From Ianthella basta (lineage: Eukaryota > Porifera > Demospongiae > Verongiida > Ianthellidae): DNA of 64,000 bases. Positions 1 through 64,000 of this stretch are shown in pieces. The stretch is taken from NCBI GenBank assembly GCA_964019415.1, contig CAXHTE010000077.1, positions 26,001-90,000 on the forward strand, read 5' to 3'. Position 1 is the stretch's first letter, and every line of letters begins with the position of its first letter. A model generated the notes under the pieces. That model saw only the letters and a program-made list of their open reading frames with translations, was not told the DNA's origin and made no database searches. The position numbers were made by a program, and so were the translations under genes.

Positions 1-430
1 CCTGACGGTTGTTGATTGAGGTTGATATGGCCTACAGTCGCCGAGATCGAGACTCCTTAAAGGGGATTTGCAGACATGAGACAAGAATGTGGCAAATGAG
101 ACTTCTTGATATGACTTCTAGACACTTCTTGACATACAATAGATACTAGTTGAACTGACACCTACAAAGAGTCAAGGTTAGCTATAGGCAGCTTTCGTAA
201 TGCAAGGGTGCAGGTAACAGCCTTATTAATAGCCATTAGTTCCAGTCCAAACGTCCCCATCTTGTTACCCGCTGTGGTGCTTTCACCAAAATTGTGTGGG
301 TTAATGATAAAGAGAGACACACTATACCACACACGGATAGACAGGGAGGAAACAGATATGACACTACTACTATGACAGTGAAATTGCAATGGCATATCTA
401 AAGAGACCAGGAGGACACCTGGTAGTTTGT
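1..430. other. Unassigned sequence
   Basis: I see no supported gene here. A stretch around 325-430 shares scattered words with the intronic sequence near 5690-5770, so it may be a diverged piece of the A-unit repeat. Confidence 0.3.
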
Positions 431-431
431 G

Positions 432-540
432 TAATATGTCATATTGTGTTGTAGTGTTGTGTTGTGTTGTGCTACGTTGTGTAGTCTTCTGTTGCGTTAT
501 GTTGTGTCGTGTGAATGCAAGCATGTGTGTCTGAGTGACA
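432..540. repeat. Degenerate TTGTG-rich simple repeat
   Basis: The stretch is built from variants of TTGTG and GTTGTG. Its reverse complement resembles the ACAAC-rich stretches inside the A units near 5800-5880, 11505-11585, 18765-18845 and 26080-26160, so this copy is inverted relative to the array. Confidence 0.55.
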
Positions 541-559
541 GAATCCCATACACCCTAAT

Positions 560-2070
560 GTCTCAGAAGGGATCTCTCCATCTCTCCAAGGGGCATCCTA
601 TCGGTCTCTTTCCAATTCTTCCCTGTCATCACCTTCTCCACCACACTTCCCCTCCTGCTCTCCGCCTTCTTCTTCCAGCATTCTGTTCTCTTTTCCACCA
701 TTTTCAATACCAGTTCTACAGTTTTAGCCTCTCCGTCACTGTTTCATTCCTGACATGGTCCAACCTAGACATGGCTTCAATCATCCTTAGCACTCTCATC
801 TCTGCTGCCTGTAGCCTGGACTTTCCCCTCTCCTTTAGTACTCACGACTCACACCCATATTTTAGTGTTGGGACAGCCACTGCTACTTTTGCTTCTTCTC
901 TGCTCTCGTACACCTTCTTCATTGCCCCTGCTGCTTTCATTGTCATTCCAATTCTCTTTTTCACCTCACTCTTCATCTTCCCATTCATCACTCAGCTTTA
1001 CTCTCAGGTACACAGTCTCTTTAACATTCTTCACCGTTTCTCTCTATCAATCTCTAAGTTGCACTCCATTGGAGCCCTACTGAAGACCATTGTGTTCGAC
1101 TTACTCCAATTCGCTTTCAGTTTGTGCCTCTTCAATGCCTCGTGCAGCTTCTCTACATTCTACTTTAGATCCTCTTCACTCTCTGCCAGTAGCACAGTGT
1201 CATCTGCAAACATGGTCACTTGAGTCTGACAGTTGATTAGGCCAGCTCAGCTTTTAAACAGGGGAAGAGCCTCCTTCACCACCATGTCCAGGTAGATGTT
1301 GAACAACTATGATGACATTAGGCATCCCTGCCTTACTCCTCTCTGTACTTTGAATCAGTCCGTTGTCTCCTCCCCAACCTTCACTGTGGCTTCACTGTCC
1401 TTGTACAGAGCATGTATTGCTCTCAGTAACTTACCTTGTACACCATACTGCTTCAAGGCTACTCTCCACAATCTATTGTACGCTTTCTCTATGTCCAAGA
1501 AGGCTGCGTGCAACTTCTTTCCTAGCTCTCTCTAGCATCTTATCACCAAGTTGGCACATCACAAACACAGTCATTCTCTGCACATCCTCTCCCTGATCTG
1601 AACCCCGTGCACTTGCTCCTCCATTATCTTCCCTTCAGTTATGCTTCTCATTCTGTCATTCAAGATCTTCCCAAAAACTTGTCCAGGCACACTCAGTAGA
1701 CTGATCCCTCTGTAGTTCTTGCATACTCTCATACTGCCTTTCTTGTGGACTGGGAAATGCTTGCTCTCCTCCAGTCTTTTGGTGTCACCCCTGTCCTCCA
1801 CACTACATTAAAGATTGCTGTTAACCATTGTACTGTCACCTCTCCTCCTGCCTTCAACATTTCACCTTGGATATCACACACTACTCCAGCTTTGTCACTT
1901 CTTAGCTTCCCAATAGTCCTCCTGGTCTATTCCATCTACATCTCGTTGTCTATCTCATTGCTCGATTCATCCCCCTGCGTCACTACTGCACGGTCCTTCC
2001 CTTCACTCTGGGAGAATTCACTACAGTGTTCTCTCCATCATCTCTGCACCTCTTCTTTCCTAATATAATA
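560..2070 (-). pseudogene. Non-LTR retrotransposon reverse transcriptase fossil
   Basis: The minus strand carries a decayed LINE reverse transcriptase. Motifs seen in order are a fingers motif with NYRGISLL at about 1691-1715, GVRQGC at 1322-1339, FNIYLD just downstream, and the catalytic FADD at 1199-1210. The block from GVRQGC through FADD is in one frame but holds three stops. Other parts are shifted in frame, and the NYRGISLL segment is open only for about 76 codons. Sequence beyond FADD (towards 640) still resembles the C-terminal part of RTE/Jockey/CR1-like enzymes. The clade is uncertain. The element cannot be functional. No 5' end, tail or target duplication was found. Confidence 0.8.
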
Positions 2071-4137
2071 TGCCACTCAAAAGGTTAAGCATCAGCATGC
2101 ATTAAAGCATGTTGAATTATACTTGTAAAGGACCTCTGAAGTGATGAAAGCCTTGTAATGCATGGTAATAATGGCCACGCTATTGGGTGTGACTTCAACC
2201 TAGATCAGTGCACTATTAGTGAGTAAGGAATCATTTGGTGATTTAATTGATGCATACCAGCCTTAGTTATCATATGGGCCAAATAGAACTGGCACATTGC
2301 AATGTATTGAGTTGTGTCAGTTGTAGCTCACAGTGCAACCCAATCAAATTACAGATTGCTATGACGTCACATAGCAGTTTGTATTAACCAATAAGACTGC
2401 ACAACAACACATGCTCACTGAGTGATTAGTAAATTCACTGCAGAACTACATATCACAAACATGCCAGTCCCTTCTCCTTGAATAGATAGACTTGGGCACA
2501 GGAGGCTACAAGATTGGACTGGCTAGAAAAGTTTAGAGTGAACTTCCAACACAAACTAGGCTCCTCCATTCTTGCTGTTCCTATGTAAGAGTGGTGGTGA
2601 GGTACAACTCAAGGACAATTAAGAATGTATATGAATTATTCCTTGACGACGACTAGGATCTGTCTGTTGCTGCAGCCAGAGGACCTCACGTTCTGCCTCA
2701 CTTGAGGACAAACAATTTAACAGAATGATCTCTCAGCTAGTCAGTGGAAGCCTTTGAAGAGTGAATCTCAACAATGCTCTCACTATTCAATACCCATTGT
2801 GGGTTACACAGATCCATCACAAGTTAGCCTTGCATCATGTCAGCACTTGCTACCTTACAGCTGACACCTTGCTACAGGGCCTGCAGCATGCATGTAATTA
2901 ACTACACCATCAACATCCTGGTAATAGGTCTGCTGAACAGGAACACCTATAGCTAAAGACTTTATATTTTAAATGAACTCATCAGAAGGCTTTAGTGGTT
3001 AGGAATTAATGTGCAACTTCCTGTGCAGAGTCCACCTTTTGCAATCAGCCACTTCAATGTGGAAAGCATCCATATCACTGCTGTACAGTTAGGCCACTCA
3101 GCAGTATACCACTCCCCACAAACTTACTGTGATCAGGTTTCCCTTGCATGCTTAACTATCATGTGAAGTGATCAAAGGATCGTGGCACAGAAAGGTACGT
3201 AGGTAGGAAGCACATAAAATAATAGAAAAAGGGATATAGAAGGGTAATGAGTCGAGTCTCACAAAGGGTAGAAGTAATGCCTTTAAGACATGCTGCGCAG
3301 ATAACCTTAGAAATTCACTTCTAGTCTGTCAACTTTCACTTGGAGAGACTATAACAGTGGTACGCAAAACTTAAATGCAGAAGTGGAAATTAAGTAAACA
3401 ACAGTTTAGAGTGATAATACAAAATCAGTTTGAATCATCACAAGTCATGTTACAACATAATGTATCTACATTATCAGGATGATGCTACAGCTCCTTTACA
3501 GAAGAAGCTATGGCTTATTGCTATAATAATTATACTCTAACATTCCAGAAATGTAACAAGTCTCCAAGTTTGGGAAGTGGAGTGTTGTCGTGCTCAGAGA
3601 ATCACTGAATGCCTTAGAGATGGTTAGAAACCACATCTGAAAATTGAATTCCATTTCTACACAGAGCTACATAGTCGCTCTGAAATCATTGTCCATTGTA
3701 ACACTCCTATTCTTGTTGAAACATGTATGGATGGTATGACACAGCAGAAGCCGTTTTCAAGGAATAGGAATAGTATTGTGGAATGGACTGCCCATAGGTA
3801 CATGCTGCAGGGAACCGCAGTCCATCTATTACTCCTGTCCACACCAGAGGCTCACTTCACATTAGATCACAGTCACACACTTTGAACAGAAACGATGGCA
3901 CATTACCCCCGGTTTACAATTCATCATTTCATTGTTATACAACTCGGCTGTACTTGCACGCCTCACTTATTTCTGTCCAAAATACCCTTTTAGAATTACT
4001 TATCACCTGTCATCTGTTCCTTTCATCTGTCATGACAGTATACTTACCATCTGCCATCTTGCAGTCACTCACACTGTGCATGAGCATCTTTCCCCACATT
4101 GCAGTCTATAAAAGCGAATCACCTTCTGTTTTGTACT

Positions 4138-4203
4138 ATAGCCACTGATGAAGACAACCGCATGGTTGTTGAAACGTTTGGCATATTCCACTGATTTGGC
4201 TGT
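4138..4203 (+). other. Hammerhead-ribozyme-like motif, copy 1 of 6
   Basis: CTGATGA at 4145-4151 is followed by a perfect 6-bp stem (4154-4159 with 4164-4169, loop GCAT) and then GAAAC at 4171-4175, the order of the hammerhead core around helix II. The 7 nt just 5' of the core (4138-4144) can pair with 4197-4203 as helix I, with one G-U pair. No convincing helix III or cleavage site is visible and one extra base follows CTGATGA. Other copies lie at 7927, 14199, 21481, 28667 and 29299. The copies at 7927 and 28667 have GAAGC in place of GAAAC, and the one at 29299 has CTGACGA. Penelope-like retroelements are known to carry such ribozymes, so this may be a fossil of one. Confidence 0.4.
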
Positions 4204-4291
4204 GAAGTTCGGTAATAGAATAATCATCTATTACTCTCTATCCGACAGCGCATGATATGTTTTCATGATGGAAAGGTACTCTTATGTACAG

Positions 4292-4395
4292 TACAGTGAA
4301 ACCTCACTAAACAATCACCAATAACGTGAACACCTTAGAAATAAGACCACTTTGCATGGCCCGAATGGTGGTTCTATTTCTGAGATTCCACTGTA
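4292..4395. mobile_element. Mariner-type MITE (about 100 bp)
   Basis: The element starts TACAGTGAAACCTCA and ends as an imperfect inverted repeat, TGAGATTCCACTGTA, giving terminal CAGTG/CACTG flanked by TA on both sides. The equivalent place in the next unit (near 8070) reads straight through without it, so that unit is the empty site. It is too short to code for a transposase. Confidence 0.7.
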
Positions 4396-5350
4396 TATGG
4401 AATGGACTCCACACAAAGTAACATGGCACATTAAGCAATTAAACTGACAGGACTGTGGTGCTGTGCAATCACTTGCTCCTGGAATTTTTCATATTAATTT
4501 TATATAACAAGGTTCAGTAGAACAATGTTATATCTGTTGCTCAATAAAGCCTGAGAGGTAACTGCAGGCCACCTACTTACCTAATGGAATGGCTAAAAGG
4601 AATACTACTTGACAATTAAACAACACAATTGGGATAGTTTATTAGTTAGAGCAAGAAAGACAGCATCCATTTTAATGTACCACTGGCAGATCATGCACAT
4701 GTCTGGACTGGCTTGAAGACTTGCATGAGAGAGAATTCCCTACACTCCTTGGAAAGAAATAGAAGCCCCAGTCTCTATTCAGATACACATATATAGCAAT
4801 TAAATCTAATCATAATTATAATACAAATGGTGCATCGTTATTAGGACTAAGTGCTGATCAAACTGGCACATTTCAGACTTTGGCAATAGTTCAGTGGGTG
4901 GCACTGTATGGAAACATGTGCTTTACACCAAGTAGCAGTATGGGTGATTCTGGTACTCACTCACTATGACCATGGAAATGTATGCAACAGACATCGTTAG
5001 GAACTACTTTATGCAGTTGCCATAATGTAGACAGCAACCTGAGAAGGTGCATAATGACCTACGTACAAAGTCACAAAGACTAAGAGGATTAGGCTAACTT
5101 TCATGGCTGTGACAGAATGGTCATAGCATTAGGTGCATCACATACACCTTGTCAACAGGTAGTGTAATTCACACAATGGGCCACTGTCTGGGAAATTCAA
5201 AACAGTGTGGATCGATGTGCATCCAATTAGCAGCTGAATCACCTTGTCTAAAGTGCATTCCATTGCCTTTAAAGTGCATGGCTGTTACAACTAGGATACA
5301 TACAACGTAATGTAACAGAAGGAAGATGGATGAAGGCTATGTCTGTTTAC

Positions 5351-5521
5351 CTGAAAGGAGACCAGCCTCCTTGTCCCATCCTTGACTCCTCAGAATATCA
5401 GCAGTTTTGCTCTGTACCTGAGAAGACTTGCCTCTCTGAACTTCAAGCACAACACTGATGTCCTTCACCCTTGTACAATCTAGTCTGGAAATCAGGTTGG
5501 CTTGCCGTAGCTCAGCAAGAA
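5351..5521 (-). CDS. Repeat-module exon A1 (leftmost seen)
   Basis: This 171-bp exon runs from the acceptor TTTCACCCACAG to the donor GTAAACAG. It enters and leaves in phase 1 and encodes 57 residues starting VLAELRQANLIS, with DC in the first half, ADILRSQG in the second and a terminal split Gly. There is no stop. It is closest to A4 in its first half, where both share RLDCTRVK. It is the last repeat exon visible in the direction of transcription; the next exon would lie below 5350 or outside the window. Confidence 0.8.
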
Positions 5522-5594
5522 CTGTGGGTGAAAGGAGAAAATGACAAAGAGGGCAGTCACATATTACAACACAAGATAAAGAATAGGTTACCCC

Positions 5595-5655
5595 ACACAA
5601 GTGTACACAGCTCCTCAGGAGTGAAGCGTGCTCATAGATGGCTCATGAGGGGCTA
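5595..5655 (-). other. Conserved intronic segment with splice-like ends
   Basis: A segment of about 61 bp ending in GTAACC or GTAACT on the minus strand, and preceded by a CTAG-type acceptor, lies about 75 bp upstream of exons A1-A5 (also near 11255-11315, 18505-18570, 25815-25880 and 31325-31390). All three frames of the A1 copy contain stops from the first AG, and the A5 copy differs by a 1-nt indel. I therefore do not call it an exon. It may be intronic conservation due to recent duplication, or a regulatory or alternative exon. Confidence 0.3.
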
Positions 5656-8600
5656 GTAAGCCAAGAGTGAATAAACAGAATATGAGGAGGGACATACACA
5701 CACAGACAGGGAGGAAGCAGGACGGTGAAGTTATAATGATTATCTGATAGAGCAAGAGGGTCTAGCAGGACAGGTGCCACTCAGACACTCAGACACACAT
5801 GTTTGCACTCACACAACACAACAGAACAGTACACAACATTGCACAACACAACACTCATACAACACTACTGTTACACAAACTACATGATTATAGAAGAAGT
5901 AAAATCCATTATTATTTTATACCACCAGACAAGATTAAGAAGAAAGATATCCACACACTTAAGCATACACAGGGTAGGGAATTACAATAAACACGTGCAT
6001 GAAAATACATACCAATCACAACACAAACAATAGAGTGAACATTTGGTGAACCAACGAATAAGACAGGGACTACAACAAGAACCAGACATGCATGCACAAT
6101 TGCCACATACACAATATATTCTTTTACACACAATATTTACAGTCGAACCTGCTCTACCTGAAAGGCTCCTACACCCAAATACCATTTAATGATAGATGTT
6201 TCAGAGCAGTCATGATAACTAGGTTCAAAGGATAATTAAAACAGCGACTGTCATACACTGGCCAAGAGACAAGTCACAGCAAGTGCCAATAAATATACAT
6301 AAAGGTGCAGTGCTGGCAGTGCTGCCATTGCTGGGGCTATGGATATTAACTCCAAGCCTACATCTTTGGACTTCTGGTAAATATATTGCAGTTCAAATGG
6401 CTAGCATGTTAGGGTATGGAGCTTTGCACAGACAGTCTCCTACCAAAGCACAGTAATAATGGCCTCATTACAGCCTGGTCACGCTCGAGCTCTACAGTGC
6501 ATTGGAAGTGACTTCAACCTAGCTAGATCAGTGCACTATTAGTGAGAAAGGAATCATGTGGTGGCTTCACTGATGCACACCAGCCTTATAGTTATCATAT
6601 GGACAAAACAGCCCTGGCACATTGCAATATATTGAGGTGTGTCAGTTGTAGCCCACAGTGCAACCCAATCAGATTACAGATTGCTATGATGTCACATAGC
6701 AATTTGTGTCAACCAATGAGATTGCGCATCAGCAAAATCCACAAGTGAAGTTACACATGCTCACTGGGTGATTAGTAACCACACTGCAGAGCTATCACAT
6801 ACAGTACATGCCAGTCCTTTTCCTCGAATAGATAGGACTGGGTACAAAAGGCTACAAGACTGGACTGGCTAGAAGAGTTGAGAATGAGCTTCCAACACAG
6901 ACCAGGCTCCTCCATTGTTGCTATTCCAAAGGGTGGTGGTGAGGTACATCTCAGGGACTATCAAGTAAAAATAAATCATGCCTTGATGATGACTTAAGAG
7001 AGGACCTCACGTTCTGCCTCACTTGAGGACAAACAATTTACAAGCATGATCGCTCAGCTACAGTGGAAGCTTTTAAGACATGCTGCGCAGATACCCTTAG
7101 AAATTCAGTTCTTGTCTGTCAACATTCACTTGGCAGAGAGACTAACAGTGGGATGTTCAACTTAATTAAATGCAGAAGAGGAGTTCAAGTACACATTTGT
7201 TTAGAATGATGGTATAAATGTCAGTTGAATTGTGACGAGTTGTGTCATAGTATCTACATTATCTGAGCATGCTGACACTAGAGCTCCTTCACAGAAGAAG
7301 CCACGGTTTATATATACTCTAACAATCCAGAAATGTCACAAGTCTCCAAGCTTGTGACGTGGAGTGTTGTCCTGCTCAGAGAATCACTGAATGCCTTAGA
7401 GATGGTTAGAGACTACATTGGAAAATTTAAGTCCACATTCTATACATGGCTACATCTCACAATAGTTGTCCATTGTAACACTCCTATTCTTGTTGAAACA
7501 TGTATGGATGGTATGACTCAGCAGAAGCCATATTCCAAGTAATAGGAATAGGAATGCATCATGGACTGCCCAAAGGTACATGCTCTAGGGAACCACAGTC
7601 CATCTATTACTCCCGTCTACACCAGAGACTCACTTCAGAATCAATTCACATTAGATCACAGTCTCACACTTTGAACAGAAACGAAGGCACATCACCCTCA
7701 GTTTACAATTCATTATTTCACTGTTATACAACTCGGCTTTACTTGCATGCCTCACTTATTTCTGTCCAAATACCCTTTTAGATTTACTTGTCACCTGTCA
7801 TCTGTTCCTTTCATCTGTCATGACAGTTTACTCACTATCTGCCATTTTGCAGTCACTCACACTCTGCATCTCCATCTTTCCCCCACATTGTAGCGAATAT
7901 TCACCTTCTGTTTTGTACTATAGTCACTGATGAAGACAACTGCATGGTTGTTGAAGCCTTTGGCAGATTATTCCACTGATTTGGCTAGTGAAGATCGGTA
8001 ATAGAATAATCATCTATTACTATCTAGCTGACAGAGTATTATTTATTTTCACGATGGAATGGCACTCATACTGTATGTATATGGAATGGACTCCACATGG
8101 CACAATAAGTAATTAAACTGCCAGGACTGTGGTGCTGTGCAATCACTTGCTGCTGGTATTTTCATATCTGTACAAGGTTCAGTAGAACAATGTTATAAAT
8201 TATCTGTTGTTCAATAAAGACTGAGAGGTACCCATAGACCTCCTACTTACCTAACGTAATGGCTAAATGATTCCTCCGTGACAATTAGACAATACAATTT
8301 AGCTAGTCTATTAGTTAGAGCATAAAAGACAGCGGCCATTTTAATGTACCACTGGCAAATGATGCACCAGGCTGGACTGGCTAGAAGACTTGCATGAGAG
8401 AGAATTCCCTACGCAGAATGGATGGCTGGGTCAAAACTCCTTGGAAACAAATAGAAGTCCAGGCCTCTATTCAGACACACACATATAGCAACAAGGGTGT
8501 GTAAAAATGTTTCCTCCAAAAACAAGGGCAGATGTAGAGATGGTGCAGTGTGTCTCTGAAGGGCATGACAAGCCACCTGGCAGAAAAACCGTAGGAACCA

Positions 8601-8775
8601 GGAGGAGGGCCGGTCCATGCAAAGAGGAGGGCCAGCCTGTCCATGCAAAACCCAGATCATTAACATTCGCTGCATGCATGTGGCTGCATGGTGTAGCAGG
8701 TATGGGAATAGCATGTGTCTGGGCTGGTTGGTGATACAAAGGGATCTTCGTGCGTGACATACAGAGGTGGTTGTA

Positions 8776-8780
8776 GACAC

Positions 8781-8811
<31 letters not shown>

Positions 8812-8858
8812 TACACACACATGCACGCGCACATGCATGCACACAGACGCACGCACAC

Positions 8859-8919
<61 letters not shown>
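8776..8919. repeat. (CA)n microsatellite, unit 0
   Basis: The tract is an interrupted then pure CA/AC repeat on the plus strand, with TG/GT on the minus strand. Interruptions such as ATACAC and ATGCACGCGC lie in the first half. The apparent poly(VC) and poly(TH) reading frames through it are artefacts. The same flanks surround the tracts at 15048, 22330 and 32362. Confidence 0.97.
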
Positions 8920-9163
8920 AGCAGCACACATTTAGGTATTGTTTGCGATGCTGTGGCAACAGCCAGGTACATGCATAGCACAGGCTATTCCATGGCCACT
9001 GGACTGGCCACTGGACAGCATAATGCAGATCAAAAACAGACATGGCACCCAAGACTAATATGAATTGGCCATCTTTCATGGCTGTGACAGAATGGTCATA
9101 GCATTCAACGGGCAGCCATGTGTGGCATCAACAACAGATGCTGTATATATGTAAGAAACATGG

Positions 9164-9680
9164 CTAGGGTTCAGGTACTTTAGCACCAGTTCCTAAATAG
9201 AAGTCTGTCCCAGGCGAGGGAGGATGAAAATTCTTTAAGAAATAAAGGATGGGCTCTCTATTCAGACAAATACATGTATCTATGTATACTAGTGAATGCA
9301 AGGCATGGTCGGGCGAGCCTGAAGAAGCGTCACGTGGTAACTGTTTAAGTGATGCATGCATTAAACAGTATGCAGACTGTTCTCTTGTGCTGTCTCTTCT
9401 GTGCACTCTTGCTTCCACCAACTGGGTCAGCTTGGCTGCCTTCCTCTGTTGCCTGGTTCTGTTTCCTCTTGTGCAGCTACCCTCGTACGTGTATTCCACT
9501 GTGCGCCGACCTAAGGAGAAATTCTCGCGACGTCCGTGCTCTGGGCAGCCTGCCTGGCCCTGTTGCGCTCTCTCCGCACTCGGCACCATTCTTCCGTCTG
9601 TTCTGGCGTTTCTGAGGCACGCCGCATCCGTTCTATCTCCTCCTGCGTAGTCTCTCCTCTCTGCCCTTGGTCAAGTCTGA
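9164..9680 (-). pseudogene. CpG-richer block with degraded charged repeat, copy 1
   Basis: The same block recurs at 15457-15970 and 22753-23270. A 141-codon frame is open in all three copies, but near-identity of the copies explains that. A different minus-strand frame upstream (about 9520-9650) reads RRASETPEQTEE and VRRERNRARQAA before a stop, which resembles the charged repeats often found ahead of Helitron-type Rep/helicase proteins. I infer a broken transposon gene piece. The identification is weak. Confidence 0.35.
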
Positions 9681-10415
9681 CAGTCTACGGTCGGTAGAAT
9701 TGCCCGTGGTGCGATCCATAGCTGTAGCATGCAGTGCCTAATAGGTTGACTCATTGTATTGTCTCTCCATTGTGTGGCTTGGGTCCCAGTGCAGGTATAA
9801 TGATATTCATAATAGTGAGACCACAATGCTTATAACATGCAAAATGGCTAGTATAAATCCCATTGGCATACGGACTGAACGGTGTATACGCTAACACCCA
9901 ATGCGCGCTGCAGGCCCCTGGGCAAATGTTCCGCAGATCCCGACCAAAATATTACGCAGAAACTTCCCTCCTTGTTCCAAACGGACCTACGTACCAGACA
10001 GACAGAGCCACCGTACTACTCGTAAGGGAAGGGGCTCGCTCAGGCTCGCCCCAATAATTCAGTTCGTTTGTCTGTTTGTTTGTTCGCTTTTGGCGCAAAA
10101 TGTACGGAACAGAACGCCTCCAAACTCTCAGGGATTATAAAGTGCGGCTCAGAAGTTCCTACACGGGTTGAAATCGCCCGTCCTGCAGTTCCTGAAGAGA
10201 TATCCATTGATTTCCGGTTTTCGTTCGCGGCTGACGGCCATTTTATTAATTATCGCTCATTGACTTCCGGTTATCGGGCGGATTCATTCGCTATCGTCCC
10301 ACAATCGAATTTAAACTCGGCCGTCGTTATAGCAGCTGCCCTCCGTTGCTAACAGCGCAGATTCTTCAAATCAGCCTGGGCCCAACTCGCTGTCGTGTGA
10401 CTCGCCGAAGCAGAA

Positions 10416-10442
10416 GCCCGCCGAAGGCGGGCGCCCTGCCAG
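10416..10442 (+). mobile_element. Helitron-like 3' terminus, unit 0 (mutated)
   Basis: A perfect 7-bp hairpin, GCCCGCC-GAA-GGCGGGC, is followed 10 nt later by CCAG. In units 1 and 2 the same place ends in CTAG. A hairpin a short way before CTRR is the hallmark of a Helitron 3' end. The matching 5' end was not located. Confidence 0.5.
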
Positions 10443-11007
10443 TACACTAATAAACTGAAACAAAGACCAAGCCGTTTAGGGGGCGGCACCACATGCAAAC
10501 AAGTGCTTCACAGCAAGTAACTCATTACAGCATGTTCACATAAATCCAGACCATTACTTTTAAGCATGTTCACACCAGTGTGAAAGCAATCATTAGTTGG
10601 CTTCACATATACAAATGTGCCTTGTGAGTAATTAGCACCAAGTTGTCAAATAAGAATCACGGCCAATCTGAAGACAAGTTAACAATGGAAGGCAAATGAG
10701 CTGAAACCAAGATAGTCATTCATGTGAAACAAGGTGGGCATAGTTGTTCAAAGATCCAAAGTCAATTACTACTATAGGTACAGCATCATGTACACCTTGT
10801 CAACATGTAGTGTAATTCACACAATGGGCCACTGTCTGGGAAATTAAATACAAGTGTGAAAGTGCGGATCGACGTGCATCTAATTAGCAGCTGAATCACC
10901 TTGTCTAAAGTGCATTCCATTGCCTTTAAAGTGCATGGCTGTTACAACTAGGATACGTACAATGTAATGTAACAGAAGGAAGATGGATGAGGGCTATGTC
11001 TGTTTAC

Positions 11008-11178
11008 CTGAAAGGAGACTAGCCTCCTTGTCCCATTCATGTTTCCTCAGAATATCAGCAGTTTTGCTCTGTACCTGATGAGACTTGCTTCTCTGAACTT
11101 TAAGCACACGACTGATGTCCTTCACCCATTCACAATCATATCTGGAAATCAGGTTGGCCTGCTGTAGCTCAGCAAGAA
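11008..11178 (-). CDS. Repeat-module exon A2
   Basis: This 171-bp phase 1-1 exon has acceptor TTTCACCCACAG and donor GTAAACAG. It encodes 57 residues, VLAELQQANLIS then YDCEWVKDISRV in the first half and ADILRKHEWDKEASLLS at the end, closing on the split Gly. It is most like A3 (YDCEYVK). No stop or frameshift is present. The usual Gly after His in the second half is Glu here and in A3. Confidence 0.82.
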
Positions 11179-11797
11179 CTGTGGGTGAAAGGAGAAAATG
11201 ACAGGGAGGACAGTCACATATTACAACACAAGATAGAGAATACAGTTACCTCACACAAGTGTACACAGCTCCTCAGGAGTGAAGCGTGCTCATAGATGGC
11301 TCATGAGGGGCTAGTAAGTCAAGGGCGAACAAACAGAAGATGTGGAGGGACACACTACATCACACGCACACAGACAGGGGAAGAAACAGACATTACATTA
11401 CAGTTAGGACAGTGAAGTTGTAATGGTTTTCTGATAGAGCAAGACGGTCTAGCAGGACAGGTGTCACAGTGATCATGTTCTAATCCTGCACTCAGACACA
11501 CATCTTCGCATTCACACAACGCAACAGAACACTACAGAACATTACACAACATAGCACAACACAACACTCATACAGCACAGTATAATATAACGCACAAACT
11601 ACATACAGAAGAAGTATAATTATTCTATCACCAGACAAGATTAAGAACACAGATAATCACACACTTAAGCATACACAAGGTAGGGAAATACAATAAACAC
11701 ACACATGTACATACACACCAATCACCACACAAACAAATGAGTTCACATTCCTTCAACCAATGAATAAGATAGGGACTACAACAAGAACCAGACATAC

Positions 11798-11846
11798 ATG
11801 TACACGCACGCACGCACGCACGCATGCACGCACACACACACACACA
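11798..11846. repeat. Short GCAC/CA microsatellite
   Basis: This is a run of (GCAC)n followed by (CA)n. It sits at the same place as the much longer tract at 26360-26508 in unit 3 and the short one at 19056-19085 in unit 2, so tract length differs greatly between units. Confidence 0.85.
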
Positions 11847-12454
11847 TTCCTTTAGCTACACATATGCATAGTAATTACAGTAATTACAACCCCTTACAGT
11901 TGAACCTGCCCTACCTGAAAGGCTCCTACATCCAAATACCATTTAATGATAGATGTGACTAAGATGTCTCAGAGCAGTCATGATAACAAGGCTCAAAGGA
12001 TAATTATAAACAGTCGTACACTGGCCAAGAGACAAGTCACAGCAAGTGCCAATAAATATACATAAAGGTGCAGTGCTGGCAGTGCTGCCATTGCTTGGGC
12101 TGTGGATATTAACTCCAAGCCTAAATATTTGGACTTCTGGTAAATATACTGCAGTTGAAATGGCTAGCATGTTAGGGTATGGAGCTTTGAACAGACAGTC
12201 TCCTACCAAAGCACAGTAATAATGGCCTCATTATAGTCTGGTCACGCTCGAGCTCTACAGTGCATTGGATGGGACTTCAACCTAGCTAGATCAGTGCACT
12301 ATCAGTGAGAAAGGAATCATGTGGTGGCTTCACTGATGCACACCAGCCTTATAGTTATCATATGGACAAAACAGCCCTGGCACATTGCAACACATTGAGT
12401 CATCTAAGTCAGTTGTAGCCCACAGTGGAACCCAATCAAGATTACAGATTGCTA

Positions 12455-12462
12455 TGACGTCA
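12455..12462. promoter_or_regulatory. CRE-like palindrome TGACGTCA within a hairpin
   Basis: TGACGTCA, the full cAMP-response-element consensus, is flanked by GCTATG and CATAGC, which can pair. The same word is at 2362-2369, 19674-19681 and 27302-27309; unit 0 has TGATGTCA near 6687. It lies in an intron of the predicted gene. Function is not shown. Confidence 0.3.
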
Positions 12463-15047
12463 CATAGCAGTTTGCGTCAACCAATGAGATTGCGCATCAA
12501 CAAAATCCACATGTGAAGTTACACATGCTCACTGGGTGATTAGTAACCACACTGCAGAGCTATCACATACAGTACATGCCAGTCCTTTTCCTCCAATAGA
12601 TAGGACTGGGTACAAGAGGCTACAAGACTGGACTGGCTAGAAGAGTTGAGAATGAGCTTCCAACACAGACTAGGCTCCTCTATTGTTGCTATTCCAAAGA
12701 GTGGTGGTGAGGTACATCTCAGGGACTATCAAGATAATAGGAATCATGCCTTGATGATGACTAGGATCTGCCTGTTGCTGCAGCCCGAGGACCTCACGTT
12801 CTGCCTCACTTGAGGACAAACAATTTACAGCATGGTCTCTCACCTACTGTCAACGGAAGTGAGCATGCATGGTGGAAGTGGAAGAGTGCATGCATATGCA
12901 TGGTCTCAACAATGCTGTCACTACTCAATACCCATTGCGCTGGATTACACAGATACATCACAAGTTAGCCTTGCGTCATGTCAGCACTTGCTACCTTACA
13001 GCTGACACCTTGCTACAGGGCCTGCAGCATGCATGTAATCTACTACACCATCAACATCCTGGTAATATTTAGGGCTGCTGAACAGGAACACCTATAGAGA
13101 CTTAATATTTGAAATGAACTCATCACAATGTTTCAGTGGTTAGGAACTAATGTGCAACTTCCTGCAGAGTCAACTATTTCCATCAGCCATATCATTGTGG
13201 AAAGAATTCATATCACAGCTGTACAGTTGGGCCACTCAGCAGGATCCCACCCCACAAACTGACTGTGATCAGGTTTCCCTTGCATGTTTAACCATCATGT
13301 GAAGTGATCAAAGGATCATGGCACAGTAAGGTAGGTAGGGAACGCATAAATAGAAAAATGGCTATACAAGGGGAATGTGTAGAGTCTCTCAAAGGGTAGA
13401 AGTAATGCCTTTAAGACATGCTGCGCAGATAACCATATAAATTCAGCTCTTGTCTGTCAAGATTCACATGGCAGAGAGACTAACAGTGGGATGTTCACCT
13501 TAATTAAATGCAGAAGAGGAATTCAAGTACACATTTGTTTAGAATGATGGTATAAATGTCAGTTGAATTGTGACGAGTTGTGTCATAGTATCTACATTAT
13601 CTGAGCATGCTGACACTAGAGCTCCTTCACAGAAGAAGCCATGGTTTATATATACTCTAACAATCCAGAAATGTCACAAGTCTTCAAGCTTGTGACGTGG
13701 AGTGTTGTCCTGCTCAGAGAATCACTGAATGCCTTAGATATGGTTAGAGACTACACTCCTATTCTTGTTGAAACATGTATGGATGGTATGACTCAGCAGA
13801 AGCCATATTCCAAGTAATAGGAATAGGAATGCATCATGGACTGCCCATAGGTACATGCTGCAGAGAACCACAGTCCATCTATTACTCCTGACTACACCAG
13901 AGACTCACTTTAGAATCAATTCACATTAGATCACAGTCTCACACTTTGAACAGAAATGATGGCACATCACCCTCAGTTTACAATTCATTATTTCACTGTT
14001 ATACAACTCGGCTTTACTTGCATGCCTCACTTATGTCTGTTCAAATACACTTTTAGATTTACTTGTCACCTGTCATCTGTTCCTTTCATCTGTCATGACA
14101 GTTTACTCACTATCTGCCATTTTGCAGTCACTCACACTCTGCATCACCATCTTTCCCCCACATTGTAGCAAATCACCTTCTGTTTTGTACTATAGTCACT
14201 GATGAAGACAACTGCATGGTTGTTGAAACCTTTGGCAGATTATTCCACTGATTTGGCTAGTGAAGATCGGTAATAGAATAATCATCTATTACTCTCTAGC
14301 TGACAGAGTGTGATATGTTTTCACGATGGAATGGCACTCATACTGTATGAGTATGGAATGGACTCCACATGGCACAATAAGTAATTAAACTGCCAGGACT
14401 GTGGTGCTGTGCAATCACTTGCTGCTGGTATTTTCATATCTGTACAAGGTTCAGTAGAACAATGTTATATCTGTTGTTCAATAAAGACTGAGAGGTACCC
14501 ATAGACCTCCTACTTACCTAACGTAATGGCTAAATGATTCCTCCGTGACAATTAGACAATACAATTTAGTTAGTCTATTAGTTAGAGCATAAAAGACAGT
14601 GGCCATTTTAATGTACCACTGGCAAATGATGCACCAGGCTGGACTGGCTAGAAGACTTGCATGAGAGAGAATTCCCTACGCAGAATGGATGGCTGGGTCA
14701 AAACTCCTTGGAAACAAATAGAAGTCCAGGCCTATATTCAGACACACACATATAGCAACAAGGGTGTGTAAAAATGTTTCCTCCAAAAACAAGGGCAGAT
14801 GTAGAGATGGTGCAGTGTGTCTCTGAATGGCATGGCAAACCACCTGGCAGAAAAACCGTAGGAACCATGCAGGAGGAGGGCTGGTCGATGCAAAGAGGAG
14901 GGCCAGCCTGTCCATGCAAAACCCAGATCATTAACATTCGCTGCATGCATGTGACTGCATGGTGTAGTAGGTATGGGAATAGCATGTGTCTGGGCTGGTT
15001 GGTGATACAAGGGGATCTTCATGCGTGACATACAGAGGTGGTTGTAG

Positions 15048-15138
15048 ACACACACACGCATACACACACATATACACACACACGCACATACACACAAATG
15101 CACGCGCACACGCATGCACACACACACACACACTCACA

Positions 15139-15197
<59 letters not shown>
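15048..15197. repeat. (CA)n microsatellite, unit 1
   Basis: This CA/AC tract has early interruptions (ACGCAT, ACTCAC). Its flanks are identical in order to those of the tracts at 8776 and 22330. Confidence 0.97.
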
Positions 15198-15456
15198 CAG
15201 CACACATTTAGGTATTGTTTGCGATGCTGTGGCAACAGCCAGGTACATGCATAGCACAGGCTATTCCATGGCCACTGGACTGGCCACTGGACAGCATAAT
15301 GCAGATCAAAAACAGACATGGCACCCAAGACTAATATGAATTGGCCATCTTTCATGGCTGTGACTGAATGGTCATAGCATTCAACGGGCAGCCATGTGTG
15401 GCATCAATAACAGATGTTGTATATATGTTACATGCATACCTATATAAGAAACGTGG

Positions 15457-15970
15457 TTAGGGTTCAGGTACTTTAGCACCAGTTCCTAAATAGAAGTCTG
15501 TCCCAGGCGAGGGAGGATGAAAATTCTTTAAGAAATAAAGGCTGGGCTCTCTATTCAGACAAATACATGTATCTATGTATACTAGTGAATGCAAAGCATT
15601 GTCGGGCGAGCCTGAAGAAGCGTCACGCGCTAACTGTTTAAGTGATGCATGCATTAAACAGTATGCAGGCTGTTCTCTTGTGCTGTCTCTTCTGTGCACT
15701 CTTGCTTCTACCAACTGGGTCAGCTTGGCTGCCTTCCTCTGTTGCCTGGTTCTGTTTCCTCTTGTGCAGCTACCCTCGTACGTGTATTCCACTGTGCGCT
15801 GACCTAAGGAGAAATTCTCGCGACGTCCGTGCTCTGGGCAGCCTGCCAGGCCCTGTCGCGCTCTCTCCGCACTCGGCACCATTCTTCCGTCTGTTCTGGT
15901 GTTTCTGAGGCACGCCGCGCCCGTTTTATCTCCTCATGCGTAGTCTCTCCTCTCTGTCCTTGGTCAAGTC
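15457..15970 (-). pseudogene. CpG-richer block with degraded charged repeat, copy 2
   Basis: This is a paralogue of the block at 9164. The minus-strand frame with RRASETPEQTEE and VRRERDRAWQAA is followed by the same stop. It is probably a transposon gene remnant carried along by the unit duplication. Confidence 0.35.
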
Positions 15971-16191
15971 TGACAGTCTACGGTTGGTAGAATTGCCCGT
16001 GGTGCGATCCATAGCTGTAGCATGCAGTGCCTAATAGGTCGCGACACTCACATTGTATTGTCTCTCCATTGTGTGGCTTGGGTCCTAGTGCAGGTATAAT
16101 GATATGCATAATAGTGAGACCACAATGCTTATAACATGCAAAATGGCTAGTATAAATCCCATTGGCATACGGACTGAACGGTGTATACGCT

Positions 16192-17146
16192 TCTTATTAT
16201 AATGGAGCTAGGCCGATTTTTTTGTCCGCACTAATCTCGGGAACCGTGCGGAGGGTTCGCAGAAAACGCGGTCCGAATGTCGAAGCACCATCCGGAGGGT
16301 GTCTTCGGCTGGGTTTCCCTGCGAAAGCTTGCGAAATGAAGGTTTTGCGCCAACTCGCCATACGTTACTATAGGAGGCCATTTTTGTTTTACGGAGGAAA
16401 GCGAAGTAGACTACGGAATTCACAGCGAATTCCTTTGTTACACAACTCCTCCTGGGAAGATGGTGCGACGGCTTCTTTGCTATAGTTTTAGCACAATGTA
16501 GAAGGCTGTGGGTGATATAAGCTATATAGAGGAAAGTGCCGTCTTACGCGAGTGAAAGCGGCTCGATGGCGCAAGGATGGGTACAAGTTATGCGGGGGTT
16601 AGGCTTGCGCAATGATCTCATGACGTCATCGTAATACGTTTCTTCCAAACAAAGCCATTTGCAACCGTTGCAGTGCGCATATGCAACATTAAGGGCTACA
16701 CCGGACTAACCAAGAAGTCAAGACATTCAGGGATGCATGAGAGCTCTTAGGAACCGACGACAACTGTCAGAACTCTAAGACCATCACTCAACCTTCACTC
16801 ACAGGAGTCAGCACCAGGGGAATAGCAGGAGCCAGCTCGAGGGGAGTCAGCTCAAAGAACCAACCAGGAGTCAACTCAAGAGGACAACCAGGAATCAGCT
16901 CAAAGGGGCCATCATGAGTCAGTTCTGTTTAATTTGGAGGGCAATACAAGACGCTTGACCTTGGTGATTTGTGGTGGAAGAGGAGTCAGCTGCGTGCAAC
17001 TCTATAGCTAACTGCAACTGCAGCGTCTATAGCTATCACTCAGTAGCCAGGTTTGGAAGTGCTTTGCATCAGAAGCACTGGCATCGGAAGCACCTGCGTT
17101 GGGCGCCAGAGCAAAGGAGGGCGCTGAAGGCGCCCTTCTCTGCTAG
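16192..17146 (+). mobile_element. Non-autonomous Helitron, copy 1 (955 bp)
   Basis: The element begins TCTTATTATAATGG and ends with a 6-bp hairpin (17119-17135), 7 nt of spacer and CTAG, as Helitrons do. It has no target duplication. Unit 0 reads through the same position (near 9891) without it, matching the joined flanks at about 14 of 16 bases, so unit 0 is the empty site. The interior is CpG-rich and holds a second full CRE (16621-16628) and a degenerate minisatellite at 16799-16920. It encodes no Rep/helicase and may carry captured host promoter sequence. Confidence 0.75.
16799..16920. repeat. Degenerate minisatellite in the Helitron
   Basis: Repeats of the type CAGGAGTCAGCTCAAG, with variants AGGAATCAGCTC and AGGAGCCAGCTC, occur about six times. 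The copy in unit 2 is at about 24096-24217. Confidence 0.6.
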
Positions 17147-17669
17147 TACACCTAATGCGCGCTGGAGGCCCCTGGGCAAAATGTTCCGCAGATCCCGACC
17201 AAAATATTACGCAGAAACTTCCCTCCTTGTTCCAAACGGACCTACGTACCAGACAGACAGAGCCACCGTACGTCTCGTAAGGGAAGGGGCTCGCTCAGGC
17301 TCGCCCCAATAATTCAGTTCGTTTGTCTTGTTTGTTTGTTCGCTTTTGGCGCAAAATGTACGGAACAAAACGCCTCCAAACTCTCAGGGATCATAAAGTG
17401 CGGCTCAGAAGTGTCCTACACGGGTTGAAATCGCCCGTCCTGCAGTTCCTGAAGAGATATCCATTGATTTCCGGTTTTCGTTCGCGGCTGACGGCCATTT
17501 TATTAATTATCGCTCATTGACTTCCGGTTATCGGGCGGATTCATTCGCTGTCCCACAATCGAATTTAAACTCGGCCGTCGTTATAGCAGCTGCCCTCAGT
17601 TGCTAACAGCGCAGATTCTTCAAATCAGCCTGGGCCCAACTCGCTGTCGTGTGACTCGCCGAAGCAGAA

Positions 17670-17696
17670 GCCCGCCGAAGGCGGGCGCCCTGCTAG
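17670..17696 (+). mobile_element. Second Helitron-like 3' terminus, unit 1
   Basis: A hairpin, GCCCGCC-GAA-GGCGGGC (17670-17686), is followed by GCCCTG and CTAG (17693-17696). It lies 550 bp beyond the 955-bp Helitron, so an older Helitron may enclose the younger one. Its 5' end was not identified. Confidence 0.5.
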
Positions 17697-18261
17697 TACA
17701 CTAATAAACTGAAACAAAGACCAAGCCGTTTAGGGGGCGGCACCACATGCAAACAAGTGCTTCACAGCAAGTAACTCATTACAGCATGTTCACATAAATC
17801 CAGACCATTACTTTTAAGCATGATCACACCAGTGTGAAAGCAATCATTAGTTGGCTTCACATATACAAACGTGCCTTGTGAGTAATTAGCACCAAGTTGT
17901 CAACTAAGAATCACGGCCAATCTGAAGACAAGTTAACAATGGAAGGCAAATGAGCTGAAACCAAGATAGTCATTCATGTGAAACAAGGTGTGCAAAGTTG
18001 TTCAAAGATCCAAAGTCAATTACTACTATAGGTACAGCATCATGTACATCTTGTCAACATGTAGTGTAATTCACACAATGGGCCACTGTCTGGGAAATTA
18101 AATACAAGTGTGAAAGTGCGGATCGACGTGCATCTAATTAGCAGCTGAATCACCTTGTCTAAAGTGCATTCCAATGCCTTTAAACTGCATGGCTGTTACA
18201 ACTAGGATACGTACAACATAATGTAACAGAAGGAAGATGGACGAGGGCTATGTCTGTTTAC

Positions 18262-18432
18262 CTGAAAGGAGACTAGCCTCCTTGTCCCATTCATGTTTCC
18301 TCAGAATATCAGCAGCTTTGCTCTGTTCCTGAGGAGACTTGTCACTCTGAACTTCAAGCACACGACTGATGTCCTTCACATATTCACAATCATAACTGGA
18401 AATCAGGTTGGCCTGCTGTAGCTCAGCTAGAA
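18262..18432 (-). CDS. Repeat-module exon A3
   Basis: This 171-bp phase 1-1 exon has acceptor TTTCACCCACAG and donor GTAAACAG. The protein starts VLAELQQANLISS, continues YDCEYVKDISRV, then DKSPQEQSKAADILRKH, and ends EASLLS plus the split Gly. It is an intact paralogue of A2, with changes mostly in the middle loop between the two conserved halves. Confidence 0.82.
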
Positions 18433-19055
18433 CTGTGGGTGAAAGGATAAAATGACAGGGAGGACAGTCACATATTACAACACAAGATAGAGAATACAGT
18501 TACCTCACACAAGTGTACACAGCTCCTCAGGAGTGAAGTGTGCTCATAGATGGCTCATGAGGGGCTAGTAAGTCAAGGGCGAACAAACAGAAGATGAGGA
18601 GGGACACACTACATCACACGCACACAGACAAGGGAAGAAACAGACATTACATTACAGTTAGGACAGTGAAGTTGTAATGGTTTTCTGATAGAGCAAGACG
18701 GTCTTGCAGGACAGGTGTCACAGTGATCATGTTCTAATCCTGCACTCAGACACACATCTTCGCATTCACACAACGCAACAGAACACTACAGAACATTACA
18801 CACCATAGCACAACACAACACTCATACAGCACAGTATAATATAACGCACAAACTACGTACAGAAGAAGTATAATTATTCTATCACCAGACAAGATTAAGA
18901 ACACAGATAATCACACACTTAAGCATACACAAGGTAGGGAAATACAATAAACACACACATGTACATACACACCAATCACCACACAAACAAATGAGTTCAC
19001 ATTCCTTCAACCAATGAATAAGATAGGGACTACAACAAGAACCAGACATACATGT

Positions 19056-19085
19056 ACACGCACGCACGCACACACACACACACAT
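19056..19085. repeat. Short GCAC/CA microsatellite
   Basis: This is the unit 2 counterpart of the tracts at 11798 and 26360. Confidence 0.8.
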
Positions 19086-22000
19086 TCCTTTAGCTACACA
19101 TATGCATAGTAATTACAGTTGAACCTGCCCTACCTGAAAGGCTCCTACATCCAAATACCATTTAATGATAGATGTGACTAAGATGTCTCAGAGCAGTCAT
19201 GATAACAAGGCTCAAAGGATAATTATAAACAGTCGTACACTGGCCAAGAGACAAGTCACAGCAAGTGCCAATAAATATACATAAAGGTGCAGTGCTGGCA
19301 GTGCTGCCATTGCTTGGGCTGTGGATATTAACTCCAAGCCTAAATATTTGGACTTCTGGTAAATATACTGCAGTTGAAATGGCTAGCATGTTAGGGTATG
19401 GAGCTTTGAACAGACAGTCTCCTACCAAAGCACAGTAATAATGGCCTCATTATAGTCTGGTCACGCTCGAGCTCTACAGTGCATTGGATGGGACTTCAAC
19501 CTAGCTAGATCAGTGCACTATTAGTGAGAAAGGAATCATGTGGTGGCTTCACTGATGCACACCAGCCTTATAGTTATCATATGGACAAAACAGCCCTGGC
19601 ACATTGCAACACATTGAGTCATCTAAGTCAGTTGTAGCCCACAGTGGAACCCAATCAAGATTACAGATTGCTATGACGTCACATAGCAGTTTGCGTCAAC
19701 CAATGAGATTGCGCATCAACAAAATCCACATGTGAAGTTACACATGCTCACTGGGTGATTAGTAACCACACTGCAGAGCTATCACATACAGTACATGCCA
19801 GTCCTTTTCCTCCAATAGATAGGACTGGGTACAAGAGGCTACAAGACTGGACTGGCTAGAAGAGTTGAGAATGAGCTTCCAACACAGACTAGGCTCCTCT
19901 ATTGTTGCTATTCCAAAGAGTGGTGGTGAGGTACATCTCAGGGACTATCAAGATAATAGGAATCATGCCTTGATGATGACTAGGATCTGCCTGTTGCTGC
20001 AGCCCGAGGACCTCACGTTCTGCCTCACTTGAGGACAAACAATTTACAGCATGGTCTCTCACCTACTGTCAACGGAAGTGAGCATGCATGGTGGAAGTGG
20101 AAGAGTGCATGCATATGCATGGTCTCAACAATGCTGTCACTACTCAATACCCATTGCGCTGGATTACACAGATACATCACAAGTTAGCCTTGCGTCATGT
20201 CAGCACTTGCTACCTTACAGCTGACACCTTGCTACAGGGCCTGCAGCATGCATGTAATCTACTACACCATCAACATCCTGGTAATATTTAGGGCTGCTGA
20301 ACAGGAACACCTATAGAGACTTAATATTTGAAATGAACTCATAACAATGTTTCAGTGGTTAGGAACTAATGTGCAACTTCCTGCAGAGTCAACTATTTCC
20401 ATCAGCCATATCATTGTGGAAAGAATTCATATCACAGCTGTACAGTTGGGCCACTCAGCAGGATCCCACCCCACAAACTGACTGTGATCAGGTTTCCTTT
20501 GCATGTTTAACCATCATGTGAAGTGATCAAAGGATCATGGCACAGTAAGGTAGGTAGGGAACGCATAAATAGAAAAATGGCTATACAAGGGGAATGTGTA
20601 GAGTCTCTCAAAGGGTAGAAGTAATGCCTTTAAGACATGCTGCGCAGATAACCATATAAATTCAGCTCTTGTCTGTCAAGATTCACATGGCAGAGAGACT
20701 AACAGTGGGATGTTCACCTTAATTAAATGCAGAAGAGGAATTCAAGTACACATTTGTTTAGAATGATGGTATAAATGTCAGTTGAATTGTGACGAGTTGT
20801 GTCATAGTATCTACATTATCTGAGCATGCTGACACTAGAGCTCCTTCACAGAAGAAGCCATGGTTTATATATACTCTAACAATCCAGAAATGTCACAAGT
20901 CTTCAAGCTTGTGAAGTGGAGTGTTGTCCTGCTCAGAGAATCACTGAATGCCTTAGATATGGTTAGAGACTACATCGGAAAATTTAAGTCCACATTCTAT
21001 ACATGGCTACATCTCACAATAGTCGTCCATTGTAACACTCCTATTCTTGTTGAAACATGTATGGATGGTATGACTCAGCAGAAGCCATATTCCAAGTAAT
21101 AAGAATAGGAATGCAGCATGGACTGCCCATAGGTACATGCTGCAGAGAACCACAGTCCATCTATTACTCCCGTCTACACCAGAGACTCACTTTAGAATCA
21201 ATTCACATTAGATCACAGTCTCACACTTTGAACAGAAACGATGGCACATCACCCTCAGTTTACAATTCATTATTTCACTGTTATACAACTTGGCTTTACT
21301 TGCATGCCTCACTTATGTCTGTTCAAATACACTTTTAGATTTACTTGTCACCTGTCATCTGTTCCTTTCATCTGTCATGACAGTTTACTCACTATCTGCC
21401 ATTTTGCAGTCACTCACACTCTGCATCACCATCTTTCCCCCACATTGTAGCAAATCACCTTCTGTTTTGTACTATAGTCACTGATGAAGACAACCGCATG
21501 GTTGTTGAAACCTTTGGCAGATTATTCCACTGATTTGGCTAGTGAAGATCGGTAATAGAATAATCATCTATTACTCTTTATCTGACAGAGTGTGATATGT
21601 TTACACGATGGAATGGCACTCATACTGTATGAGTATGGAATGGACTCCACATGGCACAATAAGTAATTAAACTGCCAGGACTGTGGTGCTGTGCAATCAC
21701 TTGCTGCTGGTATTTTCATATCTGTACAAGGTTCAGTAGAACAATGTTATATCTGTTGTTCAATAAAGACTGAGAGGTACCCATAGACCTCCTACTTACC
21801 TAACGTAATGGCTAAATGATTCCTCCGTGACAATTAGACAATACAATTTAGTTAGTCTATTAGTTAGAGCATAAAAGACAGTGGCCATTTTAATGTACCA
21901 CTGGCAAATGATGCACCAGGCTGGACTGGCTAGAAGACTTGCATGAGAGAGAATTCCCTACGCAGAATGGATGGCTGGGTCAAAACTCCTTGGAAACAAA

Positions 22001-22329
22001 TAGAAGTCCAGGCCTCTATTCAGACACACACATATAGCAACAAGGGTGTGTAAAAATGTTTCCTCCAAAAACAAGGGCAGATGTAGAGATGGTGCAGTGT
22101 GTCTCTGAAGGGCATGGCAAACCACCTGGCAGAAAAACCGTAGGAACCATGCAGGAGGAGGGCTGGTCGATGCAAAGAGGAGGGCCAGCCTGTCCATGCA
22201 AAACCCAGATCATTAACATTCGCTGCATGCATGTGACTGCATGGTGTAGCAGGTATGGGAATAGCATGTGTCTGGGCTGGTTGGTGATACAAGGGGATCT
22301 TCGTGCGTGACATACAGAGGCGGTTGTAG

Positions 22330-22411
22330 ACACACACACGCATACACACACATATACACACACACGCACATACACACAAATGCACGCGCACACGCATGCA
22401 CACAGATGCAT

Positions 22412-22509
<98 letters not shown>
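22330..22509. repeat. (CA)n microsatellite, unit 2
   Basis: This is the longest of the three tracts at this position in units 0-2, with a single ACTCAC interruption near 22462. Confidence 0.97.
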
Positions 22510-22510
<1 letters not shown>

Positions 22511-22752
22511 AGCAGCACACATTTAGGTGTTGTTTGCGATGCTGTGGCAACAGCCAGGTACATGCATAGCACAGGCTATTCCATGGCCACTGGACTGGCC
22601 ACTGGACAGCATAATGCAGATCAAAAACAGACATGGCACCCAAGACTAATATGAATTGGCCATCTTTCATGGCTGTGACAGAATGGTCATAGCATTCAAC
22701 GGGCAGCCATGTGTGGCATCAACAACAGATGCTGTATATATAAGAAACGTGG

Positions 22753-23270
22753 TTAGGGTTCAGGTACTTTAGCACCAGTTCCTAAATAGAAGTCTGTCCC
22801 AGACGAGGGAGGATGAAAATTCTTTAAGAAATAAAGGCTGGGCTCTCTATTCAGACAAATACATGTATCTATGTATACTAGTGAATGCAAAGCATTATCG
22901 GGCGAGCCTGAAGAAGCGTCACGCGCTAACTGTTTAAGTGATGCATGCATTAAACAGTATGCAGGCTGTTCTCTTGTGCTGTCTCTTCTGTGCACTCTTG
23001 CTTCTACCAACTGGGTCAGCTTGGCTGCCTTCCTCTGTTGCCTGGTTCTGTTTCCTCTTGTGCAGCTACCCTCGTACGTGTATTCCACTGTGCGCTGACC
23101 TAAGGAGAAATTCTCGCGACGTCCGTGCTCTGGGCAGCCTGCCAGGCCCTGTCGCGCTCTCTCCGCACTCGGCACCATTCTTCCGTCTGTTCTGGTGTTT
23201 CTGAGGCACGCCGCGCCCGTTTTATCTCCTCATGCGTAGTCTCTCCTCTCTGCCCTTGGTCAAGTCTGAC
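22753..23270 (-). pseudogene. CpG-richer block with degraded charged repeat, copy 3
   Basis: This paralogue is almost identical to the one at 15457, with the same stop after the charged repeat. It is probably a transposon gene remnant. Confidence 0.35.
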
Positions 23271-23487
23271 AGTCTACGGTTGGTAGAATTGCCCGTGGTG
23301 CGATCCATAGCTGTAGCATGCAGTGCCTAATAGGTCGCGACACTCACATTGTATTGTCTCTCCATTGTGTGGCTTGGGTCCCAGTGCAGGGATAATGATA
23401 TGCATAATAGTGAGACCACAATGCTTATAACATGCAAAATGGCTAGTATAAATCCCATTGGCATACGGACTGAACGGTGTATACGCT

Positions 23488-24442
23488 TCTTATTATAATG
23501 GAGCTAGGCCGATTTTTTTGTCCGCACTAATCTCGGGAACCGTGCGGAGGGTTCGCAGAAAACGCGGTCCGAATGTCGAAGCACCATCCGGAGGGTGTCT
23601 TCGGCTGGGTTTCCCTGCGAAAGCTTGCGAAATGAAGGTTTTGCGCCAACTCGCCATACGTTACTATAGGACGCCATTTTTGTTTTACGGAGGAAAGCGA
23701 AGTAGACTACGGAATTCACAGCGAATTCCTTTGTTACACAACTCCTCCTGGGAAGATGGTGCGACGGCTTCTTTGCTATAGTTTTAGCACAATGTAGAAG
23801 GCTGTGGGTGATATAAGCTATATAGCGGAAAGCGCCGTCTTACGCGAGTGAAAGCGGCTCGATGGCGCAAGGATGGGTACAAGTTATGCGGGGGTTAGGC
23901 TTGCGCAATGATCTCATGACGTCATCGTAATACGTTTCTTCCAAACAAAGCCATTTGCAACCGTTGCAGTGCGCATATGCAACATTAAGGGCTACACCGG
24001 ACTAACCAAGAAGTCAAGACATTCAGGGATGCATGAGAGCTCTTAGGAACCGACGACAACTGTCAGAACTCTAAGACCATCACTCAACCTTCACTCACAG
24101 GAGTCAGCACCAGGGGAATAGCAGGAGCCAGCTCGAGGGGAGTCAGCTCAAAGAACCAACCAGGAGTCAACTCAAGAGGACAACCAGGAATCAGCTCAAA
24201 GGGGCCATCATGAGTCAGTTCTGTTTAATTTGGAGGGCAATACAAGACGCTTGACCTTGGTGATTTGTGGTGGAAGAGGAGTCAGCTGCGTGCAACTCTA
24301 TAGCTAACTGCAACTGCAGCGTCTATAGCTATCACTCAGTAGCCAGGTTTGGAAGTGCTTTGCATCAGAAGCACTGGCATCGGAAGCACCTGCGTTGGGC
24401 GCCAGAGCAAAGGAGGGCGCTGAAGGCGCCCTTCTCTGCTAG
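23488..24442 (+). mobile_element. Non-autonomous Helitron, copy 2 (955 bp)
   Basis: It has the same length, ends and insertion point as the copy at 16192. It therefore spread with the unit duplication, not by a second transposition. Confidence 0.75.
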
Positions 24443-24981
24443 TACACCTAATGCGCGCTGCAGGCCCCTGGGCAAAATGTTCCGCAGATCCCGACCAAAA
24501 TATTACGCAGAAACTTCCCTCCTTGTTCCAAACGGACCTACGTACCAGACAGACAGAGCCACCGTACTACTCGTAAGGGAAGGGGCTCGCTCAGGCTCGC
24601 CCCAATAATTCAGTTCGTTTGTCTTGTTTGTTTGTTCGCTTTTGGCGCAAAATGTACGGAACAAAACGCCTCCAAACTCTCAGGGATCATAAAGTTCGGC
24701 TCAGAAGTGTCCTACACGGGTTGAAATCGCCCGTCCTGCAGTTCCTGAAGAGATATCCATTGATTTCCGGTTTTCGTTCGCGGCTGACGGCCATTTTATT
24801 AATTATCGCTCATTGACTTCCGGTTATCGGGCGGATTGATTCGCTGTCCCACAATCGAATTTAAACTCGGCCGTCGTTATAGCAGCTGCCCTCAGTTGCT
24901 AACAGCGCAGATTCTTCAAATCAGCCTGGGCCCAACTCGCTGTCGTGTGACTCGCCGAAGCAGAAGCCCGCCGAAGCAGAA

Positions 24982-25008
24982 GCCCGCCGAAGGCGGGCGC
25001 CCTGCTAG
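24982..25008 (+). mobile_element. Second Helitron-like 3' terminus, unit 2
   Basis: The hairpin at 24982-24998 is followed by CTAG at 25005-25008. A duplicated CCGAAGCAGAAGCCCG word precedes it. Confidence 0.5.
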
Positions 25009-25573
25009 TACACTAATAAACTGAAACAAAGACCAAGCCGTTCAGGGGGCGGCACCACATGCAAACAAGTGCTTCACAGCAAGTAACTCATTACAGCATG
25101 TTCACATAAATCCAGACCATTACTTTTAAGCATGTTCACACCAGTGTGAAAGCAATCATTAGTTGGCTTCACATATACAAACGTGCCTTGTGAGTAATTA
25201 GCACCAAGTTGTCAACTAAGAATCACGGCCAATCTGAAGACAAGTTAACAATGGAAGGCAAATGAGCTGAAACCAAGATAATCATTCGTGTGAAACAAGA
25301 TGGGCATAGTTGTTCAAAGATCCAAAGTCAATTAATACTATAGGTATAGCATCATGTACACCTTGTCAACATGTAGTGTAATTCACACAATGGGCCACTG
25401 TCTGGGAAATTAAATACAAGTGTGAAAGTGCGGATCGATGTGCATCTAATTAGCAGCTGAATCACCTTGTCTAAAGTGCATTCCATTGCCTTTAAAGTGC
25501 ATGGCTGTTACAACTAGGATACGTACAACGTAATGTAACAGAAGGAAGATGGACGAGGGCTACGTTTGTTTAC

Positions 25574-25744
25574 CTGAAAGGAGACTAGCCTCCTTGTCCC
25601 AATCATGTTTCCTCAGAATATCAGCAGTTTTGCTCTGTTCCTGAGGAGACTTGCCTCTCTGAACCCCAAGCACACGACTGATGTTCTTCACCCTTGTACA
25701 ATCTAGTCTGGAAATCAGGTTGGCCTGCTGTAGCTCAGCAAGAA
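25574..25744 (-). CDS. Repeat-module exon A4
   Basis: This 171-bp phase 1-1 exon has acceptor TTTCACCCACAG and donor GTAAACAA. The module starts VLAELQQANLIS, has RLDCTRVKNISRV, then RGKSPQEQSKTADILRKH, and ends EASLLS plus the split Gly. It shares its first half with A1 and its second half with A3, a mosaic that suggests gene conversion or unequal exchange between units. Confidence 0.82.
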
Positions 25745-26359
25745 CTGTGGGTGAAAGGAGAAAATGACAGGGAGGACAGTCACATATTACAACACAAGAT
25801 AGAGAATACAGTTACCCCACACAAGTGTACACAGCTCCTCAGGAGTGAAGCATGCTCATAGATGGCTCATGAGGGGCTAGTAAGTCAAGGGCGAACAAAC
25901 AGAAGATGAGGAGGGACACACTACATCACACGCACACAGACAAGGGAAGAAACAGACATTACATTACAGTTAGGACAGTGAAGTTGTAATGGTTTTCTGA
26001 TAGAGCAAGACGGTCTTGCAGGACAGGTGTCACAGTGATCATGTTCTAATCCTGCACTCAGACACACATCTTCGCATTCACACAACACAACAGAACACTA
26101 CAGAACATTACACAACATAGCACAACACAACACTCATACAGCACAGTATAATATAACGCACAAACTACATACAGAAGAAGTATATATATTCTATCACCAG
26201 ACAAGATTAAGAACACAGATAATCACACACTTAAGCATACACAAGGTAGGGAATTACAATAAACACACATGTAAATACACACCAATCACCACACAAACAA
26301 ATGAGTTCACATTCCTTCAGCCAATGAATAAGATAGGGACTACAACAAGAACCAGACAT

Positions 26360-26509
<150 letters not shown>

Positions 26510-26545
26510 TCCTTTAGCTACACATAGTAATTACAGTTGAACCTG

Positions 26546-26743
26546 AAGTGAGGGCTTCTCAGCTGGCTCAGGCATCAGAAAGGGGTTGGTTCTCTAATAT
26601 CAGCTTCACAACAGGGTTGAAAACCTTGGCGACGTTTCGATGCTCTGGTCTTCTTCAGGGCGAAGAAGACCAGAGCATCTGGTTGAAACGTCGGCAAGGT
26701 ATTCAACCCTGTTGTAAAGCTGGTATTAGAGAACCAACCCCTT
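26546..26743. mobile_element. Palindromic insertion with 13-bp target duplication
   Basis: A 198-bp insertion is flanked by the direct repeat ACAGTTGAACCTG at 26533-26545 and 26744-26756. Its core is a long imperfect inverted repeat with arms of about 75 bp (about 26583-26658 and 26662-26739). Each arm contains GAAGAAGACCAGAGCAT followed within a few bases by GAAACGTC, which recalls a decayed hammerhead-type core. Units 1 and 2 lack it. The long target duplication suggests a retroelement mechanism. Confidence 0.65.
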
Positions 26744-28562
26744 ACAGTTGAACCTGCCCTACCTGAAAGGCTCCTACATCCAAATACCATTTAATGATAG
26801 ATGTGACTAAGATGTCTCAGAGCAGTCATGATAACAAGGCTCAAAGGATAATTATCAACAGTCGTACACTGGCCAAGAGACAAGTCACAGCAAGTGCCAA
26901 TAAATATACATAAAGGTGCAGTGCTGGCAGTGCTGCCACTGCTGGGGCTGTGGATATTAACTCCAAGCCTACATCTTTGGACTTCTGGTAAATATATTGC
27001 AGTTCAAATGGCTAGCATGTTAGGCTATGGAGCTTTGCACAGACAGTCTCCTACCAAAGCACAGTAATAATGGCCTCATTATAGCCTGGTCACGCTCGAG
27101 CTCTACAGTGCATTGGATGGGACTTCAACCTAGCTAGCTCAGGGCACTATTAGTGAGAATGGAATCATGTGGTGGCACCACTGATGCACACCAGCCTTAT
27201 AGTTATCATATGGACAAAACAGCCCTGGCACATTGCAACATATTGAGTCATCTAAGTCAGTTGTAGCCCACAGTGGAACCCAATCAGATTACAGATTGCT
27301 ATGACGTCACATAGCAGTTTGCGTCAACCAATGAGATTGCGCATCAACAAAATCCACATGTGAAGTTACGCATGCTCACTGGGTGATTAGTAACCACACC
27401 GCAGAGCTATCACATACAGTACATGCCAGTCCTTTTCCTCTAATAGAAAGGCTTTGGCACAATCTACTACACTACCAACATCCTGGTAATAGGGCTGCTG
27501 AACAGGGGCATCTATAGAGACTTAATATTTTAAATGAACTCATTAGAATGTTTCAGTGGTTCTGAATTAATGTGCAACTTCCTGCAGAGTCAACTATTTC
27601 TATCAGCCACATCAATGTGGAAAGAATCCATGTCACAGCTGTACAGTTGGGCCACTCAGCAGTATACCACTCCCCACAAACCGACTGTGATCAGGTTTCC
27701 CTTGGATGTTTAACCATCATGTGAAGTGATCAAAGGATCATGGCACAGTAAAGTAGGTAGGGAACGCATAAATAGAAAAATGGATATACAAGGGGAATGT
27801 GTAGAGTCTCTCAAAGGGTAGAAGCAATGCCTTTAAGACATGCTGCGCAGATAACCATATAAATTCAGTTCTTGTCTGTCAACATTCACTTGGCAGAGAG
27901 ACTAACAGTGGGATGTTGAACTTAATTAAATGCAGAAGAGGAGTTCAAGTACACATTTGTTTAGAATGATGGTATAAATGTCAGTTGAATTGTGACGAGT
28001 TGTGTCATAGTATCTACATTATCTGAGCATGCTGACACTAGAGCTCTTTCACAGAAGAAGCCACGGTTTATATATACTCTACAATCCAGAAATGTCACAA
28101 GTCTCCATGCTTGTGAAGTGGAGTGTTGTCCTGCTCAGAGAATCACTGAATGCCTTAGAGATGGTTAGAGACTACATCGGAAAATTTAAGTCCACATTCT
28201 ATACATGGCTACATCTCACAATAGTCGTTCATTGTAACACTCCTATTCTTGTTGAAACATGTATGGATGGTATGACTCAGCAGAAGCCATGGAATGCATC
28301 ATGGACTGCCCAAAGGTACATGCTGTAGGGAACCACAGTCCATCTATTACTCCCGTCTACACCAGAGACTCACTTCAGAATCAATTCTCATTAGATCACA
28401 GTCTCACACTTTGAACAGAAACGATGGCACATCACCCTCAGTTTACAATTCATTATTTCATTGTTATACAACTCGGCTTTACTTGCATGCCTCACTTATT
28501 TCTGTCCAAATACCCTTTTAGATTTACTTGTCGCCTGTCATCTGTTCCTTTCATCTGTCATG

Positions 28563-29830
28563 ACAGTTTACTCACTATCTGCCATTTTGCAGTCACTCAC
28601 ACTCTGCATCTCCATCTTTCCCCCACATTGTAGCGAATATTCACCTTCTGTTTTGTACTATAGTCACTGATGAAGACAACTGCATGGTTGTTGAAGCCTT
28701 TGGCAGATTATTCCACTGATTTGGCTAGTGAAGATCGGTAATAGAATAATCATCTATTACTCTCTAGCTGACAGAGTATGATATATTTTCACGATGGAAT
28801 GGCACTCATACTGTATGTATATGGAATGGACTCCACATGGCACAATAAGTAATTAAACTGCCAGGACTGTGGTGCTGTGCAATCACTTGCTGCTGGTATT
28901 TTCATATCTGTACAAGGTTCAGTAGAACAATGTTATATCTGTTGTTCAATAAAGACTGAGAGGTAACTGTAGACCTCCTACTTATCTAATGTATTGGCTA
29001 AATGATTCCTCCGTGACAATTAGACAATACAATTTAGTTAGTCTATTAGTTAGAGCATAAAAGACAGCGGCCATTTTAATGTACCACTGGCAAATGATGC
29101 ACCAGGCTGGACTGGCTAGAAGAATTGCATGAGAGAGAATTCCCTACGCAGAATGGATGGCTGGGTCAAAACTCCTTGGAAACAAATAGAAGTTTACTCA
29201 CTATCTGGCATTTTGCAGTCACTCACACTTTGCATCACCATCTTTCCCCACATTGTAGCCTATAAAAGCGAATCACCTTCTGTTTTGTACTATAGCCACT
29301 GACGAAGACAACTGCATGGTTGTTGAAACGCTTGGCAGATTATTCCACTGATTTGGCTAGTGAAGATCGGTAATAGAATAATCATCTATTACTATCTATC
29401 TGACAGCGCATGATACATTTTAACGATGGAAGGGCACTCTAATGTAATTGGAATGGACTCCACAACAAGTGACATGGCACAATAAGTAATTAAACTGACA
29501 GAGGACTGTGGTGCTGTGCAATCACTTGCTCCTGGTACTTTCATATCTGTACAAGGTTCAGTAGAACAATGTTATAGCTGTTGCTCACTAAAGCCTCAGA
29601 GGTGACTGTAGACCACCAACTTACCTAATGTAAAATATGTCAGTTAAAATGATTGATCCTTGACAATTAGACAACACAATTGGGTTAGTCTATTAGTTAG
29701 AGCATAAAAGACAGCGGCCATTTTATTGTACCACTGGCAGACGATGCACGAGGCTGGACTGGCTACAAGACTTGCATGAGAGAGAATTCCCTACACAGAA
29801 TGGATGGCTGGGTCAAAACTCCTTGGAAAG
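28563..29830. repeat. Tandem duplication of about 630 bp
   Basis: The copies are 28563-29190 and 29192-29830. The second is as diverged as unit -1: it has TATAAAAGCG before the hammerhead-like motif as in the copy at 4110, and CTGACGA in the motif. It therefore derives from a different unit. The junction at 29191 marks a recombination point. Confidence 0.7.
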
Positions 29831-30382
29831 AATAGAAGCCCCAGTCCCTAATCATAATTATAATACAAATGGTGCATCTTTATGAGGGTTAAGTGCTGAT
29901 CAAGCTGGCACAATGCATGACTGATGTAGAAAGACTTTGGCAATGGTTCAGTGGGTGGCACTGTATGGAAACATGTGCTTCACACCAAGTAGCGGTACGG
30001 GTGGTTCTGGTACTCACTCACCATGACCCAGAAAATGTATGCAACGGACATCGTTAGGAATTACTATATGTATTCATCATACTTGAGACAGCTACCTGAG
30101 AAGATGCACAACGACCTACAAACACACGTGACACAGGCAAACTACCCCTTCTCTACACCCAATTATGGACACCATGGCCATGGGACAACTGTGCCCAGTT
30201 GGGGATCAGCTTTGTTGGCCTATTTCAATTACAAAGTACCTCACAGTCACTGATACTCTTCACTGGGAATGAAAGGCACAGTCACTCAGATGGTCAGAAC
30301 AACTCATCCTGTTCAAATATGGAGATTGAAAGTTATGGCCCCTTTCCAATGCACAGTAATAATAGCCACATTCACTCTCTAG

Positions 30383-30455
30383 TAACTCATGGAATAGAAC
30401 ACTGGTAGCTTAAGACAAAGAGTCCTGGGATCAATTCCCGGTGGCACCACCATCC
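30383..30455 (+). repeat. tRNA-like (SINE-type) fragment
   Basis: GGATCAATTCC near 30430 matches a pol III B box at about 9 of 11 positions and is followed by CGGTGGCACCACC. A weak A-box-like TAGCTTAAG lies upstream. No cloverleaf with a full acceptor stem can be drawn, so this is not a tRNA gene. It is perhaps part of a tRNA-derived SINE. Confidence 0.35.
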
Positions 30456-31082
30456 TTCCAGCCCTACGCCATTTCAAAGGACTACGGACAGTAATGGCCC
30501 TGATTGTGTCTTGATTAGACATGTTCAATTATCAGTCATTAGGTCATACACAGTCCCCTCCATTGGGACACCTGCTGTGAGTATGCTTAAGATTCCCTTT
30601 CACACTGATTCTGCATACAGCAGCTACACTGCAATCTAGCAACAGACCAATGCGTTCTCTTTAGTGTGAAAGCAAATCATTTGCTGGCTTTGCTAATACA
30701 CATCTGGCTTGTGAGCAATTGGCATCTAAAAACAATCATGACCAGTCACAAGACAAATTAATAATGGATAAGTGTGAAAGAGTGTTTGTGTCAAACTACC
30801 TTGATGTAGTAGCACAAGAATCCAAGGTCAATTATTGCTACAGCATCATGTACACCTTGTCAACCTTGTCAGCAGGTAGTGAAGTTACAGTCACATGAGA
30901 CGGACAATGTCTTTGAGTTTCAAAACCAGTGTGTAGGTGCGGATTGTTATGCATCTTAAAAGCAGCTGAATCACCTATGTCTGATGTGCATTCCAATGTC
31001 ACTAAAATGGCTGTTACAACTATATAGGATCCACATACGTACAACATAACAAAAAAGATAGATGAGGGGTACATCTGTTTAC

Positions 31083-31253
31083 CTGAAAGGAGACTAGATT
31101 CCTTAGAATGCCCATGCCTTTTTAGAATGTCTGCTGTTCCGATCAATACTTTAGGAGACTTGTCACTCTGATAATAAAGCACATCACTGATGACACCTAT
31201 CCTCTTACACTCTCTGCCGGAAATCAGGTCAGCTTTTTGTAGCTCAACAAGAA
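31083..31253 (-). CDS. Repeat-module exon A5
   Basis: This 171-bp phase 1-1 exon has acceptor CCTCTCCCCACAG and donor GTAAACAG. The module starts VLVELQKADLIS, has GRECKRIGVISDV, then DKSPKVLIGTADILKRHG, and ends ESSLLS plus the split Gly. It differs from A1-A4 at many residues, yet the frame, length and key positions are kept. That argues for selection on the protein. Confidence 0.82.
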
Positions 31254-32361
31254 CTGTGGGGAGAGGAGAGAATAACAGGACAATCACACATTACAACAAA
31301 AGACCGACAATACAGTTACCTCGTGCAAGTGTACACATGCACCTCAGGAGTGAGGCTTGCTCATACATGATTGATGAGAGGCTAATAAGCAAAAGGTAAA
31401 CAAACAGACGATGAGAAAGGACACACACTACATCACACACAGACAGGGGAGGACACGCAGGCAACTGGACAACTAGGACACTGAACCTGTATAAGGGATA
31501 GATTGAGAGGGTCTAGCAAGACAGGTATCGTAGTGCTATGTATTATATAATCCTGACACTTAAATATGTACGTACTGTATGTTCACACTTACACAACAGA
31601 ACACTAGACAACATAGTACAATACAGCACACAACACACGTGCTCTTAGAAGTAATATCATACAGTTGGACCTGCTCTACCTGGAAGGATCTTACATCCAA
31701 AGACCATTTAATGATATAGATGTCTCAGATTGGTTGTGACAAATACGTAGGCTCAAAGGATAATTACAAAACAGTTGAACACTGACCAATAGACAAGACA
31801 CAGCAAGTGCCAATGAATATACATGGTGCAGTGCCCTGTTGCCATAGCTAGGGGTACTGATAACTCTAAGCACAAACTCTTGAACTTGAAATGTAAGGGC
31901 TGCCCAGCCGCTGCACAGATGAGGACTGCCTGGGTGGCCTAGCCAGAGCCCCAGTGCATTGCACAGAGAGAGCTGAATATCCATGACTCAGATGGCTATG
32001 GCCAGAGTTGAAGCCCCCAGCTTGTCAGAATTACAATTTCAGGGTAACCCCAAGCAACTCAACACAGTACATACACTGTGCAACACAAGTAGGATGTACA
32101 TAATTATACAACTACCACACTAGATTAGGAACATACTGTACATACGTATATCTACATGTAGCAGATGCCACAGTAAAGACCAGAAACTAGAGTGGCCACA
32201 GAGCACATACCCTGTGCAGGAGTGAGGAGCAAATGCATGGAAGCATGCTGTCATAGTTGCATGTGACTGCATGGCATAGCAGGTATGGGAATAGCATGTG
32301 TGTGGGCTGGTTGGTGGTACAAGGGGATCTTTGTGCATGAAATACAGTGGTGGTTGTAGAC

Positions 32362-32524
<163 letters not shown>

Positions 32525-32639
32525 AGATGCACACATTTAGTATTGTACATTCAAACATACAGAGAATGCCAGGACAGGTATGTACCGTTGAGAATGCATG
32601 TACAAGACTGATGTATGCGTGGCCAGTTTTGGAGAGGGG

Positions 32640-34290
32640 GCGAGCCACTTGCACCTGCTTCTTAATTGAGTTAGGTGAAGAAATGACAAGATTTTGCTAA
32701 GGTATCAGGTAATCTTACGTATTTAAATCGATGAGGCCTTTAGCCCGTTGGGCTACTATTCAAGGCACCCAGAAAAAAGAAAGAAAATAGACAGCAAAAA
32801 TACACAACAAAAGATACGTGCATTAATACAGCATTCAAGTGATCAATGAGAGCATGCAGGGAGACACTGAACAATCAATAATCTGTGAGGAAAATTACTA
32901 ATAACTCCTGCACGAGCCAGAATATGCTTACACACAGGACAGCAGTAATGAACAATGTAAAAGATTGGATTGAAATAAATCTTGGATTTGTCAAAACCTG
33001 ACGGACAATACTACTAAAAGAAGAAATGGAGGTTGCTATGAGAGCCTCTGCAGGTAAAGTCATGGACAAGGAAGAAATGAATCATGCAGAAGACCAGCAT
33101 GAAATGTATCAATGAAAGGACCAAGTACTCATGCAGTGATGGGATGGGAAGTCTTTCAGTGTCCCTATTAATGGCATGGCAGTGCCATACATATCTCAGC
33201 ACCGTTCAAAAAGAAAGTATGCAAACAAAACATCTTGGGAAGCACTGCTAAATAAGGGAAGAATTGTACCACATGCCAAAATGCAGTGTGGGTCACACCC
33301 TACACCTACACTACTGAATGTTAAGGATCAATGATTCTATCCAGTGTGGAGTCCTGAATCATTGAAAATTTACCAAACTACTAATTCTATGCTGATTGAC
33401 AGACATACGGAAGCGATCACTTAATCCTCCTGCATATTCACGTTTGGGTTAATGAACTAAGTCTGACGGTGGATATGAATGAGTTCTGATATAGAACATC
33501 ACTGTCCACTGCAATAACTAGACAGGGGCACACATGGGCTCACTGGAATGAGAGGAAGGAGCATAGATTGAATTAATGTGATGCACGTGGAGTTTCTTGA
33601 CTTTGTCAACTGCAAAACACAGCCAGACAGACAAATACATGTTGTAGAATTGTAAGCTTACAAGCCTGACAGTTGTGTATGGCTACAGGTTCACTGGATG
33701 ACTCACTAGGTATAGGCTAATGTTACTGAAACTACTAGTGACAAAAGTTTTCGCAACATACAATATAACACATATTTGCCTTCATCAGTGAAATGTGTGT
33801 AAATATAAAGTAATGCGATGAACATGAGCACACAGGAAGTAAATGATTTTGTCAATCTTTGGACTTGAGATTCTCTTTCCAGTATACACATGCTTCACAC
33901 GACTGTCTACATTTGTATCCCATGCCTGTCAAGTAAGCAGCCCACATTCTTAGAAATTACTGAATACTTTGAAGTGACTTGGCTAGTGGTTCAGCTGAAC
34001 AGATTTTATCAAGTATCATTGGATGTAACAAAGGCACATGTGTAAGTTGCTAAAATAATAAACAAGCTAACACCAATTAAGATCAATGAACGCAGCAACA
34101 GACAGACACTCAACAGAAAGAAGCTATTATTTGAACACAATAGTGGTGGTGGGGGATGGGGGGTTAAGATGTAACTGTGGACGTACAAAGGCTATACACA
34201 ATAAGTGGGGGTGATGGTTCAAGTGGTAAAGACAGTTAGCTTCCACTGAACATACATCAAAACACCAAACATCTATTGCATCTTTGTTCA
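32640..34290. other. Intronic sequence without recognised features
   Basis: I see no gene, repeat exon or clear transposon end here. Open frames are short, AT-rich and unsupported. It would be the intron between exons A6 and A5. Confidence 0.4.
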
Positions 34291-34291
34291 C

Positions 34292-34462
34292 CTGTAATGA
34301 GCTTTGACGCCGTCTCAAGTCCATGTTTCTGCAGAATCTCAGAGGTCTGGGATATCATCTCAGGAGACTTGCTGCTTTGAACTCCAACCACTCTATTGAT
34401 GTAACCCAGCCTCTGGCACTCTTCACTAGTCATTAAATCAGCTTGTCGTAGTTCAGCAAGAA
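34292..34462 (-). CDS. Repeat-module exon A6
   Basis: This 171-bp phase 1-1 exon has acceptor CTCCTCTCTCACAG and donor GTGAACAA, a GTGA donor unlike its neighbours. The module starts VLAELRQADLMTSEEC, has NRVVGVQSSKSPEM, then TSEILQKHGLETASKLITG with the Gly split at the junction. It matches the module consensus better than any other copy and is well diverged from the A1-A4 group. Confidence 0.83.
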
Positions 34463-34582
34463 CTGTGAGAGAGGAGAGAAGGCACCGGGAGGACAATCAC
34501 ACATTACCATAAATATAATAGACTCACTCCCACCTGTATGGAACAATAATGATAATTAAGCATGCACATAAATGCACACTTA

Positions 34583-35177
34583 CCCCCTTTCCATATGTGC
34601 ACTCAGAACCGGTTTCATATGCGGATACAAAACCGGTTCGCGCGCTCTCGACCTGGTTATGTTCACATGGGCTTTTTTGCATCGAGATGCAAGCCAATCA
34701 ATGATGTAAGATAAAATGCGATGACAATGTGGATTATTGCGCTCTTAGAGCTCTATCAGCTCAGAACACGGCAGAACGACTCCCATAGAGGCTACAGTAA
34801 TGCGCGAGGTGACCACTGGCCCTAATCTTTGTGCGGCATTGAAACTACAGATGGTATCCTCACTTCGCCATCTTCGTTACATTCTCTGCATTCTATCGTT
34901 TCGCTCAGCAATTATCAGCTGCTACTAGTCCTGGCTCAACGTATCTCGGTATCCTCGTCTCCATCGGGCTGCGTATCAAAGCTGTCCTCTGTATCCGCCA
35001 TATTTTCCCACCTCAAATACGGTTATGTGCCCAGAACTGGTTCAAGATACAGTTGCTTACGAGGTTTTCGAACTGATTCTAGAACCGGATTAAAGCCATT
35101 AAATCCGGGTTAAGATCCGGATAGGTTGCACATGTGAACGCGCTAAACCGGTTCGTTGTGTCCATGTGAAAAGTGGG
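34583..35177. mobile_element. Harbinger-type MITE (595 bp)
   Basis: The ends form an imperfect inverted repeat: CCCCCTTTCCATATG on the left, and the complement of the right end reads CCCACTTTTCACATG. Both continue to AACCGGTTT. The element is flanked by TTA at 34580-34582 and 35178-35180, the three-base target typical of PIF/Harbinger. Several ACCGGTT words lie inside. No coding capacity was seen. Confidence 0.65.
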
Positions 35178-35180
35178 TTA

Positions 35181-37670
35181 AGATAGGTCCTGTTGTCATG
35201 GTGATGTACATATTAAACATATGTACAATACAGTCCAGTGAGTTACATAATTCCTAGCTGTGTCAATAGGAGTGTCAAATCTTGCTACATTCCTCCTATA
35301 TTAGGGTGGATAAGTGCAGCACATCAAACAGTCAGATGCCCCATAGCTAGGCATGTCGATACCCACCTATAGGGCATATATGACTGTTACACATAATAAT
35401 GCCATGTGTTGAAGAGAGGAATGGCATGAAATAGCCAAGCCCCAATTCCCTGTACACACATATGCTGTTCTATGATCCATTCTACTTCATTCCACACTTC
35501 TTACAGCAATTGAGTAGTTGTGTGCATTGGTTACGTTTCCTTTAAATTGACGGAAGCCCTTACTTTGATCACCATTTTTCATTCCCACATGCATGCCTGT
35601 GCATTTTCTGCATCATCAACTGTCCCAGAAGGTGCCCTTGTGCAAGGTGCATGAACGTGGTGGGCACAGTGCAGATGGTTAAGTGGAGCTCATTTGCTAC
35701 AGGACAGGTCAACCTAGTGTTGCAGACATTAAGATGGGCCTCACTTTCACCACTGATAAATTCAGCATTATCTTGGCCGGAGAACTCTTCCTGCTGAGGC
35801 AGGTTACTGTTTCAACATCAGCCCTGTGAGTAGAGATGCCAAGGATTTGAAAACCGATGCAGTGGGATCAATGTTAGTGCTGCTGGGTCCCCTTCCTCCA
35901 GACCTCCAAGTCTGAATGCTCCTTAATCAGCGATTGCTGAAAGAAATATGTGCTAGATAGTTTCTTCCATGAACTGAAGGAGTGATGGAACGATTTCTGC
36001 TATTTGCACTGGGAAAATGGTTTTATCACAGTTTACTTAGCTCAGAGAGTACTGTGACTTAGTTGGTTCCTCAGCTGACAAAAATGATTTGTGTTCACAT
36101 GTCCTACTTCTATGTACTGTACACACCAATCACTTTCACACTGACTGATCTCCTGCAAGACATTGAGACTTTACAATATCAAAGCGTCTCATTATCAAAT
36201 TGTGTAGATGACCAATTTTAAGCTGCATGGGTAGTCAGTCACACTCAGAACTGTGATATAAGCATTGGAGAAATCAACACCAAGAGCCTCATGGTAGATA
36301 ACAAACATACACATCCTTCAATGGCTCTTACACTAATGATGCAGCAATTTTGTCGGAACCTGTAGCTGATCCAAGATGCTGGTGATGCTCGGCTTGCATG
36401 CCCTAAAAGTTTCCGCTGCAGTAGTTTCAACCCAGACTGTATAGAGGATTTAGCATACTCCAGAGTCACCCACCTGACTATTATGTATAATATTGTTCTT
36501 AATAGAGCGATTGCTAATGTATTGGTGGGGTTGGTGCTTTTTAGGTATGGTCATGCTGACTGTGAGTTCTGGATTGAAGTTCTCACAGGCAAATTAGGCG
36601 TGTGCAGTCAGTTCAAGATTCTTTCCTTCTGGAAGGACCGTCAAGAATATAAGGGCTAGGGGAAGAAACAAATAGAATTCACTTGATCAGTGCTACTAAC
36701 AAAGGTAAACGTTTAGCAAAAGGGCAGAAAAGAAGTTTCAAGACCTCTGTCACAAAACACTGGTCCAGCCATTGTTGGAGTGGGCGGAGCGGTCCCTAGC
36801 TCTGCCACTGTGTATGCCAGCAACATGCACTAGCTGGCAACAAACAGGAATATGTTGTCAAAGAGATATAAACACTTGAAACTTACTGACACTCCTCACA
36901 CAACATACATAAGATAGGGAATTACTACACACAAGCACACATACTGACATACACACAATTGAATACCACCATGGTGAGCATTCCTGCAGCAGCAACAAAT
37001 GAATGCAGGTAGCACCATGCAGTGCACAGCTGCACTAGGTGCGGAGGTCATATGCTACTCACACAGCATGTATGTACACTAGACACATGCACACTTACAC
37101 AAACACATACAGTACACCAACACATATGGAGAGACAAAAGGACATTTGCTGCTCTTTGTTTACATGTCAGGGATGCTGCTGTATGCACCTTGTCTCAGTT
37201 CAGTTTTCACCCTGTCACTGTTCAGCTCTCTCCCTGTCGCTACAGTGGGCTATACACAACCCAACAAGCTGTACACTGGTTAAATCTCACCTACCCAATA
37301 ACTAGAGAGCACATAGTGCACATACCCCCCACACAAGAGTGAATGCATAATGCGCAGTTGTTACTGCATGGTTCAGCTATACGGAACAGCATGAGCTAGG
37401 GTTGGTTGGTGGTGGTAACTAGTCTCCAAACTATAGTAGCTATAAGGTTGTACTTTTGTACAAGCGGCAGTGACAGAAACACACACTACATGTAAAGACA
37501 ATAGTATGGGTCTCATGTCACTGTGGACATTCAGAGGGTGTACATAATACTGTAAGTGACATCCAGAAGTGGTCATGACAACTAGGCTTGACTGTACGTA
37601 CAACCAAACACTGAGGACGTACTGTACAACCAAACACAAGATAACAGCTGAGGAATTACTAAAATCAGTT
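35181..37670. other. Intronic sequence, no supported gene
   Basis: A minus-strand open stretch at 36245-36469 and adjacent broken frames look vaguely like decayed coding sequence, but I recognise no family. The part from about 36900 to 37650 is rich in CACA words and resembles the B-unit flanks. Confidence 0.4.
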
Positions 37671-37673
37671 TAC

Positions 37674-37791
37674 CTGCAAGGAATTTTGACATTTCATCAA
37701 ATCCATGCTTCTTTAAAATCTCATTCGATTGTGCCACCATATCACTCTTGTGCCACAACTGTAGCAGCTGTAACATGGTAATGCACAACAG
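37674..37791 (-). pseudogene. Decayed half of a repeat-module exon
   Basis: The second half of the module is present: HKSDMVAQSNEILKKHGF then SKFLAG with the split Gly, and a good donor GTAAACTG. The first half (LAEL to the Cys) is missing. The only plausible acceptor, TCCTTTCACAG, would give a 118-bp exon entering in phase 0. Splicing it to a phase-1 exon would shift the frame. It is therefore probably skipped, or it belongs to an alternative transcript. Confidence 0.65.
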
Positions 37792-37909
37792 CTGTGAAAG
37801 GACTATATACAATAGGTCGTTGTCATAGGCCTAAGGTGAGGGTACATAGCAACCAAACCACTCAATACACGCACAAGTTGAAACACTGTGTGAACTCGAT
37901 ATGACTCGA

Positions 37910-38100
37910 TATGGGTCAAGAGGTCAAAGGTTGTGCTCTTGTGCAAGTGACAGTTGGTTGCTGTATCTTGCTACATCTTGTGGGCACAATTGTTATGGCA
38001 TGAAACCAACCAAAGTAGAAACAGGATGCAGCAACAACATGCAACTACAGTTAACTGTAAGACAAGCGGACACACAAGAAGTACATTAGACACAGGTGTC
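37910..38100. repeat. Dispersed repeat, copy 1
   Basis: A block beginning GTCAAGAGGTCAAAGGTTG recurs near 45549, 52580 and 61323, always between repeat exons and followed by a block containing ACTACAGTTAACTGTA. It marks older members of the B-unit family. Confidence 0.7.
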
Positions 38101-38130
38101 AAGTTGCTCAAAAAGTCAAACAATTCAGCT

Positions 38131-38277
<147 letters not shown>

Positions 38278-38279
38278 GA

Positions 38280-39841
38280 ATGCACACAAATGGCATTGTA
38301 GCATCTGACTAATGCAAGTAGTCCTGGAGTCGTTCTAGAGTGGGACATGGATACCAAAAATAGTGATGATACAGGTACTAGCCAATTATGGAATCACATC
38401 AAATACAGTATCAGACACACACCCATTGGACACGTGCGCACACATGCATACCTGCACATATATATCCATGTATTGTACACAAACGGTGCTGCAGTCTGAT
38501 GAATGCAAGAAGTCCTATGGTAGGCTCCCTCCTCACCTAGCACAACACTAAGACATTGTAGCCTATACTTTGTAAAGCAGTCACCTCTCTAGAAAGGCCA
38601 ACTATAACTGACTCACAGCTCTTAGACAGGTGTCACTGTAACTAAGAATATTCAGTTCTCTTCAAAATAATTCCATGAAAATTAAGCTTTCTAAGGGTAA
38701 GCCGAAATGCATCAATATCTCTTCACTTTGAGACACGGGATAGCAATATCAACAATCACTAAAACTTCCTGCATCAATTCTGACTACAACTAAATAGGAT
38801 GACACAAGACAGCCTAAACCATCTCATTCACAGGCATACACATCACTCAACAGATAAGGGATACAAAAACTGGGAAGAGTTCCACTGGGCCATGATATGA
38901 ACACAAGATCAATGGGAGAGATTCGTGTGATGGTGGGTTCGTAGTGGATTATAACAATGCATTTAATGCATAACAATGCATTAAATCAAAAAATACTTAG
39001 TATACAATCTCAGAGTATGATTGTACAATCGCTACACAGTCGCTCCTACTCACACAACCACAACTCTTAGCTAAGCAGCATCTCAACATTAGCTGCTGCG
39101 ACAAGTAAATAATGACACATTAAAATTATAGCAACACCTACCCATGCACCCATACCTACTTACTGATATAATCACATCACCTACTCATTTGTGCCATTGC
39201 ATAGCTTGCTGCCCATTGGCTGAATAAACCTTCACCTTCAGCCTCAGGTAGACATCACTTACGCACCAAACTTGTGTGTGGTATAACTAACAGAAATTCC
39301 ACCACACAAAAGCAGTCTGACAGATTTCCTATCTAGGGTTTCTAAGGAGTACAACTTCACTTTGTTTCTGTTGATCACATACCACTGACTGTACAACACT
39401 GTCTGCCCATGTGACATCATTAGTCCCACACTATTGTGTTCACATACGTACATACCATAGAGTGACTGCCTGCTGCATTGGTGTGTGTCGGGTATATGAA
39501 ATGACAGTAGTGTGACATGACAGCCAACCACTGTGTGCTTAGGTCTGGTAGACTATCTGTATGTAACATAGGTGAGACATGTGTTTTGGCCTAAAGGAGA
39601 TCAGCTGACACTAGCGAGCAGCAACATGGCTAACAGCTTTAGTATTAGGACATTCGTCAGTTATGCATAGCTAGAGAATTAGTAGCACTTAATACCAGTC
39701 TTGTACCTGTTTGATCTAATTATATCACTTCACCCTAAGTAGACACAGAAAGAATGAAAGTGAAGTCTTTGGAATTCAGAAGTTGGCTAACAGAAGAAAC
39801 AATTAAAATGATGACCACTACCATTTATGCTAGCTTGAAGA
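38280..39841. other. Intronic sequence related to the B units
   Basis: There is no gene. The part around 38975-39090 resembles 46860-46980 and 54545-54680. The part from 39600 to the transposon edge resembles 50030-50220. These paralogues supply the empty site for the transposon. Confidence 0.5.
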
Positions 39842-39843
39842 AT

Positions 39844-39889
39844 AGACCGATTGCATAATAAGTCACGTGCCGCCGAAACGGGGCAGTAC
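39844..39889. repeat. Left terminal inverted repeat
   Basis: The 18-bp AGACCGATTGCATAATAA matches the right end perfectly. After a short mismatched gap, GCCGAAACGGGGCA pairs with the right-end GCCGAAAAGGGGCA. Confidence 0.85.
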
Positions 39890-39949
39890 GGATTAGTAGA
39901 CTGCACGTGGAACCTGTTAATCGAGGTAGGTAAGTGCTGCGAAGAGTGC

Positions 39950-42099
39950 ATGGCGTCCGAAGGAACAGGGAAACAGCCAACAAGCAGTGGTAACGTGGAT
40001 GAAAGCTTACCTGACAAGTCTTGGACAGTGAACCAACTCCGCGACTACTTGCGGAAGCGAAACGGACGGCTCACGGGCAGAAAGAACGATCTCCTGCACC
40101 TGTAAGTTCGCGGATAAAAGCTAACTCTGTCGCCCGCTTTGCACTTTCTCCCTACGCGACCCTCGATGCTTGACGCTCTTGTTGTGTACTTACCTTGTGT
40201 TGCAGAGCTCAGTTTTATCACCAGCGTCCAGAGGCTATTCCCACAACAAGTCGGAAGCGAAATTGTCCGAACAGTGCAGCTCCTACTGCGACAGAATCGC
40301 GTCCTGAGGCTTGGCCAACATCTGGCTGGTCTGATCGACCTGAGGTATTGCCAATTGTCACGACACCAGTGATTCTCTCACACCTTCTGCAGACTGGAAA
40401 GGCTGTGTCCAGTGATACTGTACGGTTGACACAGAAGTCTCTTGACCGCGGCCATGACTTCTATTTTTGGGGGTATGTGCATGATGTGAAGGTGTGCCAA
40501 GGTGATGCAAAGTTTTATGTGGAGTCAAAGTGCTGGGCTTCACAACGCAAGCATATGGAGTACACACAGAAAATTGTTCTGTCTGAGATGCAGCAGTCCG
40601 AACACCCAGCTGAAATGGAAAGTGAAGGAGAGGAACGTGCAAGTACTCAACTGCGTGTAACGTATGCTTCGTGTATACCTTGTCCAGCTGGAACAAGTGG
40701 TGGTTTGTGTCAGCATGTTTTCGCGCTGCTTATTCTCTTGCAACACTATGCGCCCAAGTCTAGATCTCTACCAGCAGCATCTCTCCCTGGCTCTGACTCA
40801 GTCACCAGTGGCAAGAAGCTATGGGGACCCCGAGAACGAGACATAGCGCCAAAGACCGTTATGGAGACAATGGTCGAAAAGGCCAAGGATCCGTCAGAGA
40901 GAAAGAAATCTGCGATAACCTGCAGCCTTTATGAGGCAAGAGGACCAGCTACCCGTAAGCTCTCGAAAGAGAGTATTGCTGAACACAAGCAGGGTCTGAG
41001 TGATGTCTGCCGTCTGAGACCAATGCTACCATCTGGCACCAGCGACATTCCATATGTGGAAACTCAGTACGGTGAAGCCCCACTAGGCAGTGTGCTCTCC
41101 TACCAACTCGCTGGTAGTATGGACACTTTCAGGGAGCAGGTGCTGCAAGCCAAGGAGAGAGGGGATCGGTTGATACGCGCAGCTGCAAAGAAGCAAGAGT
41201 TTTTGTCACAAGTAAAGCAACCATCTTCACATCAGTGGTCCGAAGAAACGGTGGAGAAGTATCGGAGACGCAAGGAGGAGGGCTATGATGTGCCTGATGA
41301 GGACTACGAGGCTTGGCTGCGCTCACTACCAGCAGTGGTAGTTTCTCCAACCATCCAGTTCCCCATCCTACCACTTGCTTGCACATCAGTGTGTAATGCC
41401 TCGTTGCGAGAACACTTGATCTCCACTGAAGAAGCCCAGCACATCCAACAATCAACTGTGGGACAAGCCTCAAATGCGTTGTGGCTGGAACTGCATGGAT
41501 CGACTATAACTTCCTCGAACTTCAAGAAGGTTGTCAGCCGGCAATCTGCGTATACAATAGAGTTTTTCAATTCAATCTTCAAGCAGCGCGACATTGGTCT
41601 TTTACCAGCCATAGCTCACGGGAGAGTGAATGAAAGCCATGCTGCACAGCTGTATGTGGAGACGATGAAAGCGGATGGGAGGCCTGTTGCCATTCAGGAG
41701 TGTGGCTTATGTCTTCATCAACAGTACCGATTCCTTGGTGCTTCCCCTGATCGAGTAGTGTATGACAACTCTACTGTTGACTGTTTCGGCCTGCTGGAGA
41801 TAAAATGCCCATACAAAGCGTACACTCTTCGTCAAACTGTCATCGAGGCATGTGCCGAGGCACAGTTTTGCTGTGCACTGACTGATGGACGACCGCATTT
41901 AAAGAAGACACACGCTTACTATCACCAAGTCCAGGGCCAGATGGCAATCACAGGTTTGCGTTGGTGTGACTTTGTTGTGTGGGTGGGTCATGGTGATCTT
42001 CATGTGGAACGCATCTACTTTGACTCTGAGATGTGGGAAGGTGAAATGCTGCCCAAGCTACTGACTGCCTACCAGCAATACATTCTCCTCGAAGTGTAA
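39950..42099 (+). CDS. SAP-SWIM-YqaJ transposon protein (two exons)
   Basis: The exons are 39950-40101 and 40206-42099, with donor GTAAGT and acceptor TTGCAG. The split Leu codon keeps the frame, giving 681 residues. The start ATGGCGTCC follows the left inverted repeat closely. Residues about 20-55 look like a SAP DNA-binding motif (WTVNQLRDYLRKR). A SWIM-type zinc finger has C207, C210, C219 and H221. From about 470 to 660 a YqaJ-type PD-(D/E)xK nuclease domain shows GRVNE (E527), GASPDR (D566), LLEIKCP (E582, K584) and HQVQGQ. The family resembles phage recombination exonucleases. In this transposon group its role is unproven, but it may process DNA ends during transposition. No stop or frameshift is present. 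Confidence 0.88.
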
Positions 42100-42121
42100 G
42101 AACATGTACTGTAACATAGCT

Positions 42122-43826
42122 TTAATGCTCGTCCACCTCTGCAATGACCTTGCCGCGATAATTGGTCAGAAGGCAACAAACAGTCCAAATCTGGTTGATG
42201 GAGCCAACCATTGACAGAGGAATCACCCCTTGCAACAGGTGATATCGCTGCTTCACCTGGCCAATGACTCGTTCGACATGAATGCGCACACTGGCAATGC
42301 GCTGAGTTGCGATAACATCCTCCTTCTGAAGGTGGCCTGCACCTTTAAAAGGAGGAATGTTAAGCAGGATGTCATGCTTTGCAAGCAAGTCTTGTATGTC
42401 AAACCCCCGGTCAGCCATTATGGCTTTACCCTTAGGTACCACTGGCAGCAGGTCAAGGAACCCAGACTTGATTGTCAACTCGCGGTCACTGATCGAACCA
42501 TTATATAATGTGCTAATAAAAACAATTGCACCATTTGGGGCAATGCCCACAAGCCCTTTCATGGTTGTGTGGGATTTGTAGCTGGAGTAGCACTGAGATT
42601 GGAGGCTGAGGGAAGCTGGAACTTCGCAGAAGAGTTCGGTGGCATCAATGATTGCAAAGGTGGTTGGATATGACTCCTTGAAGCAGTTTGGCATGCTTCC
42701 TTCCACACTTTCCCATGATGGCCATATCGGCAGGCTCCCAAGACGAAGGTACAAATAGTTTATCCATTTCTGGAATATACGGCACACGGTTGACTCGGAC
42801 ACACCAAATCGGATCGCTAAATCACGCTCGGCGGAACCTACACGGAGACGGATTAAAACAATGAGGAGTTGATCCTCCTCGGTCAATGTGCAATGGGGGC
42901 CAGCACCACTCGTTCTCTGCCGCTCATCATCACTCATCTGAGTGCTGGTCCTCATGTTGCCAACGGGATCAAGAAACTTCCAGAATACAGCAAAGTCTTC
43001 AAAAGTGGCAAATCCCGTATAATACTCAAAGTCTGATGAACCTATGGTGGAAGGCACATGAAACAAGGATATACACACATACACATGCATGCATGCATGA
43101 AGATGCACATTAAAGCACGGAATACATCTGAATGAGCCATGGACTACAATCGCATGACGTAAGTGCATGATGTTCCTAGCTGTAATACTAGTATTATAGC
43201 TAGGAACATCATGCACTTACGTCCCAGGTACACTAGTGCAAAATCACAACTACAGTGCTGCTATTGTGTAAATCTGAACACCACACATGTACAGCTTGCT
43301 CACCTTTCTTGCCAGATGCATGATGAACCTTGTCAGCCTCTACCAGGTTTTCGAATCGCAATACTTGGGTTCTTAGGAACATAGCTTCCTCCTTGGCACG
43401 CTCCAGATCCTTCCATGTTTGTGCCAGTTCAGCTCTGAGTGTGTCAACCTCCGTAGCACACGTAGCCACTCTCACTTCAGCAGACAGCGTTGACAAACTT
43501 CTCTCCCGCGGCGCAGGACGAGTCTTCGCAGTAGCATTCCACGCGAACACGGATGGTACTGCCTCGCGCTTCAGACGACGTGTTTTAGACTTGACCGCAC
43601 CACTTCCTTGTCGCGATCCAGTGGAAAAGTCGGCAGCAGTGAAGTGCGCTCCGCAAACAACAGTAGAAGAACTAATCCTGAAGTGTGGCCCCACATCACG
43701 TCTGATAGCCACAAGCCAACGTTTCCTTAAGTCTTCGTTCGCAGGAATGCCATGAAAAGACACTTCAGGACACTTGTCGCGACGGTTACTGCAGTTCGGC
43801 ACACAGCAGTGGTCATGCGCTGGCAT
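42122..43826 (-). CDS. THAP-DDE transposase (two exons)
   Basis: The exons are 43826-43304 and 43041-42122 (minus), with donor GTGAGC and acceptor CCACCATAG. Both sides are phase 1, giving 480 residues. The N-terminal THAP zinc finger shows C8-x3-C12, a conserved Trp, C-x2-H (VVCGAHF) and an AVPSVF box. A coiled-coil-like stretch follows at about 110-170. Then comes a helix-turn-helix (about 225-270) and a DDE_Tnp_4-type catalytic core with IIDATE (D307), MADRGF (D385) and HVERVIG (E431). It would bind the terminal repeats and cut and paste the element in the nucleus. Its stop lies only 22 bp from that of the convergent YqaJ gene. All key residues are present. Confidence 0.88.
43156..43223. 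repeat. 68-bp near-perfect palindrome in transposase intron
   Basis: The arms begin GACGTAAGTGCATGATG and its complement. They pair for 26 bp, then after one mismatch a palindromic centre, TAATACTAGTATTA, completes the hairpin with essentially no loop. It lies wholly within the 262-nt intron (43042-43303). It could be a tiny hairpin element or a structure affecting splicing. Confidence 0.9.
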
Positions 43827-43907
43827 TCTACCTTATTCCGAACGAAAGAAGCACAAACAGGAACGATTCACAGACTAAACACGAATATTTGTCACTCCAG
43901 TCGAGGC

Positions 43908-43953
43908 CGCGTGTGCCCCTTTTCGGCGCGCCATTTTATTATGCAATCGGTCT
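43908..43953. repeat. Right terminal inverted repeat
   Basis: This is the complement of the left end, terminating in CAATCGGTCT. The transposase start codon lies about 130 bp inside it. Confidence 0.85.
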
Positions 43954-44349
43954 ATTGCAATCCAACTAAAACTCTGTGTTACATTAGCTACAAGACCTCA
44001 ACAGTTGCATGCACTCAGTTTACCTACTGGTTATGTTGACACATAGTTTACATTGATCTCACTGCAAAGGTAATTGTAAACTGTAATTCTAGAGTATTTC
44101 ATTTGATTAGCAATATACAACTCCGCCCACACTTATGTCACCACCACACCAATCTGCTAGATTTATGAAAGTCTACATAATTATGTAAGCAAACTGTAGC
44201 GTGGCACTCAAGATGTCACTGTGGACACACAAAGGCTCTATATGATAAGTGTGGCGTGATGCCCAGGGAGATGGCCATGACAACTTGGCTGTGCTGTATG
44301 TACAACTAAACACATAAAGCAGCTGAGGATATGCTGTGTATCCATTTAC

Positions 44350-44523
44350 CTGCAAAAAGCTTTGCCTTCACTGTCTGAAGTCCATGTTTCAACAAAACCT
44401 CAGCACTTTTAACTTGAACTTCTGAAGGCTTCTTGCGTTGAAGTGCAACCACATCATTAATGCGCCACACCTTTGCACACTCTTCATAAGTGATAAGGTG
44501 AGCCTGTTGTAGCTCAGCAAGAA
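44350..44523 (-). CDS. Repeat-module exon B1
   Basis: This exon is 174 bp and phase 1-1, with acceptor TCCTCTCTTGCCCAG and donor GTAAATGG. It encodes 58 residues: VLAELQQAHLIT, YEECAKVWRINDVV, RKKPSEVQVKSAEVLLKHG, ending KLFAG with the Gly split. It has one more codon than the A type. Exon B3 is its recent paralogue. Confidence 0.83.
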
Positions 44524-45460
44524 CTGGGCAAGAGAGGAGAGAAGGGACAGGGATGACAATCACAGATTAGAGGGGATACAATGGGATCAGTAACTAGAAA
44601 TGACAGAAGGGGGATTGGGAATGGGAATGTCCTGCTTATGAGAGTGGGCTCCAGGAAATCACTACATTAACACACAATGCATGTACATATATCTATCTAG
44701 GTAATGTATACAATATCAGAGTCATCAGGTATAAACACACACAGCCTCATCACATCAATGCACACACTACCACCTGAGACTCTCCTCATTGTTCACACAG
44801 TAGAAGCTACATATTCCTCTCTATTGGGTTCACATAGATTACATAGAAAGTGTAATGTATTCCGACCAAGAGACGTCTCTTGGAAAGCTCAAAGACGAGT
44901 AGGGCCTGAGTGGCATGTGATGCTGTAATTCTCAGAGTCACTATGAGGCTAGCATTTAGCTGACGGTGTCAGTTGGCTTGCGTGATGGAAACTTTTTTTC
45001 CTTGACTGTCTTTCTTTCAAGTTGCGACTTTCAATACTATACTTCATTGAAAATAGTGAAATGGAAACAACACACTAAATCAAAAGTGCAATCTCAAACT
45101 CCAGCTGTACAATCTCTATACAGTCGCTCCTACACACACAACCACTTGCACAGCCACATCTAGTCATCTACTGTACCCTATTGTGGGGACAACTCATCAC
45201 TATACCTGGGATATCCGACACAGATGAGGGTAACAACTATGTATGCAATGCTATTGGACATGATGGATTACTAGAGGGTACACTTTTGAGAAAGCAAGAA
45301 AGCTTATCCATGTATGTATGTAATACAACCAAACCTGCACATTGGTAAAGGAAAACAAGGGTATTTTGAAGTTTAGAAGGTAAGGACCACCACCACGGGT
45401 GTAAATGGAGTGAGTGTTAGTTGATGGTAGAAGAACATCACTAGCATAAGATGAAGAGCT

Positions 45461-45730
45461 TGAGGATGTAGACCAACATGGTACAAGTTGGAGTGGGATG
45501 CAGCAACCCAATTCAGGTAGCACCATACAGTGCACAGCTGGACACATGGTCAAGAGGTCAAAGGTTCTTGTGCAAGTGACAGTTGGTTGCTGTATCCCAC
45601 CACATCTTGCAGACACGATTGTTATGACATGAAACCAACCAAAGTTGAGACAGGATGCAGCAACAATGACCAACTACAGTTAACTGTAGGACAAGTGGAC
45701 GCACAAGAAACACATTAGACACAGGTGTAA
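45461..45730. repeat. Dispersed repeat, copy 2
   Basis: Contains GACCAACATGGTACAAGTTG and GTCAAGAGGTCAAAGGTTC. It is the paralogue of 37910, 52495 and 61240 and the empty site for the MITE at 52640. Confidence 0.75.
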
Positions 45731-48700
45731 GTAGCTCTGGCATTTGCTTACCAAAGTCATACCAATCAGCTGACTATCCTACCACACACACATCTGTCTG
45801 AATATTCATTTAAAAACATGAGATTCATAATACAGCAGAATCTGTCTATCCCATTCACCAGTGTGGCTAGCCAACTGGGCTACTGCAGGTGAGTGCATTG
45901 GAGAGATGCAGTGCAAACTACCACAGTGTAGGCTACATAGTCAATATAACCAAATCGTCCGTAGTCCTTTACTTCGTTACTTTACTTAGATGGATTCTAG
46001 CGAACCTCACACAGTTGATGAGATGGTGAAGTTTGACATTTTGGCATACTTGTCTTCAGTAGCCAGTTCCAACACATTTCATCTCAAATGGACAAACAGA
46101 AGAATGACACTAGGGACTTTGGCAATGAGAAGGTGAACAGAAGTATCCATTACATAGTGTTCACCACCTTTTGTGCTAGTTCAAGAATTACAACATTTCT
46201 GCCAATACCTGCAGTACATTGGCCTTAAGTATGCATCAAAATACAGTGCTGAAGTTAGAAATACTGGTCCTACCAGTATTGAAAGTGAAGCAGCCGCAGG
46301 GCCTGAGAAAGACAAAATCACATTAGCACAAGATCAGTGAAAGAGAAGTGTGTGATGGTGGATCTCCAAGTGGGCGCCTACTGCTTGTTGTTAAAACTTG
46401 GTAGGAACACCAAGATCCCCTTCACAGAGAGACTATGCCAACTAAATGGCAGTGCGTGGAGAGGTACGCGGAGGACTAAGTCCCAATTCCGACCATCTGT
46501 CGTGTGCTTTTAGTCACACTTAAGAACTCATTAATTCAAGCACTGCACTAAACCAGAACACCATTATATCATTACACACTACTGGATATGACGAGGTCTA
46601 TTTACACTGATTTCATGGCACAAGTATATAATGGTAAAGGTGTACATTCACAGGCACAGTATATATGAGCAAGCACGGCCTTCTGTACGCTGCGCATGCT
46701 CTGCATGCAATCCTATGCAATGCTATCCAATGATAGTGTCTCAAAGTGGCTGCATACAACTAGGCAACATGACACTTTAACAGAAAGGAACAAGCACACA
46801 AACACTCATACATGCATGCAAACAGACAATGCACACAAAATTAATGCAACAATGCACTAGTTCAAAAAGTATACAATCTGAGAGTATGGTTGCACAATCT
46901 CTACACAGTCACTCCTACCCACACCAACTCACACTGCCACAACCACCAACACGGTCACACCTACCCACATGCCAGTATTATGAGACTGCTGTTTATGAGT
47001 TATGTGGGCACATCTGTTCACTTTAGTCAGGATAGCCTGACACAGAGGAAGGTAACTATGCAACAACATTGAACATTGTGGATTATATACCGCGTGTACT
47101 CTTTCAATTGAAAGAATCATCCATTGTGCAGTAAGCGCTACCAAGCAGTGTCTCTATTCAGTCTTAGATCATGTAGCTCAAGGAGCAGTGTCCGACTCAT
47201 ACCCATATGTGGTCTACTTCCTCAGAGACAATGATAGTAGGCCTGTGCAGTGCAGTGACATATAACAATTACAATGCTAATCTGTGATAGTAAAAGGTTT
47301 AAGTAAATTATTGCTAAATGTCATTTTTGCACCCAACAAAAGCTACAATGGATCCTTGCAATACACACAGATAAAGCCATCTTCCAGTAACCATGACAGC
47401 TTTGATTTCATCTAAATAAACAGTTAACACCTACCCACTGTTTATGGCTATGAAGAAGTGAAGGCCATGTCCACTATCTGCTCTGTCTATCCTGAGCTTT
47501 AGCGATGCATAAATTTCAATCACTGTGCTACACAAGAAACACCAAACACACACTGCAGGATACTGTAAGACAAGCTAGGTCTCCCTTAGACCATTACAAT
47601 GCTCTCGTAGTATAACTAATGGGAGATGTACCTCCACAGGCAGAGCACTAGTACAGTTAACAGATTAAATTGCTCTGCCAGCCACCCAACTCAACACACT
47701 CTGTTAGTTTCCAATATTTGTGGCTAGCAAGCCAATTCTTGGCTAAGCATTCACTCTGCTGCTGCCACGTGAAAATACTGATACACATTGCAACGCATAA
47801 GCATACACCTACACCCACTAACTGACACACCTACTCATACCATACACACATTGATGCAGTAGCAGATGGAACTTATTTATACATACTTTATATGTTTGTG
47901 TTAACACAATGGTGTGGGATTAAATACCACACTAATCTGTTGTAAAGCATAATTGTGTGCTTATATCTCTGAAGGATAGAAGTATGCATTTACAGTAATA
48001 AAGGATATGCGCTTAACCAAACATGTCGAAAGCATCAACAAATTATAATGATATGCAAATGTCACTGTAAGATGGCCACCGCTTAGTGCAGTGAACGGGT
48101 TTCCATTTAGCGCTATGTTACAGACCTTTTTAATCACTTGTCAATACCGCAAACTGGTATCCTGTAAGCGCTTGCACAATATTATACCAATTCATGCACA
48201 TACTTACAGTATAATTGCAAAATCTAGTATAGGCATAGATTGTGAGCTAGAGATTGTATACAGCAATACTGCTCATGTTTATGTATAATACCATGATTTC
48301 GACTCTGGTACCTGGTGCCCAGTGTGGACAACCAACCAAAAAAGTTAGTACTAGTTTGCACTTCATGATTACACTTCAGCCAAGCTGCTAGTCTACCAGG
48401 GAGTCCTATAAGCACCTCAAAGAAGGGATGAAGCCCCGAAATTAATAGACACCTAAACAATCAGGGTGAAACACTGGTAAGGAATTGGGTACTCAATAAA
48501 GGAAATGCTCTTATAAAGAGGGTGCACTTAACACAACCGATCAGTACAGTATGTCACAGCGAGCACACAGTGTTGTACAGACAATGGAATGATGATTAAC
48601 ACAAACAATAGGAAAAGTAGTACACTGTAGATTGGACATCTGTCAGATTGCTTTGTGCCCAGTAAGCCAGTTCATGGCTAAGCAGCCCCTGAAGATCAAC

Positions 48701-48996
48701 ATGAGCTGCTGCCACATGAAAATACTGATACATACATAGCAACAACTACCCATACACCTAAGTGCACTCACCAACCGACATAACCCACATCACCTATTCT
48801 ACACAGACACACACTCATACAACAACAGACAGACACTAAAAGTGGCCACAATAGTGTGGAGCTCATGATGTCACAACTGGTCGACACACAAAGTCTTTAC
48901 ATGATAAGTGCATAGGGGTGATGTCAACATGGTATTGATAACTTGGCTCCATTGTATGTACAACCAAACACAGACAATTTACAAACATCTGCTTAC

Positions 48997-49152
48997 CTGC
49001 AATGAGTTTCGACTGTGTCTCAAAGCCATGTCTCATCATAATCTCACAGGCTTGGGACACTACTGCAGGAGGCTTTCCACTAACCGCATGAATGAAGTTA
49101 CCCTTGCGCTCATCACTAGTGAGGAGGCCAGCTTGCTGTAGCTCAGCAAGAG
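48997..49152 (-). CDS. Repeat-module exon B2
   Basis: This exon is 156 bp and phase 1-1, with acceptor CTTTCACACAG and donor GTAAGCAG. It encodes 52 residues: ALAELQQAGLLTSDE, FIHAVSGKPPAVVSQ, ACEIMMRHGF and SKLIAG with the split Gly. It is shorter than the other types by 5-6 codons in the middle. The usual Cys after Glu near residue 16 is Arg here, although its paralogue B4 keeps Cys. The TTT-rich loop is intact and in frame. Confidence 0.8.
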
Positions 49153-49719
49153 CTGTGTGAAAGAGGATAAATGACAGGGAGGGTGATCAAATATTAGCAT
49201 ACACAAGACATGGAATACAATGGGACACAATACAAGAATGACATGAAGTTTGGAGGGGGCATGCATGTCTTACTTACAGTATGAGTGTGCATTCCAAATA
49301 AACACATCATCAATACACATATGCCATAGGTACTCACTGTACATTACGAGACTGCAGCTAACAGCAAACACTGCCTCATCACCATACACACACCATTACT
49401 ACAATGCACACCTTACCACCTGAGACCCACTATACCAACCTTCCCATTTTGCTCACAAGTGTACTAGAGGCTACATAATCCTGTGTATCCGGTTTTACAG
49501 GAAAGAACTACATAGCTTGTTCCTTTTGATCACCTTCTCTTTAGTACAGTGACACGTTGACCAAGAGATGCCTCTAGGATTTAGATTACAGGGCCAGGGT
49601 GCCTTGTAGTCAATCTCATCATAGTCATCGATAGGCCAACATTTAACTAAATGTAGATCCCAAATTCCAATCCAAGTTGTGACTTCAAAAACATCACATA
49701 ATCATATACACTGCGGCAA

Positions 49720-51010
49720 GGATTGAATCGGCAGTAGTGATCAAAGGGATGGTGGCTACAACTACCTCACATGTACGACGGACTCTTCCACACTGTATAT
49801 ACACAATATTGTTATACTTACCTACAATATGCCTTACAGTATATCAAATATACGTAAATGTGCTTGTATGTTTGTATACCAGAACATAGCGAAGTACAAA
49901 TTCAAGCTGTTCCTTTGGAGCAGAAAGGGATGTACAGCTGGCTGTATGTGGAATACTTGCTACACTGTGCCAGGCCTTTAGGGAGTCAATGGTCCATGGA
50001 GGCAGCCAGTACTGTAACTAACAACTTATATTTAGGATTGGGACATTCTTTAGCAATGGCTAGAGATTTAGTAGCACTTCGGATTATACCAGTCTTGCAC
50101 TACCAGTTTGCTCTAATTTTAATATCATTTCAAGTGGATACAGAAAGAATGAAATTAGAGTCTCTGGAATTGAGAAGTTGGCCAACAGAAGAAACTGGCC
50201 ATGGTGGTCATTGCAGTTAGCTCAAAGAATTGTGATCCGGCCAAAACATTTTACATTTCTGTCAGCACCTGTGTTACAATAGCTACACAAACAACAAATG
50301 AACACAGTTGGTATGTAAGTGGTCTCTATCCAATGATGGTATCCCAAAGTGGCTACATACAACTAGGCTACTTCACAACTCTTACAGAAACAGTAATCAC
50401 TACATCAACAACAGTCACAATGAAATGATGTACTAGACACCATTGCTTGCACAATCAGTTATAATAGATATTGAGAGATAACAGCAATGGATACGGGAAA
50501 TCACAAAGGGAGTAATGAAAAACAAAATTGCCTACAAAGTTGTAATGAATAAAACCACAAATCAGCATCCCTACTAATAAGCTAATTTGATGGCAAATCC
50601 AATGGCTGAAAATTACTAGCCAAAGTATCCTGTAAAGAGCACCTTTAAAGACTATCACTTGTGTGGAGAAAATACTATTCATTACAACAGTATAGCTACA
50701 AGTATTAGAACATAGAGTTCATGGAACACCTTAGATGTGTCAATCTTGGTGAGGGCACATCAATATCAGACAATAGGGTAGCAGCTACACAATAGTACAA
50801 TGAGATCTAGTGGAACTTATCACCAGTAGTTAATTCACCATAATTTTGTTTTGAGGGGAAACAAACAACAACGAAGTTGGGGAATCCGACTCTAGAATTG
50901 GCAATTTGGCCAACAGAGGTAAACATTAAAATAGTGTTTACCACTGTTTGTGCTAGGTTCAAGACAGCTTTGGGGAGGTGAAGGATCAAGTCCTATTTCT
51001 GACCATCTGT
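49720..51010. other. Intronic sequence without recognised gene
   Basis: A 120-codon plus-strand frame at 49858-50220 is open but has no family resemblance, and its 3' half is repeat material shared with 39600-39780. The rest is AT-rich and unremarkable. A further fragment of the same repeat lies near 50860-50970. Confidence 0.4.
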
Positions 51011-51386
51011 TCTGTGCTGTCAGTTACATAAGACCTCAACAGTTGAGTACACTCAGTTCCCTACTAGTTCTGTTGACACCTAGTTTATATTGTCTCCCTG
51101 CAAAGGTACATAATAGTAAAATGTAATTCTGTACTTCATTTGACTAGCAACATACAACTCCGCCCACACTTATGTCACCACCACACCAATCTGCTAGATT
51201 TATGAAAGTCTACATAATTATGTAAGCAAACTGTAGCGTGGCACTCAAAATGTCACTGTGGACACACAAAGGCTCTACACGATAAGTGTGGCGTGATGCC
51301 CAGGGAGATGGCCATGACAACTTGGCAGCGCTGTATGTACAACTAAACACATAAAGCAGATGGTGATATGCTGTGTATCCATTTAC

Positions 51387-51560
51387 CTGCAAATTCTTTC
51401 ATCTCCTCTGTCTGAAGTCCAAGTTTGAAGAAAACCTCAGCACTTTTAACTTGAACTTCTGAAGGCTTCTTGCGTTGAAGTGCAACCACATCATTAATGT
51501 CCCACACCATTGCACACTCTTCATAAGTGATAAGGTGAGCCTGTTGTAGCTCAGCAAGAA
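51387..51560 (-). CDS. Repeat-module exon B3
   Basis: This exon is 174 bp and phase 1-1, with acceptor CCTCTCTCTCCCAG and donor GTAAATGG. It shares VLAELQQAHLITYEECA and KKPSEVQVKSAEV with B1, then diverges at the end (FFKLGLQTEEMKEFAG). Substitutions relative to B1 cluster in the C-terminal part and include loss of the His before Gly. Confidence 0.83.
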
Positions 51561-52494
51561 CTGGGAGAGAGAGGAGAGAAGGGACAGGGAGGACAATCAC
51601 ACATTAGAGGGGATACAATGGGATCGGTAACAAGGAATGACAGGAAGGGAATCGGGAATGGGGAATGTCCTGCTTATGAGAGTGGGCTCCAGGAAATCAC
51701 TACATCAATGCAAAATACATGTATATACATCTATCTAGGTAATGTATACAACATCAGAGTCAACAGCTCAGAACACACACAGCCTCATCACTTCAATGCA
51801 CACACTACCACCTGAGACTCTCCTCATTGTTCACACAGTAGAAGCTACATATTCCTCTCTATTGGGTTCACATAGATTACATAGAAAGTGTAATGTATTC
51901 CGACCAAGAGACGTCTCTTGGAAAGCTCAAAGACGAGTAGGGCCTGAGTGGCATGTGATGCTGGAATTCTCCGAGTCACTATGAGGCTAGCATTTAGCTG
52001 ACGATGTGAGTTGGCTTGCGTGATGGAAACTTTCCCTTCCTTGACTGTCTTTCTTTCAAGTTGCAACTTTCAATACTATACTTCATTGAAAATAGTGAAA
52101 TGGAAACAACACACTAAATCAATAGTGCAATCTCAAACTCCAGCTGTACAATCTCTATACAGTCGCTCCTACACACACAACCACCCACACAGCCACATCT
52201 AGTCATCTATCCTATGTGGGGACAACTCATCACTATACCTGGGATATCCGACACAGATGAGGGTAACTATGTATGCAATGCTATTGGACATGATGGATTA
52301 CTAAAGGATACACTTTTGAGAAAGCAAGAAAGCTTACTGTATCTATGTATGTAATACAACCAAACCTGCACATTGGTACAGGAAAACAAGGGTATTTTGA
52401 AGTTTAGAAGGTAAGGACCACCACCACGGTTGAAAATGGAGTGAGTGTTAGTTGAAGGTAGAAGAACACCACTAGCATAAGATGCACAGCTTGA

Positions 52495-53160
52495 GGATGT
52501 AGACCAACATGGTACAAGTTGGAGTGGGATGCAGCAACCCAATTCGGGTAGCACCATACAGTGCACAGCTGGACACATGGTCAAGAGGTCAAAGGTTGTG
52601 CTCTTGTGCAAGTGACAGTTGGCTGCTGTATCCCACTACCACACGTTTACACTAGAACGGTTTTGGACAAAAATGGTGCAAATTGACACCGCTTTGACAT
52701 ACCGTTTACACAAAAACGATGAAAACGCTAGAGGAAAACGATTACTTCCAAATCCGCAGTTGAAGGTGGATACTTGCAAAAACGGTGCTACAATTTCTTC
52801 ATATAAACTGCAAAAATGATTGTGTGGCTGAAAACGGCAGCGCTCTTGCCAACGTACACGTGGTTTCACATGGTCTACAATCACACGATGGTCATGTGCT
52901 CGTATTAGCTCATCGTTTCTGAGGATACCCGTTTTCAGCGTATGAAAACAATGTGTGTAGACACACGTAAACGATGCAGAATGAGTAACAGACGTTTCCA
53001 AAAACTTTCTAGTGTAAACGCCGTCTACATCTTGTGGGCACGATTGTCATGACATGAAACCAGCCAAAGTTGAAACAGGATGCAGCAACAACATGCAACT
53101 ACAGTTAACTGTAGGACAGGTGGACACACAAGAAACACATTTAATAATGATGTAAGTAGC
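52495..53160. repeat. Dispersed repeat, copy 3, interrupted by a MITE
   Basis: It is the same block as at 45461 and 61240, split by the 385-bp insertion at 52640-53024. Confidence 0.75.
52640..53024. mobile_element. MITE of 385 bp with CTAC flanks
   Basis: The ends share CGTTTACACTAGAA in inverted orientation, followed by similar TTTTGGA words. CTAC occurs on both sides (52636-52639 and 53025-53028). The three paralogous repeats near 37974, 45599 and 61379 lack the insertion. The superfamily is unknown. A minus-strand open frame spans it but has no support. Confidence 0.75.
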
Positions 53161-56100
53161 TCTGGCATTTGCTTACAAAAGTCATTCCAATCAGCTGACT
53201 ATCCTACCACACACACAACTGTCTGAATATTAAAAACATGAGATTCATAATACACCAGAATCTGTCTATCACATTCACCAGTGTGACTAGCCAACTGGGC
53301 TACTGCAGGTGAGTGCATTGGAGAGGTGCAATGCAAACTATCACAGTGTAGGCTACATAGTCAATACAACCAAATCATCCTTAGTCCTTTACTTCGTTAC
53401 TTTACTTAGATGGATTCTAGCGAACCTCACACAGTTGATGAGATGGTCAAGTTTGACATTTTGGCATACTCGTCTTCGGTAGCCAGTTCCAACACATTTC
53501 ATCTCAAATTGACAAACAGAAGAATGACACTGGGGACTTTGGCAATGAGAAGGTGAACAGAAGTATCCATTACATGCTGTTCACCACCTTTTGTGCTAGT
53601 TAAAGAATTACAACATTTCTGCCAATACCTGCAGTACATTGGCTTTAAGCATGTATCAAATACAGTGCTGAAGTTAGAAATACTGGTCCTACCAGTATTG
53701 AAAGTGAAGCAGCCACAGGGCCTGAGAAAGACAAAATCACATTAGCACAAGATCAGTGAAAGAGAATGCGTGATGGTGGATCTCCAAGTGGGCGCCTACT
53801 GCTTGCTGTTAAAGCTTGGTAGGAACACCAAGATCCCCTTCACAGAGAGACTATGCCAACTAAATGGCAGCGCGTGGAGAGGTACGTGGAGGACTAAGTC
53901 CCAATTCTGACCATCTGTCGTGTGCTTTTAGTCACACTTAAGAACTCATTAATTCAAGCACTGCACTAAACCAGAACACCATTATATCATTACACACTAC
54001 TGGATATGACGAGGTCTATTTACACTGATTTCATGGCACAAGTATATAATGGTAAAGGTGTATATTCATGCAGGCAAAATATATATGAGCAAGCACTGCC
54101 TTCTGCATGCTGCGCTTGCTCCGCCACACGTTGCCGGATGAATGGTGCAGTCCACCTAGTGCCATTTCGACAACCAGCCTCTGACACAAGCTGCTGCCAC
54201 ATGAAGTAAACAACATTAGATTAAAAACTTTGAGAAATGGGTCAACAGATGAAATCATTGTAATGATGGTCGTTGCCATTTACGTTAGCTCAAAGAATTG
54301 CCAATTTGGTCAAAACTTTCATTTCTGTCAGTACCTGTATTACTGTACATTAGCTTCAAGCATTAAAATACAGAAGAAACTAACAGACACAGTTGGTATG
54401 TAAGTAGTCTCTATCCAATGATGGTGTCTCAAAGTGGCTGCATACAACCAGGCAACATAACACTTTAACAGAAAGGAACAAGCACACAAACACTCATACA
54501 TGCATGCAAACAGACAATGCACACAAATTAATGCAACAATGCACTAGTTCAAAAAGTATACAATCTCAGACTATGGTTGCACAATCTCTACACAGTCACT
54601 CCTACCCACACAACCACACCAACTCATACTGCCACAACCACCAACACAGTCACACCTACCCACATGTTAGTATTGTGAGACTGCTGTTTATGAGTTATGT
54701 GGGCACATCTGTTCACCATAGTCAGGATACGCAACAACATTGGACACTGTGGATTATATACCGTGTGTACTCTTTCAATTGAAAGACGCATCCATTGTGC
54801 AGTAAGCGCTACCGAGCAGTGCCTCTATTCAGTCTTAGATCATGTAGCTCAAGGAGCAGTGTCCGACTCATACCCATATGTGGTCTACTTCCTCAGAAAC
54901 AATGATAGTAGGCCTGTGCAGTGCAGTGACATATAACAATTACAATGCTAATCTGTAAAAAGTTGAAGTAAATTATTGCTAAATGCCATTTTTGCACCCA
55001 ACAAAGGCTACAATGGATCCTTGCTATACACATAGATAAAGCCATCTTCCAGTAACCATGACAGCTTTGATTTCATCTAAATAAACAGTTAACAACTACC
55101 CACTGTTTATGGCTATGAAGAAGTGAAGGCCATGTCCACTATCTGCTCTGTCTATCCTGAGCTTTAGCGATGCATAAATTTCAATCACTGTGCTACACAA
55201 GAAACACCAAACACACACTGCAGGATACTGTAAGACAAGCTAGGTCTCCCTTAGACCATTACAATGCTCTCGTAGTATAACTAATGGGAAATGTACCTCC
55301 ACAGGCAGAGCACTAGTACAGTTAACAGATTAAATTGCTCCACAATTCTGCCAGCCACCCAACTCAACACACTCTGTTAGTTTCCAATATTTGTGGCCAG
55401 CAAGCCAATTCTTGGCTAAGCAATCACTCTGCTGCTGCCACGTGAAAATACTGATACACATTGCAACACATAAGCATACACCTACACCCACTAACTGACA
55501 CACCTACTCATACCAGACACACACTGATGCAGTAGCAGATGGATCGTATATACATACTTCATACGTATGTGTTAACACAATGGTGTGGGACTAAATACCA
55601 TACTAATCTGTTGTAAAGCATAATAATATGCTAATAACTCTGATAGGATAGAAATATGCATTTACAATAATAAAGGATATACGCTTAACTGAACATTGCA
55701 AAAGCATCAACAAATTATAATGATACGCAAATGTCACTGTAAGATGGCCACCACTTAGTGCAGTGAACAAGTTTCCATTTGGCGCTATGTTACAGACTTT
55801 TTTGAATCGCTTGTCCACATAGCTAACCGGTATCCGGTAAGCGCTTGCACAATATTATACGAATTCATGCACATACTTACAGTATAATTGCAAAATCTAG
55901 TATAGGCATAGATTGTGAGCTAGAGATTGTATACAGCAATACTGCTCATGTTTATGTATAATACCATGATTTCGACTCTGGTACCTGGTGCCCAGTGTGG
56001 ACAACCAACCAAAAAAGGTTTGTACTAGTTTGCACTTCATGATTACACTTCAGCCAAGCTGCTAGTCTTCCAGGGAGTCCTATATGCACCTCAAAGAAGG

Positions 56101-56672
56101 GATGAAGCCCCGAAATCAATAGACACCTAAACAATCAGGGTGAAAAACTGGTAAGGAATTGGGTGCTCAATAAAGGAAATGCTCTTATAAAGAGGGTGCA
56201 CTTAACACAACCAATCAGTACAGTATGTCACAGTGGGCACACAGTGTTGTACAGACAATGGAATGGTGATTAACACAAACAATTGCAATAGGAAATGTAG
56301 TACTCCGTAGATTGGACATCTGTCAGATTGCTTTGTGCCCAGTAAGCCAGTTCATGGCTAAGCAGCCCCTGAAGGTCAACATGAGCTGCTGCCACATGAA
56401 AATACTGATACATACATAGCAACAACTACCCATACACCTAAGTGCACTCACCAACCGACACACCCACATCACCTATTCTACACAGACACACACTCATACA
56501 ACAACAGACAGACACTAAAAGTGGCCACAATAGTGTGGAGCTCATGATGTCACAACTGACACACAAAGTCTTTACATGATAAGTGCATGGGGGTGATGTC
56601 AACATGGTATTGATAACTTGGCTCCATTGTATGTACAACCAAACACAGACAATTTACAAAACATCTGCTTAC

Positions 56673-56828
56673 CTGCAATGAGTTTCGACTCTGTCTCAAA
56701 GCCATGTCTCATCAGAATCTCACAGGCTTGGGACACCACTGCAGGAGGCTTTCCACTAACCGCATGAATGAAGTAACCCTTGCACTCATCACTAGTGAGG
56801 AAGCCAGCTTGTTGTAGCTCAGCAAGAG
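56673..56828 (-). CDS. Repeat-module exon B4
   Basis: This exon is 156 bp and phase 1-1, with acceptor CTTTCACACAG and donor GTAAGCAG. It encodes 52 residues: ALAELQQAGFLTSDECKG, FIHAVSGKPPAVVSQ, ACEILMRHGF and SKLIAG with the split Gly. It keeps the Cys that B2 has lost. The length and phase are identical to B2. Confidence 0.82.
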
Positions 56829-57444
56829 CTGTGTGAAAGAGGAAAAAGGGACAGGGAGGACAATGAAACAAGCCCATACACAAGATATGGAATACAATGG
56901 GACTCCAGAATACAGGAATGGCATGAGTTGAATGGGGAAATGCATGTCCTACCTACAGCAAGAGTGAGCATCCTAAATTAACACATCAACAACATGCATG
57001 CATGTATGTATGCCATAGGTACTGTACATTACATTATAAGAGACTGCAGCTCACAGCAAACACTGCATCATCCCTGTACACACACACTCACCACAACGCT
57101 AACATCACCACCAGAGACCCACTATATATATCAACCTTCCCTTATTGCTCACATGTGTACTAGAGGTTACATACCTAATCCTGTGTATCAGGTTCTCACA
57201 TGCAAGAACTAGCTTGTTCTTTCTGAGTTATCTTCACTCTAGTACAGTAACACACTGACCAAGAGATGCCTCTAGGAGTTACAGGGTCCAAGTGCCGTGT
57301 AGTCTATGTATCTCCTCACAGTCATCATGGCCAGCATTTAACTACATTTAATACAGATCCCTAATCCCAATTCAATTTGTGACTTTACAAACATCACATA
57401 ACCTTATGCACGTACATACACAAACACATGCAGTTGAACTTGCA

Positions 57445-57868
57445 ATGTCGTCACCACCTGTCCTGTGCTTTCAGTCATATAAAAAAACAATGATTCAATC
57501 ACTGTGCTACACTAGAACAACACTTTTATCATTACTCGTTGATGGTTAAGTCAAGGTCCATGATAGCTATTACAATGAACTTATTGTATAACTAATTATA
57601 GAAAAATACCTTCACAAATAGCATATCATATTCCACAAATTAACACATCAAACACATCAATCAAACATAAGAATTAGCTACACTGCATGGAAAGAAACAA
57701 ACTGCTGATGACATTCGTTGGGTACATAAGCAGTCTCTATCCAATGATGGCATCTGAAAGTGACTGCATTCAACTATATGTTTCCTCACAGCTCTTACAG
57801 AAACAGAAATAATAAAATGTTTTTACAAAAATTGAAGGATGTAGATGTGGCATACTAAGTACAGAAAC
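57445..57868. other. Intronic sequence, nothing recognised
   Basis: AT-rich sequence with no supported gene or transposon end. Confidence 0.4.
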
Positions 57869-57984
57869 AAGTAAATGATGCTACACAGTGAAGCATAAAC
57901 AATGGTCCCTACATGCAAGAATGTAGCACCATCCTTGAATGTAGGTACCATTGCTAATGCTTCACTGTGTAGCATCATTTACTT
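57869..57984. repeat. Hairpin element of about 116 bp
   Basis: Two arms of about 55 bp, starting AAGTAAATGATGCTACACAG, face each other with almost no loop and a few mismatches. This could be a foldback MITE or a primer-template hairpin. No target duplication is clear. Confidence 0.75.
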
Positions 57985-60520
57985 ATCTGCACTTTTTAGG
58001 CCATCCCTACATCCTTACTATCAATTTATTGTATATTTTTACTATCCCTTTTGTAAATTTGTATTATTTCTAGTTTCTGTACTTTTCATAGTGTGTAACT
58101 AAGCTGTAGCTACACGCTAACCCACAATCATAGAACAATGGTTCAGTGTTAGGCCTTATTGCTGTAACCCTGGAGCTCAAGGTGTGGGCTAGCATCTATA
58201 GGTTCTGTGCTAACTCGCCAAAAAAGAATACAGAAGCCAACCGTGCAGTAATTACAAATGGTGGGTAAATCCACGACCGCAAATGTCCTTCAAATGGCAC
58301 GCAAGCTAAGTTTGGCTGAGGCTACCCACGTGCGCACCTCCAATCGGACATACAATAACGTTGCTAGGCTATTGAATTAAAAACTGAAGGAGGACTAGGC
58401 GAATAAATGTAGCAAAACCGTTCAATTACATCATCATAAAATGGTGTCTCTTGTGTAGTAACGTTTCTCGAAGGCCCGGAAACCCTCATTTGTGAAACTT
58501 GCTCACAGAGGCTTCTAACCAAAGGAATACAGCCAGTTAGGGGGCGTGCTAAACTGTAATAAAGGTTTTCGTCTACTCGTCATGGTTCGTGCACTAATAC
58601 TGTCAAAGAAGAAGAAGAAGACGAAGATGATGATGAAAAGTGGAAAATGTCAAGGTCATTTTCTGCCGGAGAGCGCACTTTCACTGGAAAGTTATGTTAG
58701 TCCTGCACTGTATGCAACAGATACTTTCTTTTGGGTAGCCCTTTTGCCGGTTTTCAGTCCTAAACAGTAATAGCACTACGTTTCGTTTGCATAGCATACA
58801 AACAACCACTGCTATCCCTACATAGACAGCACTACCGTGTTGTCTGATGCTGTCATTGCCATCATTATGTACATCAACAACAGTCACAAGATTGTACTAA
58901 ACAATGTCTACCACTGATTGGAGATGAGTTTGTATAAGCAAACACACAACACACACACAAACCTCCACATGCACCTACCCACAAAGCACACCTACAGTAC
59001 ATAACCAAACACCAGTACTACAACACAAACATTCCATGCGAGTTATATGTGACATCATCAGTGATTTGGTAGAGGCTCATAGCTGCGTTGGTTGCTTCCA
59101 GCAATATTCCATGAGAAGCTGACAAAGGCTCTAGAGCCAAGTGTCCTGCCACTACCTCCCCTTTGTGTAAAGCTGAGATACTGCTCTTTGAATTTCATGT
59201 TTAGTCATCACTTGACCTACGTAACTGACTGTCAAAATTAGGAGGCTAGAGAAATTAGATTGGAGAACTCCAACATTACTTCCATATTTCCTGATGATGA
59301 TCCATGGTAACACATTAAGCAGTGCTACAGCAATACTGGACAAATTAGATGACTGGTGTACATGCAATTGAAAGCTGATCAACACAAACAAAATACAAGT
59401 TTTGACATTATGCAAACTAGCCCTTTACTTTGTTACTTAGTTTACTTAGATGAATTCTGGAGAGCCACACACAGTTGATGAAATGGTGAATAACATTTAC
59501 TGCCCAATCACCGTCATCTCCTCTAACCTAGTACATATGTACCATGTTATACTACGCAGTCTCTGCCACTTGAAACACATGACAAGAGTAACGTAAAAAC
59601 AAAAGATATGCAAGCACACCCAACCCTTCCATTTTATGTCATACCCACTGTGACATTGGGTGGAGTGAGGTGAGGGGTGTACTCAACAGTCAATCACAGA
59701 CATCTCATCACCCACTTCCTCTAGATCTCCTATTAAAGGCATTCAGGTCTACAAAACAACACACACCAATGACCTCCTGATAGGCCACAGAGTACAAATG
59801 CCACACATTTTCTATTTCTAACCTCGACTGCCACATATGTATAATAATATATGAATCAACCCACAATTATGTCCCATCACCCGAACACAACACCCTCTCA
59901 AAGTGATGCATATGTGTGTGGCTAGAAAGCCAGTTTATGGACAACCAGCCCCTGACACAAGCTGCTGCCACATGAAATATGATCAATAGATACTGGAAAT
60001 GGAAAACATTTTGTGGGTAAGAAATTTCACCAAAGAGCTGGTAGAACTGTAGATATTCCAGGGCGACTGTGTTAAGTGAGGGGAGAGAAGACACAACCGT
60101 CTTTCCATTGAACCACCCATAACTGCTCCTTTTCTTCAGCGACTGCAAGACAGCCACCAAGGGTGGCTTCAGTAACAGCATGTTTCGGGATAGTTGAGCA
60201 GAGTGATCCAATGGGGTCAGGCAAGTTGTCTCTACAAACTGGCTGGAAGTCACTGCGTTGTGCAATTCATGGACTATATACTATCGCGAAGAAACAGTGC
60301 CCGCAATTATAGTGAAAGATTCCAAGGCAATATTTTTACACTTAGCTCAAGTACCCCACACCCATCTAATTATACCTAAACACCCCTCCACACCTACCAA
60401 CACACACACCTTTTCCTACCAATACACCCACCTCTACCTACTGATACACTCTCATCACTGATTCACACACCAGCAAGCACTAATGCAGCAACACAAACAC
60501 ACTCATATGCTCAGACACTA
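57985..60520. other. Intronic stretch with weak coding-like pieces
   Basis: A CpG-richer piece at about 58200-58560 is followed by an acidic or basic run (GAAGAAGAAGAAGACGAAG) at about 58605, open in two frames, with no family match. A minus-strand frame at 59867-60265 (132 codons) has coding-like codon choice, but its plausible splice sites are not phase-matched to the module gene. I do not call either a gene. The motif GCTGCTGCCACATGAAA near 59965 is a dispersed repeat also seen near 48705, 54190 and 56383. Confidence 0.35.
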
Positions 60521-61830
60521 TATGTATTATGTCAATACGACAGTGTGGGGACTGAGATGTGACTGTGGACACACAGCGGCTCCATACATGATGAGTGTGG
60601 GGTGATGTCTGGAAGTGGACTAGACAACTACGTATGTATGTAGGTCCACTGCATTAACCAACACAGGAGAACAGCTGAGGAATACTGTACAGGTGTTTAC
60701 CTGAAAGGAATGCAGATACTTCCTGATATCCATGCTTTAGCAGAATCTCAGCACTTCTGGACTTGATGGTAGGAGTTTTGACTCGTAGTACATTACGCAC
60801 CTTCCAGACAGTAGACAGTCCCTTACACTCGTCACTTGTGATGAGACTACCCTGGTGCAACTCAGCAAGAACTGGGGGAGAGAAGAGAGGAGGAACAAGG
60901 AGGCCAATCACACATTAGCAACAAAAGACAGAGAATTATACAATGGGACTTGCAACACCATGAATGACAGGAATGGAATGGGGAATGTGGGGTGGGTATT
61001 GTCTTGCATATATATGAATGGGTTTTCCAATTATACACAACATCAGAACACAATCTATGTATGTACTATGTACACCTATCTAGGTACTGCACATCAGTGC
61101 CTGTGAAAGGAAGCAGGGATATGTAGCAGTAACTGACACCTGTTTAAGTACAGAAGGAAAGGACCACCACGGGTGAAAGTGGAGTATGTGTTAGTTGATG
61201 GTAGAAGAACACCACTAGCACAAGATGAAGAGCTTGAGGATGTAGACCAACATGGTACAAGTTGGAGTGGGATGCAGCAACCCAATTCAGGTAGCACCAC
61301 ACAGTGCACAGCTGGACACACGGTCAAGAGGTCAAAGGTTGCGCTCTTGTGCAAGTGACAGTTGGTTGTTGTATCTCACTACAACTTGTGGACACGATTG
61401 TTATGACATGAAACCAACCAAAGTTGGAACAGGATGCAGCAATAACATGCAACTACAGTTAACTGTAGAACGAGTGGACACACAAGAAACACATTCAACA
61501 CAGGTGTAAGTAGCTCTGGCATTTGCTTACGAAAGTCATAGCAATCAGCTGACTATCCTAACACACACACACAACTGTCTGAATATTCATTTAAAGCATG
61601 AGATTCATAATACAGCAGAATCTGTCTATCCCATTCACCAGTGTGACTAGCCAACTGGGCTACTGCAGGTGAGTGCATTGGAGAGGTGCAATGTAAACTA
61701 TCACAGTGTAGGCTACATAGCCAATACAACCAAATCATCCTTAGTCCTTTACTTCGTTACTTTACTTAGATGGATTCTAGAGAACGTCGCACAGTTGATG
61801 AGATGGTGAATGGCGAACCCATTGGGACAC
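60520..61830. repeat. B-unit 3, partial
   Basis: Blocks at 61150-61810 match 45380-46030 and 52400-53480 in order, including the dispersed GTCAAGAGG repeat (61323). It includes exon B5. Confidence 0.8.
60701..60871 (-). CDS. Repeat-module exon B5 (first module)
   Basis: This 171-bp phase 1-1 exon has acceptor CTTCTCTCCCCCAG and donor GTAAACAC. The module starts VLAELHQGSLITSDECKG, has STVWKVRNVLRV, then KTPTIKSRSAEILLKHGY, and ends SAFLSG with the Gly split. It is the first repeat exon downstream of the predicted start exon, across a 1,411-bp intron, and is well diverged from the others while keeping the module's key positions. Confidence 0.83.
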
Positions 61831-62282
61831 ATTTACTGCCCACTCACCGTCGTCTCCTCTAACCCTAGCACATACCACGTTATACAACGCGGGAATGCGC
61901 TGGCATAGTTAAGATCAGAACGTGTTGTTTTGGGTGCCTATACTCTAGTAGCACTGCTTCGCTCTGGTGCGGTGTACATGACTGCGAGGGCCGCTCTGAC
62001 CAAGACGAATCCTCTGATCATGTTAAAAACAGAATGACCGTGAGGAAAGTAGCCGACCAGCTACCGAAACGAATAACTGAGAACCTCTTGGTTAGTGTGA
62101 TGAACTTGAATGACTGTACCTTTAGAACAATCTACCCTCATATCAAGTTAGGTCAACCACTAGCTAATATCACAGACGGCCTGGGTAGCTGTCAGGTCCG
62201 GTGGCAGTGCGGGGATGACGGTCAGTCACACATTCGAAATCATCGAGATTCGGTAACCACTTTAAACATTGTACTTGCTCAC
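61830..62282. other. First intron, distal part
   Basis: The sequence is CpG-richer than its surroundings and unrelated to the B unit. A 106-codon plus-strand frame at 62034-62354 overlaps the start exon on the other strand and has no recognisable family. It probably belongs to the promoter-proximal region. Confidence 0.35.
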
Positions 62283-62310
62283 CTTCATCAGTTAATAAGA
62301 ACGGATCCAT
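62283..62310 (-). CDS. Predicted start exon of the multi-module gene
   Basis: On the minus strand, GGGAATGG starts a frame reading MDPFLLTDE. The exon then ends in a single G before the donor GTGAGCAAG. The 28 coding nt leave phase 1, exactly what the first repeat exon (60871) needs, giving MDPFLLTDEVLAEL. The initiation context has A at -1 and G at +4 but no purine at -3 (G at -3 if the ATG is counted from GGGA). The exon is too short for statistical support; the phase match, the donor and the promoter-like sequence upstream are the evidence. Confidence 0.55.
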
Positions 62311-62418
62311 TCCCAAGAGTTCGGTGCGCTGTACAGATCAAGGGGTGGATATAGGTACAGCTGCCTCCCAGAGCACAGATGAGGAAAAATCTATGTCCGG
62401 AGGATGTTGGCCACGTAT

Positions 62419-62444
62419 CACGTGACAAGCATAGCGAATTTATA
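62419..62444 (-). promoter_or_regulatory. Candidate core promoter (TATA-like and E-box)
   Basis: On the minus strand TATAAAT (62444-62438) is followed by a CACGTG E-box (62419-62424), about 110-130 nt upstream of the predicted start codon. The DNA here is less repetitive and richer in CpG than the introns. Transcription start is inferred, not shown. Confidence 0.35.
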
Positions 62445-63494
62445 CACATACACAATGTAATGATCCGCACTGTAGGGTGACCCGGAAAACACTGAAGTTT
62501 TCACCCTGTCACTGTTCAGCTCTCTCCCTGTCACCACAAAGGGACTGTACACAACCCATCATGTTATGTTATGCTCAACAGAGGTGTGAGTGACCTGCTG
62601 TGCACTGGACAAGTCTCACCTACTCATCAAACAGTCACCAGAGCCCTAACACTGACCATAGCTAGCTAGCTAGCTACATGAGTAGAATCAAGTTACCCAA
62701 ATTAAAATAGCAATATGGCAACTGTACTTCAATACGAGTATTGCAAGCACATTGTCATGAGAAACTGTACATTTGCTACAGAATGTTTGGGAAGGATCGC
62801 CCTATTTTCAGCTTGTTGTCGTATACATGGATAAGTGTCAATGTCCAGTACTGTATCAGTATATAAGCACATTCCACATATCAGCTGTAGGCATTACACT
62901 GCTTGACAATAGTACATCACAGTGCACCAAAGTAGTGTTTATAGCTCAGCAATGCTCTGCAACAATCAATGGAGTGAACACTAGTTCAGACTCTTCAGTG
63001 TTTGGTCAGGATGGTCAACTGGTGTCCAGTTTAAGTCAACAGATACATCACTGATGATCTCAAGGCTAAGGCGCAAAGAGATTCTCCCCAGTCATCAAGG
63101 TGTTCTGCATTCCATCAAGAGCTGCAGTTAATCAGAACCACCTCCTATCTTCATGTGTCAGAAACTATATCACAGTCTCTCATGGCATTCTGGGTGAGTC
63201 TGGCATAAACGTTCTGCAATATTTTACATCACAGCAAACGTTTAACAACTTGCAACTGTGCATATAGCAGCCACTTGCAACCACTACTACCACCTACATA
63301 TTTAGTCATAACATTATATAGGTATATTGTACTGCCGTACGCCTTATATCAGTCACTGACTAAAATTACTGAAATGTTTGGGCATACAATTTTGCATTTG
63401 CATGCGGGAGCGTATTTATTTGTACACATCAATAAAATGTGATGTAATAAAATTCGTTGTTAATGTGATCTAAGTACTTGTGTTTCATGTGCAG
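62445..63494. other. Upstream region
   Basis: It contains a short AGCT run near 62662 and a 93-codon plus-strand frame at 62773-63054 without family resemblance. Nothing else can be supported. Part of it near 62490-62540 resembles 37200-37250. Confidence 0.35.
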
Positions 63495-63861
63495 GTCAGC
63501 AGGTACAGGTCAGTGTGGTAGTCATGACTTGTCAGTGGTCACAGAACGACAAGTGTATGAGGTTGTGTTTCATCCCAATACTGCCAAAGAGAGGGCCATT
63601 GCAGGAACAAGGTTCCCACTAACCTGGAAATTCAGCCGCCCTGGACCATGCATTTATGCTGGAGACTGGATTGGGGGCCCTGATATTATTGAAGGCAACT
63701 GGCAAAACTACAAAGTCGGACCAGAGAACAACCTACTGGCAAATGACTTTGTGCACTCCAATTTCCCCTCGTCAGCTTGTAGCCCATACGCATGTGGGAC
63801 ATGGCTATGTAAACAATGCGCAGCCGATTTTGACCTAAGTATTGTGGCTAATATCTCCTAG
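63495..63861 (+). CDS. Unidentified exon, probably terminal
   Basis: An open frame follows the acceptor TTTCATGTGCAG and runs about 122 codons to a TAG. It has even, coding-like codon use and an odd number of Cys (GQCGSHD, GPCIYAGDW, SACSPYACGTW, CKQCAADF), suggesting a disulfide-bonded or extracellular domain. It enters in phase 2, so it does not belong to the minus-strand module gene. Upstream exons were not found. I recognise no family. Confidence 0.4.
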
Positions 63862-64000
63862 CAGCTTTGCTGGATCTGAGCGGAAAAAGCACCGAACGGA
63901 AGCCAAGGGACCGCTCTGTAACACTGTGAATAAGCGTTGTTAATAATACTTTTGTACATCGAGGAATACCGTCAATTGCAAAGCCACTGAAACAGCAGTA

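Follow-up and report, generated by a model that had tools for sequence, protein, structure and literature searches.

Brown algal LRR-ROCO genes encode receptors that are built from repeat exons and evolve by shuffling and diversifying selection; they have been proposed to act as immune receptors, and their LRR exons are alternatively spliced (PMC11378527). In sponges, the NLRs form a large expanded family of intracellular receptors in an early-branching animal, some of them with CARD or DEATH ends; they are defined by NACHT and LRR, and the main text of the describing paper contains zero occurrences of 'roco' or 'gtpase' (PMC12909245). A literature search restricted to titles and the beginnings of abstracts found, among the papers listed, no description of CARD-like repeat exons preceding ROC-COR, which is weak evidence, as most subscription papers lay outside its scope.

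Here we describe a predicted animal gene that has the appearance of a rapidly evolving receptor for intracellular recognition. It lies in a window of 64,000 nucleotides from the sponge Ianthella basta, corresponding to bases 26001-90000 of contig C75 (90,000 bases; genome 209 Mb); C5, C6, C16 and C52 denote other contigs of the same genome. The array is probably part of one minus-strand gene for an intracellular multi-domain protein, consisting of a short N-terminus, 11 tandem five-helix modules with one exon each, a divergent ROC-COR (ROCO) GTPase and, we presume, a CARD-like signalling domain thereafter. Its features are as follows.

62283..62310, minus strand: exon 1, an ATG exon of 28 bp encoding MDPFLLTDE plus a single base G, with phase-1 donor GTGAGCAA
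60701..60871, minus strand: module exon 1, 171 bp
56673..56828, minus strand: module exon 2, 156 bp, short type
51387..51560, minus strand: module exon 3, 174 bp
48997..49152, minus strand: module exon 4, 156 bp, a near copy that differs from module 2 by 5.0 replacement and 2.0 synonymous changes
44350..44523, minus strand: module exon 5, 174 bp, a near copy that differs from module 3 by 12.8 replacement and 2.2 synonymous changes
37674..37770, minus strand: truncated module relic, start approximate (profile E 3.6e-8), with a donor and no phase-1 acceptor found by eye; excluded from the gene model
34292..34462, minus strand: module exon 6, 171 bp
31083..31253, minus strand: module exon 7, 171 bp
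25574..25744, minus strand: module exon 8, an A-type exon of 171 bp in a duplicated block
18262..18432, minus strand: module exon 9, an A-type exon of 171 bp in a duplicated block
11008..11178, minus strand: module exon 10, an A-type exon of 171 bp in a duplicated block; source of the structure model
5351..5521, minus strand: module exon 11, an A-type exon of 171 bp in a duplicated block
C75:25418-23278, minus strand, outside the window: ROC-COR exon, next after module 11

As in brown algal LRR-ROCOs, an N-terminal array with one phase-symmetric exon per repeat precedes ROC-COR, and diversifying selection acts at a few sites per repeat. The brown algal repeat, on the other hand, is a 23-aa LRR on 72-bp phase-2 exons, whereas that of the sponge is a five-helix module of 52-58 aa on phase-1 exons, in an animal (PMC11378527). 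Because the repeat-exon logic is already known from the algal genes, the gene in the window represents an animal variant rather than a wholly new kind.

The 11 minus-strand exons of the original prediction, with their GT/AG sites, 1-1 phase and absence of stops, were all found within the proposed span. They measure 171 bp (seven exons), 174 bp (two) or 156 bp (two); each is preceded by a polypyrimidine tract and AG and followed by a GTAAA, GTGAA or GTAAG donor, with 1-1 phase and zero stops in 11/11. The proposal of a single gene of tandem phase-symmetric module exons is likewise supported, as the start exon, the modules and the downstream GTPase exon join into one frame without a stop. Its introns are long (1.4 to 9.9 kb), with 5.9 kb separating the last module from the ROC-COR exon, and the A-type modules 8-11 lie in four duplicated blocks spaced 5.7-7.3 kb apart. 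The end coordinate of the proposed span, 62310, turned out to be the A of the ATG of exon 1. The supposed 'terminal split Gly' is seen in the unspliced sequence only: once the intron is removed, the final G is completed by two bases of the following exon to a Val (G-TT) or Ala (G-CT) codon, with which that module begins. From 1,278 window ORFs of 30 aa or more, a profile of the 11 modules retrieved all of them at E 6.4e-27 or better, a circular result as far as these 11 are concerned; beyond them and the relic, nothing in this set scored under E 1.

Exon 1 is the sole minus-strand ATG exon with the exact donor GTGAGCAA near the array, so that one gene per duplicated block is not favoured. Short ATG exons with the same donor precede modules elsewhere, namely on C16 (MDPYYLTDE), in the next C75 gene (MDPYLLTDE) and, in diverged form, on C6 (MASRLYE); no copy of the C6 start exon was found with up to 3 mismatches. 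A second match to the start-exon pattern, at 43304-43382, falls inside a transposon.

Since every module exon has 1-1 phase, modules could be gained, lost or reordered, or be skipped during splicing, with the frame kept. Alternative exons that give many products from one gene are known from insect Dscam and the clustered protocadherins, and the modules could be used likewise, one or few per transcript, so that one gene would yield many receptors. Each 1-1 module is compatible in phase with exon 1 as well as with the ROC-COR exon, and the alternative splicing of LRR exons in brown algal ROCOs points in the same direction (PMC11378527). We nevertheless regard this arrangement as rather unlikely, with a single start exon found near the array in a search limited to donor GTGAGCAA.

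The GTPase exon carries the ROC G-domain motifs GPSAVGKS (P-loop), DTGGQ and GTFKD, and the key G-domain residues are invariant in all 45 aligned relatives. Pfam Roc matched 18/45 relatives, always below its cut-off, and Pfam COR-A, directly after ROC, matched 18/45 at E up to 1 (best 8.2e-5), with no match in the window gene's own product P0104. ROC-COR structures top both fold comparisons of the GTPase model, with matches at an rmsd of 5.3-13.2 A for a model of low confidence (pLDDT 51.9). With ROC motifs and a predicted COR right after ROC, we assign the exon to the ROCO proteins, and it is predicted to bind and hydrolyse GTP. It thus shares ROC-COR with the metazoan ROCO proteins (LRRK1/2, DAPK1, MASL1), but its sequence has diverged so far that Pfam Roc stays under the cut-off, and the module array is unlike any named N-terminal domain. 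The C5 gene described below also shares upstream ankyrin repeats with these proteins. No NACHT match was obtained for the exon or its 45 aligned relatives; the NACHT or NB-ARC domain of NLRs is not seen here. A PDB sequence search with the exon gave nothing useful, and no kinase was named in the portion of the frames scanned. The exon downstream of ROC-COR matched the CARD profile weakly (2/21 members, best E 0.029), as it did Dark_CARD (1/21 members, E 0.042), and ICEBERG was its top PDB row, again weak (E 0.22); a two-sequence profile of this exon returned no PDB row.

The structure predicted for module exon 10 has five helices. All 58 residues of this model align to residues 24-88 of the Apaf-1 CARD (1cy5) at 2.2 A with 14% identity, the module apparently being without CARD helix 1 and hence having five rather than six helices. 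The shortened CARD originally suggested is indeed the best structural match for the model, but sequence profiles give the idea no support: the CARD profile had no significant match (1/81 members at E 0.11; 0/4 modules in a separate scan), leaving the module apart from CARDs by profile methods. None of the Pfam families scored above its cut-off and no LRR family matched, which, with the helical model, sets the module apart from the brown algal repeat. A PDB sequence search with the modules gave weak rows alone (best E 0.078), and in prokaryote genome contigs, a set that may exclude records of the genome studied here, 240 pattern matches to the module profile yielded 0 confirmed modules. We know of no CARDs that occur as hypervariable tandem repeats. 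As the module is unnamed in the family libraries searched, Pfam-based surveys of animal immune genes may miss the family. Two further identities were considered. An adhesion-GPCR GAIN identity was rejected: PF00002 had 155 matches in the genome, none on C75 among the matches listed, and the modules have no Pfam family above cut-off. Homology of the module with the downstream CARD-like domain is not claimed, hhalign giving a probability below 2% and single-comparison E-values of 0.026 and 0.031.

Two module searches were made of the same genome, scoring the best 150 of 252 and the best 150 of 429 candidates, so that all counts are lower bounds; copies on C52 and C75 were counted separately. No stop occurred in the listed matches of either search, and for the best 150 of 252 this openness goes beyond chance. 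Six of these module matches are also present on C52, in the opposite order. On C16, five ROCO exons are preceded by sets of at least 5, 8, 6, 8 and 8 modules among the matches listed, and a sixth, with one internal TAG, comes after the last set of 8. Among the matches listed in the union of both searches, excluding C6:0.5-0.95 Mb, 98/100 module hits have a same-strand ROCO exon no more than 70 kb downstream (median 11.6 kb); one of the other two lies at a contig end, the other at C6:1592763. On C5, ROCO exons are about 82% like that of the window, and one C5 gene (20 kb examined) has same-strand ankyrin-repeat frames upstream and lacks any match to the module. The N-terminal repeat seems to have been exchanged between close ROCO relatives.

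Some repeats change their protein sequence faster than the neighbouring introns change. For 45 distinct module exons (990 pairs, which are not independent), the 83 pairs with dS <0.15 had a median dN/dS of 1.72; the medians then fell through 1.08, 0.76 and 0.52 to 0.33 with rising dS bins (3 pairs set aside). The protein-level selection originally proposed is supported, but takes the form of diversification among young copies. A ratio near 1 between diverged modules, named beforehand as a result that would refute the original proposal, did not clearly emerge, because diverged window pairs (0.33-1.04) were mostly <0.85 and two were near 1.

Over all 136 pairs of 17 A-type exons, the flanks were more divergent, at 14.8% upstream and 22.3% downstream, than either replacement (11.1%) or synonymous sites (6.4%), because several copies carry flanks from different blocks. 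The excess of replacement over intron change holds only for pairs whose flanks match: it was found in 20/26 A-type pairs with both flanks <5% different, the other six, with exons identical or one replacement apart, being probable segmental or allelic copies. The signal comes from six tandem copies, in 15/15 pairs (introns 2.2%, synonymous 4.9%, replacement 8.4%), and their divergence is rich in replacements. Three sets of three independent pairs, drawn from these six copies and picked for matching flanks, gave Fisher p-values of 1.2e-8, 1.4e-6 and 8.5e-12. In independent pairs, replacement versus synonymous change alone was not significant (p 0.08-0.32), nor was the roughly twofold synonymous over intron change (p 0.06-0.18), so that faster exon change by conversion could be a source of the excess. 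A codon model for 13 distinct A-type exons gave an overall dN/dS >1 (p 0.011). The site model favoured a class that makes up 25% of sites and has dN/dS 12 (2dlnL 54.7, 2 degrees of freedom), with posteriors >0.9 at sites 12, 13, 14, 16, 17, 18, 24, 27, 31, 36, 46, 47 and 48; the codon model was our own implementation, the site model was run from one starting point with a naive posterior, and gene conversion between module copies, which is likely, may inflate it. As a control, eight ROC-COR exons from C75, C16 and C5 had dN/dS 0.08-0.48 in 28/28 pairs.

A decaying array with neutral replacements would fit the truncated relic at about 37.7 kb and the greater divergence of flanks than of replacement sites over all A-type pairs. 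Such decay is very improbable in view of the zero stops in the best 150 of 252 modules, the replacement excess in matching-flank pairs (three pairings, Fisher p 1e-6 to 1e-12), the dN/dS mostly <1 retained by diverged copies and the low ratios in every ROCO exon pair.

By analogy to ROCO and NLR receptors, the module array would form a recognition surface that binds something variable. Contact with ligand would change the state of the ROC-COR switch, and the CARD-like end may recruit partners through death-fold contact and thereby signal. Blocks of intron plus exon would duplicate in tandem, and selection would alter residues in module helices 2 and 3 and in the last part of helix 4, with stronger conservation elsewhere in the module and in the GTPase. 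CARD-CARD contacts involve CARD helices 3 and 4, to which module helices 2 and 3, bearing the selected sites 12-18, 24, 27 and 31, correspond. The array might thus instead be a polymerisation scaffold, its tandem truncated CARDs nucleating death-fold filaments and its replacements tuning partner specificity to prevent cross-assembly of paralogues; the death-fold-like model and the downstream CARD-like exon agree with this. We consider such a scaffold unlikely, as the module has no CARD helix 1 and the close C5 relative has ankyrin repeats upstream instead, a better fit to a ligand-binding region.

Returning to recognition, we tentatively propose, as a plausible rather than an established reading, that this early-branching animal has a large ROCO receptor family whose ligand-facing region consists of truncated CARD folds in a hypervariable tandem array. 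A conserved signalling adaptor fold would have become a recognition repeat via single-module block duplication, positive selection and possibly splicing, with an origin independent of the brown algal LRR-ROCOs, and the same modules would also be linked to one or more other C-terminal domains. If true, this would be an animal version with a death-fold-like repeat, the ROCO scaffold having twice become a platform for rapid receptor diversification, and a candidate for highly polymorphic recognition of self/non-self or microbes in an animal without adaptive immunity.

The C6 cluster left out of the linkage count (0.5-0.95 Mb) makes up 63 of the best 150 rows of the first module search. In the 20 kb of this cluster examined, the spacing between modules is 0.9 to 2 kb, one module being more distant. 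No ROCO follows them there; instead come a different frame of about 375 aa, present in two copies, and one frame that is CARD-like by eye, with no Pfam match in either, as a candidate association of the modules with another C-terminal region.

The intron separating modules 5 and 6 holds a DNA transposon at 40174-43832 of the window, within which three open reading frames are found:

40174-43832 (within), plus strand, YqaJ-type exonuclease ORF of 641 aa
40174-43832 (within), minus strand, DDE_Tnp_4 transposase ORF
40174-43832 (within), minus strand, THAP ORF

Minisatellites with a spacing of mostly 8-10 bases are located at ~8.7-9.0 kb, at 15.0-15.3 kb and from 22.3 kb onward, occupying a matching position in successive duplicated blocks, and a 300-base stretch related to them occurs again at 32182-32481. 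Additionally, what appear by eye to be broken remains of a reverse-transcriptase-like (LINE) element lie on the minus strand at ~580-2000.

In the module-rich region of contig C6 of the same genome (0.55-0.89 Mb; stretches L061 and L062), modules mostly follow one another at distances of 0.9 to 2 kb. They are followed by a different frame of ~375 aa, present in two copies, for which Pfam gave no match; 3' of the modules there is also a single frame that, on visual inspection, resembles a CARD. The terminal part of the preceding C6 gene (L042:1482-2657) consists, as judged by eye, of a CARD-like exon, small exons and then a last exon, which is possibly death-domain-like from its appearance and had no match in Pfam.

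Elsewhere, the stretch L040 carries two related frames in opposed orientations (1258-2055 and 2382-3320), sharing stretches that include LPGKVL and DYYPG; searching the former against Pfam returned only a chance-level row. Finally, frames for secretin-type (7tm_2) GPCRs are densely arrayed at 4.78-5.04 Mb of contig C12 of this genome. Among the matches listed, 30 are near full-length for 7tm_2; the open frames that contain them measure 658-887 aa in 28 cases, 360 aa in one and 2,431 aa in another.
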